From contig NZ_JAFBCA010000001.1 in NCBI RefSeq assembly GCF_016907475.1, positions 186,001 to 250,000 on the forward strand: DNA of 64,000 nucleotides, given 5' to 3'. The stretch comes from Nocardioides cavernae (lineage in GTDB: Bacteria; Actinomycetota; Actinomycetes; Propionibacteriales; Nocardioidaceae). Both the position numbers and the translations under genes were made by a program. Below the pieces are notes generated by a model, which was not told the origin of the DNA, did not search any database, and worked only from the letters and a program-made list of their open reading frames with translations. Below are positions 1-64,000 of the stretch, piece after piece (within the stretch, counting starts at the first letter, position 1; every line of letters begins with the position of its first letter).

Positions 1-1
1 G

Positions 2-694
2 CTCCTGGACGGCTCGGCGGACATCGAGGCCCGGGCCGTGCTGGTCGCCAGCGGCGTGTCCTACCGACGCCTGGGAGCACCCGGGCTGGACGAGGTCGTC
101 GGGCGCGGGCTCTACTACGGCGCCAGCGCGAGCGAGGCGGTGCAGACGGCCGGAGAGGACGTCTACGTCGTGGGTGCGGCCAACTCCGCCGGGCAGGCAG
201 CGCTGAACTTCGCCCGCTACGCGGCGCGGGTCGTGCTGGTGGTGCGCAGCGACTCCCTCGAGACATCCATGTCGCAGTACCTCGTCGGCCGGATCCTGGC
301 CGCGCCCACGATCGAGGTGCGGCTGCAGACCGAGGTCGTCGGAGCCCGCGGCGACGGGCACCTCGAGGCGATCACGCTGTGCGACCGCGCCGCGGGACGC
401 GTCGAGGAGGTCGAGACCGGGTGGGTGTTCGTCTTCATCGGGGCGGCTCCGCGCACCGACTGGCTGGGCGACGTCGTCTCCCGCGACGACCGGGGCTTCG
501 TGCTGACCGGACCCGACCTCCCGGCCGACGACGATTGGCCGCTGGAGCGCGGCCCCTTCGCGCTGGAGACCAGCGTGCCCGGCGTGTTCGCCGCCGGCGA
601 CGTGCGCCGCGACTCGATGAAGCGGGTCGCGTCGGCCGTCGGCGAGGGGGCGATGTCGGTCTACCTCGTCCACCGTTACCTGGCCACGACATGA
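2..694 (+). CDS. Thioredoxin-reductase-like FAD/NADPH flavoprotein, C-terminal part
   Basis: The reading frame is open from the first bases, so the gene starts left of the window and only the last 230 residues are visible. They hold the NADPH-binding loop VVGAANSAG and the C-terminal FAD motif VFAAGDVR typical of the thioredoxin reductase fold. At the place where thioredoxin reductases carry the redox CxxC, just before the NADPH loop, this protein reads YYGASASEA and has no cysteine, so disulfide reductase activity is unlikely. The stop overlaps the start of the sensor kinase (ATGA). Relatives are often fused to a cyclic-nucleotide or receiver domain at the N-terminus, which cannot be checked here. 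A signalling or electron-transfer role is inference. Confidence 0.8.
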   Translation, partial: LLDGSADIEARAVLVASGVSYRRLGAPGLDEVVGRGLYYGASASEAVQTAGEDVYVVGAANSAGQAALNFARYAARVVLVVRSDSLETSMSQYLVGRILAAPTIEVRLQTEVVGARGDGHLEAITLCDRAAGRVEEVETGWVFVFIGAAPRTDWLGDVVSRDDRGFVLTGPDLPADDDWPLERGPFALETSVPGVFAAGDVRRDSMKRVASAVGEGAMSVYLVHRYLATT

Positions 695-2082
695 CGCTGG
701 CCGACGAGCTGCGTGCCGTCCCGATCCTCGCGGGCTTCACCGACGCGCAGGTGACGCAGCTGGCAGCGGCGGGCACGGAGGAGACGTACGAGCCGGGGGC
801 GCACCTCTTCGACGAGGGCCGCCCGGCCGACGACTGGTGGGTGCTCCTGTCCGGTCGCATCGACCTCGTGCGCCGCATCGGCCACGAGGAGGCGGTGATG
901 GCGACCATGGAGACCGCCGGGCAGTGGGCCGGGGGCTTCCGTGCGTGGGACGAGCACGGCATCTACATGGGGTCGGCGCGGGTGGTCGAGCCGACGCGCG
1001 TCTTCCGACTGACGGCACCCGAGCTGGCACGCGTCGGTGAGGACTGGTTCCCCTTCGCCGTCCACCTGCTGCGCGGCCTCATAGGCACGGCCCGACGCAT
1101 CGAGCACAACGCCCGCCAGCGCGAGGCGCTCGTCGCGCTGGGCACCCTGGCGGCCGGTCTCGCCCACGAGATCAACAACCCGGCCTCAGCGGCCGTCCGG
1201 TCCGTCGGCGCGCTCCAGCAGTCGAGCGACGACACGTTCGCCTCGCTCCAGCAGCTCGCGGGCGAGGGGATCTCGGCGTCCCAGTTCGTCGCTCTCGACG
1301 AGCTGCGCCGCTCGATCGACGTCGCGTCCGCGCCCACCGGGGTCGCCCTCGCCGACCTCGAGGAGTCGCTCCTCGACTGGCTCGGCGAGCACGCCGTCGA
1401 CCGCGACTGGGTGATCGCCCCGGCGCTGGCAGCGGCGGGCGTCTCGCCGGCGTGGCTCGACCGCGTGGCGTCGGCCCTGCCGGGCACCGCCCTCCAGGCC
1501 GGCCTCGAGTGGGTGGCGAGCTCTGTGACGACCGCGGTGCTCATCGCGGAGGCGCAGGACGCCACCCGGCGCATCTCCGACCTCGTCTCCGCCGTGAAGT
1601 CCTACTCCCAGCTCGACCGCGCCGCCGTCCAGGACGTCCGCGTCGTCGACGGCCTGGAGAGCACCCTGATCATGCTCGGCCACAAGCTGCGCGGCGGTGT
1701 CACGGTCGTGCGCGACTACGACGACTCCGTGCCGGCCGTCACGGCGAACCCCGGTGAGCTCAACCAGGTGTGGACCAACCTCATCGACAACGCGGTCGAC
1801 GCGATGGACGGCTCCGGCACCCTCACCCTGCGGACCCACGCGGACGAGCGCCACGTCGTGGTCGAGGTCTGCGACACCGGGGCGGGCATGACCGACGAGG
1901 TCGCCGCCCACGCCTTCGAGCCGTTCTTCACGACCAAGGAGGTCGGCAAGGGGACGGGCCTCGGCCTCGACATCTCGCGGCGGATCGTCGTCGAGCGGCA
2001 CGGCGGGGCGATCGACGTCCGGTCGGAGCCGGGGCACACGGTCGTGGCGGTGCGACTCCCGCGACACGCACCCTCGGGCTGA
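691..2082 (+). CDS. Histidine kinase with N-terminal cyclic-nucleotide-binding-like domain
   Basis: 463 residues, soluble, no membrane segment. Residues about 1-130 look like a cNMP-binding beta barrel. The H-box LAAGLAHEINNP follows with His159 as the phospho-acceptor. The HATPase has an N-box (NLIDNAVDAM, near 363), a G1 box (CDTGAGM) and a G2 box (GKGTGLGLDIS). ATG at 691 was chosen because it overlaps the previous stop as ATGA; the frame upstream is only incidentally open. No receiver domain is attached and no response regulator adjoins, so its partner is unknown. Coupling to the upstream flavoprotein suggests redox or nucleotide sensing, which is inference. Confidence 0.85.
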   Translation: MTLADELRAVPILAGFTDAQVTQLAAAGTEETYEPGAHLFDEGRPADDWWVLLSGRIDLVRRIGHEEAVMATMETAGQWAGGFRAWDEHGIYMGSARVVEPTRVFRLTAPELARVGEDWFPFAVHLLRGLIGTARRIEHNARQREALVALGTLAAGLAHEINNPASAAVRSVGALQQSSDDTFASLQQLAGEGISASQFVALDELRRSIDVASAPTGVALADLEESLLDWLGEHAVDRDWVIAPALAAAGVSPAWLDRVASALPGTALQAGLEWVASSVTTAVLIAEAQDATRRISDLVSAVKSYSQLDRAAVQDVRVVDGLESTLIMLGHKLRGGVTVVRDYDDSVPAVTANPGELNQVWTNLIDNAVDAMDGSGTLTLRTHADERHVVVEVCDTGAGMTDEVAAHAFEPFFTTKEVGKGTGLGLDISRRIVVERHGGAIDVRSEPGHTVVAVRLPRHAPSG

Positions 2083-2089
2083 GGCCGGG

Positions 2090-3016
2090 TCAGCCGGGCA
2101 TCCGCGCGTGCAGCCGCACGTGCGTGCCGGTGCGGTCGGTGCCGACGTCGACGGCCGCGACGAGCTGTCGCGCCAGCCACAGCCCGTAGCCGTGCTCGGA
2201 CGGCTCGGCGGGTGGTAGGACGCCCGCGAGGGGGTCGACGGGCAGGCGGCCGCCGTCCTGGACGTGGCACACCCACATGTCGGCCTCCTCGTAGAGGTGG
2301 ACGAGGGCGGGCGGCGAGCCGTGCAGGAGGGCGTTGGTGAGCACCTCGGTGAGCGCGAGCTCGACGTCGGCGGCCAGGTCCGGGTCGAGTCCGATCTCAG
2401 CGCCGCGCGCGCGGACCAGCCGGCGGGTCGCCGCGAGGTCGGAGTGGCGGGAGCACTCGAGGGTGGTGGCCCCCGGGGGCGGCGGCGCCACGTCCGACAG
2501 GCCGGCCAGGACGGCCATCGGATCCGCGAAGGCGGGGTTCGGGGCCACGCTCCCCTCGACCCGCAGGCCGTTGTGGGCGTGCCGTGCGATGTCGAGGAGG
2601 TCCGACGGCAGCCGGCCCGCGTCGTAGGGGCACAGGAGGTCGACCGCCGCCTCGGCGAAGACCACGTTGATCGCGGACTCGAGCCGGCGGTAGTCGACGA
2701 GCTCGGCAGGCGAGCGTGTCTCCAGGGTCTGCTCGGCGATCACGCAGGAGCGGACCTCCGGCGCCTCGGCCGCGAAGTCGAGGAGGACGCGGTAGGCCCT
2801 CCACTGCGGCTCGTAGGCGATGTCGTCCTCGACGAACGTGACCTCGGCCGCGTCGCGACCGAGCTCGGACTGCAGCAGCTCCAGACGCGACGGCGGCGCC
2901 ATGACCAGGGCGCGGTGCCCCTGCTCGAGGCCGTCGCGCACGAAGCTCCCGGCCTCCGACGCGTAGTGACGGTCGCTGTCGTAGAGGAGGCTCGTGTGCG
3001 TGGCTGGCATGGTCAT
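2090..3016 (-). CDS. MEDS-domain protein with anti-sigma-type ATPase domain
   Basis: 308 residues. The N-terminal half (about 1-165) matches the MEDS sensory domain (DcmR-like, a RecA-like fold): opening LLYDSDRHYASEAGSFV, then a LLCPYDAGRL stretch. The C-terminal half (about 180-308) is an RsbW/HATPase_c_2-type domain with ALTEVLTNALLHG as the N-box and GYGLWLARQL as the G-box. Such proteins are thought to act as serine kinases or anti-sigma factors in partner switching. It starts inside the end of the upstream MEDS-STAS gene (ATGA overlap), so the two are translationally coupled and probably partners. No sigma factor adjoins, so the target is unknown. Confidence 0.82.
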   Translation of the reverse strand: MTMPATHTSLLYDSDRHYASEAGSFVRDGLEQGHRALVMAPPSRLELLQSELGRDAAEVTFVEDDIAYEPQWRAYRVLLDFAAEAPEVRSCVIAEQTLETRSPAELVDYRRLESAINVVFAEAAVDLLCPYDAGRLPSDLLDIARHAHNGLRVEGSVAPNPAFADPMAVLAGLSDVAPPPPGATTLECSRHSDLAATRRLVRARGAEIGLDPDLAADVELALTEVLTNALLHGSPPALVHLYEEADMWVCHVQDGGRLPVDPLAGVLPPAEPSEHGYGLWLARQLVAAVDVGTDRTGTHVRLHARMPG

Positions 3017-3876
3017 GGCTCGAGCCTCAATCTTTCGTGCCCGAGACCGGTGGCGTCAAGGATGCGGCGTACGACGGCCGGCACGCGCGCCAGCACGAGC
3101 TGGCCTCCCTCGGGGAGGGCGGCGGCGATGGAGCGGAGGCGGGCGACCGTGCCCGCATCGGCGAACGTCACGCCCTCCAGGTCGACGCGCAGCCTCGGTG
3201 TCACCGCGGCACGCGAGAGCACCAGCCGATGGAGGAGCCGGCGGTTGGTCACGTCCACCTCTCCCGTGACGCGCACGCCCCACGGCTCGTCCACCGCGAG
3301 GAACGTGGCGATGGGGGAGACCTCGAACGCGGGGGCCAGGCCGTCGTGCTCGCGCGCGATCGTCGCTGTCTCGCCGGACTCGAGCCGGCTCGTGTCGTAG
3401 AGGCAGACCGAGCTGACCTGCAGCTCGCGCTGGAGGCGCGTGGACATCCGCTCCCAGGCCGCCACGTCGTCCACGGAGCCCAGCAGCGCGGCGAGGTCGT
3501 CCATCCGGGCGGCGACGCGGAGGCGGGGGAACCCGCGCTTCTGCGCCTGCTGTGCCGCGAGCCGGAAGCCGTCGGCGACCGTGTCGAGGTGCTCGGGCCG
3601 CGACGATCCGTAGGCGTCCTCGAACGAGCTGGTCAGGAGCTGGCCGGTGGCGAGGGCGTGCCCTGTGTCGAGGTGCTCCGACAGGCTCCGGACGAGGCCG
3701 TCGACCTGGTCCTCGGAGGCGACGTAGAGAAGCTGGTCGCCAGCGGCGAGGCCCTGCCCGACGAAGGTCGCGGCGACCCGGCCGAGCGTGGTCGCGTCGG
3801 GTTCGAGCGCGCACAGGTGCGTCCCCGGCTCGAGCGAACCGAGGTCGGCAGACGCGCGGTGTGACCCGAGAATCAT
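3013..3876 (-). CDS. MEDS-domain protein with C-terminal STAS domain
   Basis: 287 residues. The MEDS domain covers about residues 10-180 (PGTHLCALEPDATTLGRVAATF, then VSSVCLYDTSRL). A STAS domain of the anti-anti-sigma class covers about 195-287, with VDLEGVTFADAGTVARL at the site where the phosphorylatable Ser/Thr usually lies; here Asp-Ala precede Gly, so the phospho-site needs checking. It is the first gene of a two-gene operon with the MEDS-ATPase protein, giving a matched antagonist and kinase pair. A -10 like TACATT (minus strand, 3888-3883) ends 6 nt before the ATG, so the mRNA may be leaderless. Confidence 0.8.
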   Translation of the reverse strand: MILGSHRASADLGSLEPGTHLCALEPDATTLGRVAATFVGQGLAAGDQLLYVASEDQVDGLVRSLSEHLDTGHALATGQLLTSSFEDAYGSSRPEHLDTVADGFRLAAQQAQKRGFPRLRVAARMDDLAALLGSVDDVAAWERMSTRLQRELQVSSVCLYDTSRLESGETATIAREHDGLAPAFEVSPIATFLAVDEPWGVRVTGEVDVTNRRLLHRLVLSRAAVTPRLRVDLEGVTFADAGTVARLRSIAAALPEGGQLVLARVPAVVRRILDATGLGHERLRLEP

Positions 3877-3949
3877 TGGCCCAATGTAGGACCACGAAGC
3901 GGTGCGGAACCCGCAGTTTCGTCGGAATATTGGCGTGGCGGCCCCGCGC

Positions 3950-4999
3950 TCACCTGCGCAGCAGCAACGCCGAGTCGCCGAACTCGTGCCAGAGGTAGCC
4001 CTCGGCGACCGCAGCGTCGTACGCCGCCTGCGTGAGGCGCGCGCCCGCGACGGCCTCGACGAGCAGGAGGTGCGACGCCATCGGGTCGTGCCAGCCGGTG
4101 ACGAGGCCGTCCACGACCCGGGGTGGGGCGGCAGGCGTGACGACCCGGTCCGTCCATCCGCGACCTGCGACCACGGTCGACCCGCGCACGGTGGACTCGA
4201 CCGCGCGGGTCGCCGTGGTCCCGACGGCGACGACGCGCCCGCCGTTGGCCCGCGCCTGGTTGATGACGCGCGCGGTCGTGGGCGTGACCTCGAACCACTC
4301 CGGGCCGGGCGCCTCTCCGACTTCCTGCGACGACACCCCGGTGTGCAGCGTGACGGGCGCGACCTGGACGCCCGCGGTGACCAGCCGGGTGACGAGCTCG
4401 TGGGTGAACGGCCGCGCGGCCGACGCCATCTCGGCGCTGCCGGGCCGCGTCCCGAACACGGTCTGGTAGTCCTCGAGCGGGTAGCGATGGTCGAGGTAGC
4501 CGTAGGCGATGGGGCGGCCGTTCCAGGCGAGCTGCCGGTCCAGGTCGCCGCGCACCGACGCGCGCCAGAGCCGGTTGCCGGTGCCCGTCGGGGACGACGC
4601 CGCGCCGGGCCACGGCTCGCGGAGGACCAGGCGTACGTCGCCGATACGCACCACCTCGCCGGTGCTCGCGGTCAGGAGCGCCCGGGCCGCGTCGGGCGCG
4701 GTCCGCATCTCGACGACGGCGTCGCCGTCGTCGAGGCGGTGCGCGACGTGGACCACGACCGGGCGCCCGTCGAGGTCGGCGTCGACCTCGGCAGCGACCG
4801 TGGCCGACGTGTTGACGACCAGCACGTCGCCCGCGCGCAGGTGGTCGGGCAGGTCGCGGAAGCGTCCGTGCGACAGGCCGTCCGGTGTCGCCACCAGCAG
4901 GCGCACCTCGTCACGCGCGAGGCCGCGGTCCTCGGCCGGCTGCGGGGCGAAGGCCGATGGTGAGAAGCGGGTGTGCGGCGTCTCGTGCAGGAGCGTCAT
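3950..4999 (-). CDS. queA: S-adenosylmethionine:tRNA ribosyltransferase-isomerase family protein (QueA-like)
   Basis: 349 residues, from the ATG at 4999 that overlaps the SDR stop (ATGA); the frame is open further upstream but that stretch is shadow. QueA transfers the ribosyl part of SAM to preQ1 in tRNA to make epoxyqueuosine. Family landmarks are VTLHTGVSSQE, the VGTTATRAVES loop and the C-terminal WHEFGDSALLL end (canonical YRFxSYGDAMLI). It belongs to the divergent, shorter actinobacterial branch. No other queuosine gene is in the window, so its substrate is not proven. It is the second gene of the SoxR-controlled SDR operon. Confidence 0.82.
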   Translation of the reverse strand: MTLLHETPHTRFSPSAFAPQPAEDRGLARDEVRLLVATPDGLSHGRFRDLPDHLRAGDVLVVNTSATVAAEVDADLDGRPVVVHVAHRLDDGDAVVEMRTAPDAARALLTASTGEVVRIGDVRLVLREPWPGAASSPTGTGNRLWRASVRGDLDRQLAWNGRPIAYGYLDHRYPLEDYQTVFGTRPGSAEMASAARPFTHELVTRLVTAGVQVAPVTLHTGVSSQEVGEAPGPEWFEVTPTTARVINQARANGGRVVAVGTTATRAVESTVRGSTVVAGRGWTDRVVTPAAPPRVVDGLVTGWHDPMASHLLLVEAVAGARLTQAAYDAAVAEGYLWHEFGDSALLLRR

Positions 5000-5694
5000 C
5001 CCAGGACTCCTCCGAGGTCGGCAGCGGCGTACCGACCCGACTCCGGCCGCGCCTCCACCAGCGCGAGGAGGCGCGGTACGACGGTCTCCGGCAGCGGCCG
5101 GTCCGAGATGTCCTCGCCGGGGAAGGCGTCCTGGTGCATCGCCGTCCGCATGTCGCCGGGGTCGACGGCGTAGGCCCGCAGGCCGGTCTCGGCGGCGTAG
5201 GTCAGGGTCACGTGGTCGAGCGCCGCCTTGCTGGCGCCGTAGAGCCCCCACGTCTCGTAGTGCTGGACCGCCGCGTCCGAGCTGATCGACAGCAGCACGC
5301 CGTCCGCCTCGCGCAGCCACGGCAGGAGCGCCGACGTGAGGACCAGCGGGCCGCCGATGTTGGTCCGCCAGACGTGCATGAGGTCGGGGATGTCGACCTC
5401 GGCCAGCGGGCGCATCGGCAGCGGGCCCAGGGTGCTGGCGTTGTGGACCAGGAGGTCGAGCCGACCGTGGCGCTCCACCTCCGTCCGGAGGCGGTCGCGG
5501 TGGTCGGCGTCGGTGAGGTCGCCGACGACCACCGTCACCGCCTCGGGGAGCGCTGCACCCTTGAACTTCTCCTCGCTGCGCCCGTCCGTGATCACCTGCC
5601 AGCCCTGCCTCGCCAGCCCGGCGCTCAGCGCCAGCCCCAGCCCGGTCGATCCCCCGGTGACCAGTGCCACCATTCCCGTCGTCTTCGTCGTCAT
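4996..5694 (-). CDS. Short-chain dehydrogenase/reductase
   Basis: 232 residues. A classical SDR: nucleotide loop TGGSTGLG near the N-terminus, NAS-type motif (HNASTLGP), catalytic Ser in SISSDAAVQHYE, and YGASK as the catalytic Tyr-Lys pair. The substrate cannot be told. ATG at 5694 is preferred over a TTG at 5709 because the -10 element AACCAT ends 6 nt upstream of it, giving a leaderless transcript from the SoxR-type promoter. It diverges from soxR and overlaps queA. SDR oxidoreductases are known SoxR targets in other actinobacteria such as Streptomyces. Confidence 0.88.
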   Translation of the reverse strand: MTTKTTGMVALVTGGSTGLGLALSAGLARQGWQVITDGRSEEKFKGAALPEAVTVVVGDLTDADHRDRLRTEVERHGRLDLLVHNASTLGPLPMRPLAEVDIPDLMHVWRTNIGGPLVLTSALLPWLREADGVLLSISSDAAVQHYETWGLYGASKAALDHVTLTYAAETGLRAYAVDPGDMRTAMHQDAFPGEDISDRPLPETVVPRLLALVEARPESGRYAAADLGGVLG

Positions 5695-5700
5695 GGCACC

Positions 5701-5732
5701 ATGGTTCAAGTTAAAGTGAACTTGAGTTCAAG
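5701..5732 (-). promoter_or_regulatory. SoxR-type operator and promoter between soxR and the SDR gene
   Basis: Reading toward the SDR gene: TTGAAC at 5731-5726, a 19-bp spacer, then AACCAT at 5706-5701, six bases before the ATG. The spacer carries a perfect inverted repeat TCAAGTT-N6-AACTTGA (5706-5725 on the plus strand). The 19-bp spacer with a dyad between -35 and -10 is the hallmark of promoters activated by MerR-family proteins, and the half-site resembles the SoxR box. The soxR ribosome-binding site follows directly on the other side, so binding probably also controls soxR. Confidence 0.85.
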
Positions 5733-5743
5733 GGGTGAGCACG

Positions 5744-6214
5744 ATGGATGGTAGAGACCTGCTCCCGATGGGAGAGATCTCGCGGCGCAGCGGCTTCGCC
5801 GCGTCGGCGATCCGCTACTACGAGGCCGAGGGGCTCATCGAGGCACACCGGTCCGGTGGCGGTCAGCGACGGTTCGAGCGGAACGTGCTGCGGCGGCTGG
5901 CCTTCATCCGCGCGGCGTCCAACGTCGGCCTCACCATCGAGGAGATCCGCGAGGAGCTGGGCCGGTTGCCCGGCAACCGCACCCCGACGAAGGCCGACTG
6001 GCAGCGCATCTCCCGGCACTGGGGCCGCCGTCTCGACGAGCAGATCGCGGCGTTGCAGCGGCTCAAGAGCGGCCTCGACGGCTGCATCGGCTGCGGCTGC
6101 CTGAGCCTGCGGTCCTGTGTCTTCTCCAACCCCGACGACGTCCACGGCGAGCGCGGGTCGGGCGCCCGGCTGCTGCCCGACTCCCTGCGCCGACCGCACC
6201 CGACGAGGCGCTAG
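5744..6214 (+). CDS. soxR: Redox-sensing MerR-family activator SoxR
   Basis: 156 residues. An N-terminal MerR winged helix (MGEISRRSGFAASAIRYYEAEG) is followed by a dimerisation helix and the [2Fe-2S] ligands Cys114, Cys117, Cys119 and Cys125 in the spacing C-x2-C-x-C-x5-C, as in E. coli SoxR. It activates promoters when the cluster is oxidised, for example by redox-cycling compounds. ATG at 5744 has AAGGGG 8 nt upstream; an in-frame GTG at 5735 overlaps that site and is less likely. It diverges from its probable target, the SDR-queA operon, and converges on the SRPBCC gene with shared stop bases CTAG. Confidence 0.95.
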   Translation: MDGRDLLPMGEISRRSGFAASAIRYYEAEGLIEAHRSGGGQRRFERNVLRRLAFIRAASNVGLTIEEIREELGRLPGNRTPTKADWQRISRHWGRRLDEQIAALQRLKSGLDGCIGCGCLSLRSCVFSNPDDVHGERGSGARLLPDSLRRPHPTRR

Positions 6215-6666
6215 GCGAAGGAGCGCACGAGCGCGTCCATGGTCGCCGTCCGCTCACGGTGGGCGATGATCCTCAGCACCGGCGTACCGAGCGCGCGGAT
6301 GCCGTTGGCCCGCAGCCGCACGTCATGTCGTACGAGCGTCGCCCCCTCGCCGACTGCCTCGAGGGTGTAGCCGGGCCAGCCCTCCATCCTCGTCCGTCCC
6401 GACGAGCTGCGGTCCCACCAGTGGTAGACGACCCGGTTCGGGGCGTCGAGCTCGGCGATCTCGCCCGGCATCGTCCCCATCCGGGTGCGGTCCTCGTAGG
6501 TCGTGCCCACGACCACCGGGCCGGGCGACGTCTGCCGCGTCCCGCGCAGGATGCTGCCCCGCCCGAGCACCCACGCGTTGTGCCCCTCGATGTCGGCGAG
6601 TCGGGCGAAGACCTCGCCGATCGGCGCCGCGACCGTGCGCTCGATCTCGAACTCGACGTCGCCCAT
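6211..6666 (-). CDS. SRPBCC (START-like) family protein
   Basis: 151 residues with the polyketide cyclase/dehydrase-type SRPBCC pattern: EIERTVAAPIGEVFARLADIEGHNAW at the N-terminus (split by the usual Pro-Ile-Glu-Val turn), a central beta sheet (GTTYEDRTRMG, PNRVVYHWW) and a long C-terminal helix. This fold forms a hydrophobic ligand cavity; the ligand is unknown. It converges on soxR and the last four bases, CTAG, give both genes their TAG stop. Confidence 0.8.
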   Translation of the reverse strand: MGDVEFEIERTVAAPIGEVFARLADIEGHNAWVLGRGSILRGTRQTSPGPVVVGTTYEDRTRMGTMPGEIAELDAPNRVVYHWWDRSSSGRTRMEGWPGYTLEAVGEGATLVRHDVRLRANGIRALGTPVLRIIAHRERTATMDALVRSFA

Positions 6667-6734
6667 CTCGCCATGATCGGCCAGCGCCGACCGGCGCTCA
6701 AGCCCGGTCCAGCCCGATCGACGAGGATGCGGGC

Positions 6735-7154
6735 GTGACCGACTACGCGATCCGCACCGACCTCGCCGCCATGGACCTCGACCTCGTCCACGACTGGCTC
6801 AGCACCGACGCGTACTGGTCCCTGGGGCGCAGCCGCGAGGCCGTCGCGACGGCCGCGGAGCACTCGCTGAACGTCGGCGCCTTCACCGAGGACGGCCGGC
6901 AGGTGGCGTACGCCCGCGTCGTCACGGACCACGCCACCTTCGCCTGGCTGTGCGACGTGTACGTCGACCGCGACCACCGCGGACGCGGGCTGGGCAATCG
7001 GCTGGTCGCCGCGGTCGCGCAGCGTGTCGACGAGCTCGGCGTCGGCCGCACCCTGCTCAAGACCAGGGACGCCCACGATGTCTATGCGGGCCACGGCTTC
7101 GAGCCGGTGCCCGACCCGGACCTCTGGATGATCAGGACTCCCCCGTCAGCGTGA
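6735..7154 (+). CDS. GNAT-family N-acetyltransferase
   Basis: 139 residues. The acetyl-CoA pyrophosphate loop is clear: VYVDRDHRGRGLGNRLV (motif A, R/Q-x-x-G-x-G/A), followed by DAHDVYAGHGFEPV (motif B, Y-x-x-x-GF). The protein is short and close to the YhbS/PhnO-like stand-alone type; the substrate is unknown. The GTG start lies 6 nt after GAGGAT, a possible -10 for a leaderless mRNA. The 3' end overlaps the convergent VOC gene by 23 nt. Confidence 0.85.
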   Translation: MTDYAIRTDLAAMDLDLVHDWLSTDAYWSLGRSREAVATAAEHSLNVGAFTEDGRQVAYARVVTDHATFAWLCDVYVDRDHRGRGLGNRLVAAVAQRVDELGVGRTLLKTRDAHDVYAGHGFEPVPDPDLWMIRTPPSA

Positions 7155-7542
7155 ACAGCGTCAGCTGCATGCCGTCCGGTGCGGCGACGCGAGCGTTGCG
7201 GTCGCCCCACGGGGTGTCCACCGCGGGCGCGACAGCCGTGGCGCCGGCGGCCACCAGCGTCGAGGCAGCGGCGTCGGCGTCCGGCACCTGGAGTGCCAGG
7301 CGGACCTTGCCCGAGACCCGCTCCCCCACCTCGAGGTCGTCGACCATCGCGGCCTGCGCCTCGTCGAAGAGCTCGAGCGTCGCGCGGCCGGCGTCGAGCA
7401 GCAGCACCCGCCCCCGGTCGCTGCTCCAGTCGGCCACCTCGGGCAGGCCGAGCGCGTCGCGGTAGAGACGTACGGCAGCGTCGAAGTCGTCGACGGTCAG
7501 GGTGATCCGGAGCTCCTGGACGGCGATCTGGGCATCGGTCAT
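7132..7542 (-). CDS. VOC-superfamily (glyoxalase/dioxygenase fold) protein
   Basis: 136 residues, two beta-alpha-beta-beta-beta modules: LRITLTVDDFDAAVRLYRDA for the first and LALQVPDADAAASTLVAAG for the second, ending DPDG-like (VAAPDGMQLTLFTL). Metal ligands are not clear, so antibiotic resistance or a lyase role cannot be assigned. The start overlaps the stop of the upstream secreted protein (ATGA). It also has its own MerR-type promoter inside that gene with the -10 seven bases before the ATG, so it is probably inducible. Confidence 0.85.
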   Translation of the reverse strand: MTDAQIAVQELRITLTVDDFDAAVRLYRDALGLPEVADWSSDRGRVLLLDAGRATLELFDEAQAAMVDDLEVGERVSGKVRLALQVPDADAAASTLVAAGATAVAPAVDTPWGDRNARVAAPDGMQLTLFTLTGES

Positions 7543-8033
7543 GGAGTCGATCGTGGGGCCTCGGGTGCACCTGAGGTCAAGACCCTGCCCGGGCCGATGT
7601 GGAAGCTGCCGATCACGGTGACGCCGTCCTGCGCGTAGAGCGGGATGTCGCGGCCTGCCGGGTCGACGTCGGCCATGTCGGCCGCCGCCTCCTCCGGGCT
7701 GCGCGGCAGGTCCTGCTGCCGGTCGGAGGCTCGGACGAAGCCGCACCTCCCGTTGGTGCCGTAGGCGGCGACCAGGTCGGGCCCCGGGTCGTCCTCGTCG
7801 ATGCCGGCGCCGGAGCCGTAGGACATGCCGTTCTCGTTGACCGGGTAGGGCGGCGCCATCGCGGCCTGGGGACAGTCCTCGAAGACCACCTCCTCGTCGC
7901 GGTGCGCGCTCGGGTCGATCGCGCGGACCATCGGCTGCGGACCGTCGGGCGACGCCACCACCTGGTGCAGCTGCATGCCGCCGAAGAAGCCGACGAGGAG
8001 CGCGGCCGCGCCAGCCAGGACCCGTCTGCTCAC
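7539..8033 (-). CDS. Membrane-anchored extracytoplasmic protein of unknown function
   Basis: 164 residues. I do not recognise the family. GTG at 8033 is chosen because GGAGG lies upstream. The N-terminus (RRVLAGAAALLVGFFGGMQL) is a signal peptide or single membrane anchor. The rest is hydrophilic with two cysteines (FEDCPQAAM and GRCGFVRAS) that could form a disulfide outside the cell, and a C-terminal stretch (YAQDGVTVIGSFHIG) that recalls a small beta domain. It lies between the nitrate reductase genes and the VOC gene, which starts within its last codons. Confidence 0.7.
   Translation of the reverse strand: MSRRVLAGAAALLVGFFGGMQLHQVVASPDGPQPMVRAIDPSAHRDEEVVFEDCPQAAMAPPYPVNENGMSYGSGAGIDEDDPGPDLVAAYGTNGRCGFVRASDRQQDLPRSPEEAAADMADVDPAGRDIPLYAQDGVTVIGSFHIGPGRVLTSGAPEAPRSTP
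7550..7580 (-). promoter_or_regulatory. MerR-type promoter of the VOC gene
   Basis: On the minus strand TTGACC (7580-7575) is followed by exactly 19 bases and then CACGAT (7555-7550), and seven bases later by the ATG at 7542. The spacer contains an imperfect palindrome (CCTCAGGTGCAC then CCGAGG). It matches 20 of 22 operator positions of the promoter at 40037-40067. The whole element lies within the coding sequence of the preceding gene. No MerR gene other than soxR is nearby, and the half-site differs from the SoxR one. Confidence 0.7.
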
Positions 8034-8086
8034 CTGCCACCCTCCTCCGGTACCCCCGTGGGACGCGGCGACGTGCGGAGAAGTTG

Positions 8087-9529
8087 TCAGCCGACCGCGA
8101 CCGGCGCCGGGCTGTCCTCGACCAGGCGACGTACGACGTCCGCGCACCCGCCGCAGCCGGTCGTGGCCCGGGTCCGGTCGACGCACTCGCTCATCGACGC
8201 GCAGGCACGGACCTCGCCCGCGGTCACGCCGGCGCACGCGCAGACCTCCGCCTCGTCGGGCAGCGGCGCCGGGGCGTCCGCCGCCTCGGGCAGGAGCAGC
8301 TGGCCGGGCTCGTCGGGGCCGAGCAGGGTCCCGCGGTCGTAGAGCTGGGTGATGAGCCCGACGCGGGACAGGTCGCCGACGAGCGCCGCGGCGACGATCC
8401 GCCCGCCGTGCACGACGAGGCGGCGGTGCGAGCCGGCGATCGGGTTGGTCACCTCCACGACCTCGCCCTCCGCGCGCTCGGGGTCGCCGAGCACGGCGAC
8501 GTCGAGGCCGGTGGCGCGCAGGCGCGCGACGCTCCGACTGCCGTCGTACGACGCCTCCTCGCCGCGCAGCAGGCGGGCGAGCACCTCGGCCTGCTCCCAC
8601 GCGGGAGGGACGAAGCCGGTCGTACGACGGCGGTGCTCGGCGCAGTCGCCGATGGCGTGCACCCGGTCGTCGGTGACGCTGGTGAGGGTGTGGTCGACCA
8701 CCACCCCGCGACGGACCATCAGGCCGGCGCGGCGGGCGAGCGCGGTCGACGGCCGGCCCCCGGCGGTGAGGACGACGAGGTCGCAGGGCAGGACGTAGCC
8801 GTTGTCGAGCTGCAGCCCGTCGCCGGTGAGCCGGACGGCGCGGGCGCCGGTGTAGACCTCGGTCCCGAGCCGTCGCAGGTCGCGGGCGAGAACGGCCCCC
8901 GCACCGGAGCCGACCTGGCTGGCGAGGAGGTGGTCGGCCCCCTCGACGACCTCGGTGAGCAGCCCGCGCACCGCCAGCGCCCGCGCGACCTGCAGGCCGA
9001 GCAACCCGCCGCCCACGACGACGGCCCTCGGTCTCCTGACAGGGCTCCGCCCTTCCTCGACCAGCGGGGCGGCCGACCCCTCGACCAGCGAGCGGGTGGC
9101 CGCGTCCAGCCGGCGGCAGTCGTCGAGGGTGCGGAACGCGTGGACGCGCGGGTCGAGGGTGCCGTCGCGGCGGACCAGCCCGCGGATCGGCGGCAGGGTG
9201 GGGATCGAGCCGCAGGCCAGGACGAGCCGGTCGTAGGCGACGCGCTGCCCGTCGACCAGCACGACCTCGCGGGCGTCCCGGTCGACCTCGAGCACGCGGG
9301 CCTCGAGGCGCAGGTCGATGCCGTGCTCGGCGTACCACTCCGCCGACCGCAGGGTCAGCGCGTCGGCCGCGTGGGTCCCCTCGAGCACCGCCGACAGCAG
9401 GATGCGGTTGTACGGCGGGCTCGCCTCGTCGGCGAGGACCGTGACCGCGAACCGCTCGTCGCCGGCGAGGTGCTCGCCCAGCCGGGCGGCCGCCATCCCG
9501 CCGCCGACGACCACGACCCGCTCAGGCAT
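8087..9529 (-). CDS. nasB: FAD-dependent NAD(P)H reductase with C-terminal BFD [2Fe-2S] domain, nitrate reductase electron-transfer partner
   Basis: 480 residues. A pyridine-nucleotide-disulfide-type oxidoreductase: FAD loop VVVGGGMAAARL at the N-terminus, NAD loop VVVGGGLLGLQVA near 170-185, and AIGDCAEHRR as the second FAD motif. The C-terminus (about 425-470) is a BFD-like [2Fe-2S] domain with CACAG and CGGC cysteine pairs. This matches the N-terminal part of NirB/NasB proteins without the sulfite-reductase-like domains, so it should pass NAD(P)H electrons to nitrate reductase rather than reduce nitrite. It overlaps nasA by 8 nt. The gene symbol follows that inferred role. Confidence 0.8.
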   Translation of the reverse strand: MPERVVVVGGGMAAARLGEHLAGDERFAVTVLADEASPPYNRILLSAVLEGTHAADALTLRSAEWYAEHGIDLRLEARVLEVDRDAREVVLVDGQRVAYDRLVLACGSIPTLPPIRGLVRRDGTLDPRVHAFRTLDDCRRLDAATRSLVEGSAAPLVEEGRSPVRRPRAVVVGGGLLGLQVARALAVRGLLTEVVEGADHLLASQVGSGAGAVLARDLRRLGTEVYTGARAVRLTGDGLQLDNGYVLPCDLVVLTAGGRPSTALARRAGLMVRRGVVVDHTLTSVTDDRVHAIGDCAEHRRRTTGFVPPAWEQAEVLARLLRGEEASYDGSRSVARLRATGLDVAVLGDPERAEGEVVEVTNPIAGSHRRLVVHGGRIVAAALVGDLSRVGLITQLYDRGTLLGPDEPGQLLLPEAADAPAPLPDEAEVCACAGVTAGEVRACASMSECVDRTRATTGCGGCADVVRRLVEDSPAPVAVG

Positions 9530-11564
9530 GCGCGACCGGTGAGAGGCGGGCGGCGCACACCTTGAACTCCGGCATCCGGGACGCCGGGTCGAGGGCGTCG
9601 TTGGTCAGCCGGTTTGCCCCCACCCAGTGGAACGGCACGAAGACCGTGTCCGGCCGGATCGTCGGCACCACCTTCGCGGGGGCGGTCATCTCGCCACGCC
9701 GGGTCGCGACGCGCACCGCGTCGCCCTGCCTGACGCCGAGGCGCCCGGCGAGCAGCGGGTGCATCTCGACGAAGGGGCCGTCGTCGGGCAGCGAGCGGAC
9801 CCGCCGGGTCTGGGCACCGGACTGGTACTGCGCCAGCACGCGTCCGGTGGTGAGGTGGATCGGGTAGTCCGCGCACGGCTGCTCGGCCGCCCCGCGGTGC
9901 TCGACGGCGTGCATCCGGGCCCGGCCGTCGGCGTGCGCGAAAGACTCGGCGAACAGCCGCTCGCCGCCCCAGAAGACGCCCTGCTCGTCGCGGATCCGGT
10001 CGTAGGTGATCGCCGAGTAGTCGGCCGGGCCGCCCGCCGACGCACGGCCGAGCTCGACGAAGACCTCCTCCGGGTCGGTCGGGAACGACGCCTGCGAGCC
10101 GATCCGCTCGGCCAGTCCCGCGAGCACCTCGAGGTCGGTCCGCACGCCCGACGGTGGCGTGATCGCGCGTTGCCGCAGGACCACCCGACCCTCGAGGTTG
10201 GTCATCGTGCCGGTCTCCTCTGCCCACTGCGTCACCGGCAGCACGACGTCGGCCAGCGCCGCGGTCTCCGACATCACGACGTCGCACACCACGAGCAGGT
10301 CCAGCGCCTCCAGCCGCGAGGTCACGTGGGTCGCGCGCGGCGCACTGACGACGATGTTGGAGCCGAGCACCAGCAGCGCGGACGGCCCGTCGGGCGTGCC
10401 GAGCGCGTCGAGGAGCTCGTACGCCGATCGCCCGGGGCCGGGCAGCGCGTCGGGGTCGACACCCCACACGCCGGCGACGTGCGCGCGGGCGGCGGGGTCG
10501 TCGATGCGCCGGTAGCCGGGCAGCTGGTCGGCCTTCTGCCCGTGCTCGCGCCCGCCCTGGCCGTTTCCCTGGCCGGTCAGGCAGCCGTAGCCCGCACCGC
10601 GCCTGCCCACCATGCCCCGCGCGAGGGCGACGTTGATCCAGGCCAGCACGGTGTCCGTGCCCGTCGAGTGCTGCTCCGCCCCGCGCGCGGTGAGCACCAT
10701 GACGCGGGACTTCGCTCCCAGCATCTCCGCCAGCGCCCGCACCTCGTGCGCGTCGATCCCGGTGACCCGCTCGACGCGCTCGGGCCACCAGGAGGCGACC
10801 GAGTCGCGCACGTCCTCCCAGCCGGTGGTGCGCTCGGCGAGGTACGACGCATCGACCGCGCCGGCGGCGACGAGCAGGTGCAGCACCCCCAGCGCGAGCG
10901 CGAGGTCGGTGCCCGGCACCGGCTGGAGGTGCAGGTCGGCGCGGTCCGCGGTCGGCGTACGCCGCGGGTCGATCACGACGACCTTGCCGCCCCGCTCGCG
11001 CAGCCGGTCGAGGTGGCGGGCTGCGGGCGGCATCGTCTCGACGAGGTTGGAGCCGACGAGCACCAGCACGTCGGTCTCCTCGACGTCGGCGAGCGGGAAC
11101 GGCAGCCCGCGGTCGAGGCCGAAGGCGCGGATGCCCGCCGAGGCGGCCGAGCTCATGCACCAGCGACCGTTGTAGTCGATCTGCGAGGTGCCGAGCGCGA
11201 CTCGCGCGAACTTGCCGAGGGAGTAGGCCTTCTCGTTGGTGAGCCCACCACCGCCGAACACCGCGACCCCGTCCGATCCGCCCGCCACCTGGGCGGCGCG
11301 GATCCCGGCGGCGACCCGGTCGAGGGCGTCGTCCCACGAGACGGCCGACCACTCGCCGGTCTCCCGGTCGCGCACCAGCGGCGACGTGAGCCGCTCGCGA
11401 CCGCCGTACAGCCCGGCCGCGGCCCACCCCTTGCGGCACAGCGCCCCGCGGTTGACGGGGAACTCCTCCCAGGCCGACACCTCGGGCGTGCGCCGACCTG
11501 CCAGGCGCATCCCGCACTGCAGGGAGCAGTAGGGGCAGTGGGTCTCGGTCTGCGTCGCGGTCAT
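9522..11564 (-). CDS. nasA: Assimilatory nitrate reductase catalytic subunit
   Basis: 680 residues, cytoplasmic (no Tat signal). The N-terminal [4Fe-4S] ligands are Cys10, Cys13, Cys17 (CPYCSLQC) and Cys43 (ALCRKGW). Next come molybdopterin-binding regions (GGGGLTNEKAYSLGKFAR, VLVGSNLVET, VIDPRRTPTADRAD) and a C-terminal MoCo domain (MHPLLAGRLGVRQGDAVRV). It reduces nitrate to nitrite using bis-MGD molybdenum. The context of NarK upstream and an FAD/BFD reductase downstream supports nitrate over formate as substrate. A nitrite reductase is not in the window. Confidence 0.88.
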   Translation of the reverse strand: MTATQTETHCPYCSLQCGMRLAGRRTPEVSAWEEFPVNRGALCRKGWAAAGLYGGRERLTSPLVRDRETGEWSAVSWDDALDRVAAGIRAAQVAGGSDGVAVFGGGGLTNEKAYSLGKFARVALGTSQIDYNGRWCMSSAASAGIRAFGLDRGLPFPLADVEETDVLVLVGSNLVETMPPAARHLDRLRERGGKVVVIDPRRTPTADRADLHLQPVPGTDLALALGVLHLLVAAGAVDASYLAERTTGWEDVRDSVASWWPERVERVTGIDAHEVRALAEMLGAKSRVMVLTARGAEQHSTGTDTVLAWINVALARGMVGRRGAGYGCLTGQGNGQGGREHGQKADQLPGYRRIDDPAARAHVAGVWGVDPDALPGPGRSAYELLDALGTPDGPSALLVLGSNIVVSAPRATHVTSRLEALDLLVVCDVVMSETAALADVVLPVTQWAEETGTMTNLEGRVVLRQRAITPPSGVRTDLEVLAGLAERIGSQASFPTDPEEVFVELGRASAGGPADYSAITYDRIRDEQGVFWGGERLFAESFAHADGRARMHAVEHRGAAEQPCADYPIHLTTGRVLAQYQSGAQTRRVRSLPDDGPFVEMHPLLAGRLGVRQGDAVRVATRRGEMTAPAKVVPTIRPDTVFVPFHWVGANRLTNDALDPASRMPEFKVCAARLSPVAHA

Positions 11565-11575
11565 CAGATCTCCCG

Positions 11576-13048
11576 TCAGATTTCAGCGGCGGCGAGCCCG
11601 TGGGCCCGCACCGGTCGACGCAGGTAGAGCACCCAGGTGAGTGTGGCGCAGCCGACGTAGTAGGCGGTGAAGACCGTGAAGGCGGCACGCGTCGCGGTGA
11701 GCGGGTCGCCGACCCAGGGGGCGGCGAAGGCGAGCGGGACCAGGAAGCCGCCCACGGCACCGACCGCGCCGATCACCCCGAGCGCGGAGGACGACTGCCG
11801 GGTGGCCGAGGTGAGTGCGGCAGCCCGCTCCGGCGTGCCCGGCGCGGTCGCGCGCTCCGCCGAGGCCTTCCAGAGGGCGGGGATCATCTTGTAGACCGAG
11901 CCGTTGCCGACGCCGGTGGCGGCGAAGATGCAGAGGAAGAAGCCGAGGAACAGCGGGAACCAGGCGGCGTTGGCGCTCGCGACGGCCGGGTCGGCGCCCG
12001 GGTTGGGCGTGAGCTGGTTGACCGTCCACAGCACCCCGAGGGTGAAGACGACCATCGCGACGAACGACGCCAGGGTCACCCGAGCGCCGCCCCAGCGGTC
12101 GGCCATCCACCCGCCGAACGGACGGGTCAGCGAGCCGACACCAGCGCCGAGGAAGGCGTAGAACGCGAAGTAGATACCCGTACCGAGCGGGGCAGGCTCC
12201 GGCACCCAGAAGTTGAGCCTGATCAGCAGCGGCATCGCGGCCGAGTAGCCGATGAACGACCCGAACGTGCCGATGTAGAGCAGTGACAGCTGCCAGGTCC
12301 GACGCTGCTTCACGACCTGCATCTGCTCCCGTGGCGACGACGTCACGGTCGCCAGGTTGTCCATCCAGAGCCACGCGGCGGCCGTCGCCAGCATCGCCAG
12401 GCCCGCATAGGCGTACGCCGCCCGCTCGAGGTGGATGCCGCCGCCCGACGCCTGCACGAGGCCGAAGATGCCGGCGCCGCCCACCATGACCGGGAGCAGC
12501 AGCTGGATCAGCGAGACACCGAGGTTGCCGCCGGCCGCGTTGAGCCCGAGCGCCGCGCCCTTCTTGTCGGAGGGGTAGAAGAAGTTGATGTTGGCCATCG
12601 ACGAGGCGAAGTTGCCGCCACCCACCCCCGCGGTCGCGGCGATCAGGCAGAAGACCCAGTAGGGCGTCGTCGGGTCCTGCACGGCGTACGCGAACAGCAG
12701 CGTCGGCACCAGCAGCATCGCACCGCTGACGATCGTCCAGTTGCGCCCGCCGAACTTCGGCACCGCGAACGTGTAGGGCAGCCGCAGCAGCGAGCCGACG
12801 AGGTTGGGAAGCGCGACGAGCAGGAACAGCTGCTGCGGGGTGAACGCGAAGCCCTGCGCGAGCAGGAACGCCGACGAGACGCTCCAGATCAGCCAGACCG
12901 AGAAGCCGACGTGCTCGGCGAAGATCGACCACACCAGGTTGCGGCGGGCGACCGCGCGTCCGGTCGATTCCCAGAACTCGGCGTCCTCCGGGCGCCAGTC
13001 CTCGATCCAGCGACGCGCGCGGCGGTTGTCCGTGGCGGGGGTGCTCAT
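11576..13048 (-). CDS. narK: NarK-type MFS nitrate/nitrite transporter
   Basis: 490 residues with about 12 membrane segments. Nitrate signature glycine-rich segments are visible (GVGGGNFASSMANINFFYPSDKKG and, in the second half, ATGVGNGSVYKMIP), placing it in the nitrate/nitrite porter family. ATG at 13048 has GGGAG upstream; a GTG at 13078 would add ten residues. It is first in the narK-nasA-nasB operon, with 11 nt before nasA, and brings nitrate in or exports nitrite. Confidence 0.9.
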   Translation of the reverse strand: MSTPATDNRRARRWIEDWRPEDAEFWESTGRAVARRNLVWSIFAEHVGFSVWLIWSVSSAFLLAQGFAFTPQQLFLLVALPNLVGSLLRLPYTFAVPKFGGRNWTIVSGAMLLVPTLLFAYAVQDPTTPYWVFCLIAATAGVGGGNFASSMANINFFYPSDKKGAALGLNAAGGNLGVSLIQLLLPVMVGGAGIFGLVQASGGGIHLERAAYAYAGLAMLATAAAWLWMDNLATVTSSPREQMQVVKQRRTWQLSLLYIGTFGSFIGYSAAMPLLIRLNFWVPEPAPLGTGIYFAFYAFLGAGVGSLTRPFGGWMADRWGGARVTLASFVAMVVFTLGVLWTVNQLTPNPGADPAVASANAAWFPLFLGFFLCIFAATGVGNGSVYKMIPALWKASAERATAPGTPERAAALTSATRQSSSALGVIGAVGAVGGFLVPLAFAAPWVGDPLTATRAAFTVFTAYYVGCATLTWVLYLRRPVRAHGLAAAEI

Positions 13049-13121
13049 GTCGACGAGCGTCTGCTCCCGGTGTGTCACCCGGCCTGCCGCTCCAGTGGCG
13101 GAGTCGTCAACTTCTCCTCAC

Positions 13122-13140
13122 GACCTCACGACGTGAGGTC
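13122..13140. promoter_or_regulatory. Perfect inverted repeat between narK and the MEDS-ATPase gene
   Basis: GACCTCACG, one central A, CGTGAGGTC: nine-base arms, 19 bp in all. It sits in the 219-bp gap between two divergent genes, 74 nt from narK and 128 nt from the MEDS gene. A further CTCACGA copy lies just upstream. This looks like the operator of a dimeric regulator. The protein cannot be named, and I found no convincing GlnR box here. Confidence 0.55.
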
Positions 13141-13267
13141 GAGACGCGGTCAAGCCTTGATCGTTCCTCCCTTCCCGCACGAGGCTGGAGGGTGCACAAT
13201 CCCAGGGGAAACAGGGACAGACGTGGGACCGAGGGCTCGGCTCGGTGGTGGTGAGGGGTTCTGCTCG

Positions 13268-14191
13268 ATGACCGACCGAGTGCACGCGGTCGCGGCCTAT
13301 GACGAGGCCGCGTCGCTCGTCGCCCACGTCGCCGACTTCGTCGCGACCTCGCTCGACGAGGGCGTTCCGGTCGTCACCGTCAGCCGCCCTGCGCACCGCC
13401 ACGCGGTGGATGCGCTCCTGTCCGCGCGTGGGGTCGACGTCGACCGGGCGCGCCGGGACGGCCGCCTGACCACGCTCGACGCCGACGAGGCGATGGCGCG
13501 TTTCCTGGTGGACGGGCGCCCCGACCCGGGACTGTTCTCAGCCTTCCTCGCGTCCCTGGTCCCGGTGGGCGGACCAGGCGTGAGCGCGTTCGGGGAGATG
13601 GTCGCCATGCTCTGGGAACGGGGCGAGGTGGCGGCCGCCATCGAGCTGGAGTTGCTCTGGAACAGCGCGATAGCGCGACACCCGATCCGGTTGCTGTGCG
13701 CCTACCCGGGGTCCTTGCTCGCCGACGCGGAGCTCGGCGATGTGGCCCGGATGTGCGGTCTCCACGACCACGTCAGCCTGGCCGGGCTGCACCCGCCCCA
13801 CGGTGGGGCCAAGGCCGACGACGACGTCGTCCGCTCGGGCGTGCACCTGCCCGTCCCTGCCGCGGTCGGCTCGGTCCGCGGCTTCGTGCGGGACACCCTC
13901 GCCGGTTGGGACCTCGACCACCTCGTCGGGGATGCCGTCCTCATCACGTCCGAGCTCGCGACGAACGCGGTCACCCACGGCAGCTCGCCGTTCCGGGCCT
14001 CGCTCGCGCGGACCGGCGACGTCGTACGCGTGTCGGTGGAGGACGGGTCGAGCGCGTGGCCCCGCTACCACCGCGCACTGCCCGGTGACCAGGACGGCCG
14101 GGGCATGGCCATCGTCGCTGTCCTGTCACGCCGCTCGGGCTGTGACTCCACGGCGAGCGGCAAGGTCGCCTGGGCCGAGCTCAGCGCCTGA
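13268..14191 (+). CDS. MEDS-domain protein with anti-sigma-type ATPase domain (third MEDS gene)
   Basis: 307 residues. The MEDS half (1-180) has the family core FGEMVAMLWERGEVAAAIELE and the LLCAYPGSLL strand. The ATPase half (about 195-307) has LITSELATNAVTHG as N-box and DGRGMAIVAVLSRR as G-box. It is the same architecture as the protein at 2090-3016 but is not adjacent to a STAS partner. It diverges from the nitrate operon. Start ATG 13268 is where the MEDS domain begins; the frame is open far upstream, which I treat as shadow. Confidence 0.8.
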   Translation: MTDRVHAVAAYDEAASLVAHVADFVATSLDEGVPVVTVSRPAHRHAVDALLSARGVDVDRARRDGRLTTLDADEAMARFLVDGRPDPGLFSAFLASLVPVGGPGVSAFGEMVAMLWERGEVAAAIELELLWNSAIARHPIRLLCAYPGSLLADAELGDVARMCGLHDHVSLAGLHPPHGGAKADDDVVRSGVHLPVPAAVGSVRGFVRDTLAGWDLDHLVGDAVLITSELATNAVTHGSSPFRASLARTGDVVRVSVEDGSSAWPRYHRALPGDQDGRGMAIVAVLSRRSGCDSTASGKVAWAELSA

Positions 14192-14306
14192 CCCGACGCA
14201 CGCTCCGACCGTTCGTCGTACGACACCGACCGCTGGGCGACCGACGACGCCCATCGACCGACGCGGCGACGCGCACCCCTCCCGCGCGGCGAGTGACCGG
14301 TGCCAC

Positions 14307-14322
14307 GGTGACGGCGGTCACA
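14307..14322. promoter_or_regulatory. CRP-like site before the acetate operon
   Basis: GGTGA-N6-TCACA, 9 of 10 matches to the TGTGA-N6-TCACA consensus of Crp/GlxR. It lies 37 nt upstream of the GTG start of the DUF485-actP-acs operon. A crp gene is present at 24031. In corynebacteria and mycobacteria acetate genes are known targets of the GlxR/Crp family, which makes the placement meaningful. Confidence 0.6.
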
Positions 14323-14358
14323 CCCCGTGGCCATCCCGCGCTCGGAAGGACCCGATCC

Positions 14359-14700
14359 GTGACACAGCAAGAGCAGGCCGCGCGCCACGATCCCATCTAC
14401 GACCGGCTGCATGCGACACCCGAGTTCGCCGAGCTGCGGCGTCGCTACCGCGGCTTCGTGTTCCCGGCGACGGTCGCGTTCCTGGCCTGGTACCTGCTGT
14501 ACGTCATCCTCTCCAGCTGGGCGGGCGACTTCATGTCGACGCAGGTCTGGGGCCACATCAACGTGGCGCTGATCTTCGGCCTCCTCCAGTTCGTGACGAC
14601 GTTCGGCCTCGCCTGGATGTACGCCCGCTTCTCCGCCGCCAAGCTCGACCCGCTGGCCCGCCAGCTCGAGGCGGACTACCGCAAGGGAGACGACGCCTGA
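14359..14700 (+). CDS. DUF485 membrane protein, partner of the acetate symporter
   Basis: 113 residues with two membrane segments (FPATVAFLAWYLLYVILSSW and VALIFGLLQFVTTFGLAWMY), the DUF485 pattern. GTG at 14359 is chosen because GGAAGGA lies 8 nt upstream; an in-frame ATG at 14293 has no such signal. DUF485 genes such as yjcH nearly always precede actP, and here the stop overlaps the actP start (TGATG). It probably helps fold or regulate the symporter; the exact role is unknown. Confidence 0.9.
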   Translation: MTQQEQAARHDPIYDRLHATPEFAELRRRYRGFVFPATVAFLAWYLLYVILSSWAGDFMSTQVWGHINVALIFGLLQFVTTFGLAWMYARFSAAKLDPLARQLEADYRKGDDA

Positions 14701-16307
14701 TGGACACCCAGGTCCTCACTACGTTCCTGTTCCTGTCGGTCGTCGCCCTCACGATCGGCATCACCTTCTGGGCGAGCCGCCAGACCAAGACGGCCGCCGA
14801 CTTCTACTCCGGCGGACGGTCGTTCTCGGGCTTCCAGAACGGTCTCGCCATCGGCGGCGACTACATGTCGGCGGCGTCGTTCCTCGGCATCTCCGGCGCC
14901 ATCGCGGTCTACGGCTACGACGGCTTCCTCTACTCCATCGGCTTCCTCGTCGCGTGGCTCGTCGCGCTGCTGCTCGTCGCAGAGATGTTGCGCAACGCGG
15001 GTCGTTACACGATGGCCGACCAGCTGGCGTTCCGGATGAGCCAGCGCCCGGTCCGCACGGCGGCGTCGGTCTCGACGGTCGTGGTGTCGATCTTCTACCT
15101 GCTCGCCCAGATGGTCGGCGCGGGCACGCTCGTCGCGCTGCTCCTCGGCGTGGACAGCCAGGCGGTCCAGAACATCACCATCATCGGCGTCGGCGCGCTG
15201 ATGATCTTCTACGTCGTGGTCGGCGGCATGAAGGGCACGACGTACGTCCAGATCGTCAAGGCCGTGCTGCTGATGCTCGGCTCCGCGCTGATCGTGGTCC
15301 TGGTGCTGGTCGAGTTCAACTTCAACCTCTCCTCCCTCCTCGGCGCGGCCGCGGAGAACTCCGGGAAGGGCGAGGCGTTCCTGCAGCCCGGTCTGCAGTA
15401 CGGCGCGAGCCTGACGTCGAAGATCGACTTCCTGTCCCTCGGGCTCGCCCTGGTGCTCGGCACCGCCGGCCTGCCGCACATCCTGATCCGCTTCTACACC
15501 GTGCCGACCGCGAAGGACGCACGGAAGTCGGTGCTGTGGGCCATCGGCCTGATCGGCGCCTTCTACCTGATGACGCTGGTCCTCGGCTTCGGTGCCGCTG
15601 CCCTTCTGGACCGCGACCAGGTGGACCCGCTCGAGGGGGGCAACCAGAACCTCGCCTCACCGCTCCTTGCCGAAGCCGTCGGCGGTGGCGACGGCTCCAC
15701 GGGCGGCGCGGTCCTGCTGGCGCTCATCGCAGCGGTGGCCTTCGCGACCATCCTCGCCGTGGTCGCCGGCCTGACGCTGGCCAGCTCCTCCTCGGTGGCG
15801 CACGACCTCTACAAGGGCGTCATCAAGAAGGACCAGCCCATCACCGAGAAGGACGAGGTGCGGGTCGCCCGGATCGCCGCGTTCGTCATCGGCGCGGTGG
15901 CCATCGCGCTGTCGATCCCGGCCCAGCGACTCAACATCGCGTTCCTCGTGGCACTGGCCTTCGCGGTCGCGGCGTCGGCGAACCTGCCGGCGATCATCTT
16001 CAACATGTTCTGGCGGCGGTTCAACACCCGCGGCGCCGTGTGGAGCATCTACGGCGGCCTCATCTCCGCCGTCGGGCTGGTGTTGCTCTCGCCGGTCGTG
16101 TCGGGTCTCCCGACCTCGCTGTTCCCCGACTCCGACTGGTCGATCTTCCCGCTCAACAACCCGGGCATCGTCTCGATCCCGCTGGGCTTCCTGCTCGGCT
16201 ACATCGGCACGATCTCCAAGCGTGAGCCGGACGCCGAGGAGCGCTACACCGAGCTCGAGGTCCGCGCCCTCACCGGCGCCGGCGCCGAGCAGGCCGTCCA
16301 GCACTGA
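14700..16307 (+). CDS. actP: Cation/acetate symporter of the SSS family
   Basis: 535 residues, about 13 membrane helices, sodium:solute symporter family. Landmarks are the N-terminal FYSGGRSFSGFQNGLAIGGDYMS region, SAASFLGISGAIAVYGYDG, and TILAVVAGLTLASSSSVAHDLY of the ActP/MctP branch. It should import acetate or other short monocarboxylates. It is coupled to the DUF485 gene and followed by a hairpin and then acs, so uptake and activation are linked. The large in-frame extension upstream is shadow. Confidence 0.92.
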   Translation: MDTQVLTTFLFLSVVALTIGITFWASRQTKTAADFYSGGRSFSGFQNGLAIGGDYMSAASFLGISGAIAVYGYDGFLYSIGFLVAWLVALLLVAEMLRNAGRYTMADQLAFRMSQRPVRTAASVSTVVVSIFYLLAQMVGAGTLVALLLGVDSQAVQNITIIGVGALMIFYVVVGGMKGTTYVQIVKAVLLMLGSALIVVLVLVEFNFNLSSLLGAAAENSGKGEAFLQPGLQYGASLTSKIDFLSLGLALVLGTAGLPHILIRFYTVPTAKDARKSVLWAIGLIGAFYLMTLVLGFGAAALLDRDQVDPLEGGNQNLASPLLAEAVGGGDGSTGGAVLLALIAAVAFATILAVVAGLTLASSSSVAHDLYKGVIKKDQPITEKDEVRVARIAAFVIGAVAIALSIPAQRLNIAFLVALAFAVAASANLPAIIFNMFWRRFNTRGAVWSIYGGLISAVGLVLLSPVVSGLPTSLFPDSDWSIFPLNNPGIVSIPLGFLLGYIGTISKREPDAEERYTELEVRALTGAGAEQAVQH

Positions 16308-16320
16308 GTCCAGCAGCACC

Positions 16321-16366
16321 GGTGACCCCCTCGCCGAGCCGGAGTAGGTTCGGCGAGGGGGTCACC
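16321..16366 (+). terminator. 17-bp perfect hairpin between actP and acs
   Basis: GGTGACCCCCTCGCCGA at 16321-16337 pairs perfectly with 16350-16366, with a 12-nt loop. There is no clear U-run after it (TCCCTCGTTCC), as is common in high-GC actinobacteria. It may end most actP transcripts and so set a lower acs dose from read-through, or acs may have its own promoter in the 63 nt that follow. Confidence 0.7.
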
Positions 16367-16429
16367 TCCCTCGTTCCCCGCCCCTGATCAGCACCTGACC
16401 CAGCACCTGCCCCGCCCGAGGAGAGAGCC

Positions 16430-18385
<1,956 letters not shown>

Positions 18386-18405
18386 CCGTCCTCGTCCTCC
18401 GCCCG

Positions 18406-18469
18406 GGTATCTAGGGACGTCTTGGTAGGTGTTTCGGCCTTCCGACCTACCAGGACGTCCCTGGATACC
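18406..18469. terminator. 25-bp hairpin between convergent acs and nhaA
   Basis: The arms 18406-18430 and 18445-18469 pair over 25 bp, interrupted only by two G-U wobbles, around a 14-nt loop. It lies between two genes that face each other and can end transcription from both sides. It is much longer than a usual intrinsic terminator. I saw no second copy in the window. Confidence 0.75.
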
Positions 18470-18514
18470 GCCGAAGCGGGCGATGTCTGAGGGCGTGGCG
18501 TACCGGAATCGGCC

Positions 18515-19891
18515 TCAGTCGTCCACGGCGTCCTCAGACATCGGGGTCGGGCGACCGCGGGTGGCGGCGAGCAGCAGCACGACACCGACGACCGCGGCGA
18601 TGAGCGAGGCCAGCAGGATCGCGATCTTCGCCTCCTCCGTCAGCAGGTCGGCGCTGGGGAACGACAGCCCGGCGATGAAGATCGAGACCGTGAAGCCGAT
18701 GCCGGCGACGGCGCCGAGGCCAACGACCATCGACCAGGGCGTGTCCTCGGGCAGCTTCGCGATGCCGAGGCGTACGGCGACGAAGGAGGTCGCGACGATG
18801 CCGATCGGCTTGCCGAGCACCAGGCCCAGCACGATGCCGAGGCCCACCGGCTGGGTGAGGACCTCGCCGATGGCGCCCAGCTCGACGCCCGCGTTGGCGA
18901 GCGCGAACACGGGCAGGACGACGTACGCCGACACCGGGTGCAGCGCGCTGATGAGCCGTTCGACCACCGACACCGACTCCTGGAGCAGGAACCGCAGCCG
19001 GGCGAGCTCGTCGGCGTCGAGGAGGCGGTCCTCCAGGGCGCGCGCGGCGAACTCGCGCGCGACCTCCTCCTTGAGCAGCGGCGTCGCCGGGGCGAGCAGG
19101 CCGATCGCGACGCCGGCCAGGGTCGCGTGCACGCCGGACTCGAGCAGGGCGAACCACACCCCCACGCCGAGGACCGCGTAGACCACGATGCTCCAGATCC
19201 GCAGCATGCGGGCCACTACCATCAGGCCGAGGAGGCCGAGGGCGATCGCGAGCCAGGTCAGCGAGAGGTCGCCGGTGTAGAACACCGCGATCACCAGGAT
19301 CGCGCCGATGTCGTCGACGATCGCGAGCGTCAGCAGGAACAGCCGCGCCGCCGACGGGATCCGCCGCCCGAGCACGCCCAGCACCCCGACCGCGAAGGCG
19401 ATGTCGGTCGCCATCGGGATGCCCCAGCCGGCGCTGCCGGCGCTGCCGGGCGGGTTGAGCGCGAGGTAGATGCCAGCGGGCACCACCATCCCGCCGACCG
19501 CGGCGATGATCGGCAGGGCCGCGGTCCGCGGGTCGCGCAGGTCACCGTTGACCAGCTCGTACTTGATCTCCAGGCCGACGACGAAGAAGAAGATCACCAT
19601 CAGGGCGTCGTTGACCCAGTGCTGGAGCGACTCGTCGAGGTGCAGCGGGCCGACGTCGAGGGTCAGGTGGGTGTGCCAGAGCGCGTCGTACGACGACGAC
19701 CACGGGCTGTTGGCCCAGATCAGGGCGGCCGCGGCGGCGAGCAGCAGGAGGATCGAGCCGGCCGCCTCGACGCGCAGGAACTCGCGCACCGGGCGTGCGA
19801 CCAGCCGGGCCAGCGGCCTGTCGCTGGCGCTGTAGACGGGCCCGGACCTCCAGAGGTCGTCGAGGTGGGGGCGGTCGGGGGGCGGGGCCAT
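18515..19891 (-). CDS. nhaA: NhaA-type Na+/H+ antiporter
   Basis: 458 residues from ATG 19891 (GGAAGGA 12 nt upstream; earlier in-frame ATGs at 19927 and 19930 are possible). Twelve membrane segments. The catalytic aspartate pair lies in TLAIVDDIGAILVIA, and WVNDALMVIFFFVVGLEIKYE and IPMATDIAFAVGVLGVLG are NhaA signatures. It exchanges cytoplasmic sodium for external protons. It separates acs from the holin-like gene, which lie closer together in the mycobacterial block, so it is probably a local addition. Confidence 0.93.
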   Translation of the reverse strand: MAPPPDRPHLDDLWRSGPVYSASDRPLARLVARPVREFLRVEAAGSILLLLAAAAALIWANSPWSSSYDALWHTHLTLDVGPLHLDESLQHWVNDALMVIFFFVVGLEIKYELVNGDLRDPRTAALPIIAAVGGMVVPAGIYLALNPPGSAGSAGWGIPMATDIAFAVGVLGVLGRRIPSAARLFLLTLAIVDDIGAILVIAVFYTGDLSLTWLAIALGLLGLMVVARMLRIWSIVVYAVLGVGVWFALLESGVHATLAGVAIGLLAPATPLLKEEVAREFAARALEDRLLDADELARLRFLLQESVSVVERLISALHPVSAYVVLPVFALANAGVELGAIGEVLTQPVGLGIVLGLVLGKPIGIVATSFVAVRLGIAKLPEDTPWSMVVGLGAVAGIGFTVSIFIAGLSFPSADLLTEEAKIAILLASLIAAVVGVVLLLAATRGRPTPMSEDAVDD

Positions 19892-20054
19892 CGCGAGGTG
19901 TGGTCCTTCCGGGGGTGGTCGAAGCATCATCACCGCGGACAGACTCGCCACGGGCCGACCAGACTTCCCGGCTCACCTGAGACCCCAGTGTAGACAGGCC
20001 CGTTGGTAGGGTCGCAGCACTCAGCCCCCGGCGTACACCGAAGGACAGCACCGC

Positions 20055-20459
20055 ATGGCAAACGAACCGGTCAAGGACACCGATCCGACGCTCGGCAAGC
20101 TCGTCATGGACGCGCAGCGCGACATCTCCTCGCTCGTCTCCAAGGAGATCCAGCTCGCCAAGAGCGAGCTCAAGGTCAGCGTCAAGCACGGTGGTGTCGG
20201 CGTCGGCCTCTTCGCCGGAGCGGCGTTCATCGCCCTGCTCGCGATCATCATGCTGTCGGTCGCGTTCGCCTACTTCCTCAACTGGAACGGCGAGGGCCTC
20301 GACCTGCACTGGGCGTTCCTCGTCGTCTTCTTCGTCTACGTCCTCATCGCCGCGCTGCTCGCGTACATCGGCCTCCGGCAGGTCAAGAAGGTCAAGGCGC
20401 CCGAGCGCGCGATCGAGCAGGGCCGGCAGATCCCGCAGGCGCTCAAGGGTCGTCCCTGA
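20055..20459 (+). CDS. Holin-X family small membrane protein
   Basis: 134 residues. An amphipathic N-terminal helix (DISSLVSKEIQLAKSELK) is followed by two membrane segments (VGVGLFAGAAFIALLAIIML and the LHWAFLVVFFVYVLIAALLA stretch) and a basic tail, the pattern of the phage-holin-like family found on actinobacterial chromosomes. There is no phage gene around it. It matches the position of Rv3669. A TAGGGT box lies about 45 nt upstream of the ATG and GAAGGA serves as ribosome-binding site. Function unknown. Confidence 0.8.
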   Translation: MANEPVKDTDPTLGKLVMDAQRDISSLVSKEIQLAKSELKVSVKHGGVGVGLFAGAAFIALLAIIMLSVAFAYFLNWNGEGLDLHWAFLVVFFVYVLIAALLAYIGLRQVKKVKAPERAIEQGRQIPQALKGRP

Positions 20460-20529
20460 CCCACGCCCGGCCGGGGCCTACGGCTCGGTGATCGAGCAGG
20501 CGCCGAGGAACGAGGCGCCGTATCGAGAG

Positions 20530-21705
20530 TCAGCGCACGCAGGTGCCGGTGTCGACCGGGGAGGTCGCGGTGACGCCGTCGGCCGCTGACTCGGCCACCT
20601 GGTCCGCGGTGAGCGCGTAGCCGGTGTCGGGGTCGCTGACCGAGGCGGCGAAGACCATGCCGGCCACATCGCCGGCCGACGTCACGATCGGGCCGCCGGA
20701 GTTGCCCGGCCGGATCAGTGCCCGCAGGGAGAAGACCTGGCGGATGACGGTGCCCTCGCCGTAGATGTCGGGGGAGCGCAGCCGCTGCTCGGAGCGGACC
20801 CGGCCGGACTCGACGTCGTAGGGACCGTCCTCGGGGTAGCCCAGCACGGCGACCGGGTCGCGGGGCTGGACCTCGGTGTCGAAGGCGAGCGGGAGCGACC
20901 CGGTGTCGGGCAGCGACAGGACGGCGATGTCGAGGGCGGGGTCGTAGAGCACGACCGACGCCGTGACCGAGGTGCCGCCGACCTCCACCTCGGGTCGGGT
21001 GACGCCCGCGACGACGTGGGCGTTGGTCATCAGCCGGCCGGGTGCGTAGAAGAAGCCGGTGCCCTCGACGCCGCCGCCGCAGCCGTTGGTGCCGCGGACC
21101 TTGACCACGCTGGCCTCGGCGGCGATCACGTCGGGATCGGTCAGCATGCGCGGGTCGCCGGGGCGGACCGCGACGATCCGCTCGGGCGCGAACGGCTCGA
21201 GGTAGCGCGGGAAGAACGTCGTGCCGACGACGTTGTTGAACGTCTGCAGCACCTTGTCGGAGTCGGCGGGCAGCGTCCGGTCGACCTTGGCCAGGATCGT
21301 CGAGTCGCGGACCAGGGGCGTGACCGCGCCGATGCGGGTGCCGGAGACCGCGACGCCGAGCGCCCACGCGACGAGCAGGACGGCGACGGCGCTCAGGACC
21401 GAGCCGCCGATGGCGTCGACGGCCCGGATCGGCTGCCACGTGATGCGGTCGCGCAGCCGTGCGCCGACGTACTGGAAGAGCGCCTGGCCGAGCGAGGCGG
21501 AGATGATCACGATGAAGAGCGCGCCCAGTGAGACCCACAGCGACGGGGCGGCGTCACCCAGCGCGAGGGGCGCGACCCAGATGCCGGCCAGGCCGCCGAG
21601 CAGCAGGCCGGCGGTGGCGCTGGCGCCGGTGATGAATCCCTGCCAGTAGCCCGAGAGGGCATAGATCCCCACGAGCGCCACGAGGCACCAGTCGAGGACG
21701 TTCAT
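20530..21705 (-). CDS. marP: MarP-type membrane serine protease (CvpA domain plus trypsin-like protease)
   Basis: 391 residues. Four N-terminal membrane helices form a CvpA-like region (1-125). The periplasmic chymotrypsin-like protease has the triad His230 (TNAHVVAG), Asp259 (PALDIAVL) and Ser336 (RPGNSGGP). Cys209 and Cys389 match the disulfide that controls activity in M. tuberculosis MarP (Rv3671c), which protects against acid and oxidative stress by acting on cell-wall enzymes. ATG 21705 and GTG 21708 share one GAGGAG site. It is the last gene of a run nth-tlpA-NUDIX-marP. Confidence 0.92.
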   Translation of the reverse strand: MNVLDWCLVALVGIYALSGYWQGFITGASATAGLLLGGLAGIWVAPLALGDAAPSLWVSLGALFIVIISASLGQALFQYVGARLRDRITWQPIRAVDAIGGSVLSAVAVLLVAWALGVAVSGTRIGAVTPLVRDSTILAKVDRTLPADSDKVLQTFNNVVGTTFFPRYLEPFAPERIVAVRPGDPRMLTDPDVIAAEASVVKVRGTNGCGGGVEGTGFFYAPGRLMTNAHVVAGVTRPEVEVGGTSVTASVVLYDPALDIAVLSLPDTGSLPLAFDTEVQPRDPVAVLGYPEDGPYDVESGRVRSEQRLRSPDIYGEGTVIRQVFSLRALIRPGNSGGPIVTSAGDVAGMVFAASVSDPDTGYALTADQVAESAADGVTATSPVDTGTCVR

Positions 21706-21711
21706 CACGTG

Positions 21712-22464
21712 CTACTCCTCGAGCCGGGTGTTCTGGGGGGTGTTCTGCGGGGTGTTGGGGGCGAGGTCGGTGCCTCTGGGGACACCCTGCAGCATGTGGT
21801 CGGGCAGGTCACGCACCCGCGCCCTGTCCCAGTCCTGCGCCCACCCGAGATAGCTGAACAACCGGGCGATGATGCCGGCGGTGAAGCCCCACAGGATCAC
21901 GTCGCGCCGGGGACCGATGAGGAAGCCGGGGCCGAGCCAGCCGCTCGGGTGGCGGACGGTGATGCGGTTGTCGGGGTCGAGCAGGTCGGCGATCGCGACG
22001 TGGTGGATCTCGTGGACCTCCTCGGGGCTCTCGATGCGCACCTCGCCCCGGTCGCGCCAGTAGCCCAGGATCGGCGTCACCGCGAAGTTGCTCGGCGGCA
22101 GCCACAGCTCGGGCAGCTCGCCGAACACCTCGACCTCGGCCGGCACGAGCCCGATCTCCTCGTGGGCCTCGCGCAGGGCCGCCTCGACCGGGGTCTCCCC
22201 CTCGTCGAGCGAGCCGCCCGGGAACGACACCTGCCCCGGGTGGGAGCGCATGTGGTGGTTGCGCTCGGTGAGCAGGAGCTCACCGCGGTGCGCGAGGTCG
22301 TCGGGGGCGGCCGGGTCGGCGTCGCGGTCGGCGAAGACCATGAGCACCGCGCCGCGCCGGGGGTCGCTGTCCGCGGGCGGCATGAAGCGGGTCAGCTCGT
22401 GGACGGTGATGGAGGCGGCGGCCTCGACCACGGGCGTCAGCCAGCCCGGCAAGGAGGTGTTCAC
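21712..22464 (-). CDS. NUDIX hydrolase, CoA pyrophosphatase type
   Basis: 250 residues. The NUDIX box is complete: Gly84, Glu90, then REAHEEIGL at 98-106. A preceding LTERNHHMRSHPGQVSFPGG matches the NuBI motif of the CoA-pyrophosphatase branch (LLTxRxxxxRxHxGQVxFPGG). It should cut CoA or oxidised CoA to phosphopantetheine and ADP. The C-terminus carries a small tandem repeat (NTPQNTPQNT). It matches Rv3672c in the conserved block. Confidence 0.88.
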   Translation of the reverse strand: MNTSLPGWLTPVVEAAASITVHELTRFMPPADSDPRRGAVLMVFADRDADPAAPDDLAHRGELLLTERNHHMRSHPGQVSFPGGSLDEGETPVEAALREAHEEIGLVPAEVEVFGELPELWLPPSNFAVTPILGYWRDRGEVRIESPEEVHEIHHVAIADLLDPDNRITVRHPSGWLGPGFLIGPRRDVILWGFTAGIIARLFSYLGWAQDWDRARVRDLPDHMLQGVPRGTDLAPNTPQNTPQNTRLEE

Positions 22465-22525
22465 GCGGGGTCCCCGCGGCGTGGTTCGGGGGCGCGCAGC
22501 GGAGGAGAAGAACGTCGTGGGGTGC

Positions 22526-23152
22526 TCACAGATCGATTCCCAGGTGCTCGGCGACCAGCTCGCGGACCTCGTCGACCGACTCCACGCCGCCGGAGTCCTG
22601 GCCGACGACCTTGCCCGTCTCGTCGACGAAGACGAACGCCGGCAGCCCGCGGCGGGCGATCGCGAAGGCGTCCTCGACCATCAGCTCGCCGCCCGGGTCG
22701 GCGATCGAGGGGTAGGTGGCCCCGGTCTCCTCGGCCAGCGCGAGCGCGCCGTCGGGGTGGACGTCGTTGAAGTCGATGCCGACGAGCCGGACCCGGTCGC
22801 CGTACTGCTGGTGGAACTCCTCCAGCGCCGGCATCTCCAGCCGGCAGGGCTCGCAGCGCGCCTGCCACAGGTTGATCATCATCGGACCGCGCAGCGAGGC
22901 GAGCGCGACGTCGGGACCGCCGCCGAGGCAGGGCAGCGTCATGTCGGGCAGCCCGCCGTCGACCGGCTCGCCGGTGCCGGGCGTGCAGTCCTCCATGCCG
23001 ATGCGCGCCTTGGCCTCACGCAGCGCCGGGGTGTCGACGTCGACGTCGGGAGGGCGTACGGCGATGGGTCCGCTGTCGCTCATCGACGACCAGGCGAAGG
23101 CGCCCGCGGCGACGCACAGGACGAGCGCCAGCGCCAGGAGGAGCTTCCTCAT
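22526..23152 (-). CDS. TlpA-like membrane-anchored thioredoxin
   Basis: 208 residues. An uncleaved-looking signal anchor ([19 protein letters not shown]) precedes a thioredoxin-fold domain with the active site WQARCEPCR (Cys100, Cys103) and a typical cis-proline region ([13 protein letters not shown]). Two further cysteines (Cys56, Cys75) lie before the fold. It probably reduces or exchanges disulfides outside the membrane, as in cytochrome c or envelope protein maturation. It starts within the nth stop (ATGA) and corresponds to Rv3673c. Confidence 0.88.
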
Positions 23153-23877
23153 GCAGGTCCCTGCGTCGTGACCAGCTTCTCCGCCTCGATCGGGTCGGTC
23201 GGGCCCGCGCCGAACGACGGGCACAGCCGGGCGACCGGGCAGGCGCCGCACGCGGGCTTCTTGGCGTGGCAGCGGCGGCGACCGTGCCAGATGAGGTGGT
23301 GGGACAGCATCGTCCAGTCGCGCTTGGGGAAGAGGGCGCCGACGGCGTGCTCGACCTTGACCGGGTCGGTCTCCTCGGTCCAGCCGAAGCGTCGCGCGAG
23401 CCGGCCGAAGTGGGTGTCGACGGTGATGCCGGGCTTGTCGAAGGCATTCCCGAGCACGACGTTGGCGGTCTTGCGGCCGACGCCGGGCAGGGTGACGAGC
23501 TCCTCGAGGCGCGAGGGCACCTCGCCACCGAAGGTGTCCACGAGCGCCTGGCTGAGCTTGAGCAGCGCGTCGGTCTTCTGGCGGAAGAAGCCCAGCGGGC
23601 CGAGGAGCTGCTCCATGTGCTCGCGCGGGGCAGCTGCCATCGCCTCGGGCGTCGGGTAGGCCGCGAACAGCGCGGGGCTGGCGGCATTGACCCGGCGGTC
23701 GGTCGTCTGGGCGGAGATCACGGTGACGACCAGGCACTCGAACGCGTTGGTGAAGTCGAGCTCGGCGCGGGCGTCGGGGTAGGTGTCCGCGAGGATCCGG
23801 TCGATCTTGCGCGCCCGGCGCACCAAGGACGTGTCGGGCTTGGGGATCTCGACGACCTTGCGGGCGGGGGCGGGCAC
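23149..23877 (-). CDS. nth: Endonuclease III
   Basis: 242 residues. A bifunctional DNA glycosylase/AP lyase for oxidised pyrimidines. The helix-hairpin-helix [13 protein letters not shown] carries catalytic Lys136, and Asp154 lies in [11 protein letters not shown]. The [4Fe-4S] ligands Cys203, Cys210, Cys213 and Cys219 have the canonical C-x6-C-x2-C-x5-C spacing. All key residues are present. It heads the nth-tlpA-NUDIX-marP run and diverges from crp. Confidence 0.96.
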
Positions 23878-23952
23878 GCGCTCAGCCTACGGTCCGGCTC
23901 CGACACCGCCGAAGCCGGCGCAAACGGCGGCTCACCCGCACGGAGTGTCCGT

Positions 23953-23976
23953 TGTGAGCCGGACCACGGCTAGGAT
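23953..23976 (+). promoter_or_regulatory. Probable crp promoter with a weak CRP-like site
   Basis: TGTGA-N6-CCACG at 23953-23968 matches the CRP consensus at 8 of 10 positions and is followed at once by TAGGAT (23971-23976), a good actinobacterial -10. This would allow autorepression. The leader to the GTG start at 24031 is then about 48 nt and carries GGGAGG. Confidence 0.45.
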
Positions 23977-24030
23977 CGTCCCGGATCCCGAGCAGCACCC
24001 GTCGGGACGCACCCCACCGGGAGGATTGAC

Positions 24031-24708
24031 GTGGACAACGACGTGCTTCGGCAGGCACCGCTGTTCAGCTCGCTCGACGACGAGGCAGCGACGGCGCTGG
24101 GCGGTTCGATGGCCGAGACCAAGCTCCGTCGTGGCGACGTGCTCTTCCACGAGGGCGACTCGGGCGACAAGCTCTACGTCGTCACCGAGGGCAAGGTGAA
24201 GCTCGGCCGGTCGTCCTCCGACGGCCGCGAGAACCTCCTCGCGATCATGGGCCCCGGCCAGATGTTCGGCGAGCTCTCCCTCTTCGACCCCGGCCCGCGC
24301 TCGGCCACCGTCACCGCGGTCACCGACGCCACCTTCGCGTCGCTGTCGCACGACGACCTCCTCAAGTGGCTCGACGGCCGCCCGATGGTCGCGCGCGGCC
24401 TGCTCTCGCAGCTCGCCGGTCGCCTGCGCAAGTCCAACGACGTCGTCGCCGACCTCGTCTTCTCCGACGTGCCCGGCCGCGTCGCCAAGGCGCTGCTCGA
24501 CCTCGCCGACCGCTTCGGCCGCACCGCCGACGACGGCGTCCACGTCCACCACGACCTCACCCAGGAGGAGCTCGCCCAGCTGGTCGGCGCCTCCCGCGAG
24601 ACGGTCAACAAGGCGCTCGCCGACTTCGCCTCGCGCGGCTGGCTGCGCCTGGAGCCCCGCTCCGTGGTGATCATGGACCTCGAGCGCCTGTCCCGCCGCG
24701 CCCGCTGA
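24031..24708 (+). CDS. crp: CRP/FNR-family cAMP-dependent regulator (Crp/GlxR)
   Basis: 225 residues. The cyclic-nucleotide domain carries the phosphate-binding cassette FGELSLFDPGPRSATV (79-94, with Glu81 and Arg90-Ser91). The C-helix follows, then a winged helix-turn-helix TQEELAQLVGASRETVNKAL (177-196). This is the GlxR/Rv3676 branch, a global regulator of carbon and energy genes. GTG start with GGGAGG upstream. CRP-like sites occur before the acetate operon, the giant secreted protein and possibly crp itself. Confidence 0.95.
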   Translation: MDNDVLRQAPLFSSLDDEAATALGGSMAETKLRRGDVLFHEGDSGDKLYVVTEGKVKLGRSSSDGRENLLAIMGPGQMFGELSLFDPGPRSATVTAVTDATFASLSHDDLLKWLDGRPMVARGLLSQLAGRLRKSNDVVADLVFSDVPGRVAKALLDLADRFGRTADDGVHVHHDLTQEELAQLVGASRETVNKALADFASRGWLRLEPRSVVIMDLERLSRRAR

Positions 24709-24776
24709 AATAGTCCGGCTCAGCTGACCCCCGCAGCGGCGCACCTGTGCGTCGTACGTCGTGAAGGGGGTGCCAG

Positions 24777-25268
24777 ATGACCGATCGATCCGGGTTCGAC
24801 GAGTTCGTCCACGCGCGTGGACCCGCCCTCGCGCGCACGGCGTACCTCCTCACCGGCGACCACCACCTCGCCGAGGACCTGGTGCAGGCCGCGCTCGTGC
24901 AGGCGGCCCGGCACTGGGAGCGCATCGAGACCTCGCCCGAGGCCTACGTGCGACGCACGATGTACCACCAGAACATCTCCTGGTGGCGGCGCCGCAGGCT
25001 CGCCGAGATGCCGCTGCAGTCGTACGACGCCCCGGTGCCGGCAACCGACCCGACCGTGCGACTCACCCTCGAGCAGGCCCTGCGTCGGCTCACCCCGCGC
25101 CAGCGCACCGTGCTGGTGCTGCGCTACTTCGAGGACCTCACCGAGGTCCGGACGGCCGCCGAACTGGGCATCTCCCGCGGCGCGGTCAAGTCCATGTCGC
25201 GCCAGGCCCTCCAGCGGCTGCGTGTCCTGGCCCCCGAGCTCGCCGACCTGGTGGGAGCAGACGTATGA
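24777..25268 (+). CDS. SigE-family ECF RNA polymerase sigma factor
   Basis: 163 residues, the usual length of the actinobacterial SigE-family ECF group. Region 2 spans about 8-75 (FDEFVHARGPALARTAYLLTG, then AEDLVQAALVQAARHWERI) and region 4 about 100-155 (LTPRQRTVLVLRYFEDL and the helix-turn-helix ELGISRGAVKSMSRQAL). AAGGGGG precedes the ATG. It overlaps the membrane propeller gene, its probable regulator, by ATGA. Confidence 0.92.
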   Translation: MTDRSGFDEFVHARGPALARTAYLLTGDHHLAEDLVQAALVQAARHWERIETSPEAYVRRTMYHQNISWWRRRRLAEMPLQSYDAPVPATDPTVRLTLEQALRRLTPRQRTVLVLRYFEDLTEVRTAAELGISRGAVKSMSRQALQRLRVLAPELADLVGADV

Positions 25269-26533
25269 GCACCGACCTGCGCGAGGAGCTCGACGCCCTC
25301 GCCCGCACCCAGACCTTCTCCCCCGACCCCTCCGCGTGGGACCGCGGTCGCCGCGCCCGTCGTCGTACGCGCGTCGCCGCCGGCGCGGCCGCCGTCGCTG
25401 TCGTCGCGGTCGTGGCCGGCGCGGGCGCGCTCGCCCTCCAGCCGGACCGCGAGGCACGCACGGCGTCCACCGGCGACGTCGGCGTCGGCGCCGTCCCCCG
25501 CAGGATCGACGACATCCCGGCCGACCTCGAGCCCACGACCGACCTCGCGGTGGGGCGCGGGGCGGCGGCGTTCATCTCGACCTCGCAGCGGGTCCCGGTG
25601 GTGGTCACGGCGGCCGACGGGGTGGCGCACCGGCTCGACCTCCCGGGCTGGAGCGAGGACGGCCAGGCGTTGGCCCTCTCGCCGGACGGGATGAACCTCG
25701 CGTGGCAGCAGACCGGCGACGGTGGTGCCACCATCGGCGTGCTGGAGCTGACCACCGGTCGGCAGCGGAGCGACGAGGTGCACCCGGCCGGCGACCTCGC
25801 CCTCCGCGAGCTCACGTGGTCGCCCGACTCGCAGTGGCTGGGCTGGCTGGGCGACGCCGACGGCGGCGCCCACGTCGGACGGCTTCCGGTGCCCGGGGCG
25901 GACATCGACCTGAGGGAGCGCGTCGAGGGCAACGTCACGAGCCTGGCGGTCGGCAACGCCGCGAACGTCGTCCTCGGTCGTGCGAACGGAGGGCTCTACC
26001 GACTGGCCGCGGGCGAGCCGGAGCTCATCACCAGGGCGACCGGCGTCGGCCCCGGCCTCTTCTCCCCCGACGCCCGCTTCGTCGCCCTGCGCTCCGGGCC
26101 GTCCGACGCGTCCTCCACCCTGCGCCTCTCGGACGGCGCCGTGCTCACGCACCCGTTCCCGGACGGGACCTTCGACTCCGGCGCCACCATCCCGCTCGGC
26201 TGGCTCGACGATCGGCTCCAGCTCCTGCAGGTGTGGCCGGCCGAGGACGAGGACGCCGAGCTCGTGGTCACGACGCCGCAGGTCGGAACGACCAGCACGT
26301 GGCGCCGATCCGTCGGCTCGATCGACGCGAGCATCGCCGGTCGCGTCAGCCTCGCGGTGGACCTCGTACCAGACCTCGACGGCACCTCCTCGCAGGAGCT
26401 GACCCACGACTTCGCCGCCGACTCCCCGCCGGCGCCCTTCGGCATCGAGCTGTCGCTGTTCATCGGCCTCGGGGTGGCAGCTGCCATCGCCGTGCTCCTG
26501 GCGCTGCGACGGCTCTGGCGCCGGCGGTCGTAG
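25265..26533 (+). CDS. Membrane beta-propeller-like protein paired with the sigma factor
   Basis: 422 residues. A short basic cytoplasmic N-terminus (1-35), a membrane helix (about 36-58), and a long external domain of repeated WD40/TolB-like blades (ALSPDGMNLAWQQ, LTWSPDSQWLGWLG, LFSPDARFVALRS). A second hydrophobic segment follows near the end (IGLGVAAAIAVLLAL), then a basic tail. There is no zinc anti-sigma HCC motif. Coupling to the sigma gene suggests that the N-terminal tail holds the sigma factor and the outer propeller senses a signal, but this is inference. Confidence 0.75.
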   Translation: MSTDLREELDALARTQTFSPDPSAWDRGRRARRRTRVAAGAAAVAVVAVVAGAGALALQPDREARTASTGDVGVGAVPRRIDDIPADLEPTTDLAVGRGAAAFISTSQRVPVVVTAADGVAHRLDLPGWSEDGQALALSPDGMNLAWQQTGDGGATIGVLELTTGRQRSDEVHPAGDLALRELTWSPDSQWLGWLGDADGGAHVGRLPVPGADIDLRERVEGNVTSLAVGNAANVVLGRANGGLYRLAAGEPELITRATGVGPGLFSPDARFVALRSGPSDASSTLRLSDGAVLTHPFPDGTFDSGATIPLGWLDDRLQLLQVWPAEDEDAELVVTTPQVGTTSTWRRSVGSIDASIAGRVSLAVDLVPDLDGTSSQELTHDFAADSPPAPFGIELSLFIGLGVAAAIAVLLALRRLWRRRS

Positions 26534-26610
26534 ACGCGCGGACAGAAGCCGGCCCGTGGGCCTGGCCGGAGCGTGGGAGCCTCACGGTGGCCGGACTTGT
26601 GTCCGCGCGT
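26534..26610. terminator. Bipartite hairpin between convergent genes
   Basis: ACGCGCGGACA at 26534-26544, starting right after the TAG stop, pairs perfectly with 26600-26610. An inner CCGGCC/GGCCGG pair extends the stem and the loop can fold further. It separates the propeller gene from the convergent DinB-like gene and likely ends both transcripts. Confidence 0.6.
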
Positions 26611-26628
26611 CTCCGGAGCCGCACCGGC

Positions 26629-27165
26629 TCAGGCGCGCGGGTCGCGACCGGCGAACGCCACCAGCCGGTCGTAGGCCGGGGCGTCGTCGGGGACGTCGAC
26701 CGCCGGGCCGAAGACCTCGCCGCGGTTGTCGGGGGTCAGGCCCTGCTGCATGAAGGCCAGCCCGCGCTCGGCGACCTCGTCGTCGAGGCGCTGCGGACGA
26801 CCGAGCGCCCGGACCAGGTCCCACGTGTGCACCCCGAGCTCGGCGCTCTGCCAGTCGGCCTGCGCCGCCTGGTCGTCGGGCTGCTCGTGCCAGTGGTGCA
26901 GCAGGTCGTCCCCGTGGTTGCGGAAGTGGCCGGCCCACTGGCCGTCGGCAACCTCGGGCTCGGCGACCCAGTCGACCTCCTCGCCACGGGCCTGCTGGAG
27001 GAAGTGCTCGGGCGCGACCGCGAGGTGCGCGGCGAGCTGGCGCACGGACCAGTCGCCGCACGGGGTCGGCCTGTCCCACTCGTCGGGGTGGATCGAGGCG
27101 AGCACGTCGCCGGCCTGGTCGATCGCGCGGGAGAGGACCACGACAGCCTGGTGAGGGTTTGCCAT
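26629..27165 (-). CDS. DinB/maleylpyruvate-isomerase-fold protein (TIGR03086-like)
   Basis: 178 residues. Four-helix DinB-type bundle with an N-terminal DEWDRPTPCGDWSVRQLAAHLAVAPEHFL stretch (split here by its CGDW core) and LGVHTWDLVRALG. The three metal-binding histidines of the family fit His in AAHL, HLL-HWHE and VHTWD. These proteins are mycothiol-dependent enzymes or metal-binding proteins of unknown substrate. It is a single-gene unit. Confidence 0.8.
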   Translation of the reverse strand: MANPHQAVVVLSRAIDQAGDVLASIHPDEWDRPTPCGDWSVRQLAAHLAVAPEHFLQQARGEEVDWVAEPEVADGQWAGHFRNHGDDLLHHWHEQPDDQAAQADWQSAELGVHTWDLVRALGRPQRLDDEVAERGLAFMQQGLTPDNRGEVFGPAVDVPDDAPAYDRLVAFAGRDPRA

Positions 27166-27207
27166 GCATCCACTTCATCGTGCGCGGCGCGACCGCGCAA
27201 GAGGCCT

Positions 27208-28038
27208 TCAGTGCTCGGTGAGGTACGCCAGCTGGGCGCGCACCGACAGCTCCGCCGCGCCCCACAGCACCGGGTCGACGTCGGCGTAGACGACCTCGAC
27301 GATCGCGCGGGGCAGCGTCTCGTGCGGGAACGACCCGCCCTCCCGCTCGACCGCGTGCAGGTCCCGCAGGGCGGAGCGCACCTGCTCGAGCCGCTGCTGG
27401 CGGTGGGCGAGGTAGAAGTCGAGGGCACCGAGCGCGTCGTCGATCACCGGGCCGTGGCCGGGCCACACCGTGGTGATCCCCTGCTCGCCGCAGAGCGCGT
27501 GGAGCCGCTGGAGCGACGAGAGGTAGGCCCCGAGCTGGCCGTCGGGGTGCGCGACGACGGTCGTGCCGCGACCCAGCACCGTGTCGCCGGTCAGGACGGC
27601 CCGGTCCTGCGGCACGACGAAGGACAGCGAGTCCGACGTGTGGCCGGGGGTCGCGACCACGTGCACTTCCAGCCCGCCGACGGCTACCACGTCGCCCTCG
27701 CCGAGGCCCTCGGAGCCGAGCCGGTAGGCCGGGTCCAGCGCGCGTACGCCGCACCCGTGCCGCTCGGCGTACTCCCGGGCCGCCTCGCTGTGGTCGGCGT
27801 GGTGGTGGGTCAGCAGCACCACGGACACGTCACCGGCGGCCGCGTCGATCGCATCGAGGTGCGCCGCGATCGACGGTCCGGGGTCGACGACGACCGAGCG
27901 CGACGAGTCGGGGTCGCGGAGCACCCACGTGTTGGTGCCGTCGAGGGTCATCACGTCGGCGTTGGGCGCGAGCACGCAGGTGCCGGTGTCGCCGAAGCTC
28001 CCGCCGGACCAGCCCTGACCGGTCATGGGGTCGGTCAT
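27208..28038 (-). CDS. MBL-fold metallo-hydrolase
   Basis: 276 residues. The zinc motif THHHADHSE (HxHxDH), His in VVATPGHTSDS, Asp in VLTGDTVLG and His in PGHGPVIDD are all present. A C-terminal helical cap resembles the LACTB2-like branch, some members of which are RNases. It matches Rv3677c. ATG 28038 overlaps the NUDIX stop (ATGA). The longer open frame upstream is shadow. Confidence 0.9.
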   Translation of the reverse strand: MTDPMTGQGWSGGSFGDTGTCVLAPNADVMTLDGTNTWVLRDPDSSRSVVVDPGPSIAAHLDAIDAAAGDVSVVLLTHHHADHSEAAREYAERHGCGVRALDPAYRLGSEGLGEGDVVAVGGLEVHVVATPGHTSDSLSFVVPQDRAVLTGDTVLGRGTTVVAHPDGQLGAYLSSLQRLHALCGEQGITTVWPGHGPVIDDALGALDFYLAHRQQRLEQVRSALRDLHAVEREGGSFPHETLPRAIVEVVYADVDPVLWGAAELSVRAQLAYLTEH

Positions 28039-28895
28039 CGAGAAGCCATCAGCGCCGCATAGGCCGGCGGGGTGGAGAGGATGAAGTCGTCGCCGTCGGC
28101 GACGACCTCGGGCATGAACATCTCGACGCTCCGCCCGCTCGCCTCGACGAGGACTGCCGCCGGGTCGGCGAACTGCCCCACCTCCAGGCACGTGAGCCAC
28201 GTCGGGGGAAGCATCAGGATCTCCTGCCGCTCGACGAGTGACACCGCGTCCATGGCGCCGGCCCACATGACCGACGACGACTCGCTCGACACGTCGCGGG
28301 TCACCTGCCCCTCGGGCAGCCGGGCGACGAAGAACCAGGTGCGGTAGCGCCGCGGCTCGAAGACCGGGGTCAGCCAGCCCGACCAGGCGCCGAGGAGGTC
28401 GGTGCGGAGCACGAGGGAGCGCTTCTCCAGGAAGGCGGTCAGCGAGACCTCGCGCGACTCCAGCGCGACGCGGTCGGCCTCCCAGTCGTCACCGGTGGTG
28501 TCGGCCACGACCGAGTCCGGACCGGCACCGGCCAGCAGCACCCCGGACTCCTCGAAGGTCTCCCGCACGGCAGCGCAGACCAGCGCGCGGGCCTTCGGCT
28601 CGTCGCAGCCGAGCCGCGAGGCCCACGCGGCCGGCGACGGACCGGCCCAGAGCCCGCGGTCGACGAGCTCGTCGTCGAAGTCGCGCGGGTCGACCCCGCC
28701 GCCGGGAAACACACACATGCCGCCGGCGAAGGCCATCGACGTCTGGCGGCGCAGCAGGTAGACGTCAGGGCCTGCGGCGCCGGGGCGCAGCAGCACCACG
28801 GTCGCGGCATCGCGCGGCTCGGCTGGCGTCGCGCCGCCCTCGGCGTACGACCGCGCCTGGGCGACCAGGGCGTCAGGCAGCGGGAGACGCTGCAC
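28035..28895 (-). CDS. NUDIX hydrolase (NUDT19-like)
   Basis: 286 residues. The box is split by an insertion: FPGGGVDPRDFD, then AVRETFEESGVLL about 35 residues later, as in the long NUDT7/NUDT19-like branch whose known members act on CoA and acyl-CoA. The REtFEESGV core has all metal-binding glutamates. It sits between ridA and the MBL hydrolase and overlaps the latter, so it is likely one operon. Confidence 0.83.
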   Translation of the reverse strand: MQRLPLPDALVAQARSYAEGGATPAEPRDAATVVLLRPGAAGPDVYLLRRQTSMAFAGGMCVFPGGGVDPRDFDDELVDRGLWAGPSPAAWASRLGCDEPKARALVCAAVRETFEESGVLLAGAGPDSVVADTTGDDWEADRVALESREVSLTAFLEKRSLVLRTDLLGAWSGWLTPVFEPRRYRTWFFVARLPEGQVTRDVSSESSSVMWAGAMDAVSLVERQEILMLPPTWLTCLEVGQFADPAAVLVEASGRSVEMFMPEVVADGDDFILSTPPAYAALMASR

Positions 28896-28904
28896 GTCAG
28901 CCCC

Positions 28905-29360
28905 TCAGACCTCGACGATGATCTCGACCTCGACGGGCACGTCGAGCGGGAGCACGGAGACACCGACGGCCGAGCGGGCGTGCTTGCCGGCGTCGCCGAA
29001 GACCTCGCCGAGCAGCTCGGACGCACCGTTGGCGACCTTGGGCTGGCCGGTGAAGTCGGGCGTCGAGGCGACGAACACGACGACCTTGACGACGCGCTTG
29101 ACGTCGTCGAGCGAGCCGATCTCGGCCTTGACCGCCGCGAGTGCGTTGAGGGCGCACTGGCGCGCGCACTCGTAGCCCTGCTCGTCGCTGACCTCGGCGC
29201 CGAGCTTGCCGATGGCGAGCATCTCGCCGTCGCGGGCGGGCAGCTGGCCGGCGGTGAAGACGAGGTTGCCGGTGCGCGCGGTGGGCTGGTAGGCCGCGAC
29301 GGGCGGTGCGACCTCGGGGACGGTGATGCCCAGCTCGGCGAGACGAGCCTCCGCGCCCAT
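28905..29360 (-). CDS. RidA-family enamine/imine deaminase
   Basis: 151 residues, YjgF/YER057c/UK114 fold. Conserved elements are LVFTAGQLPARDGEM, the VKRVVKVVVFVAS strand and ARSAVGVSVLPLDVPVEVE, the last carrying the arginine that binds the carboxylate of 2-aminoacrylate. It removes reactive enamines made by PLP enzymes. It matches Rv3678c and follows the DUF4177 mini-gene by one base. Confidence 0.9.
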   Translation of the reverse strand: MGAEARLAELGITVPEVAPPVAAYQPTARTGNLVFTAGQLPARDGEMLAIGKLGAEVSDEQGYECARQCALNALAAVKAEIGSLDDVKRVVKVVVFVASTPDFTGQPKVANGASELLGEVFGDAGKHARSAVGVSVLPLDVPVEVEIIVEV

Positions 29361-29361
29361 G

Positions 29362-29517
29362 TCAGGCCGCCTTCGCGCGCTTGAGGAACGCCACGAGGCC
29401 GCCCTGCGCGTTGGTGTGGATGGCCACCAGCTCCCAGCCGTCCTGGCCGAAGTTGTTGAGCATCAGGGCCTCGTTGTGGAGCGGAATCGGCGCCACCTGG
29501 TATTCCCACTGGGTCAT
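29362..29517 (-). CDS. DUF4177 mini-protein
   Basis: 51 residues (MTQWEYQVAPIPLHN... QDGWELVAIHTN), the whole DUF4177 domain. ATG at 29517 lies 7 nt after TAGGGT (29530-29525 on the minus strand), a leaderless-type start; a longer open frame upstream is shadow. It is followed by ridA and corresponds in position to Rv3678A. Function unknown. It marks the left boundary of the conserved block. Confidence 0.85.
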   Translation of the reverse strand: MTQWEYQVAPIPLHNEALMLNNFGQDGWELVAIHTNAQGGLVAFLKRAKAA

Positions 29518-29610
29518 GGATCGCACCCTACTCGGGCCCGACCGGGCACAGCGCAGCGTCCTCCCGTGGTCTGACGCCGTCAGCGCGGTGCGGCGTCTAC
29601 CGTCTGCACC

Positions 29611-30774
29611 ATGCGCGATCAACGGGACCAGCACCCGTGGCGCCTGGGGCCGCGCGGGCGACGCTGGCTCGACCGGCTCATCGTCGCGTTCGTCCTCGTC
29701 GTGGGTGGCCTGGGCCACGCCGTGGCCGGCCAGCCGGTCGCGACCGTCTTCACCGTCGCCGAGGTGCTGCCGCTCCTGTGGCGCCGGCGCCACCCGTGGC
29801 CGGTCTTCCTCGTGGTCGCGGCGGCGTCCGCCCTCCAGGCGGCGGCCTTCGACCAGCCCGCCGTCGGGCAGCTCGCCTTCCCGGTCGCGGTCTACTCCGT
29901 CGCCCGCTGGTCGCCGCGCTGGCAGGGCGTGACGGCGCTGCTCGTCGGGTACGCCGGTGCGCTGGTCGCCGCGACGCGATGGCTCTTCGGCTTCGGTGCC
30001 GGCGACCTCACCCCGGGCAACCTTGCGCCCTACACCGTCACGATCGGCGCGATCGTCACCGCCGCGTGGGCGCTCGGGTGGGCGGCCCAGTCCCGCGAGA
30101 GGTACGTCGCCTCGCTGGTCGCGCGTGCGGAGCAGGCCGAGCGGATGGCCGAGCGCGAGGTGGAGCTGGCCGCGCGTGACGAGCGCTCGCGGATCGCCCG
30201 CGAGATGCACGACGTGGTCGCCCACGGGTTGTCGGTGATCGTCGTCCAGGCCGACGGCGCGAGGTACGCCGCCGCCAAGGACCCCGACGTCGCAGTGGGC
30301 ACCCTCGAGACGATCTCCGCCACCGGCCGCGAGGCGCTCACCGAGATGCGGCGGCTGCTGGGCCTCCTCCGCGAGGGCGACACCGGCGTGACCCCGCAGC
30401 CGGGTCTGGGCGACGTACGCCACCTCGTCGACGAGGCACGCGCCGCCGGCATGCGGGTGGCGGCCGACCTGCCGGAGCCCGCGCCAGACGTGCCCGACGG
30501 CGTCGGGCTCGCGGCCTACCGGATCGTCCAGGAAGCCCTCACCAACGTGCGCAAGCACGCGGGGCCGGACGCCACGGTGGACGTGCGCGTCGCCGTCGAC
30601 CGCGGCGTCGCCGTCGACGTGCGCGACGACGGGCGGGGCGCGGCCGCCCGTGCGGACGGTCGCGGCCTCGGACTGGTCGGGATGCGCGAGCGCGCGTCCG
30701 TCCACGGCGGGACGCTGGAGGCCGGACCCGCGCCGGGTGGCGGGTTCGCGGTGTCTGCGAGGCTGCCGCTGTGA
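29611..30774 (+). CDS. Sensor histidine kinase, HisKA_3 (NarL-partner) type
   Basis: 387 residues. Four to five membrane segments fill residues 20-165 with no large outer domain, so it senses within or at the membrane. A short coiled coil leads to the H-box DERSRIAREMHDVVAHGLSV with His200, then a HATPase with DDGRGAAARADGRGLGLVGM. TACCGT ends 7 nt before the ATG (leaderless type). It is coupled to the response regulator by a 4-nt overlap. With the ABC genes downstream it resembles drug-responsive kinase-regulator-exporter units. Confidence 0.92.
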   Translation: MRDQRDQHPWRLGPRGRRWLDRLIVAFVLVVGGLGHAVAGQPVATVFTVAEVLPLLWRRRHPWPVFLVVAAASALQAAAFDQPAVGQLAFPVAVYSVARWSPRWQGVTALLVGYAGALVAATRWLFGFGAGDLTPGNLAPYTVTIGAIVTAAWALGWAAQSRERYVASLVARAEQAERMAEREVELAARDERSRIAREMHDVVAHGLSVIVVQADGARYAAAKDPDVAVGTLETISATGREALTEMRRLLGLLREGDTGVTPQPGLGDVRHLVDEARAAGMRVAADLPEPAPDVPDGVGLAAYRIVQEALTNVRKHAGPDATVDVRVAVDRGVAVDVRDDGRGAAARADGRGLGLVGMRERASVHGGTLEAGPAPGGGFAVSARLPL

Positions 30775-31463
30775 GCGAGACCGACGCAGCCGGGGATCAC
30801 GCCGGACCGATCCGGGTCTTCCTCGTCGACGACCAGCAGATGGTGCGCGCCGGCTTCCGGATGCTCGTCGACAGCCAGGACGACATGCAGGTCGTCGGGG
30901 AGGCCGGCGACGGCGGCGAGGCGCTCGAGCGGCTCGCGGTCACGGCCGCCGACGTCGTGCTGATGGACGTGCGGATGCCGCGCGTCGACGGCGTCGAGGC
31001 CACACGGCGGCTGCTCGAGCAGGGCCGGGCGCCCCGGGTGATCGTGCTGACGACCTTCGACCTCGACGAGTACGCCTTCGCCGCGATCCGCGCGGGCGCC
31101 TCGGCGTTCCTCCTCAAGGACGCCGCCCCGCCCGACCTGCTCGGCGCGATCCGAGCGGTGATGGCCGGCGACGCTGTCGTCGCGCCCAGCACCACCCGAC
31201 GGCTGCTCGACCACTTCGCCGCCCTTCCCGACCCCGCCGAGCCGACGGCGTACGACGACCGGCTCGCGCCGCTGACCGAGCGCGAGGTCGAGGTGCTCAC
31301 CCTCATCGCCCGCGGCCTGACCAACACCGAGATCGCCCAGCACCTCGTCGTCGCCGAGACGACCGTGAAGACCCACGTCGGCCGGGTGCTGGCCAAGACC
31401 GGCTCGCGCGACCGCGTCCAGCTCGTGGTGCTCGGCTACGAGACGGGCCTCGTCACCGCCTGA
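30771..31463 (+). CDS. NarL/LuxR-type response regulator
   Basis: 230 residues. A receiver domain with acidic pair Asp20-Asp21, phospho-acceptor Asp66 (VVLMDVRMPR) and Lys in FLLKDAAPP. LuxR helix-turn-helix at about 160-220 (LTEREVEVLTLIARGLTNTE, then VAETTVKTHVGRVLAK). It is coupled to the kinase at 29611. The 204-bp gap that follows holds palindromes and direct repeats before the ABC genes, its likely target. Confidence 0.93.
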   Translation: MSETDAAGDHAGPIRVFLVDDQQMVRAGFRMLVDSQDDMQVVGEAGDGGEALERLAVTAADVVLMDVRMPRVDGVEATRRLLEQGRAPRVIVLTTFDLDEYAFAAIRAGASAFLLKDAAPPDLLGAIRAVMAGDAVVAPSTTRRLLDHFAALPDPAEPTAYDDRLAPLTEREVEVLTLIARGLTNTEIAQHLVVAETTVKTHVGRVLAKTGSRDRVQLVVLGYETGLVTA

Positions 31464-31472
31464 GCCCCAATG

Positions 31473-31547
31473 AAGTCCCCGGATATCCGGTGACTTTCCC
31501 ACTGGGCGACCGAGATCTCGGGTGCAAGGCGGGAGACTCGGGTGCAC
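31473..31547. promoter_or_regulatory. Cluster of palindromes and direct repeats before the ABC exporter
   Basis: At 31473-31496 a 24-bp palindrome has a single mismatched pair (half-sites AAGTC-C/A-CCGGAT around the centre). At 31510-31521 CCGAGATCTCGG is perfect. CTCGGGTGCA occurs at 31518-31527 and again at 31538-31547, 20 bp apart, close to two helical turns. These lie between the response regulator gene and its presumed ABC target. The first palindrome could also act as a terminator for the regulator gene. Confidence 0.5.
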
Positions 31548-31667
31548 AGTCCGCGCCGGCGTCCTCCCCCGGTCGTACGACGACCAGCGGCGTGCGACCG
31601 CGGACCGACGCCCGGTCCGTGCCGGAGGCCGACGACCCGGGGGCCGGTCCCGACGAGCGTTGTCCCC

Positions 31668-32417
31668 ATGACGACGACACTCGACCAGACCACCGGGACG
31701 GCCGCCACCGCGCGCGGCCTGACCCGCACCTACGGCGCCGGCGACAACGCCGTCCACGCCCTGCGCGGCGTGGACCTCGACCTCCCCGCCGGGCGCTTCA
31801 CCGCGATCATGGGCCCGAGCGGCTCCGGCAAGTCCACCCTCATGCACTGCCTGGCCGGCCTCGACGCCGCCACGTCCGGCTCGGTCACCGTCGCCGGGCG
31901 CGACCTCGCCGGCCTCGACGACACCGCGCTGACGATCTTCCGCCGCGAGCACATCGGCTTCGTCTTCCAGGCCTTCAACCTGTTGCCGATGCTGACCGCG
32001 GGCCAGAACATCGTCCTGCCGCTCGAGCTCGCGGGCCGCCCGGTCGACCGGGAGCGCTACGACCAGGTCGTCGGCGTGCTCGGCCTCGCCGACCGCCTCG
32101 GCCACCTGCCCAGCCAGCTCTCCGGCGGCCAGCAGCAGCGCGTCGCGATCGCCCGCGCGCTGGTCACCCAGCCGGACATCGTGTTCGCCGACGAGCCCAC
32201 CGGCAACCTCGACAGCGAGGCCAGCGCCGAGGTGCTCGGCCACCTGCGCCGCTCGGTCCGCGAGCTCGGCATGACCGTCGTGATGGTGACCCACGAGCTC
32301 GACGCGGCGGCGTACGCCGACGACGTGGTCGTCATCCACGACGGTGCCGTCACGGCCCACCTGACCGACCCCGGCCAGGACGAGCTCGTCGCCGCGCTGC
32401 GCGGTCGGGGCGCCTGA
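31668..32417 (+). CDS. ABC transporter ATP-binding protein (MacB/LolD type)
   Basis: 249 residues. Walker A GPSGSGKST, Q-loop FVFQAFNLLPMLT, signature LSGGQQQR, Walker B IVFADEPTGNLD and switch His in MVTHELD are all intact. The N-terminal MTTTLDQTTGTAATARGL begins at ATG 31668; the upstream open frame is shadow. GAGCGT lies 7 nt before the start. It pairs with the FtsX-type permease that overlaps it (TGATG) and probably exports a drug, peptide or lipid-linked signal. Confidence 0.93.
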   Translation: MTTTLDQTTGTAATARGLTRTYGAGDNAVHALRGVDLDLPAGRFTAIMGPSGSGKSTLMHCLAGLDAATSGSVTVAGRDLAGLDDTALTIFRREHIGFVFQAFNLLPMLTAGQNIVLPLELAGRPVDRERYDQVVGVLGLADRLGHLPSQLSGGQQQRVAIARALVTQPDIVFADEPTGNLDSEASAEVLGHLRRSVRELGMTVVMVTHELDAAAYADDVVVIHDGAVTAHLTDPGQDELVAALRGRGA

Positions 32418-34831
32418 TGCGCACCGTGCTGGTGGCGTCGATGCGCCACCACACCCGGAGGTACGTCGCCGCATCGGTGGCCGTCGTGATCGGCGTCGCC
32501 TTCATCGTCGTCATCGGCATGCTCACCGGAGCCACCCGGGCGGGACTGACCGCCGACGCCGGAGCGCCCGTCAGCGGCGTCGACCTGGTCGTCAGCCCGG
32601 ACGCCCCGCGTGAGGTCGAGCGCCTCGTCGACGCGGCCGCCGAGGGCGGCTTCCCCGCCCTCACGCTGGGCTACGCCATGGAGCCGGTCACCCGCGACGG
32701 CGTGCAGCTCGCGCAGTCCGTGGACGTCTCGGAGGTCTCCCTCGACCCGCGCCTGCAGTGGCAGGCCCTCGAGGACGGACGCTTCCCGTCCGCGGCGGGC
32801 GAGGCGCTGGCGGACATCAACCGCGCGAAGAGCAACGACGTCGCCATCGGCGACGTCGTCCGCATCGGGAGCGGACCGGCGGCCACCGACGTCGAGGTGG
32901 TCGGGCTCGTCGACAGCCCGGCGGCCATGGGCGCTGCGCTCTACGTGCCGTGGGAGGACCTGCGGCGCTTCGAGGACACCCTCTGGGTCGACGCCGTGGC
33001 GTGGGGTGGCACCGAGGCGCAGGCCTCCCGGGTCGCCCGCGGCGCGACGGTCGAGACGGCCGACGACTGGGTGGCGGCGCGCCAGGCGGAGATCTCCCGC
33101 GGCGTGGACGTCATCGCGATCATGGCGCTGCTCTTCGTGGTCATCGCCCTGTTCGTGGGCGTGCTGGTCATCACCAACACGTTCTCCATCCTCTTCGCCC
33201 AGCGGATGCGCGACTTCGCGCTGCTGCGTTGCGTGGGCGTCACCCGCCGCCAGCTGCGCCGCGCGATCCGCCTCGAGGCCCTCGCGCTCGGGGTGGCGGC
33301 TGCTGCCCTCGGTGTCGCCGTCGGCGCCCTCGCCGGAGCAGGACTCGTCGCGCTCGTCCGCCGCTGGTTCACCGACATGGGGCCGGCCGCGCTCGACCCG
33401 GTGTGGACCGGTACGGCGTTCGCCGTCGGCACGCTGGTGACGCTCGCCGCCGCCTGGCTGCCGACGCGGTCGGCGACCAAGGTCGCGCCGCTGGCCGCGC
33501 TCCGTCCCGACACCGGCGTGGACGTCCGCTCGGCTGCCGGTCGCTGGCGCCTGGCGCTCGCCGCGCTGGGCGTCTCGGCCGGAGTCGCGCTGCTCGTCCT
33601 CGCGGTCACCGCGAGCTCGGTGCCCGCGATGCTCGCCGGCGGCATCGCCTCCTTCGTCGGCGTGCTGCTCCTGGGGCCGGTGCTGGTGCCGCGGCTGATC
33701 CGCGTGGTCGGCGGGCTCCCCGGGGCCGGCCCCGTCCGGCGGCTGGCCACCGGCAACGCCGTGCGCAACCCGCGTCGTACGGCGACCACCGCGGCGTCGC
33801 TCCTCGTCGGGGTCACCCTGACCACCGCCATCCTCACCGGGCTGGCGTCCTCGCGGACCGCGATCGACAAGGACATGGACCGCTCCTACCCGCTCGACGC
33901 CACCATCACGGCGGGCGAAGCGCCCCTGGGCCCCGACCTCGTCGACCGGGTGGCCGACACCCCGGGTGTGGCCGAGGCGGTCGGGCTGGACGGCGCCACG
34001 GCGACCATCGGCCGGGTCGAGGTCGCGCTCCTCGGCGCGGGCCGGGCTCCCGACGTCGTACGCGGTGGGGCCGACCTCGCACCGGAGGACGGTGTGCTGC
34101 TGCTGCCCTACGACGTCGTCGAGGACCTGCCGGCGCGGACGGCCGAGCGGGTGTGGGAGGACGGCCAGGTGACCGTCACGGTCAACGGCCGCGAGCACAC
34201 CGTGGAGGTCGAGACCGCCAGCGGGTGGGGCCGGTCCGGCCTGGTCTCGGCCGCCACGCTGGCGAGTCTCACCCCCGACCCGCAGCCGATGGGCGTGTGG
34301 GCCAGGGCCAGCGACGGCGCGGACGCCGAGGACCTGTCCGGCGACCTCGCGGCACTGGCCGGGGCCGCCGGCGCCGAGCTCGACGGCGGCCACGGCAACC
34401 GGAGCTGGGTCTACCTCCAGGTCGACATCCTGACCGGGTCGGTCGTCGGCCTGCTGGCCGTCGCCATCGTGATCGCGCTCGTCGGCATCGCCAACACCCT
34501 CGGGCTCTCCGTGCTCGAGCGCGGCCGGGAGAACGCCCTGCTCCGCGCGATGGGGCTGACCCGCCGCCAGCTCGGGCGGGCCATGGCGGTGGAGGGGCTG
34601 CTCCTGTCGTCGGTCGCGACACTGCTGGGCACCGCCATCGGGCTGGCCTTCGCCTGGGTCGGGGTGCAGGTGATGGTGACCGCCGTCGTCGACGACGCCG
34701 CGTTCACCGTCCCGGTGTGGCAGGTCGGGGCCGTCGCCGCGGTCGCCGCCCTCGCCGGCCTGGCCGCGTGCGTCCTGCCGGCCCGCCGTGCCGCCGGCGT
34801 CACGCCGGCGGCCGGGTTGGCGCTCGACTGA
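32417..34831 (+). CDS. ABC transporter permease with two FtsX domains
   Basis: 804 residues. An N-terminal membrane helix and a periplasmic MacB-PCD-like domain come first, then an FtsX four-helix core (about 230-350: FVVIALFVGVLVITNTFSIL, LLRCVGVTRRQLRRAI). A second periplasmic domain and a second FtsX core (about 670-800: NTLGLSVLERGRENALLRAMG, LTRRQL) follow. This is the duplicated permease typical of actinobacterial antimicrobial-peptide or lipid exporters. It is the last gene of the kinase-regulator-ABC unit and ends at a strong hairpin. Confidence 0.9.
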   Translation: MRTVLVASMRHHTRRYVAASVAVVIGVAFIVVIGMLTGATRAGLTADAGAPVSGVDLVVSPDAPREVERLVDAAAEGGFPALTLGYAMEPVTRDGVQLAQSVDVSEVSLDPRLQWQALEDGRFPSAAGEALADINRAKSNDVAIGDVVRIGSGPAATDVEVVGLVDSPAAMGAALYVPWEDLRRFEDTLWVDAVAWGGTEAQASRVARGATVETADDWVAARQAEISRGVDVIAIMALLFVVIALFVGVLVITNTFSILFAQRMRDFALLRCVGVTRRQLRRAIRLEALALGVAAAALGVAVGALAGAGLVALVRRWFTDMGPAALDPVWTGTAFAVGTLVTLAAAWLPTRSATKVAPLAALRPDTGVDVRSAAGRWRLALAALGVSAGVALLVLAVTASSVPAMLAGGIASFVGVLLLGPVLVPRLIRVVGGLPGAGPVRRLATGNAVRNPRRTATTAASLLVGVTLTTAILTGLASSRTAIDKDMDRSYPLDATITAGEAPLGPDLVDRVADTPGVAEAVGLDGATATIGRVEVALLGAGRAPDVVRGGADLAPEDGVLLLPYDVVEDLPARTAERVWEDGQVTVTVNGREHTVEVETASGWGRSGLVSAATLASLTPDPQPMGVWARASDGADAEDLSGDLAALAGAAGAELDGGHGNRSWVYLQVDILTGSVVGLLAVAIVIALVGIANTLGLSVLERGRENALLRAMGLTRRQLGRAMAVEGLLLSSVATLLGTAIGLAFAWVGVQVMVTAVVDDAAFTVPVWQVGAVAAVAALAGLAACVLPARRAAGVTPAAGLALD

Positions 34832-34849
34832 CCACGACGGGCCCACGAC

Positions 34850-34890
34850 GAAGGCCCCGGACCTCCTCGGGGGAGGGGTCCGGGGCCTTC
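34850..34890. terminator. Hairpin between the ABC permease and the convergent membrane gene
   Basis: GAAGGCCCCGGACC at 34850-34863 pairs with 34877-34890, and the inner CCTC/GAGG extends the stem. It lies 19 nt past one stop and 12 nt before the other, so it serves both convergent genes. Confidence 0.8.
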
Positions 34891-34902
34891 GGCTGGTGAT
34901 CG

Positions 34903-35526
34903 TCAGTCGCGCTTGCGGCTGACCAGCACGCCGAGGACGGCGTAGCCCACGAGCAGGTGGACCGCGCCGACGTACATGCCGACGGTCTCGCCGAAGATGC
35001 CGAGCGCGGGGACGGTGACGACCGCCCAGCTCTCGGCGACCATCGGCCAGAAGCGGGCTGCACCCTTCCACCGGCCGGCGATAGCGATCCGGATGCCGAT
35101 GAGGAACATGCCCAGCATCGACAGCGGCCAGAAGAGGTCGAGCACGAGCCAGCCCGGCTGGGTGAGGTCGGAGACCCCGATGGCGTCCACGAACGTCGAC
35201 GCCATCGCCAGGCTGAGAGCGAAGGTCTCGACGCGGATCACGCCACGGGCGATCCGGCCGTCACCCAGGGCGCGGGTGCGCCACAGCACGCGGAGCAGGA
35301 ACAGCAGGCCGACCTGGAACAGGCCGGACCCGAGCCCGAAGACGACGAGGCCGGTGGTGCCCTGCGGGTCCTGGCCGACGGCGAGGATCGAGGCCGACCA
35401 GGCCACGGCGCCGGCGGTGAGGACCCGGCCGTGGAGGAGGAAGGGGCGGGTGGGGCTCGTCGCGGTCCCCGGAGTCGCGGTGGCGACGTCGGAGCGAGCG
35501 GGAGCAGGAGAGTGCGAGATCGTCAC
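34903..35526 (-). CDS. Multi-pass membrane protein of unknown function
   Basis: 207 residues, six or so hydrophobic segments (for example LTAGAVAWSASILAVG, GLGSGLFQVGLLFLLRVLW, FWPLSMLGMFLIGIRIAIAG, YVGAVHLLVGYAVLGVLV) and a basic C-terminus VSRKRD. I do not recognise a family. GTG at 35526 is preferred because ACAGGAG lies 8-9 nt upstream; an ATG at 35544 has no such signal. It diverges from the second two-component system across a promoter region with repeated half-sites, so it may be a target or sensor partner of that system. Confidence 0.7.
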   Translation of the reverse strand: MTISHSPAPARSDVATATPGTATSPTRPFLLHGRVLTAGAVAWSASILAVGQDPQGTTGLVVFGLGSGLFQVGLLFLLRVLWRTRALGDGRIARGVIRVETFALSLAMASTFVDAIGVSDLTQPGWLVLDLFWPLSMLGMFLIGIRIAIAGRWKGAARFWPMVAESWAVVTVPALGIFGETVGMYVGAVHLLVGYAVLGVLVSRKRD

Positions 35527-35644
35527 GGTCGTGACTCCTGTCATCTGGAGGTGGGTCGGCCGCGGGTTGCGGCATGCCAGAAGGTTCGCCGTCCCGACGA
35601 CCCGCCGGGCAGGGAGAGCGGTCCCGTCGCCGGTCCCCTCCGTC

Positions 35645-35701
35645 GTCCCGTCGACACGGGACTCCGGTCCCCTGACGGCGGGACACCTCCGCGGCGATAC
35701 T
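35645..35701 (+). promoter_or_regulatory. Two GTCCC-N8-GGGAC sites upstream of the second kinase
   Basis: Inverted pairs at 35645-35662 (perfect arms GTCCCGT/ACGGGAC) and 35667-35684, centres 22 bp apart. Three more GTCCC half-sites lie at 35591, 35621 and 35633. The second pair ends 11 nt before GATACT (35696-35701), a possible -10 that is itself 6 nt before the GTG start of the kinase. The even helical spacing suggests two dimers binding on one face of the DNA, probably the response regulator at 37828. Confidence 0.6.
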
Positions 35702-35707
35702 GCTCGC

Positions 35708-37831
35708 GTGAGTACGACGACCGCCGGGCGCGCCCGGTCGCGCGCCGCGGTGGCGGCGTACGTCCCCGTGCTCGTCGCTGTCGTCTGCCTGGTCGTGTCG
35801 GTGTGGCTCGACCTGACCAACACCGACGCCGAGCGAACCGCAGCCGACATCGGCTTCGCCTTCCCCGTGGCCCTGCCCGGGCTGGTGCTCGCCGCCTCGG
35901 CCACCTGGGTCCTGCTCGAGCGGCCGGGAGACGCGGTCGGACGCGTGCTCGGCGCGGTCGCCGTGGTCTGGTCGGTCGACGGCGCCCTGTCCGGATGGCT
36001 CGCCCACGGCTACGCGCACGGCTCGGCCGGCACGGACCCCGCGTTCTGGTTCGTGGCGCGCTTCGGGGCCGTCCTGCTGTCCGGGCTGGTGGCCGTGCTG
36101 CTGCTCTACCCGACCGGGAGGCTCCTCGCCGGTCGCTGGCGGGCGATGTCCGTGGGCGTGCTGCTGGCGTCGTTCGCCCTGCCGGTCATGCTCGTCCTCG
36201 CGCCGGACGACGTCGTCTTCACCACGCCCGTGCCGGGCGTCTCGACCGAGCTGGTGGGCCTCCCGGTCCCGGACCCGGTCGCGGAGGCCGTGCTGCGGGT
36301 CGGGCAGGTGCTCACCCTCGGGTCGATCGTGGTCGCCGTCGCGCTGCTGCGGGTCAGGTACCGACGGGGTAGCGGCCGCGAGCGCACCCAGCTGCGATGG
36401 CTGCTGTGGGCGGGGATCATGTGTGTCCTGCTCGTGCTCGCGGGCGCGACGCTCTCGGTCAGCGGGGGCCTCACCACCGTGCTCCTCGACGTCGCGGTGA
36501 TCACGCTGGCCGCCTCGGTGGCCGTCGGGCTGCTGCGCCCGGGGCTCGGCGACGTCGACGCCCTGGTCGCCTGGACCCTGACCACCGCCGTCGTCGCCGC
36601 GATCGTCGTCGGCATCGACCTCGCCGTGCTCGCTGCCGGCACCGCGCTGCTCGGCGACCGGCTCGACCAGCGTGACGTCACGCTCGTCGTGCTCGTGCTG
36701 GCCGTCGTCGTCTACGGCCCCCTCCGCGGCTGGCTCGGCGGGCTCGTCCACCGCCTGCTGCTGGGCCGCCGCAACGACCGCTACGGCGCGGTGTCCGCGC
36801 TGGCGGCCCGGCTCGAGACCATCGGGACGGTCGACGAACAGCTGCCGGCCCTGGCCTCCGCGGTGGCAGACACCTTCAAGGTCCGGCACGTGCGGGTCGA
36901 GGTGCTCACCCCCGACGGCGGTCTGCTCTCCGCCTCGCACGGCACCCCTCCGGCCGAGGTGCAGGAGATCGACATCGCCTACCAGGACGAGCGCGTCGGC
37001 CGGCTCGTGCTCCCCGTCCAGGGCTACCGCTCGATGCTGTCGCGCCGCGACCAGGGCCTGCTGGTCGACCTCGTGCGCCAGGCAGCGGTGGCGATCCGCG
37101 CCCGCCTGCTCGCCACCGAGCTGCAGGCCAGTCGTGAGCGCCTCGTGCTCGGCCGGGAGGACGACCGCCGCCGGATCCGCCGCGACCTGCACGACGGGCT
37201 CGGCCCGGTCCTCGGTGGGGTCGCGCTGCGCCTCCAGGCCGCCGGCAACGCCATCGACACCGACCCCGCCCGCGCTCGCGAGCTCGTCGCCCTGGCCCGC
37301 ACCGAGGTCAGCGACGCCCTCGACGACGTACGCCGCCTCGTGCACGACCTGCGCCCGCCCGCGCTCGACGACCTCGGCCTGGAGGCCGCGGTCCGGCAGC
37401 AGGCCGACCGGGTGCGCTCGGAGGTCGACGTGCACGTCGAGGCCGAGGGCGCGACGGGACTGCCGGCAGCCGTGGAGGTCGCGGCCTACCGGATCGTGTC
37501 GGAGGCGCTCGCCAACGTGGTGAGGCACGCCGGCGCGAGCCACGTCGACGTACGCCTCGAGGGCGACGCGGGCGGGCTGACCGTCACCGTCGCGGACGAC
37601 GGCCGGGGCATCGGTCCCGACGTCACCGCCGGGGTCGGCCTGCTGTCGCTCCGCGAGCGCGCGGAGGAGCTCGGCGGTCGCTGCGAGGTGGTGTGCCCCG
37701 ATTCCGGCGGCACCACCGTCCGCGCGGTCCTGCCGTACGGCGCCGCCGCGGGTGACGCCGTCCCGCCGACCGACCCCCCGACCACCGCGTCGAGCCTGCG
37801 CCGGACCGAAACCGTGAGGAGCACCCGATGA
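35708..37831 (+). CDS. Large sensor histidine kinase with multi-pass membrane domain and GAF-like domain
   Basis: 707 residues from GTG 35708; the longer open frame upstream is shadow. Residues 1-360 hold eight or nine membrane segments. A GAF-like domain covers about 370-470 (LPALASAVADTFKVRHVRVE, ending LVDLVRQAAVAIRARL). The HisKA_3 H-box is DDRRRIRRDLHDGLGPVLGG with His495. The HATPase has VSEALANVVRHAGAS and DDGRGIGP. The outer and membrane part is long enough to bind a lipid-like or cell-wall signal. It is coupled to the regulator by 4 nt. Confidence 0.9.
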   Translation: MSTTTAGRARSRAAVAAYVPVLVAVVCLVVSVWLDLTNTDAERTAADIGFAFPVALPGLVLAASATWVLLERPGDAVGRVLGAVAVVWSVDGALSGWLAHGYAHGSAGTDPAFWFVARFGAVLLSGLVAVLLLYPTGRLLAGRWRAMSVGVLLASFALPVMLVLAPDDVVFTTPVPGVSTELVGLPVPDPVAEAVLRVGQVLTLGSIVVAVALLRVRYRRGSGRERTQLRWLLWAGIMCVLLVLAGATLSVSGGLTTVLLDVAVITLAASVAVGLLRPGLGDVDALVAWTLTTAVVAAIVVGIDLAVLAAGTALLGDRLDQRDVTLVVLVLAVVVYGPLRGWLGGLVHRLLLGRRNDRYGAVSALAARLETIGTVDEQLPALASAVADTFKVRHVRVEVLTPDGGLLSASHGTPPAEVQEIDIAYQDERVGRLVLPVQGYRSMLSRRDQGLLVDLVRQAAVAIRARLLATELQASRERLVLGREDDRRRIRRDLHDGLGPVLGGVALRLQAAGNAIDTDPARARELVALARTEVSDALDDVRRLVHDLRPPALDDLGLEAAVRQQADRVRSEVDVHVEAEGATGLPAAVEVAAYRIVSEALANVVRHAGASHVDVRLEGDAGGLTVTVADDGRGIGPDVTAGVGLLSLRERAEELGGRCEVVCPDSGGTTVRAVLPYGAAAGDAVPPTDPPTTASSLRRTETVRSTR

Positions 37832-38487
37832 CCGAGCCGACGACTCTGCCGATCCGGTTGCTGATCGCCGACGACCACCCGGTCTTCCGCGACGGCCTGG
37901 CCTCGCTTCTCGACCCGCTGCCCGGGATCGACGTGGTCGCCCGCGCGTCCGACGGTGCCGAGGCCGTCGCGCTCGTCGACGAGCACCGCCCCGACGTCGT
38001 GATCATGGACGTGCAGATGCCGGTGATGAACGGCATCGACGCCACCCGAGCGGTCGTCGCGGCGCACCCCGAGGTCGGAGTGCTCGTGCTGACCATGGGT
38101 GAGGACGACGGCACCGTGCTGTCCGCGCTGCGAGCCGGCGCCCGGGGCTACCTCCGCAAGGGGGCGGAGCAGGACGAGATCGTCCGCGCGGTGTCCACCG
38201 TCCACGGCGGCGGCGTCGTCTTCGGTGCCTCGCTGGCGGCACGCATCGCAGAGGTGCTCGCCCCGGCCGGCCGGCCCGAGCGCCCCTTCCCGGAGCTCAC
38301 CGAGCGGGAGACCGAGGTGCTCGACCTCATCGCGGCCGGTCGCTCCAACGGCCAGATCGCGCAGGAGCTGTTCCTCTCGCCCAAGACAATCCGCAACAAC
38401 ATCACCAGCATCCTGGCCAAGCTGCAGGCCACCGACCGCGCCGACGTCATCATCCGTGCGCGGGACGCCGGCCTCGGGCAGGGGTGA
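37828..38487 (+). CDS. NarL/LuxR-type response regulator
   Basis: 219 residues. Receiver with Asp15-Asp16, phospho-acceptor Asp61 (VVIMDVQMPVMNG) and Lys in YLRKGAEQ. LuxR domain at about 150-212 (LTERETEVLDLIAAGRSNGQ, SPKTIRNNITSILAKLQ). The Asn-Asn in the recognition helix is of the DegU/LiaR-like type seen in many actinobacteria. It is paired with the kinase at 35708. Its last codons run into a 14-bp tandem repeat. Confidence 0.93.
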   Translation: MTEPTTLPIRLLIADDHPVFRDGLASLLDPLPGIDVVARASDGAEAVALVDEHRPDVVIMDVQMPVMNGIDATRAVVAAHPEVGVLVLTMGEDDGTVLSALRAGARGYLRKGAEQDEIVRAVSTVHGGGVVFGASLAARIAEVLAPAGRPERPFPELTERETEVLDLIAAGRSNGQIAQELFLSPKTIRNNITSILAKLQATDRADVIIRARDAGLGQG

Positions 38488-38515
38488 AGAGGCAGGGGTG
38501 AAGAGGCAGGGGTGA
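38477..38515 (+). repeat. 14-bp tandem repeat across a stop codon
   Basis: GGCAGGGGTGAAGA occurs 2.8 times in direct tandem (38477-38490, 38491-38504, 38505-38515). The first copy contains the TGA stop of the response regulator gene. It probably arose by slippage. A change in copy number would not alter the protein, because the stop is in the first unit. Confidence 0.85.
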
Positions 38516-38550
38516 GGACGGCGAGGCCTCCGCGGCACTAGGTTCCGTGC

Positions 38551-38949
38551 ATGGAGCGCACCGACGCGGCCGACAGCCGCGAGACGAAGAAGGATCGCGA
38601 CCTCTTCGAGAAGTTCGTCGACCTGTCCACCACGCTGATCAGCCGGGCGCCGTTCTTCGCTGTCGTCGTGGCGGTGGTGGTCGTCTGGGCAGTGAGCTAC
38701 CCGCTGTGGGCGAGCACCACCAAGTGGGAGCTGGCGATCCACACCTTCGGCGGCGTTCTCTCGCTGCTGCTGCTCGTGCTCCTCGAGAACGCCGGCCGCC
38801 GCAACACCGAGGCGATGCAGGAGAAGCTCAACGTCCTCGCCGAGGCCCTCGCCGCGCTGATGGAGGCACAGATCACGGACGACGACCACGAGCTGCGCGA
38901 GGCGGTGGAGGACCTCCGCGAGGCGGTCGGGCTCGAGTCCCGCCACTAG
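38551..38949 (+). CDS. Low-affinity iron permease family membrane protein
   Basis: 132 residues. Two membrane segments (APFFAVVVAVVVVWAVSYPLW and AIHTFGGVLSLLLLVLLENAG) and the motif ENAGRRNTEAMQEKLN match the low-affinity iron permease family (PF04120). Bacterial members are half the size of yeast Fet4 and real transport is not shown. The C-terminal helix is acidic. TAGGTT ends 6 nt before the ATG (leaderless type). Confidence 0.82.
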   Translation: MERTDAADSRETKKDRDLFEKFVDLSTTLISRAPFFAVVVAVVVVWAVSYPLWASTTKWELAIHTFGGVLSLLLLVLLENAGRRNTEAMQEKLNVLAEALAALMEAQITDDDHELREAVEDLREAVGLESRH

Positions 38950-38952
38950 GCC

Positions 38953-39999
38953 TCAGGCCGCGAGCAGCCGCAGCGTCTCCTCGCGCGCGGGTGACGTGCG
39001 TACGTCGGTCCCGGCCGCGGCACCCGCCACGGGGTGCACCATCACCTCGTCGACGCCGTGCTCGGCCGCGAGCTCCTCGATGCGGGTCCGTGCCTGGTCG
39101 GGCGAGCCGACGATCCAGCGCTGCGCCATCGCGTCACCGAAGGCGCGCTGGTCGGCGGTCATCTCGGCGGCCTCCGCCTCCTCGACGAGCCGCTGCGGGT
39201 GGAGCGGCGCACCGGTGCGGAGCGCGATCATCTGCTGCACGTTGGGCAGCGCTCGGCGCCGGGCCTCCTGCTCCGTCTCGGCCACGACGGCGTTCACGGT
39301 GAGGAAGGTCCGCGGCTCGGGGTACTCCGGCGACGGGCGGTAGGACGAGCGATAGAGGTCGAGCGCGGCGCCGGTCCCCTCTCCCGAGAAGTGGTGCGCG
39401 AAGACGTATGGCAGGCCCTTCTCGGCGGCCAGGCGCGCCGAGTAGTCCGACGACCCGAGCAGCCACATGTCGGCGATCGTGCGTGCCGATGGGGTGGCCC
39501 GCAGCGGCTGCCGCCGCGGCCCGACCTGGAGCTCGACGCCCTCGGTCGTCATCAGGGTGCGGATGTCCTCGACGTAGTCGGGGAACTTCGCGACCGCCTC
39601 GTCGGCCGACTCCGCGCTCCCCCCGCGCAGGACGAAGCGGGTCAGCGGGTCGGTGCCCGGCGCGCGGCCGATGCCGAGGTCGATGCGACCGGGGTAGGCG
39701 GCCTCGAGGAGGGCGAACTGCTCGGCCACCACGAGCGGGGCGTGGTTGGGCAGCATCACGCCACCCGACCCGACCCGGATCCGCTCGGTCGCCGCCGCGA
39801 GCATGGCGATCAGGACGGGCGGGTTGGTGGCGGCGACGGCCGGCATGTTGTGGTGCTCCGCCACCCAGTAGCGGCGGTAGCCCAGCTCGTCGGCGACCTG
39901 CACCAGGCTGCGTGAGGCGGCGAGGGCGTCGCCGGTGGTCTGGTCGCTGCGGACCGGGACGAGGTCGAGCACGGACAGGTCGACGGAGGGAGCAGTCAC
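38953..39999 (-). CDS. LLM-class flavin-dependent oxidoreductase (luciferase-like monooxygenase)
   Basis: 348 residues from GTG 39999. A TIM-barrel FMN enzyme of the bacterial luciferase family: LGYRRYWVAEHHNMPAVA, GSGGVMLPNHAPLVVAEQF, and LGIGRAPGTDPLT. It belongs to the group-1 LLM family (YhbW-like). The substrate is unknown. It is divergent from an MFS exporter with 75 bp between start codons holding a MerR-type promoter directed at the exporter, so both may respond to the same compound. Confidence 0.88.
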   Translation of the reverse strand: MTAPSVDLSVLDLVPVRSDQTTGDALAASRSLVQVADELGYRRYWVAEHHNMPAVAATNPPVLIAMLAAATERIRVGSGGVMLPNHAPLVVAEQFALLEAAYPGRIDLGIGRAPGTDPLTRFVLRGGSAESADEAVAKFPDYVEDIRTLMTTEGVELQVGPRRQPLRATPSARTIADMWLLGSSDYSARLAAEKGLPYVFAHHFSGEGTGAALDLYRSSYRPSPEYPEPRTFLTVNAVVAETEQEARRRALPNVQQMIALRTGAPLHPQRLVEEAEAAEMTADQRAFGDAMAQRWIVGSPDQARTRIEELAAEHGVDEVMVHPVAGAAAGTDVRTSPAREETLRLLAA

Positions 40000-40036
40000 T
40001 GTCGGCCCAGCGTCCGCACCCGGTTTGTTATTCCGA

Positions 40037-40067
40037 TTGACCTCAGGTGCACCTGAGGTCCTACCGT
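40037..40067 (+). promoter_or_regulatory. MerR-type promoter with a perfect 22-bp palindrome
   Basis: TTGACC (40037-40042), 19-bp spacer, TACCGT (40062-40067), then 7 nt to the GTG of the MFS gene, so the mRNA is probably leaderless. The palindrome 40039-40060 is perfect (arm GACCTCAGGTG). Spacer length and dyad position are typical of MerR-family activation. The sequence matches the VOC promoter at 7550-7580 at 20 of 22 operator positions. Confidence 0.8.
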
Positions 40068-40074
40068 CGGGCCG

Positions 40075-41448
40075 GTGACGACCAGCGCGACCCCGACCCA
40101 GCCCCGCGAGCGCATCCTCTCGCCGGCGTACGCCGCCACGACCGTCGCGATGTTCGGCCTGATCGCCTTCGTCGCGTTCGAGGCCATGGCCGTCGCCACC
40201 GTGATGCCCACGGTCGCGCGCGACCTCGACGGGCTCGACCTCTATGCGCTCGCCTTCGCAGCGCCGCTCGCGAGCGGTGTCGTCGGGATGGTGGCCGCGG
40301 GCATGTGGAGCGACCGCACCGGACCGGTGGTGCCGCTGCTGGCGTCGATGGCGCTCTTCTCGGCCGGGCTGCTCGTGTGCGGGCTCGCGCCGTCGATGGA
40401 GGTGCTGCTCGTCGGCCGCGTGCTGCAGGGGCTCGGCGGCGGGGCGCTCACGGTGGGGTTGTACGTCGTCGTCGGGCTGGTGTTCCCCGCCACGCTCCGG
40501 CCCGCGGTCTTCGCCTCGTTCGCCGCAGCGTGGGTCCTGCCCGCCCTGTTCGGCCCCGGGCTCGCGGCCCTGGTCGCGGACGTGTGGAGCTGGCGCTGGG
40601 TCTTCCTCGGCGCGGTGGCCCTCGTGGCCCTCGCCCTGGCCCTGCTGACGCCGGCGCTGCGTGGCCTCACGGTGCACGCCGAGGGCACGGACACGCCCGT
40701 GTCACGGCTGTGGTGGGCGGCCCTGGGCGCGGTGGCGGTGCTCGTGCTCGAGCTGGTCGGGTCGGCCCGCGGCATCGCGGCGCTCGGCGCCCTGGCCGCC
40801 CTCGCGGGCGTCTGGATCTCGCTCGGCCGCCTGCTCCCGCCCGGCAGCCGCACCCTGCGCCGAGGACTGCCGTCGGTGGTGGCCACCCGCGGCCTCCTCG
40901 CCGCGACGTTCTTCTGCGCCGAGGCCTACATCGTCTACGTCCTGCAGGAGCACTGGAGCCTCTCCCCCGGCCGGGCCGGCATCGCGCTGACCTGCGTCGG
41001 CGTGGTGTGGGCCAGCGCCAGCCAGGTCCAGGCGCGGCTCGGCTCCCGCGTGTCCCACACCCGCGCGATGGTGGTCGGCACGAGCCTGGTGCTCACCGGC
41101 CTGACGGCGCTCGCCGCGAGCGTGCTGGCCCACGACGCCGGCGCCCATCCGTCCGCGGTCCTGCCCGCGGCGGCGTACGTCCTCGCCGGCGCCGGGATGG
41201 GCTTCGCCTACCCCCGCACCGGCGTGGCGATGCTCGAGGCGTCGACCGACCGCGACCGGGGCTTCAACTCCTCTGCGCTCACGGTTGCCGACTCCCTCGG
41301 CGCCGCCCTCGCGCTGTCGGTGGCCGGAGCCGCGTTCGCGGCGGCCGAGCGGCAGGACATCGACCCGTTCCTCACCGTCTTCGCCTTCGCCGCGCTCGCC
41401 GCGGTGCTCGGCGTGCTCGCCGCCTCGCGGACGACGGTGCGTTCCTAG
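40075..41448 (+). CDS. MFS transporter, drug-export type
   Basis: 457 residues, 12 to 14 membrane segments. The N-terminal EAMAVATVMPTVARDLDG and motif A-like GMWSDRTGPVVPLL place it in the major facilitator superfamily near the DHA2/EmrB-type exporters. GTG start from a MerR-type promoter, which fits an inducible multidrug efflux pump; many MerR proteins control such pumps. Divergent from an LLM oxidoreductase. The stop shares the bases CTAG with the convergent SUKH gene. Confidence 0.88.
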   Translation: MTTSATPTQPRERILSPAYAATTVAMFGLIAFVAFEAMAVATVMPTVARDLDGLDLYALAFAAPLASGVVGMVAAGMWSDRTGPVVPLLASMALFSAGLLVCGLAPSMEVLLVGRVLQGLGGGALTVGLYVVVGLVFPATLRPAVFASFAAAWVLPALFGPGLAALVADVWSWRWVFLGAVALVALALALLTPALRGLTVHAEGTDTPVSRLWWAALGAVAVLVLELVGSARGIAALGALAALAGVWISLGRLLPPGSRTLRRGLPSVVATRGLLAATFFCAEAYIVYVLQEHWSLSPGRAGIALTCVGVVWASASQVQARLGSRVSHTRAMVVGTSLVLTGLTALAASVLAHDAGAHPSAVLPAAAYVLAGAGMGFAYPRTGVAMLEASTDRDRGFNSSALTVADSLGAALALSVAGAAFAAAERQDIDPFLTVFAFAALAAVLGVLAASRTTVRS

Positions 41449-42017
41449 GGGAAGTCGAGCGTGTCGCCGTCGACCAGGCCGTCGGCACCCACCACCCAGA
41501 CCCCCTCGTCGTACCGGCTCAGCAGGTGCTCGACGAAGGCGGCCAGGCTGGGCCACCTGACCCGTCGACGGTCCTCGGGCGGCGCGTCCCACCACACGAC
41601 GTGGACCGTGTCCCGCTCGAGGTCGAGGGTGACGAGCCCCTTCCCGGACAGCCGCAGCACGGGGAACCACGACGAGCTCCAGAGCTGCTCGGCGATCCAC
41701 GGCACACCCGGGTCGGCGCCGAGCTGGCGGGCGACGTCCCGGGTCTGTCGGCACTCGCCCGCGAGGAGCGCGGCGGACAGCAGCTCGCACCCCGGCGCGA
41801 TCTCGATCTCGAGCGACGGCGTACGCCCCGGCTGACCCGCACCGTCGTGCCAGCCGAACCACTCCCGCAGCGCGTCGCTCGGCTCCAGCCCCAAGGGCTC
41901 GACGACCTCCTGCAGCCGGCCCGGCTCCAGACCGGGGTGGGCGTGCGCCACCGCGAGCGCCCCCCTGCCCCGCAGCAGAGCCTCGAGCCGCCCCAGTGCT
42001 TCAGTCAGCTCGGTCAT
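41445..42017 (-). CDS. SMI1/KNR4 (SUKH) family protein
   Basis: 190 residues. The SUKH pattern is visible: a helical N-terminus, LGLEPSDALREWFGWHDGAG, SSWFPVLRLSGKGLVTLDLE, and a late VRWPSLAAFVEHLL helix. Many SUKH proteins are immunity proteins against contact-dependent toxins; others are stand-alone. No toxin gene is adjacent. GGGGGGA precedes the ATG at 42017. It ends in CTAG shared with the MFS gene. Confidence 0.8.
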   Translation of the reverse strand: MTELTEALGRLEALLRGRGALAVAHAHPGLEPGRLQEVVEPLGLEPSDALREWFGWHDGAGQPGRTPSLEIEIAPGCELLSAALLAGECRQTRDVARQLGADPGVPWIAEQLWSSSWFPVLRLSGKGLVTLDLERDTVHVVWWDAPPEDRRRVRWPSLAAFVEHLLSRYDEGVWVVGADGLVDGDTLDFP

Positions 42018-42187
42018 GGCAGTCCCCCCGGAAGTCGCTGTAGTCCAGTGGATGGTGGTCGCCACCCGGGCCTCGGGGCAGCCACTTCCCACTGGACCAC
42101 CCCGCCCGCCCAGATCCCACCGCCGATCCGTGGAGGCACTCCTACCGGGTCCGGCTCACCCCACGCAAGCCGGACCCGCCGCGGCCG

Positions 42188-43237
42188 TCACCGGCGCCGC
42201 AGCGCCGCCTCCACGAGGGCCGGCGGTGCGTAACCCCGGTCAGCCTCGTTGAGGGTCGTGCCGGGCGGCACGATCTCGTCGATCCGGTCGAGCACGTCGG
42301 GCGTGAGGACGACCTTCTCCACCCCGAGCTGCGACTCGAGCTGCTCGAGCGTGCGCGGGCCGATGATCGCCGACGACACCGCCGGGTGGGCGAGCACGAA
42401 GCCGAGCGCGAGGTGGATCAGCGACAGCCCCGCCTCGTCGGCGAGCTCCTGCAGCGCGTACACCGCCTCGAGCTTGACCTTGTTCTCCGGCGACGCCGGG
42501 TCGTGCCGGGCGGGCTGGCGCTTCAGCCGGCTCGACGACACGGCCGGGTCCTCGCCGCGGCGGTAGCGGCCCGAGAGCCAGCCGCCCGCGAGCGGGCTCC
42601 ACGGGAGCACGCCGATGCCGTACTTCTCGGCCGTCGGCAGGATGTCGCGCTCCACCTCGCGGGCGAGGATCGAGTACGGCGGCTGCTCGGTGGCCGGGCG
42701 CTCCCGCTGGCGCTTCTCGGCGACCCACTGCGCCTCGACGACCTGCGAGGGCAGGAACGTCGACGTGCCGATGTAGCGGATCTTGCCCTGGCGGACGAGG
42801 TCGGTCAGCGCACCGAGCGTCTCGTCGATGTCGACCTCCGGCCGCGGCCGGTGCACCTGGTAGAGGTCGATGTGGTCGACCTGCAGGCGGCGCAGCGAGT
42901 GCTCGACCTCGCGGACGATCCAACGCCGCGAGTTGCCCGCCTGGTTGGGATCCTCGTCGTGCATGTTGCCGTGGAACTTGGTGGCGAGGAAGACGTCGTC
43001 GCGGCTGCCCCTGCGGGCCTGCAGCGCCTTGCCGACGATCTCCTCGGACTCACCACGGGCGTAGACGTCGGCGGTGTCGATGACGTTGATGCCGGCGTCG
43101 AGGGCGCGATGGATGATCGCGATCGACTCGTCGTGGTCGGGGTTGCCCCACGCGCCGAACATCATCGCGCCGAGGGTCAGCGGGCTGACCTGGACGCCGG
43201 TCCGGCCCAGGGGTCGGTAGTGCTCGAAGCTGCTCAT
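42188..43237 (-). CDS. Aldo/keto reductase
   Basis: 349 residues. AKR family: catalytic Asp-Tyr in NVIDTADVYARGESEE, Lys in FLATKFHG, His in DLYQVHRP, and NADPH-site SSAIIGPRTLEQLE. It is the last gene of the sulfur-scavenging operon, overlapping the monooxygenase stop by ATGA. SsuD-type monooxygenases leave an aldehyde when they remove sulfite from alkanesulfonates, so this enzyme may reduce that aldehyde; this is inference. It contains no cysteine. Confidence 0.9.
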   Translation of the reverse strand: MSSFEHYRPLGRTGVQVSPLTLGAMMFGAWGNPDHDESIAIIHRALDAGINVIDTADVYARGESEEIVGKALQARRGSRDDVFLATKFHGNMHDEDPNQAGNSRRWIVREVEHSLRRLQVDHIDLYQVHRPRPEVDIDETLGALTDLVRQGKIRYIGTSTFLPSQVVEAQWVAEKRQRERPATEQPPYSILAREVERDILPTAEKYGIGVLPWSPLAGGWLSGRYRRGEDPAVSSSRLKRQPARHDPASPENKVKLEAVYALQELADEAGLSLIHLALGFVLAHPAVSSAIIGPRTLEQLESQLGVEKVVLTPDVLDRIDEIVPPGTTLNEADRGYAPPALVEAALRRR

Positions 43238-44577
43238 GCGGTTTCCTTCTGCTGGGTCGGGGCGTACTGGCTGGCGGGGCGCTCGAGGCCGAGGTGGTCG
43301 CGCAGCGTGGTTCCGGTGTACTCCATGCGGAACAACCCGCGTCGGCGCAGGATCGGCACGACCTCCTCGATGAACACCTCGATGCCCCCGGGCAGCCACG
43401 GCGGCATCACGTTGAAGCCGTCGGCGGCGCCGGACTCGGCCCACTCCTGGATCGTGTCGGCGACCTGGTCGGGCGTACCGGTGACGACACGGTGGCCGCG
43501 CGCCCCGGCGAGCCGGTGGCACAGCTGGCGGAGCGTGGGGTTCTCGCGGTCGACGATGTCGAGCACGAGCTGGAAGCGGCTGCCCTCGCTGCGCTCCTCG
43601 TCGGTGTCGATGACCTCGCGCGGGAACGGCCCGTCGAGGTCGTACGCCGACAGGTCGACGCCGGTGAGCCGGTTGAGCTGGGCCAGCGAGTACTCCGGCT
43701 GGGTGAGGTCGTTGAACTCCTGCTGCAGGTCCTCGGCCTCCTTCGCCGTGGACCCGATGAACGGGCTGATGCCCGGCAGCACCTTGAGCCCTCGCGGGTC
43801 GCGGCCCTGCGCCTGCGCGCGGCGCTTGATGTCGGCGTAGAACTCCTGCGCCGACCCGAGCGTCTGGTGCGCGGTGAAGATCGCCTCGGCCCAGCGGGCG
43901 GCGAAGGATCGCCCGTCCTCCGACGACCCGGCCTGGACGTAGACCGGCCGGCCCTGCGGGGACCGCGGCGCGTTGAGCGGGCCTGCCACCCGGAAGTGCT
44001 TGCCGACGTGGTCGACGCGGTGGATCTTGTCGGGGTCGGCGAAGATCCCGCTCTCCCGGTCGGCGACGACCGCGTCGTCCTCCCAGCTGTCCCACAGCTT
44101 CGTGATGACGTCGACGTACTCCTCGGCCCGCTCGTAGCGGTCGCGGTGCAGCGGGTGCGCGTCGAGGCCGAAGTTGAGCGCCGCGTTGGCGGCCCCGGTG
44201 GTGACGATGTTCCAGCCGGCCCGGCCCTTGCTGAGGTGGTCGAGCGCCGCGAACTGCCGGGCCAGGTTGTAGGGCTCGGTGTAGGTCGTGGACGCGGTGC
44301 CGATCACGCCGATCCGCTCGGTCGCCGCGACGATCGCCGTCATCACGGTGATCGGCTCGAGGCGGAAGCGGGCGGCGTACTGGATGTTCTCGGCCAGCGA
44401 CGGACCGTCGGCGAAGAAGACGGCGTCGAACTTCGCGGCCTCGGCCCGCTGGGCGAGCTCCTGGTAGTAGGAGATGTCGAGGATCCGGTCGGTCTCGCTG
44501 TCCGGGTGCCGCCAGGCCGCCTCGTGGTGGCCGTCGGGGTAGATGAACAGGTTGAGGTGCAGGTGCCTGCCCGTCAC
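43234..44577 (-). CDS. NtaA/SnaA/DszA-family FMN-dependent monooxygenase
   Basis: 447 residues from GTG 44577, which overlaps the ATPase stop. LLM monooxygenase of the long NtaA/DszA branch: LNLFIYPDGHHEAAWRHPDS, FDAVFFADGPSL, GRAGWNIVTTGAANAALNFG and GRPVYVQAGSSEDGRSFAAR. Members oxidise sulfones, sulfonates or chelators using FMNH2 from a separate reductase. No flavin reductase gene is in the window. Encoded with an SsuABC-type importer, it most likely frees sulfur from an imported organosulfur compound. Only one cysteine. Confidence 0.9.
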   Translation of the reverse strand: MTGRHLHLNLFIYPDGHHEAAWRHPDSETDRILDISYYQELAQRAEAAKFDAVFFADGPSLAENIQYAARFRLEPITVMTAIVAATERIGVIGTASTTYTEPYNLARQFAALDHLSKGRAGWNIVTTGAANAALNFGLDAHPLHRDRYERAEEYVDVITKLWDSWEDDAVVADRESGIFADPDKIHRVDHVGKHFRVAGPLNAPRSPQGRPVYVQAGSSEDGRSFAARWAEAIFTAHQTLGSAQEFYADIKRRAQAQGRDPRGLKVLPGISPFIGSTAKEAEDLQQEFNDLTQPEYSLAQLNRLTGVDLSAYDLDGPFPREVIDTDEERSEGSRFQLVLDIVDRENPTLRQLCHRLAGARGHRVVTGTPDQVADTIQEWAESGAADGFNVMPPWLPGGIEVFIEEVVPILRRRGLFRMEYTGTTLRDHLGLERPASQYAPTQQKETA

Positions 44578-45377
44578 GAGGCCGCCCTCTCCACCGCACG
44601 GTCGAGGTGGCGGTCGAGGTGGCGTCCCGGTGCGTCGTGGTCGTCCTCGACCCCGAGCTCGGTGAGCAGCCGGGCCCGCAGCCGGGCGAACGCCGGGTCG
44701 GCCTGCGAGCGCCGGCCGTCGAGCTCGACGCGCGCGTCGTGGCGTACGACGCCTCCGTCGAGCACGATGACGCGGTCGGCCAGCACGATCGCCTCGTCGA
44801 CGTCGTGGGTCACCAGCAGCACGGCCGGCTGGTGCACCTCGCACAGCTTGCGCAGCAGCGTGTGCATGCGGATCCGGGTGAGGGCGTCGAGGGCGCCGAA
44901 CGGCTCGTCGGCGAGCAGCAGCTGCGGGTCGCGGACCAGCGAGCGGGCCAGCGACGCGCGCTGCTGCTCACCGCCGGACAGCTCGTGGGGCCAGGCCTTC
45001 TCTCGGCCGGCGAGGCCGACCTCGGCGAGCGCCTGGCGACCGCGGTCCGACGCGTCGCCGGCGCGGAGGCCCAGCGTCACGTTGTCGAGGACGCGCTTCC
45101 ACGGCAGCAGCCGGGAGTCCTGGAAGACGACCGACACCTTCTCGGGGACCTCGATGACACCGGTGCCGGCGACGCCGCGGTCCAGGCCGGCGAGGGAGCG
45201 GAGCAGGGTGCTCTTGCCCGAGCCGCTGCGCCCGAGCAGGGCCACGAACTCACCTGGCGCGATGTCGAGGTCGAGGCCGTTGAGCACGCCACCGGCCTCG
45301 TTGAAGCTGCGGTGCAGGGACTTCATCCGCACCGCGGGCTCCTGGTGGGGGCTCAGCTCGCCAGCGTACGACGCCAT
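44574..45377 (-). CDS. ssuB: ABC importer ATP-binding protein, SsuB type
   Basis: 267 residues. Walker A LLGRSGSGKST, Q-loop VVFQDSRLLPWKRVLDNV (the nitrate/sulfonate/taurine type), signature LSGGEQQRASLAR, Walker B LLLADEPFGALDA and LLVTHDVDEA. It drives uptake through the permease whose end it overlaps by 25 nt. The symbol reflects the subfamily; the exact sulfonate is unknown. Confidence 0.88.
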   Translation of the reverse strand: MASYAGELSPHQEPAVRMKSLHRSFNEAGGVLNGLDLDIAPGEFVALLGRSGSGKSTLLRSLAGLDRGVAGTGVIEVPEKVSVVFQDSRLLPWKRVLDNVTLGLRAGDASDRGRQALAEVGLAGREKAWPHELSGGEQQRASLARSLVRDPQLLLADEPFGALDALTRIRMHTLLRKLCEVHQPAVLLVTHDVDEAIVLADRVIVLDGGVVRHDARVELDGRRSQADPAFARLRARLLTELGVEDDHDAPGRHLDRHLDRAVERAAS

Positions 45378-46201
45378 GACAGTGCCTTCCTCTCGATCAG
45401 TCGGACGACCGCGTCGGCGGAGACGCCGAGCAGCGCGTAGACGACCAGGCCGACGACGATGATGTCGGTCTGCCCGTAGTTGGACGCGAGCGTGATCATG
45501 TGGCCGATCCCGCTCGTGGCGTTGATGACCTCGACCACGACCAGCGCGAGCAGCGACGACGTCACCGCGAAGCGCAGGCCGAGCAGGAAGCCGGGCATCG
45601 CGCCGGGGAGGACGACGTGGCGCACGAACTCGCTGCGGGAGACGCCGAGCGTCTCGGCGAGCTCGGCGTACCTGCCCTCGATGGTGCGCAGGCCGTTGTG
45701 GGTGTGGATGTAGATCGGCACGAAGACCGCCAGCGCGATGGTGATGACCTTCATCGGCTCGCCGATGCCGAGCCACAGGATCAGCAGCGGGATGAGCGCG
45801 AGCGTCGGGATGGAGCGCTTCACCTGGATCGGCCCGTCGATGAGGGACTCACCGACGCGGGACAGGCCGGAGATCACCGCGAGGACCGTGCCGACGACGA
45901 CGCCGAGGCCCAGGCCGAGGGCGGCGCGGATGCCGGACGTCACCAGGCTCTCCTGGAGACGGCCGTTCTCGATCAGCGTGCCCGCGGTCTGCAGCACCGT
46001 CCACGGCTCGGTCAGCGTGCGCGGGTCGAGCAGCCCGGTGGCGGAGCCCACCACCCAGGCGGCCAGCAGCACGACGATGCCGATGAGCCCGCCGAAGCGG
46101 ATCGGCTCGCCGGGGCCGAGCCGGCGCCGGATGGGGCGTACGTCCTCCGCCTCCGCGAGGGGGCGGGTGGGCGCGGACGGGTTGCCGGTGAGGGTCGTCA
46201 T
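45353..46201 (-). CDS. ssuC: ABC importer permease, SsuC type
   Basis: 282 residues, about six membrane segments. The EAA loop is visible (YAELAETLGVSRSEFVRHVVLPGAMPGF), as is typical of the nitrate/sulfonate/taurine permeases. It has no cysteine. The start overlaps the substrate-binding-protein stop (TGATG). The in-frame extension upstream lies inside the binding-protein gene and is shadow. Confidence 0.9.
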   Translation of the reverse strand: MTTLTGNPSAPTRPLAEAEDVRPIRRRLGPGEPIRFGGLIGIVVLLAAWVVGSATGLLDPRTLTEPWTVLQTAGTLIENGRLQESLVTSGIRAALGLGLGVVVGTVLAVISGLSRVGESLIDGPIQVKRSIPTLALIPLLILWLGIGEPMKVITIALAVFVPIYIHTHNGLRTIEGRYAELAETLGVSRSEFVRHVVLPGAMPGFLLGLRFAVTSSLLALVVVEVINATSGIGHMITLASNYGQTDIIVVGLVVYALLGVSADAVVRLIERKALSWRRTLAS

Positions 46202-47250
46202 CAGCCCTCCACCGCGGCCGCGATCGCCTTCTCGTAGCGGCGGTCGTAGAGCGTCTCCACGTCCAGCGGCTCCTGGTCCTGCGCCTCGACCAGCGTGTCG
46301 ACGGTCTCCTGGTGGCGGGCGATGACGTCGTCCCAGCTGGTCGGCACCGTGAACTGGCCCAGCGCCTCGACGACGTACTGCGCGTCCTCGGGCGTCAGGC
46401 CCTCGTGGTCGACGTAGTAGGCCTCGGCGAACTCGTCCGGGTTGTCGGAGATCCACTGCTGGGCCTGGGCCCAGGCGGCGACGTACTCCTTGATGGCGGC
46501 CGCCTTGTCGGCGTCCTCCAGCACGGTCGTCGGCGTGTAGAGCGTCCAGGCGTCGTCGCGCACGCCGGGGTCGATGGTGCTGGCGCCGTCCTGCTCGTAC
46601 TTGGCCAGGTAGGTCTTGGCCAGCGTCTGGCCGAGCGGCGCGACGTCGACCTGCTTGCCGGCCAGAGCCACGGAGAACGCGTCGTCGACGCTCTGCATCT
46701 CGACGAACTCGACGTCGTCCTGGGTCAGGCCCGCCTCGCGGAGCACGTTGAGCACCAGGGCGCCCTGCGCCTGGCCGGGGCTGTAGGCGATCTTCTTGCC
46801 CTTGAGGTCCTCGATCGACGCCACGTCGACGCCGGGCGCGACGCCGAGCTCGTAGGTCGGGTGCTCCATCGGGTCGACCGTCTCGCGAGCGGCGACGATG
46901 CGGACGTCGGTGCCGGTCCAGTGCGCGAAGAGCGGCGGGATGTCGGCGACCGACCCGATGTCGATCGCGTCGGCGCGGAAGGCCTCGAGCGTCTTGGGTC
47001 CGCCGGTGATGTTGGCCCACTCGACGTCGATGTCCAGGTCGTCGATCAGCCCGGAGGTCTCGAGGGCCACCTGCGTGGCCGGGTCGCCGACGCGGAGCAC
47101 GGTGTCGTCGGACGGCGCGTCGGGCAGGGCAGCCGAGAGCTCCAGCTTGGGCCCCGCCTCCTCACCGCCGCAGGCGGACAGGGCCAGGAGGCCGGCGGTG
47201 GCCAGCAGGGCCGCTCGGGTCAGGGTGCGGGTGCGCCCTCGTCGTGGCAT
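46201..47250 (-). CDS. ssuA: Substrate-binding lipoprotein of the sulfonate-type ABC importer
   Basis: 349 residues. The signal peptide ends in the lipobox LSAC (Cys27), its only cysteine. The mature part is an NMT1/SsuA-like periplasmic binding fold: FRADAIDIGSVADIPPLFAH, IEDLKGKKIAYSPGQAQGAL and LAGKQVDVAPLGQT. It captures the organosulfur ligand outside the membrane. It is first in the operon, with GAAGGAG 8 nt before the ATG and an A/T-rich promoter region upstream. Confidence 0.9.
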   Translation of the reverse strand: MPRRGRTRTLTRAALLATAGLLALSACGGEEAGPKLELSAALPDAPSDDTVLRVGDPATQVALETSGLIDDLDIDVEWANITGGPKTLEAFRADAIDIGSVADIPPLFAHWTGTDVRIVAARETVDPMEHPTYELGVAPGVDVASIEDLKGKKIAYSPGQAQGALVLNVLREAGLTQDDVEFVEMQSVDDAFSVALAGKQVDVAPLGQTLAKTYLAKYEQDGASTIDPGVRDDAWTLYTPTTVLEDADKAAAIKEYVAAWAQAQQWISDNPDEFAEAYYVDHEGLTPEDAQYVVEALGQFTVPTSWDDVIARHQETVDTLVEAQDQEPLDVETLYDRRYEKAIAAAVEG

Positions 47251-47284
47251 CAGTGGTACTCCTTCTCGGAACAGCGGACTTCAA

Positions 47285-47319
47285 AAGTAATGTAAATGAC
47301 TAGACTTTGCTGACTTTGC
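47285..47319 (-). promoter_or_regulatory. A/T-rich promoter region with a direct repeat before the sulfur operon
   Basis: This is one of the few A/T-rich patches in the window. GACTTTGC occurs twice, at 47303-47310 and 47312-47319, nine bases apart, next to GTAATGTAAATGAC. It sits 35-69 nt upstream of the binding-protein start. Exact -35 and -10 boxes are not certain. The repeat may be the site of the sulfur-limitation regulator, which I cannot name. Confidence 0.4.
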
Positions 47320-47373
47320 GGTGACAGGAGTTCCCGTTCACCCGCTCCGATGGGTGTCGGTGCGTGCGTGAGG

Positions 47374-48429
47374 TCAGCGCAGGAGCGGCAGCAGCGAGTC
47401 GCCGACGCGCACGATCTCCTGCTCGTACGGCGTGTCGCTGAGCACGAAGTGGCTGACGCCGAGGTCGGCGTAGCGACGCAGGGCCTTGGCCACGTCGTCC
47501 GGCGAGCCGACCAGCCAGGTCGTGCCGGCACCGCCGCCACCCACGCGACCGGGGGCCGTGTAGAGACAGTCGTCGAGCACGTCGCCCTTCTCGGCGAGGT
47601 CGAGCAGCCGCTGCTGCCCGACGGCCACCCGGCGGCCGGGGTCAGCGGCCCACTCGTGCTGGCCGTCGGCCATCGCGGCGACCTTCGCCTCGGCGTCGGC
47701 CCAGGCCTCGTCGGTCGTCTCGCGGACGAGGGTCGTGATGCGCAGGCCGAACTCGAGCGGCGGCAGGTCGCGGTCGAGCTCGGTGCTCAGCGTCCGGAGG
47801 TGGTCGATGCGCGCCGCCACGCCGTCGAGCGGCTCGCCCCAGAAGAGCTGCACGTCCGCCTCCGCGGCCGCGGTGCGCTGGGCGGCCTCGGAGGCTCCGC
47901 CGAAGTAGAGCTGCGGGTGCGGCCTCCCCTCGCGCGCCACCGGCTTGTGCTCGAGGGTCGCACCCTCGGCCCGGTAGTGGGCGCCCTCGAAGGTGATGTC
48001 GTCCTCGGTCCAGTAGCGCCGCACGAGCCGCATGAACTCGCGCGTCCGGGCATAGCGCTGCGCCTGGTCGCCCTCGTCGTCGCCGTACTGGGGCTGGTGG
48101 TCGGCGCCGCTCACGACGTTCACCTTGACCCGACCGCCGCTGAGCTGGTCGAGCGTGGATGCGGACGAGGCGAAGTGCGCCGGCGTCCAGTAGCCCGGCC
48201 GGATCGCGATCAGCGGGTTGAACGTCGTCGTGGCGGCAGCCAGCGCGGTGGCGACCGTGAAGGTGTCCGGCCGCTTCCAGCCGGTGCCGATCAGCGCCCC
48301 TCCCCACCCGTGCTCCTCGGTCAGGCGAGCGAGCGCCGTCAGGCGCGGGAGGCTGTTGTGCCCCGCGACCGTGTCGTCGAGCCGGTGCCCGGCCGTCACC
48401 TGGTTGGGGATGTACCAGAGGAACTCCAT
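47374..48429 (-). CDS. ssuD: LLM-class monooxygenase resembling alkanesulfonate monooxygenase SsuD
   Basis: 351 residues. TIM-barrel FMNH2 enzyme: MEFLWYIPNQ start, GALIGTGWKRPDTFTVATAL, PLIAIRPGYWTPAHFA, GGRVKVNVVSGADHQPQYG and LYFGGASEAAQR match the SsuD family, which splits alkanesulfonates to aldehyde and sulfite. It has its own promoter gap (A/T-rich, TTAC repeats at 48445-48463) and ribosome-binding site AAAGG. It lies directly upstream of the importer operon. No ssuE-type flavin reductase is visible. One cysteine only. Confidence 0.88.
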   Translation of the reverse strand: MEFLWYIPNQVTAGHRLDDTVAGHNSLPRLTALARLTEEHGWGGALIGTGWKRPDTFTVATALAAATTTFNPLIAIRPGYWTPAHFASSASTLDQLSGGRVKVNVVSGADHQPQYGDDEGDQAQRYARTREFMRLVRRYWTEDDITFEGAHYRAEGATLEHKPVAREGRPHPQLYFGGASEAAQRTAAAEADVQLFWGEPLDGVAARIDHLRTLSTELDRDLPPLEFGLRITTLVRETTDEAWADAEAKVAAMADGQHEWAADPGRRVAVGQQRLLDLAEKGDVLDDCLYTAPGRVGGGGAGTTWLVGSPDDVAKALRRYADLGVSHFVLSDTPYEQEIVRVGDSLLPLLR

Positions 48430-48623
48430 CGTCCGCCTTTCTGCGTAATCTTTACTGGGTTACTACAGATAGCACACCTGGCCAGGTGCACCGCCTTCCC
48501 ACGCCCACATGGCGATACCTGAGGACGTGGTGGTGGGAGATGGGGCCGCTGTCGACCGTGGCGTCCGCAGATACCGCGGCAAAGCGGTCAGCGGATGGCC
48601 TGAAGGAGTCCTAGCCTCGGGTC

Positions 48624-49022
48624 ATGGACATGAAGCTGGAGCTGGTGATGGTGCCCGTGACCGACGTCGACCGGGCCAAGGAGTTCTACGAGAAGGTCGG
48701 CTTCGTCGTCGACCACGACCAGGTGGTGAGCGACGACGTGCGATTCGTGCAGCTCACCCCTCCCGGATCGGCGTGCTCGATCGCGATCGGCAAGGGGCTC
48801 ACGCAGCTCGAGCCCGGGTCACTGGACAACCTCCAGGCGGTCGTCGCCGATGCCGACGCCGTACGCGCCGAGCTGGTCGAGCGCGGCATCGAGGTCAGCG
48901 AGGTCGACGAGCTGGCCTGGGGTCGCTTCGTCTTCTTCGCCGACCCCGACGGCAACGGCTGGTCGCTCCAGGAGCTCCCCGACTGGTCGGCCAGCGCTGG
49001 CGGCGAGGGCTACCAGCCCTGA
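48624..49022 (+). CDS. VOC-superfamily protein
   Basis: 132 residues. Glyoxalase/bleomycin-resistance fold: LVMVPVTDVDRAKEFYEKVGF in the first module and VVADADAVRAELVERGIEV in the second, ending FADPDGNGWSLQEL. The function is unknown; such solo proteins in actinobacteria are often annotated only as VOC. TAGCCT ends 6 nt before the ATG (leaderless type). Confidence 0.88.
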   Translation: MDMKLELVMVPVTDVDRAKEFYEKVGFVVDHDQVVSDDVRFVQLTPPGSACSIAIGKGLTQLEPGSLDNLQAVVADADAVRAELVERGIEVSEVDELAWGRFVFFADPDGNGWSLQELPDWSASAGGEGYQP

Positions 49023-49096
49023 GCAGCGACGGACCGCCTGATCGGGGAGCGCCGGCCTGCCCAGGTCGAGCTGGAAGTCCCGCTCTGACTGCACCC

Positions 49097-49585
49097 CTAC
49101 CCGGGCTGGGAGTCGCCTCCCCTGTCGAGCTGCGCCTGAGCGGGAGCGGAGTCGAGTCGGTCCAGCATGTCGCTCAGGTGTCGACGGAGGTGCTGCGCGT
49201 GGTCTGCCGCCACCTGCTGGAGACGAGCGACCTCCGTCTCCCCTCGCGTGCGCTGCTTCTCTGACTCCGCCTGCACTCCATCGGCAGTCGCTCGCGCCTC
49301 GTCCACCGTCCGCGCCGCCTCGAGTCGGGCGGCCTCGACCATGCCCGTGGCCTCTCCCTGCGCCGAACGCACCAGCGCATCCGCCTCGTCCCGGGCTGCG
49401 GCGACGATCTTCGCCGCCTCGGCCCGGGCGTCGGAGCGCCACTGATCGGTGTCGCGGGCCGTCATCTCCAGCAGCCGTGCTGCCGAGGGCGAACGTTGCC
49501 CCGGCACCACGATCTGCCCTGAGGAGTCGTCTCGATGGTCGTCCGCTGCACTGCGGACATCTGCGGCGTCTTCCTGGCTCAGCAC
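49097..49585 (-). CDS. DivIVA-like coiled-coil protein
   Basis: 162 residues, hydrophilic, nearly all helical from residue 45 on: SDARAEAAKIVAAARDEADA, then LVRSAQGEATGMVEAARLEA and the rest of an alanine/glutamate-rich coiled coil with heptads. This resembles the C-terminal half of Wag31/DivIVA or the stalk of ATP synthase subunit b, but the N-terminal membrane-binding DivIVA domain is missing. GGAGGGAG precedes the ATG. A scaffold or cell-pole role would be a guess. Confidence 0.65.
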   Translation of the reverse strand: MLSQEDAADVRSAADDHRDDSSGQIVVPGQRSPSAARLLEMTARDTDQWRSDARAEAAKIVAAARDEADALVRSAQGEATGMVEAARLEAARTVDEARATADGVQAESEKQRTRGETEVARLQQVAADHAQHLRRHLSDMLDRLDSAPAQAQLDRGGDSQPG

Positions 49586-49857
49586 GTGCGTTCTCCCTCC
49601 ATCCCCCCGCGGCCGGTGTCATCGGCAGCGTACGAGGTCGAGGCGTCGATGCGCCTCCGGGGGGCTGGGCTGGTGGGACGGTGACCCGACGTCCTACGGG
49701 GGTTTCTGTCGGGCCACCGCCGAGGAGGACTCAACCAAGCGCGCCTGAAGGACCCTTGAACGATTACCCCGCGCAGCCTGAGAAGTCCGGTCGTTGCGGA
49801 TCTGTGACCTGACCGCCGAGCTGTCGGCTCGTGGGTCCGGCGACGGTGCCGCCGCGC

Positions 49858-50526
49858 TCAGACCAGCGGCGGCTGCGTCTTCTCCCGCACCTCGTCCTCG
49901 GTGACGCCGGGGGCGAGCTCGACGAGCCGGAGCGCCCGGTCGCCGAGGGTGCCCGAGGGGGCGACCTCGCCGGTCGTCGGGTCGATCACGTCGATGACCG
50001 CGAGGTCGGTGATGATCCGCTGGACCACGCGCTTGCCGGTGTAGGGCAGGTCACACTCGTCGAGGATCTTCAACGACCCGTCCTTCGCGGTGTGCTCCAT
50101 CAGCACGATCACCCGCTTGGCGCCGTGGACCAGGTCCATCGCGCCACCCATGCCCTTGACCATCTTGCCCGGGATCATCCAGTTGGCGATGTCACCGACC
50201 GCGGAGACCTGCATGGCGCCGAGGATCGCGGCGTCGATCTTGCCGCCGCGGATCATCCCGAACGACTGCGCGGAGTCGAAGAACGACGCACCCTTGCGCA
50301 GCGTCACCGTCTCCTTGCCCGCGTTGATCAGGTCGGGGTCCTCCTCGCCCTCGAACGGGTACGCCCCCACCCCGAGGATGCCGTTCTCGCTCTGCAGCAC
50401 CAGCTCCACGTCGTCGCCGACATAGTTCGGCACCAACGTCGGCAGCCCTATCCCGAGGTTCACGTAGGAGCCGTCCTGAAGCTCCGAGGCGGCCCGGGCC
50501 GCCATCTCCTCACGCGTCCAGCTCAT
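49858..50526 (-). CDS. scoB: 3-oxoacid CoA-transferase subunit B
   Basis: 222 residues. Family I CoA-transferase beta subunit. The catalytic glutamate is Glu47 in LQSENGILG, and [10 protein letters not shown] and [16 protein letters not shown] are conserved. It moves CoA from succinyl-CoA (or another acyl-CoA) to a 3-oxoacid such as acetoacetate, through a glutamyl-CoA thioester. It starts one base after the subunit A stop, so the two form one operon. Confidence 0.93.
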
Positions 50527-50527
50527 G

Positions 50528-51352
50528 TCAGCCTCCCAGTCCGTGCGTCGCCGCGTCGTCCACCAGCGCGTCGCCCGACGAGGGCCTCGGCCGCGTGGTG
50601 ACCCGCTCGATCTTCTTATCCGCCGCCTGCTCGGGCGTCAGCTGCACGACCCGCTGCACGTAGACGCCGGGGGTGTGGATGTCGTTCGGGTCGAGCTCGC
50701 CGGGCTCGACGAGCTCCTCGACCTCCGCGATCGTCACCCGGCCGCACATCGCGGCGAGCGGGTTGAAGTTGCGCGCGGACTGCCGGTAGATCAGGTTGCC
50801 GTGCCGGTCGCCCTTCCAGGCCCGCACCAGCCCGAAGTCGGCGACGATCGCCTCCTCCAGGACGTACTCCCTGTCCCCCTCCGCGGTGGAGAACACCTTG
50901 GTCTCCTTCGGCGGCGACGAGACGATCACGTTGCCCGCGTCGTCGTACTTCCACGGCAGGCCGCCCTCGGCGACCTGGGTGCCGACCCCGGTCGCGGTGT
51001 AGAAGCCCGGGATCCCCGAGCCTCCTGCGCGCATCCGCTCGGCGAGGGTTCCCTGCGGCGTGAGCTCGACCTCGAGCTCGCCGGAGAGGTACTGCCGGGC
51101 GAACTCCTTGTTCTCCCCGACGTAGGAGGAGATCATCCGCCGGATCCGCTTGGCGAAGAGCAGCCGGCCCAGGCCCCACTCGTCCACGCCACAGTTGTTG
51201 GAGACCGCCTCGAGGTCGGTCGTGCCCGCCTCGAGGATCGCGTCGATGAGCACCGAGGGGATGCCGGAGAGGCCGAACCCACCGACCGCGAGGGTCGCGC
51301 CGTCCGGGATGTCGGCGACCGCCTCGGCCGCGGAAGAGACCACTTTGTCCAT
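50528..51352 (-). CDS. scoA: 3-oxoacid CoA-transferase subunit A
   Basis: 274 residues. Family I alpha subunit: [31 protein letters not shown] and [20 protein letters not shown]. The C-terminal tail beyond about residue 235 is longer than in E. coli AtoD, as in other actinobacterial SCOT proteins. TAGGGT (51365-51360, minus strand) ends 7 nt before the ATG, so the two-gene mRNA is probably leaderless. It supports ketone-body or acetoacetate use. Confidence 0.93.
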
Positions 51353-51530
51353 GCCCGAGACCCTAGCGGGGGTGTGACCGCCGCCACCGTGTGGGCGGGC
51401 ACCACAGTGCGGCCCGGCGGGTGTGTGGCAGAGCGGGTGCGCAGGCGGGCCGGGACGGAATGGAACAGCCGGACCCGGGGAAGAGGCACCCTCCCCGGGC
51501 CCGGCCAGTCTCAGTGCCGGTCCTGCGGCG

Positions 51531-54500
51531 TCATCGCTTGGCCAGGCGCTCCTTCACCTGGGCGAGCAGGGCGGCGCGGAGCTCCCCGTCGACCTTCGTG
51601 CGGACCAGCTTGCGCAGCGCCTTCAGCTCCTTCTTCGCTGCCTTCCGGTTGCCCGACTTCTCGGCCTTGCGGGCGTCCTTGTCGGCCTGCAGCAGCTTGT
51701 TGGCGAGCTTGGGACCGATCTCGCCGTCGGAGGCCACGGTCCTCACCACGTTCTTCAGCGACTTGCCGGTCGGCTGGACGGTGAAGACCACCGTGCGCGA
51801 GCTGGTGTTGCCGGCGACGTCCGTGGCCGTGACCGTCAGGACGTGGCGACCCGCGGACAGCGTCCACATCTGCCACACGCCGGCCTCGACGGTCTCGCCG
51901 TCGAGCACCGCACGCACGCTCCGGACCCCGGACGTCGCGTCCGTCGCCGTCCACGCCACGTCCGTCGCCTTGTGGCTCGGGTAGGTGCGTGCCCGGATCC
52001 CGGAGATCGCCACCTCCGGCTCGCCGGTGTCGACCGCGATGTCCTTCGACTGCGCCGTCTCGACGTTGCCGGCCTTGTCGACCGACCGCACCTGGAGGAC
52101 CTGGCGGCCCTGCGCGGTGACCGTGAACGGAGCGGTGTACGCCGTCCACGCGCCGTTGCCGATGCGGTACTCGGTGCGTGCCACGCCGGAGCCCGCGTCG
52201 GTCGCGGCGAGCGTGACCTTCGGAGCCGTGGTGAACCAGCCGGCGCTGCCGTCGGGCGAGCCCGGGTCGGTCCGCACGGTGGTCACCGGAGCGGTCGTGT
52301 CGGGGGTCGGTCCGTCGGGGTCGACGGTGACCGCGAGGGACTGCTCCTCCTCCACGTTGCCGGCGACGTCGGTGGAGCGGAAACGGACCGTGTGGTCACC
52401 GGCGCCGGTCACCACGACCGGGGCGGTGTAGGCCTTCCAGGCACCCTGGTCGACCTTGATCTCGGTCCCCGCGACACCCGAGGTGCCGTCGGTGGCATCG
52501 AGCACCACCCGCACCCCGTTCGGCGCCTTCTCGTGCGTGGCCCCGGTCGCCGGGGTCACCGTGTCGACCTTCACCTGCGCGGACTGGACGTCCTCGACGT
52601 TGCCGGCCCCGTCGGTCGAGCGGTACTCGACCGTGTGCGTGCCGTCGACGACCGGCACCTCTGCGCCGTACGTCGTCCAGGCACCGCCGTCGAGGCGGTA
52701 CTCGGTCGACGCCACCGAGCCGTCGTCCTCCGCGGCGAGCGTGAAGCTCGGAGCGGTGACGTACCAGCCCTGCTCACCGTCGGCCGTGGCGGGCGTCCAG
52801 GTGATGGTGGTGCTCGGCGCGTCCTCGTCGGCGGCCTCGACGACCACCTCGAGGCTCTTGACGGCCTCCTCGTTGCCGGCCACGTCGGTCGAGCGGAACT
52901 CGACCGTGTGGGTGCCGGGCTCGCTGACCACGAACGGAGCCGTGTAGTCGGTCCACTCGCCCTCGTCGATCCGGTGCTCGATCGAAGCGACGCCCGAACC
53001 GCCGGTCTCGTCGGTGGCCGTGAGCGTGACCTGCACGCCGTCCTCGACCACGGCCTGGGTGGCGGTGGTGACCGGAGCGGTCGTGTCGGCCGGCGGCTCC
53101 TCCTCGGTGTCGAGGTGGAAGTAGTCGAACTCGACCGTGACCGGCTCCTCCTGCTCGGGACCGATCGCCATCACTCCGAGGGAGTTGAGCGGTCCGTCGT
53201 AGGTGATGCCGTCGCCGATGGGCGTCCACGAGGCACCCGCGGTCGACTTCACCGCTGCGGTGTAGGTCGTGCCGACCTTGGTCACCTGCACCCACCAGTA
53301 GCCGCTCTCGGTGGTGTCGGGGATGTTGATCGCGTCACCGCCCCCGACGCCGTTGCCGCCCTTCTCCGCGGCGAGCTCGGCCCTGAGGTCGAGCGCGCTG
53401 CCGGGCGCGTTGTAGGCCACGATGTCGGCCTTGGCGTAGTTGTCGTCGTTGCCGTACATCAGCAGGCCCGCCAGCTGGTAGCGGTGCTTGAGCGGGGCCT
53501 TGAGCTTGGTCTCGGCCACCCAGTCGCCCTCGGGCGCGTCCTGCAGGATGAAGTTGCGCGGCTGGACCGGGTTGTTGCCGTTGATGTCGCCCGGCTCCGT
53601 CCCGATCTTGAGGTGACCGTCGGCCACCGACGCCGTGGTGGAGCTGTAACGCACCGACTCCGCCCAGCGGCAGCCGTCCAGCGCGGTGCCGTCGAACTCG
53701 TCGTCGGCCTCGAAGGCCGGCGCCGTGCGGTCCGGCGTCACGCGGAACCAGTCGACCTGCGCCACGCGCGGCGTGGTGCCGAGGTCGCCGGCCGCCATCA
53801 GCCCGATCCGCGCACCAGACCCGGTCTTGAGGTCGAGCGTGCCGGCGAGCGCGGTCCAGGTGGACCCGTCGGCCGAGTAGGCACCGGTCAGCTTGCCGCC
53901 CACGTTGGTGAGCCGGAGCTGGATGGTGCTCGGGAAGTCCGTGGCCACGACCGGGGCGGCAGGCGTGGTGCGCGTGCCGTTGGTCTCGGACTGGAACTCC
54001 ACGAGGCGCGTGCCGTTCTGGTGCCGGACGAACGCGATCTTGTTGTACTCGTTGTCCGACTGGTGCACGACCAGGCCCGCCCACTGCCAGTGCGAGCTGT
54101 GCTCGAGAGTGAGCTTCGTGGTCGCGGTCCAGTCGCCGGCGGGCACGGGCTGGCCGGCGAAGCTGACCGGACCCTCGCTCGCCTCGTTGATGTCACCGTT
54201 CGCGACCGGCAGGCGGAGCGAGCCGCCGGCCTGGGTGATGGGGGCACCCGGAGCGTTGCGCATCGCCCACTTGGGCAGCAGCGCCGGCGAGTCGAACTCG
54301 TCGGAGACCGGGCCGGTGGCACAGGTCAGCGGCTGGCCCGGGGTCTCCGGCTCCGGCTCCGGCTCCTGCGGGTCGCTGTCGACAGCGAACTGCGAGAAGT
54401 CGGCGGTCCGGACCGCGGACTCGTGGGCCATGATGAAGAAGCCGACGTCCTGTGTGTCGCCGATGTTGGCCAGGGTCGCGGCCGTCCCGATCTGCGTCCA

Positions 54501-57500
54501 CGTGGTGCCGTTGTTGGACCAGTACGCCGACACCTGGTCGCCGCGACGGCTGAGCTTCAGCCACTTCGGGACGGTGCTGGTGCCTCCGGCGATGGAGGCG
54601 TTGAGCTGGCCGTTGCCGTCGGGGTCGGTGAGGAACTCCATCCCGGCGGCGCGACGCCACGCGAGCATGGCGTAGCCGGGCGAGGTGCCGGGCTGCGTCA
54701 TGTCGTTGCGGATGATGAGGCCCGCCTTGCCCGAGTTGTTGGCCAGGGTGCTGGCGTCGACGCGTACGACGGCGTCGTACTCGTCGTCACCCGCGCCCGG
54801 CTGGTAGAGCGTCGTGTACTGGTCGGTGCCCTGCCAGGCGTTGGCGCCCGCACCGGAGATGCGGAACTGACCGGCGCCGAGCCGCTCGAACTCACCGTTG
54901 ACGTTGGTGAACGGGACCAGGTCGCCGAAGAGCTCGCCCACCTGCACCTGCACCAGTCGCGACGTCGTGGTGTTGCCGTCGTCGTCCGTCGCCCTGGCGG
55001 TGATGTCGTAGAGACCCTCCTCGGCCGGAGCGGTCCAGCTCACCGTGTACGGCGCGCTGGTGGCCTCACCGATCTTGGTGTCACCGGCGAAGAACTCGAC
55101 CTTGGCGACCGAGCCGTCGGCGTCGGTGGCCTCGGCCGCGATCGCGACCTGGGCACCCGGGTCGACCTTGTCGCCGTCGGTCGGGTCGGTGATGGCGACC
55201 AGCGGGGAGGCGGTGGGCGAGATGCCCTGGCCCATGGCCTCCATGAAGTTGAGCTTGATGTCGTTCGACCCGGTGAAGACCAGGTAGAGGTCCATCGTCT
55301 CGCTGCCGACCTCGCTGACGTCGACCGCGACGTCGCGGTACTGCAGGCCGGTCGCCGGGACCTCGGCCGTGCCGACGACGTCACCGGTCGGGCTGCCCTT
55401 GCGCAGCTCGATGGTGCCGCCCGCGGCGTTGGCCTGGACCCGCAGGTTGTAGGTGTCGATCTGGTGGAAGCTGACCGGCTCGAACTGCAGCCAGGCGCCG
55501 TCCTTGCCGACCACGACCTGACCGCCACCGGCCGCGTCACGGCCCGGCGCCAGGGTGGCGGTGCCCGACTTGGCGTCGAACCACTCGGCCTGCCGCAGCT
55601 TCGGGAAGATCACCGCGGTGTCAGAGCCCAGGAGCGGGTTCTCGCCGTCGGCGCCACCGGTGTCGCTGTAGCGGGCGTCGATCGCGTAGAAGATGTTCTC
55701 GTCGGCCGCGTGGCCGCCGATGCTCGTGACGGTGCTGCCCGTGAAGCCGCGCGAGGCGACCAGCGGGTGGGCGTGGTCGTCGTGGCCCAGCGCCGGCTGC
55801 ACCTCGACGGCCTGCGGGTCGACCGTCTCCTCCTCGGGATCGGTGACCTCCACGTCCCAGCTGACCTCGTCGCCGAAGTCGAAGAACGCGCCGTTCGGCG
55901 GGGTCTCGAGCTCGACCACCGGTCGCGTGTTGCCGACCGTGATCGGGACCGTCGTCGTACCGGACTTGTCGGCCGGGTCGGTGACGGTGAGGCGGGCGTT
56001 GAAGACGCCGTTCTCGGTGTAGGTGTGGGTCGCGGTCACCCCGGTGGCGTCGGTGGCGCCGTCGCCGTCGAAGTCCCACGCGTAGGACAGCTCCTCCTCC
56101 TCGGGGTCGCTGGAGCGCGAGCCGTCGAAGGAGACCTCGAGGTCGGCCTGTCCCGAGTCGGGAGTGGCGTCGATGCGGGCGATCGGCGAGCGGGACCCGC
56201 TGATGTAGTCGATGCGGTAGAGGCCCGAGGTCGGGTTGTCACGGCCGTAGCCGCCGCCCCAGTCCAGGACGTACATCGATCCGTCGGGACCGAACTTCGA
56301 GTCGATCGGGGCCAGGAACGGCACGTCGGGGAGGAACGGGTTGACCTTCTCCACCTGCGACGCGCCCGCGGCCGCAGCCGGGTTCTTGAGCTGGATGTTG
56401 TACATCTTGTTGCGCGCCCAGTCGTAGAAGAACGGCTTGCCGTCGAACGACTTCGGGAACTTGGTGTCCGACTCCAGCTCCTCGTCGTAGCGGTAGACCG
56501 GCCCGCCCATGGGGGCGAGACCGCCGCCCTGCGGGATGGCGCCGACCGACGAGCGGCGGTAGCCGTAGTACATGTCGGCCGCGCGAGCCGGAGGCAGGTT
56601 GGTCAGGCCGGTGTTGCGCACCGAGTCGTTGACGGGGTTGGCGCAGTCGAAGTAGTCACCGACGACCGGCGGGTTCAGCGGAGTGGTGCTGCCGTAGTCG
56701 ACGTCGCGGAACGGCTCACCGTTGGGGTTCTGGCCCTGGTGGTTGCCGCCCATGCACATCGGCCAGCCGTAGTTGCCCGCGCTCTTGATCAGGTTCCACT
56801 CGGCGATGCCGGCGGGACCGCGCGTGGCGGGGGCGTCGGTGCCGTTGTCGGGCGAGTAGTCGGCCATGCTCAGCCAGCCGGTCTCGTTGTCGATGGAGAA
56901 CCGGAACGGGTTGCGGAAGCCCATCGCGTAGATCTCGGGCAGGGTCTTGTCGCGCCCGGCGTCCTCGGCCTCGGGGAACAGGTTGCCGTCCGGGACGGTG
57001 TAGCTGGACCCGACGCCGGGCTGACCCGGCTCGTCGACCGGCGTGATGCGCAGGATCTTGCCGCGCAGGTCGTTGGTGTTGGCCGAGGTCTCGCGGGCGT
57101 CGTGGAACGTGCCGGCGCGCTCGGAGAGCGGGGCGTAGCCGCCTGACGGCTCGGAGTGGGGGTTGACGTCGTCGCCGACACCGATGAACAGGTTGCCCTT
57201 GTCGTCGATGTCGAGGCCGCCACCGGTGTGGCCGGGCTCGTCAGGCAGGCGGCGGGCGGGGATCTTGATGATCACCTTCTCCGACGCGGGGTCGACCGAC
57301 CCGCTCTCGAACGTGAAGCGGGAGACGGTGGACCAGAAGTTGTCGGGGTTCGCGTTGTCCGGGGACTCGGCCGAGCGGTAGAGGAAGATGTGTCCGTTGG
57401 TCGTGAAGTCGGGGTCGAGGGCAACGCCGAGCAGGCCGTCCTCACCACCGGAGTAGACGGGGAGCGACAGCACCGTGGTCACGGCCTGGGACTCCGGGTC

Positions 57501-58487
57501 GTACATCCGCAGCTGGCCGCGGACGAGCTCGGTGTAGAAGACCTTGCCGTCGTCGGCGACGTCGATCGCGAAGGGGGCGGAGGTGTTCTGGTCGAGCGGG
57601 ATGCGCTCGTAGTTGCTCCACACGGTTCCGCCGCAGTCGCCCTCCTCGAGGCCGGCGGCGTACTTCACGCCACCGACGATCTGCGCCATGAACTCCGGCT
57701 CGTCGTAGTGCGAGGGGAAGTGGCCCAGCGCGGTGGCCCAGAAGCGGCCGCCCTCGTAGGGCTTGCACCAGCTGATCGGGTGGTCGTAGCCCTGGTTGCC
57801 GCCGGAGTAGGTCGACTCGTCCATCGTCTGGAGGATGTGGGCCGTGCCACGGACGTTGTTCGAGAAGTTGTACCACTCGTCGTTGCGGGTCCAGCGGGTC
57901 ACCGACTCGGTGTCCTCGAAGTGCTTGGTGGACGGGTGCGTGGTGTCCTCGTTGCGCACGACGCCGGACGGGCCGGGGTCGGTGCCGGTGGGTGCGTGAC
58001 CGGGCATCAGGGAGCCGACCATGTTGTCCCACCAGGGGTAGTTCCCGCGCATGTCCAGGGCGTTGTGCACCGCCGCGATGCCGTTGCCCGCCGCGTGCCA
58101 GCGCTCGAGCGCCGCCTTCTCCGAGGCGTTCCATGGGTCGCCGTTGGCCTGGAAGACGAGGATCGCGTCGAACGGCGCGAGGCCCTCGTCGGTGAACACC
58201 GCCTCCGAGCCGCCGGCCGTCTCCTTGTGGACGACCGTGACGGCCATTCCCTCCGCCTCGAGCGCCGCCTTCACCTTCGGCGTCCCCTGGGCGATGGCGG
58301 CGTCGTGCCAGTCCCCAGCGGCGTCCTCGGTGAAGATCAGCACGTGCCCGTGCCCGTCGTGGGCCTGCGCGGGCAGAGCTGTGGCGACGCCGAGCAGGAC
58401 GCTGCCGACGAGCGCGAAGACGGCGGTCAGCGCGGTGCCGACGGTGGATCGCCGGGCGATCCGTCGTCGCGGGGTGGTGGGTGACAT
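51531..58487 (-). CDS. Giant secreted ThuA / PQQ-type sugar dehydrogenase / Ig-repeat protein
   Basis: 2318 residues. Signal peptide 1-42 (ending ALPAQA). ThuA domain about 47-280. Glucose/sorbosone-dehydrogenase-like six-blade propeller about 300-765 (GGLDIDDKGNLFIGVGDDVN, MGFRNPFRFSID). PKD domain 768-852. CBM6-like module about 970-1083. Ig-like domain 1096-1184. Three LamG/DUF1349-like beta-sandwich domains (about 1190-1370, 1393-1588, 1594-1793). Five OmpL47-type repeats 1802-2240, each with an EYRxDGGAWTxY / FRSTDVAGN pattern. Basic FIMAH-like helical tail 2243-2318. It probably binds and oxidises sugars or glycans outside the cell; there is no LPxTG anchor. The gene may be controlled by the CRP-like site and the inverted repeat upstream. 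Confidence 0.9.
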   Translation of the reverse strand: MSPTTPRRRIARRSTVGTALTAVFALVGSVLLGVATALPAQAHDGHGHVLIFTEDAAGDWHDAAIAQGTPKVKAALEAEGMAVTVVHKETAGGSEAVFTDEGLAPFDAILVFQANGDPWNASEKAALERWHAAGNGIAAVHNALDMRGNYPWWDNMVGSLMPGHAPTGTDPGPSGVVRNEDTTHPSTKHFEDTESVTRWTRNDEWYNFSNNVRGTAHILQTMDESTYSGGNQGYDHPISWCKPYEGGRFWATALGHFPSHYDEPEFMAQIVGGVKYAAGLEEGDCGGTVWSNYERIPLDQNTSAPFAIDVADDGKVFYTELVRGQLRMYDPESQAVTTVLSLPVYSGGEDGLLGVALDPDFTTNGHIFLYRSAESPDNANPDNFWSTVSRFTFESGSVDPASEKVIIKIPARRLPDEPGHTGGGLDIDDKGNLFIGVGDDVNPHSEPSGGYAPLSERAGTFHDARETSANTNDLRGKILRITPVDEPGQPGVGSSYTVPDGNLFPEAEDAGRDKTLPEIYAMGFRNPFRFSIDNETGWLSMADYSPDNGTDAPATRGPAGIAEWNLIKSAGNYGWPMCMGGNHQGQNPNGEPFRDVDYGSTTPLNPPVVGDYFDCANPVNDSVRNTGLTNLPPARAADMYYGYRRSSVGAIPQGGGLAPMGGPVYRYDEELESDTKFPKSFDGKPFFYDWARNKMYNIQLKNPAAAAGASQVEKVNPFLPDVPFLAPIDSKFGPDGSMYVLDWGGGYGRDNPTSGLYRIDYISGSRSPIARIDATPDSGQADLEVSFDGSRSSDPEEEELSYAWDFDGDGATDATGVTATHTYTENGVFNARLTVTDPADKSGTTTVPITVGNTRPVVELETPPNGAFFDFGDEVSWDVEVTDPEEETVDPQAVEVQPALGHDDHAHPLVASRGFTGSTVTSIGGHAADENIFYAIDARYSDTGGADGENPLLGSDTAVIFPKLRQAEWFDAKSGTATLAPGRDAAGGGQVVVGKDGAWLQFEPVSFHQIDTYNLRVQANAAGGTIELRKGSPTGDVVGTAEVPATGLQYRDVAVDVSEVGSETMDLYLVFTGSNDIKLNFMEAMGQGISPTASPLVAITDPTDGDKVDPGAQVAIAAEATDADGSVAKVEFFAGDTKIGEATSAPYTVSWTAPAEEGLYDITARATDDDGNTTTSRLVQVQVGELFGDLVPFTNVNGEFERLGAGQFRISGAGANAWQGTDQYTTLYQPGAGDDEYDAVVRVDASTLANNSGKAGLIIRNDMTQPGTSPGYAMLAWRRAAGMEFLTDPDGNGQLNASIAGGTSTVPKWLKLSRRGDQVSAYWSNNGTTWTQIGTAATLANIGDTQDVGFFIMAHESAVRTADFSQFAVDSDPQEPEPEPETPGQPLTCATGPVSDEFDSPALLPKWAMRNAPGAPITQAGGSLRLPVANGDINEASEGPVSFAGQPVPAGDWTATTKLTLEHSSHWQWAGLVVHQSDNEYNKIAFVRHQNGTRLVEFQSETNGTRTTPAAPVVATDFPSTIQLRLTNVGGKLTGAYSADGSTWTALAGTLDLKTGSGARIGLMAAGDLGTTPRVAQVDWFRVTPDRTAPAFEADDEFDGTALDGCRWAESVRYSSTTASVADGHLKIGTEPGDINGNNPVQPRNFILQDAPEGDWVAETKLKAPLKHRYQLAGLLMYGNDDNYAKADIVAYNAPGSALDLRAELAAEKGGNGVGGGDAINIPDTTESGYWWVQVTKVGTTYTAAVKSTAGASWTPIGDGITYDGPLNSLGVMAIGPEQEEPVTVEFDYFHLDTEEEPPADTTAPVTTATQAVVEDGVQVTLTATDETGGSGVASIEHRIDEGEWTDYTAPFVVSEPGTHTVEFRSTDVAGNEEAVKSLEVVVEAADEDAPSTTITWTPATADGEQGWYVTAPSFTLAAEDDGSVASTEYRLDGGAWTTYGAEVPVVDGTHTVEYRSTDGAGNVEDVQSAQVKVDTVTPATGATHEKAPNGVRVVLDATDGTSGVAGTEIKVDQGAWKAYTAPVVVTGAGDHTVRFRSTDVAGNVEEEQSLAVTVDPDGPTPDTTAPVTTVRTDPGSPDGSAGWFTTAPKVTLAATDAGSGVARTEYRIGNGAWTAYTAPFTVTAQGRQVLQVRSVDKAGNVETAQSKDIAVDTGEPEVAISGIRARTYPSHKATDVAWTATDATSGVRSVRAVLDGETVEAGVWQMWTLSAGRHVLTVTATDVAGNTSSRTVVFTVQPTGKSLKNVVRTVASDGEIGPKLANKLLQADKDARKAEKSGNRKAAKKELKALRKLVRTKVDGELRAALLAQVKERLAKR

Positions 58488-58569
58488 CCCAAGGCCTCCA
58501 GAGGCTGGTGAGTACGGCGGATGAGTACGGCGGTGCGGGCGTACACGAGCAAAGAGGAGCGGACGCGCT

Positions 58570-58585
58570 TGTGACGTGGGTCACG
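58570..58585. promoter_or_regulatory. CRP-like site upstream of the giant secreted protein
   Basis: TGTGA-N6-TCACG, 9 of 10 positions of the CRP/GlxR consensus, 83 nt before the ATG at 58487. The two arms GTGAC and GTCAC are perfect. Control of an extracellular sugar enzyme by a cAMP-type regulator would be sensible. Confidence 0.6.
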
Positions 58586-58611
58586 AGGGGTCCTGTGCGG
58601 ACGTTCGCAGA

Positions 58612-58636
58612 CTTTTGTTTGCCGGTCAAGCAAAAG
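58612..58636. promoter_or_regulatory. Inverted repeat, candidate sugar-regulator operator
   Basis: CTTTTGTTTG at 58612-58621 and CAAGCAAAAG at 58627-58636 form 10-bp arms with one mismatch around CCGGT. On the minus strand it overlaps a possible -35 (TTGACC) of the giant gene. Size and A/T-rich arms recall LacI- or ROK-type operators, which often govern sugar genes. No such regulator lies in the window. Confidence 0.5.
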
Positions 58637-58718
58637 ACGGTCAGCATGGACACAAAGACGCATGTTCACGCTTAGAAGCGTCCGGAACGGACCGGCCAGC
58701 GATGGCTATCCTCGGCTC

Positions 58719-59744
58719 GTGACCGCCAGCGCCGAACGCCTCGACGACTGGCCGAAGGTGCGCCTGCACGTCGTCACCGGCAAGGGCGGCACCGGGAAGT
58801 CGACGGTCGCGGCGGCGCTGGCCCTGGCGCTGGCGACGTCCGGTCGCAACGTGCTCCTCTGCGAGGTCGAGGGCCGCCAGGGCATCGCCCGCATGTTCGA
58901 CGTCGACCCGCTGCCCTACGAGGAGCGCCGCATCGCCAAGGGCGCGCCCGACCGGGACGGACGCGCCGGCCAGGTCCATGCGCTCCACATCGATCCCGAG
59001 TCGGCGCTGCTGGAGTACCTCTCGATGTACTACAAGCTCGGGCGGGCCGGGAAGGCGCTCGACCGCTTCGGCGTCATCGACTTCGCCACCACCATCGCGC
59101 CCGGCGTGCGCGACGTGCTCCTCACCGGCAAGGTCTACGAGGCGGTGCAGCGGCCCCGCGGCGGTCGGCACAAGGACCAGATCACGTACGACGCCGTCGT
59201 GCTCGACGCGCCGCCCACCGGCCGCATCTGCCAGTTCCTCGGCGTCAACTCCGAGCTGGCCGGACTCGCCAAGGTGGGCCCGATCAAGACCCAGGCCGAC
59301 AAGGTGATGGACCTGCTGCGCTCACCGCGTACGGCCGTGCACGTCGTCACGATCCTGGAGGAGATGCCCGTCCAGGAGACCTCGGACGGCATCGCCGAGC
59401 TCCGCGCGGCGGGCCTGCCCGTCGGAGGCGTCGTCGTCAACCTGGTGCGACCGCAGGTCCTCAGCCCGAGCGCGCTGGCGCAGGTGCGCGACGACACCGT
59501 CGACCCGACCGCGGTCACCTCCGAGCTGACCCGGGCCCGGGTCGACGTCGACGCCGGCCTCGTGGAGTCGCTCGTCGCCGAGGCGCGCGACCACGCCGTA
59601 CGACGTCACCTCGAGGACGAGCAGCGCGAGCTCGTCGCAGGCGAGAGGGTGCCCACCTACGAGCTGCCGCGCCTCGCCAGTGGGATCGACCAGGGCGCGC
59701 TCGTCGAGCTGGCCGAGCTGCTGCGGAAGCAAGGAATGGCATGA
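58719..59744 (+). CDS. ArsA/Get3-family ATPase, first of a pair (BagA/Rv3679-like)
   Basis: 341 residues from GTG 58719; TATCCT ends 6 nt upstream (leaderless type), and an earlier in-frame ATG at 58662 lies before that box. The deviant Walker A GKGGTGKS is at 21-28 with the signature lysine Lys22, and switch motifs VLDAPPTGRICQFL and a P-loop-adjacent EVEGRQG follow. It is the partner of the next gene (ATGA overlap). The pair matches Rv3679-Rv3680, reported in mycobacteria as a Get3-like complex. Role here inferred. Confidence 0.9.
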   Translation: MTASAERLDDWPKVRLHVVTGKGGTGKSTVAAALALALATSGRNVLLCEVEGRQGIARMFDVDPLPYEERRIAKGAPDRDGRAGQVHALHIDPESALLEYLSMYYKLGRAGKALDRFGVIDFATTIAPGVRDVLLTGKVYEAVQRPRGGRHKDQITYDAVVLDAPPTGRICQFLGVNSELAGLAKVGPIKTQADKVMDLLRSPRTAVHVVTILEEMPVQETSDGIAELRAAGLPVGGVVVNLVRPQVLSPSALAQVRDDTVDPTAVTSELTRARVDVDAGLVESLVAEARDHAVRRHLEDEQRELVAGERVPTYELPRLASGIDQGALVELAELLRKQGMA

Positions 59745-60892
59745 CGACCACCCCACCCGTGCTGGACGTCGACGCGCTGCTCGACGACCGGACCACCGAG
59801 ATCATCGTGTGCTGCGGTGCCGGCGGTGTCGGCAAGACCACGACGTCCGCCGCGCTCGCACTGCGCGCCGCCGAGCGGGGGCGCAGGGTGGTCGTACTGA
59901 CCATCGATCCGGCGCGTCGGCTCGCGCAGTCGATGGGCATCGGTCAGCTCGACAACACCCCGCGGCCGGTCGCGGCCGTCGACGCGGCCGCGGGCGGGTC
60001 GCTCGACGCGATGATGCTCGACATGAAGCGCACCTTCGACGAGGTGGTCGAGTCGCAGGCCAGCCCGGAGAAGGCCAAGCAGATCCTGGAGAACCCGTTC
60101 TACGTCGCGCTGTCGAGCTCGTTCGCGGGCACGCAGGAGTACATGGCGATGGAGAAGCTGGGCCAGCTGCACCGGCAGGCACTGGCCGATGGCAGCCACG
60201 ACCTGATCGTGGTCGACACCCCCCCGTCGCGTTCCGCGCTCGACTTCCTCGACGCCCCGGAGCGGCTGTCCAGCTTCCTCGACGGTCGCTTCATCCGGCT
60301 GCTGCTCGCCCCGGCCCGCGGACCGGCCAAGCTGATGACGGCCGGTTTCTCGGTCGTGACCAACGCGCTCACCAAGGTGCTCGGGGCGCAGGTGCTGCGC
60401 GACATGCAGACGTTCGTCGCGGCCTTCGACACCCTCTTCGGCGGCTTCCGCCAGCGGGCGGACAAGACGTTCGCCCTGCTCCAGGCCGACGGCACGGCCT
60501 TCGTCGTGGTCGCGGCACCGGAGCCGGACGCGCTGCGCGAGGCGGCGTACTTCGTCGACCGGCTCACCGACGACGACATGCCGCTGGCGGGCCTGGTCGT
60601 CAACCGGGCCAGCCCGTCGGCACGCACCGAGCTGTCGGCGGAGGCGGCGATCACCGCAGCCGACCGGCTGCAGTCGGGCGACTCCTCGTCACTGACCGCC
60701 GGCCTGCTCCGGCTCCACGCCGACCGGGTCCGCATCATCGAGCGCGAGCAGCACCTGCGCGAGCGCTTCGCTGCTGCCCACCCGAAGGTGCCGACCGCGG
60801 TCGTGCCCGCGATGGCGAGCGACGTCCACGACCTCGACGGCCTGCGCGCGATCGGCGAGAGCCTGTCGAGCCAGGGATCAGACAGAGACTGA
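59741..60892 (+). CDS. ArsA/Get3-family ATPase, second of a pair (BagB/Rv3680-like)
   Basis: 383 residues. Walker A is GAGGVGKT at 26-33: the signature lysine position holds Ala27, while the catalytic Lys32 remains. Other motifs are VVVLTIDPARRLAQSMG and LIVVDTPPSRSALDFLDAP. Compared with its neighbour it should bind nucleotide but may not complete the trans-acting lysine site, so the heterodimer is asymmetric. It lacks the Get3 zinc CxxC. Its 3' end overlaps whiB by 15 nt in convergent orientation. Confidence 0.9.
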   Translation: MTTTPPVLDVDALLDDRTTEIIVCCGAGGVGKTTTSAALALRAAERGRRVVVLTIDPARRLAQSMGIGQLDNTPRPVAAVDAAAGGSLDAMMLDMKRTFDEVVESQASPEKAKQILENPFYVALSSSFAGTQEYMAMEKLGQLHRQALADGSHDLIVVDTPPSRSALDFLDAPERLSSFLDGRFIRLLLAPARGPAKLMTAGFSVVTNALTKVLGAQVLRDMQTFVAAFDTLFGGFRQRADKTFALLQADGTAFVVVAAPEPDALREAAYFVDRLTDDDMPLAGLVVNRASPSARTELSAEAAITAADRLQSGDSSSLTAGLLRLHADRVRIIEREQHLRERFAAAHPKVPTAVVPAMASDVHDLDGLRAIGESLSSQGSDRD

Positions 60893-61165
60893 GGGAGCCT
60901 CGACCTTGGTGCGGGCCGTCTCGAGGATGGTGCGCCACGACGAACCGGGGCGACGGCGGAGCAGCGCACGGCGCTCACGCTCGGTCATCCCGCCCCAGAC
61001 ACCCCACTCGATCTGGTTGTCCAGCGCCTCGGCGAGGCACTCGGTCCGGACGGGGCATCCCGCACAGACCTGCTTGGCCTTGTTCTGCTCCGCGCCACGC
61101 ACGAACAGTGCGTCCGGCGTGTCGCCCTTGCATGCGGCGCGTGCTGCCCAGTCCTCGACCCACAT
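60878..61165 (-). CDS. whiB: WhiB-family iron-sulfur regulator, WhiB4-like
   Basis: 95 residues. [4Fe-4S] ligands Cys12, Cys34, Cys37 and Cys43 (C-x21-C-x2-C-x5-C), then the GVWGG turn at 55-59 and a basic tail (RERRALLRRR). The MWVEDWAARAAC opening and the position between the ArsA pair and the PASTA PBP match Rv3681c (WhiB4), a redox-sensing regulator. No strong ribosome-binding site is seen; GACAAT about 17-22 nt upstream may be its -10. Confidence 0.93.
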   Translation of the reverse strand: MWVEDWAARAACKGDTPDALFVRGAEQNKAKQVCAGCPVRTECLAEALDNQIEWGVWGGMTERERRALLRRRPGSSWRTILETARTKVEAPSVSV

Positions 61166-61287
61166 AAGTCAAACCCCACGGTGATTGTCGAGCCCGTCGG
61201 CCGCCCCCATAGCGGCCATCCCTGACTCAGAATGAAAAGTAAACGAATCACCCCCGGTCCAGACAGGGACCGTGTGGCTCAATTCGT

Positions 61288-61305
61288 ATAGTCCAATGTG
61301 ACTAT
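61288..61305. promoter_or_regulatory. Inverted repeat between whiB and the PBP gene
   Basis: ATAGTC-N6-GACTAT, perfect 6-bp arms, in an A/T-rich patch of the 196-bp divergent region. It lies 57 nt before the PBP ATG and 123 nt before whiB. A candidate operator for WhiB itself or a cell-wall stress regulator; neither can be shown. Confidence 0.45.
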
Positions 61306-61361
61306 CTGGCTGCGCGCTTGGAATTCCGGATGATAGGCGTCCGCCCCGTACTCTGGTGCGC

Positions 61362-63746
61362 ATGTCCTCACGCTCGTCCTCGCCCTCAGGGCGCCCCCCG
61401 GGCCGTCCGGCCGGTCGCGTGGCGTCCCACCTGGCGGTCATGGCTGCCGTCGCGGTCGTCATGGGCGTCCTCGTCGCCTGCCTCGCCATCCCGTTCGCGG
61501 GCCTGGTCGGCGTGGCAGCCAAGGACGTCAGCAAGGGCATGGTCAACCTCCCCGAGTCGCTCGAGGCGAAGGACCTGTCGCAGAAGACGCGCATCTACGA
61601 CGTCAACGGCAACCTGATCGCCTCGCTCTACGACCAGAACCGCATCAACGTGCCGCTCGGCTCGATCTCGCGGCCCATGGTCAAGGCGATCGTCGCGATC
61701 GAGGACTACCGCTTCTACGACCACGGCGCCCTCGACCTCAAGGGCACGGTCCGCGCCTTCGTCACCAACCAGGCCAACGGCGGTTCGGTACAGGGCGGCT
61801 CGTCGATCACCCAGCAGATGGTCAAGCAGACGCTGCTCTACCAGGCGGAGACCGACGAGGAGCGCAAGGCCGCGACCGAGGAGACCTACGCGCGCAAGAT
61901 CCGCGAGCTCCGCTACGCGATCGCCTTCGAGAAGAACCACAGCAAGGACTGGATCCTCGAGCGCTACCTCAACATCGCCTACTTCGGCGACGGCGCCTTC
62001 GGCGTCCAGTCGGCCGCGCGCCACTTCTTCTCCAAGAACGCCAAGGACCTCAACCTTCTCGAGTCGGCGACGCTGGCCGGCCTCGTGAAGAACCCCGTCG
62101 GCTACGACCCCGTCGACAACCCTGAGCGTGCCGAGGGCCGCCGCAACGTCGTCCTCGACCGGATGGCCCAGCTCGGCATCCTGACCGAGAAGAAGGCCGA
62201 GCGGCTCAAGGGCAAGCCCCTGGCGAAGACGCTCGACATCGAGACCTCGCCCAACGGCTGCCAGCAGTCGCGAGCGCCGTTCTTCTGTGACTACGTCGTC
62301 AACTGGCTGCTCAAGGACCCGGTGCTAGGCGACACGCCCAAGGAGCGTCGCCGCACGCTGAACAACGGCGGCCTGACGATCAACACCACGATCGACCTCG
62401 ACATGCAGAAGGCCGCCGACGACTCGGTCGCCTCCCACGTCTACCAGACCGACCAGGCCATCGGCGGCCTGGCGATGATCGAGCCCGGCAGCGGTGACGT
62501 CCGCGCGCTCGCCCAGTCCCGCCCGATGGGCAAGGACAAGAAGGGCGGCGAGACCTACCTCAACTACACCGTCCCCAAGAAGTACGGCGACGCCAACGGC
62601 TTCCAGGCCGGGTCGACGTTCAAGCTCTTCGTCCTCGCCGCTGCCATCAACCAGGGCATCCCGCTGAGCACCAGCATCAACTCGCCGCAGACGATGCACT
62701 TCGACGACTGGGACTTCGAGACCTGCGACGGGCCCTACGCCGGCGACCAGAAGGGCTGGGACCCGCAGAACTCCACCGGTGCCGGCACGTTCGACCTCTA
62801 CAGCGGCACCCAGCACTCGGTGAACACCTTCTTCGCCCAGCTCGAGGTCCAGACGGGTATGTGCGAGCCGCTCGAGCTGGCCAAGGAGATGGGCGTAAAG
62901 GTGCCCCAGGCCCAGCAGGTGCCGTCGTGGATCCTCGGCGTCTCCGACGCCGACCCGCTGACCATGGCGCAGGCCTACGCCACCTTCGCCGCCCGCGGCC
63001 TGCACTGCGACCCCCGTCCCGTCACCCAGGTGCTCGACTCGTCCGGCACGTCGCTCAAGGACTTCGCCAGCGAATGTGAGCAGGTCATGCCCGGCGCCAC
63101 CGCCGACGCCGTCAACGACATCCTGCGCGGCGTCATGGAGCCCGGCGGGTTCGGGCAGAACATCGCCATCGACAAGCCGTCCGCGGGCAAGACCGGCACC
63201 AACAACAGCAACATGGCCGTGTGGTTCGTCGGCTACACCCCGACGCTCGCGACGGCAGCCATGGTCGCCGGCGCCAACGAGTTCGGCGAGTGGATGACCC
63301 TCAACGGCCAGGTCGTCGGCGGCAGCACGATCTACGAGGCGTTCGGCTCGACCGTCGCCGGCCCGATCTGGGGCGAGGCGATGGCCGCGGCGTCGGCCAA
63401 GCTGCCCTACGAGGACTTCCAGACGCCGCCCGGTGACGAGATCGCCGGCGTGCTCAGCACGGTGCCCGACGTGGCCGGCCAGAGCGTCGAGGCCGCGACC
63501 GCGGCGCTGCAGGCCGCTGGGTTCACCGTCGCCGACGGCGGCCAGGTCAACTCCGAGACCGGCGCCGGTCTCGTCGCCTACACCTCACCCGAGGGCGGTG
63601 GCCAGCTCAGCAGCGGCGACACGGTGACGCTCTACACCTCGACCGGCTACGTGCCCCCGCCGCCCTCTGCGGGCAACAACGGAGGCGGCAACGGCAACGG
63701 CAACGGGGGCGGCCGGGGTCGCGGCAACGGCGGCGGCCGGCGCTGA
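61362..63746 (+). CDS. ponA2: Class A penicillin-binding protein with PASTA domain (PonA2-like)
   Basis: 794 residues. ATG 61362 is 7 nt after TACTCT (leaderless type); GTG 61356 is less likely. One membrane anchor (about 27-55). GT51 transglycosylase: catalytic Glu114 (AIEDYRFYDHG) and GGSSITQQMVKQ. Transpeptidase: Ser418 (AGSTFK), SVN, and Lys610 (KTGT). One PASTA domain at about 700-770 (VPDVAGQSVEAATAALQAAG), then a proline and Gly/Asn/Arg-rich low-complexity tail. It polymerises and cross-links peptidoglycan; PASTA binds muropeptides or lipid II. It matches Rv3682. Confidence 0.95.
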   Translation: MSSRSSSPSGRPPGRPAGRVASHLAVMAAVAVVMGVLVACLAIPFAGLVGVAAKDVSKGMVNLPESLEAKDLSQKTRIYDVNGNLIASLYDQNRINVPLGSISRPMVKAIVAIEDYRFYDHGALDLKGTVRAFVTNQANGGSVQGGSSITQQMVKQTLLYQAETDEERKAATEETYARKIRELRYAIAFEKNHSKDWILERYLNIAYFGDGAFGVQSAARHFFSKNAKDLNLLESATLAGLVKNPVGYDPVDNPERAEGRRNVVLDRMAQLGILTEKKAERLKGKPLAKTLDIETSPNGCQQSRAPFFCDYVVNWLLKDPVLGDTPKERRRTLNNGGLTINTTIDLDMQKAADDSVASHVYQTDQAIGGLAMIEPGSGDVRALAQSRPMGKDKKGGETYLNYTVPKKYGDANGFQAGSTFKLFVLAAAINQGIPLSTSINSPQTMHFDDWDFETCDGPYAGDQKGWDPQNSTGAGTFDLYSGTQHSVNTFFAQLEVQTGMCEPLELAKEMGVKVPQAQQVPSWILGVSDADPLTMAQAYATFAARGLHCDPRPVTQVLDSSGTSLKDFASECEQVMPGATADAVNDILRGVMEPGGFGQNIAIDKPSAGKTGTNNSNMAVWFVGYTPTLATAAMVAGANEFGEWMTLNGQVVGGSTIYEAFGSTVAGPIWGEAMAAASAKLPYEDFQTPPGDEIAGVLSTVPDVAGQSVEAATAALQAAGFTVADGGQVNSETGAGLVAYTSPEGGGQLSSGDTVTLYTSTGYVPPPPSAGNNGGGNGNGNGGGRGRGNGGGRR

Positions 63747-63819
63747 CCGGGCACTTCCTCGCGCACCACACCGCCGACCGGGCACTTCCTCGCGCAATAG
63801 CGCGAGGAGCTGCCCGGTC
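63745..63819. terminator. Direct repeat plus hairpin after the PBP gene
   Basis: A 21-bp unit occurs at 63745-63765 (overlapping the TGA stop) and again at 63776-63796. The second copy forms a stem with 63800-63819: 18 of 20 pairs and a 4-nt loop AATA. Both copies are complementary to the right arm, so the first can compete for pairing. It lies between convergent genes, 9 nt from the GatB/YqeY stop, and likely ends both transcripts. Confidence 0.75.
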
Positions 63820-63827
63820 AGTGCGTC

Positions 63828-64000
63828 CTAGCCCAGCTGCTTGCGCACCTCGGCCGCCACGGCACCTCCGTCGGCGCGACCCTTGACCTGGGGCGTCACG
63901 ACGCCCATCACTTTGCCCATCGCGCGCATCCCCTCGCCGGCCGCGCCGGTCTGGTCGATCGCGGCGGCGACCAGGTCGGCGATCTCGGCGTCGCTGAGCT
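63828..64000 (-). CDS. GatB/YqeY domain protein, C-terminal part
   Basis: The reverse-strand frame is open from the right edge to the TAG at 63828-63830, 57 codons, so the gene starts beyond the window. The visible end reads GAAGEGMRAMGKVMGVVTPQ and then VKGRADGGAVAAEVRKQLG, the typical C-terminus of YqeY-family proteins, which share the tail domain of the GatB amidotransferase subunit and may bind tRNA. A related gene (Rv3688c) also lies near ponA2 in mycobacteria. Confidence 0.88.
   Translation of the reverse strand, partial: LSDAEIADLVAAAIDQTGAAGEGMRAMGKVMGVVTPQVKGRADGGAVAAEVRKQLG

Follow-up and report, generated by a model that had tools for sequence, protein, structure and literature searches.

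A predicted SoxR regulon of MFS, VOC and SDR genes in Nocardioides

Promoter architecture at the MFS, VOC and soxR-SDR loci

The window, a 64,000-nucleotide stretch of Nocardioides cavernae DNA, contains an MFS exporter gene and a gene for a VOC protein whose promoters lie 32 kb apart, together with a soxR gene that is divergent from an SDR-family oxidoreductase gene. From soxR it is about 1.3 kb to the VOC promoter and 34 kb to the pump. The features are as follows.

40037..40067, plus strand: SoxR-type promoter of the MFS gene (-35 TTGACC at 40037-40042, spacer 40043-40061, -10 TACCGT at 40062-40067)
40039..40060, unstranded: MFS operator, a perfect 22-bp palindrome, GACCTCAGGTGCACCTGAGGTC, with an 18-bp SoxR-box core at 40041-40058
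40075..41448, plus strand: MFS exporter gene (PF07690), with GTG at 40075, 7 nt past the -10
7550..7580, minus strand: SoxR-type promoter of the VOC gene (-35 TTGACC at 7580-7575, spacer 7574-7556, -10 CACGAT at 7555-7550)
7557..7578, unstranded: VOC operator, unlike the MFS operator at 2 of 22 positions
7135..7542, minus strand: gene for a VOC/glyoxalase-fold protein (PF00903, PF18029), with ATG at 7542-7540, 7 nt past the -10
5735..6214, plus strand: soxR (TIGR01950, cysteine motif CIGCGCLSLRSC), proposed regulator of the MFS, VOC and SDR promoters
5701..5731, minus strand: SoxR-type promoter of the SDR gene (TTGAAC-19-AACCAT), located between soxR and the SDR gene; the 8 relatives read share this layout
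4996..5694, minus strand: SDR-family oxidoreductase gene, divergent from soxR, a likely third SoxR target

The MFS and VOC promoters share a common MerR geometry, in which TTGACC, a 19-bp spacer and a -10 hexamer are followed after 7 nt by the start codon, and their palindromes are identical at 20 of 22 positions. These features had been described in the original prediction, and direct reading of the sequence confirmed both the shared geometry and the operator details, including the perfect palindrome at 40039-40060 and the two changes at the VOC site. The -35 to -10 distance at both genes is the over-long 19 bp of a SoxR promoter, although the VOC -10 (CACGAT) is poor and is backed mainly by its spacing and by the hexamers GACGAT, GATCAT and GATGAT of relatives. 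Across the SoxR-type promoters of the window the -10 lies 6-7 nt from the start codon, a geometry that suggests leaderless mRNA starts. The best NCBIfam matches of the MFS exporter are SdrM and EmrB, with scores far under their cut-offs. Between the neighbouring LLM oxidoreductase gene and the operator lies a TATTCC element (40028-40035, in the window and in relatives), which probably belongs to the LLM promoter because it is kept in G076 and G077, where the operator is lost.

The soxR product is a confident member of its family, scoring 184.5 bits against TIGR01950 (curated cut-off 116.9), carrying the cluster cysteine motif and matching the E. coli SoxR structure 2zhg at 5e-39. In the adjoining SDR promoter the -35 (5731-5726), spacer (5725-5707) and -10 (5706-5701) are followed by 6 nt and the ATG at 5694; the SoxR box placed earlier at 5706-5725 is off register relative to this MerR frame. 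The MFS and VOC spacers each hold a centred dyad box similar to CCTCAAGTTAACTTGAGG, and matches to the E. coli SoxR box number 14 of 18 for the MFS operator, 13 of 18 for the VOC operator and 13 of 18 for the soxR-SDR box itself. For comparison, the box of S. maltophilia mfsA, a proven SoxR target, matches at 14 of 18 (PMC4411124).

The original prediction had argued from a half-site unlike the SoxR box that the MFS and VOC genes are probably controlled by a second MerR regulator encoded outside the window. The argument loses force in that the SDR box taken as reference is only 13/18 to the E. coli box while the MFS operator is 14/18. The soxR-SDR half-site does differ from that of the MFS and VOC operators, at two places, and the two differences behave differently among the MFS operators of 21 genomes with the SoxR type of the window (helix GFAASA). 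The first lies where the SDR box has A and the window's MFS and VOC operators have G, and it is free: 8 of the 21 genomes have G, 7 have A, 5 have C and 1 has T. The second falls on the central base, a T in the SDR box but in none of the 21 operators (G 14, C 6, A 1), so that the difference there is real but not fixed. The MFS and VOC sites look like slightly altered SoxR boxes, and the two genes therefore probably answer to the nearby SoxR rather than to a second regulator.

Conservation of the operator and its association with SoxR

In the whole genome (a 4.85-Mb single contig, with the window at G000:C1:186001-250000) the MFS and VOC sites are the only operator matches at up to 3 mismatches; a reversed-pattern control gave 0, and the operator 24-mer had 0 matches at the same tolerance in 100 shuffles of the window. 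The genome-wide scan proposed earlier thus turned up no further copy here, and copies are present in relatives: 13 of 118 genus genomes carry one at up to 2 mismatches, in 20 distinct sites of which 11 precede an MFS orthologue, 8 a VOC orthologue and 1 a methyltransferase gene. This last site (PF13649; L022, 1501-1523, in G002) is a 2-mismatch copy in a genome from which SoxR is absent by the TIGR01950 cut-off, an exception to the association with SoxR. Among 294 genomes drawn from across the family, 15 hold the operator at up to 1 mismatch, every one in the same genus. VOC orthologues of at least 76% identity carry the operator (at least 19 of 23 positions) in 13 of 15 cases, and soxR lies within the same 3.4-kb stretch in 11.

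Outside the window, near G000:C1 3419665 (L232), there is a fourth SoxR-type promoter (TTGACC, 19 bp, TAGCGT, 7 nt, ATG) whose box matches that of E. coli at 15 of 18 positions. The short frame downstream resembles the start of a quinone oxidoreductase, and the apparent end of the same protein follows soon after in another frame; by reading, this is probably a dead SoxR target.

Operator presence was compared with SoxR presence across genomes with an MFS match at E <=1e-60 (60 genomes), of which 44 entered the statistics (identity of at least 56%, plus the split gene of G101). The operator score comprised 15 fixed positions, without the variable fourth base and the centre, and was counted only where a start codon sits at the right distance behind the -10; SoxR absence was judged by the TIGR01950 cut-off. 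At a score of at least 11/15 the operator is found in 33 of 35 SoxR-bearing genomes versus 2 of 9 lacking SoxR (Fisher p = 3e-5), and at the other two thresholds tried, 9 and 10, in 33 of 35 versus 4 of 9 (p = 0.002). The scores themselves differ between the two groups (Mann-Whitney 2.7e-4), and 0.7% of shuffled upstreams reach a score of 10. In the remaining 16 genomes the MFS identity is at most 49%; the upstream regions were read in 10 of them (G078 and G105 being unread), with an operator in G090 and G047 and none in 8, and in 4 of the 16 the pump lies near soxR.

Relatedness was considered on the MFS protein tree, built by a quick method with 11 of 41 inner branches open. Among 8 independent pairs differing in SoxR, the operator changes in the same direction as SoxR in an average of 5.4 and runs counter to it in 0.0; the sign test is borderline (median p 0.06). 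The same test for another MerR regulator of this genome, L014, gives 1.5 the same way and 1.4 opposite, of 7 pairs.

SoxR is encoded in the genome and the site tends to be lost where SoxR is lost, with the exceptions G028, G036, G084, G092 and, doubtfully, G069. G028 has a SoxR of the same type, yet its MFS gene lacks the operator, while G084 and G092 lack SoxR and keep a recognizable, partly decayed site. G036 combines a SoxR of another subgroup with a decayed operator, and its nearest relatives G018 and G114, without SoxR, have decayed sites too; an ancestral loss followed by a later gain of the other SoxR would explain this pattern. In G069 (L222) the soxR frame shifts after about residue 99 and the cysteine motif is absent, the pump operator being kept, which is a recent break or a sequencing error; recounting this genome as lacking SoxR gives 32 of 34 versus 3 of 10 (p = 1e-4). 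SoxR absence in G076 and G092 is less sure because these assemblies are fragmented.

The operator also varies with the SoxR subgroup. The comparison took in the 32 genomes in which both the MFS operator and SoxR were read; G101, one of the 33 of 35 above, is not among them. All 21 genomes with the SoxR helix GFAASA carry G at position 11 of TTGACCTCANN in the MFS operator, and 10 of the 11 whose helix is GVATSA, GVAPSA or GLAHSA carry C there (p = 2e-7, uncorrected for relatedness). The wing alone does not set this base, since E. coli SoxR shares the GNQR wing with the C-reading group and nevertheless has a box with G at that place.

Operator neighbourhoods and alternative regulators

Scanning the species genomes of GTDB for TTGACCTCANGTGCACNTGAGG yielded 40 loci. 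Of the 15 MerR proteins of the N. cavernae genome, 14 served as queries in checking these loci for MerR genes (L015, whose frame is unclear, was omitted). A MerR gene is present at 12 of the 40, with SoxR the best match in 11 and another MerR in 1 (L245). At ten of the 11 loci with SoxR, its gene is no more than 163 bp away from the operator (L237, L240, L246, L252, L253, L258, L266, L267, L270 and L271, that of L246 being a 39-residue fragment at a contig end); the eleventh, 1.3 kb away, is at a Nocardioides VOC locus (L268). A Micrococcales MAG (L240) and two Tetrasphaera MAGs (L266, L270) have the operator in the gap that separates soxR from a divergent MFS pump, the pumps being 33-45% identical over the aligned part, and at L258 it stands between soxR and an SDR gene related to that of the window (53%). 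Among the ten soxR-adjacent operators, 8 carry the AAGTGCACTT core in place of AGGTGCACCT, and L240 and L271 have one changed half. Four genomes (G014, G083, G034 and G081) have a zinc-type dehydrogenase gene starting from the soxR-divergent box, with a distant MFS homologue immediately after it; the dehydrogenase reads as a quinone oxidoreductase, with a Pfam basis for G014 only. In two Corynebacterium records and one Microbacterium record (L252, L253, L267) the box stands behind soxR in the same direction. The next gene past it encodes a superoxide dismutase in L253 (PF00081, PF02777) and, by reading, in L267; the L252 record stops too early to show what follows.

The alternative proposed earlier, that another MerR-family regulator encoded elsewhere binds the MFS and VOC operators and SoxR only the soxR-SDR box, is improbable. 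It draws on the differing half-sites (CTCAGGTG versus CTCAAGTT), on the central T of the SDR box, found in 0 of 21 MFS operators, on the 15 MerR_1 matches in the genome and on the operator copy in G002 without SoxR. Against it, operator presence tracks SoxR and neither L014 nor L013 among the regulators profiled over the 44 genomes (SoxR, L014, L013 and L004, with the MerR genes L005 and L008 left out); L004, present in 43 of 44, cannot explain operator losses and is uninformative. L014, which we take to be BmrR-like from its sequence, was attractive as a multidrug sensor but was not found in seven operator-bearing genomes (G007, G017, G046, G045, G087, G005 and G021) and is present in operator-less G108 and G077. 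Only 7 of the 44 genomes have L013, and 5 of these are close relatives. In G000, L005 and L008 have palindromic promoters of their own with a start codon close behind, of a different, TTGACTTCGAG type. The MerR gene with its own operator copy that the original prediction proposed to look for is found nowhere among the 15 of this genome, none of the PF13411 MerR genes here carrying one. Around MFS orthologues, 20 stretches of 10-14 kb were searched with SoxR, five further MerR proteins and a motif, and no MerR gene stands beside the orthologue in any of them; the sole motif match, in L082, does not look like a MerR protein. Hence, apart from the non-SoxR MerR adjoining the operator at L245, no MerR gene other than soxR was found to carry or adjoin the operator or, among those profiled, to track its presence. 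The evidence leaves the proposal of a second regulator unsupported and favours SoxR, whereas the broader idea of a scattered detoxification regulon under MerR-type activation is supported.

The LLM oxidoreductase suggested earlier as a possible member of the regulon is an unlikely one, since relatives without an adjacent LLM gene keep the pump operator (G003, G044 and G066 among them). G076 and G077 keep the LLM gene and have lost both operator and SoxR.

Repressors outside the MerR family, those of the TetR family for example, commonly bind perfect palindromes that overlap a promoter, and one of this kind might here block an ordinary promoter. Such a reading is very hard to sustain, because a 19-bp spacer is too long for a promoter that works unaided, and the palindrome sits within such a spacer in 33 of 35 SoxR-bearing relatives, tends to vanish with SoxR and, in the operator scan, is found adjoining soxR. 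Least credible of all is that the two sites are alike by chance or through recent copying of a promoter segment, for which the mere 32 kb between them might speak, as shuffles give 0 expected matches, the flanks beyond the two promoters look unrelated by reading, and relatives keep both sites separately at different distances, which already contradicts it.

Proposed SoxR regulon and comparison with known systems

The promoter geometry, the uniqueness and conservation of the operator, its loss together with SoxR, its gene neighbourhoods and its covariation with the SoxR subgroup are the basis for assigning these sites to SoxR. On these grounds the MFS and VOC operators are very probably clade-specific SoxR boxes, and their regulator the SoxR encoded in the window (5735-6214). 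The predicted regulon, comprising SDR, VOC and MFS genes, is new and small, and what is modestly new within it is the VOC target and the leaderless geometry. No report of a SoxR regulon in Nocardioides was found among the matches listed in the literature on SoxR/MerR, VOC, MFS and Actinobacteria.

SoxR binding, redox sensing, activation, leaderless mRNAs and substrates would here follow established SoxR biology. A SoxR dimer would occupy the palindrome within the over-long 19-bp spacer and, once its [2Fe-2S] cluster is oxidized, for example by a redox-active natural product, would distort the spacer so that the -35 and -10 become usable by RNA polymerase, with transcription starting at or beside the start codon. 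A single signal could in this way reach the MFS pump, the VOC protein and, through the soxR-divergent promoter, the SDR reductase. More speculatively, and with the odds against it, SoxR of the Nocardioides clade may have relaxed its reading of the fourth base from the box centre and drafted the VOC gene into its regulon. On one redox signal, leaderless mRNAs would then supply three defences against a redox-active soil antibiotic, with the VOC protein binding or altering it, the SDR enzyme reducing it and the MFS pump exporting it.

An apparent orphan regulon thereby becomes a set of predicted SoxR targets in Nocardioides, and a VOC protein joins the kinds of gene that SoxR may control. The natural variants, both the joint loss of operator and SoxR and the operator base that follows the SoxR subgroup, should be useful for studying how SoxR reads DNA.

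In BmrR-Bmr type pairs a MerR regulator activates an MFS multidrug pump through a long-spacer promoter. The pump described here likewise stands behind a long-spacer MerR promoter; unlike in those pairs, the BmrR-like regulator of this genome, L014, does not co-occur with the operator.

A close parallel in promoter form is the SoxR-mfsA pair of S. maltophilia. The report on that pair describes SoxR as a MerR-family activator with a [2Fe-2S] cluster, which in its oxidized state activates promoters whose -35 and -10 flank the dyad it binds, and gives the mfsA promoter as TTGACC, 19 bp, CATGCT (PMC4411124); recognition by the MerR family is treated in PMC5045206. Both systems combine an MFS pump with a -35 TTGACC, a 19-bp spacer and a palindromic box 14/18 to that of E. 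coli. In S. maltophilia, however, soxR and mfsA share one intergenic region and mfsA transcription starts 39 nt upstream of the ATG (PMC4411124), whereas the N. cavernae pump gene stands 34 kb away from soxR and its mRNA is probably leaderless.

In composition the predicted regulon resembles that of S. coelicolor, where a small SoxR regulon responds to the redox-active antibiotic actinorhodin (PMC4146615). Its six targets comprise an ABC transporter, oxidoreductases, a monooxygenase, an epimerase/dehydratase and a quinone oxidoreductase, and the terms VOC and major facilitator are absent from the text of that paper. Both regulons are small, actinobacterial and scattered, and pair a transporter with redox enzymes, among them in S. 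coelicolor the quinone oxidoreductase (PMC4146615). By the same logic as that of S. coelicolor SoxR and actinorhodin, the three Nocardioides genes would be expected to be induced together by a redox-active compound.
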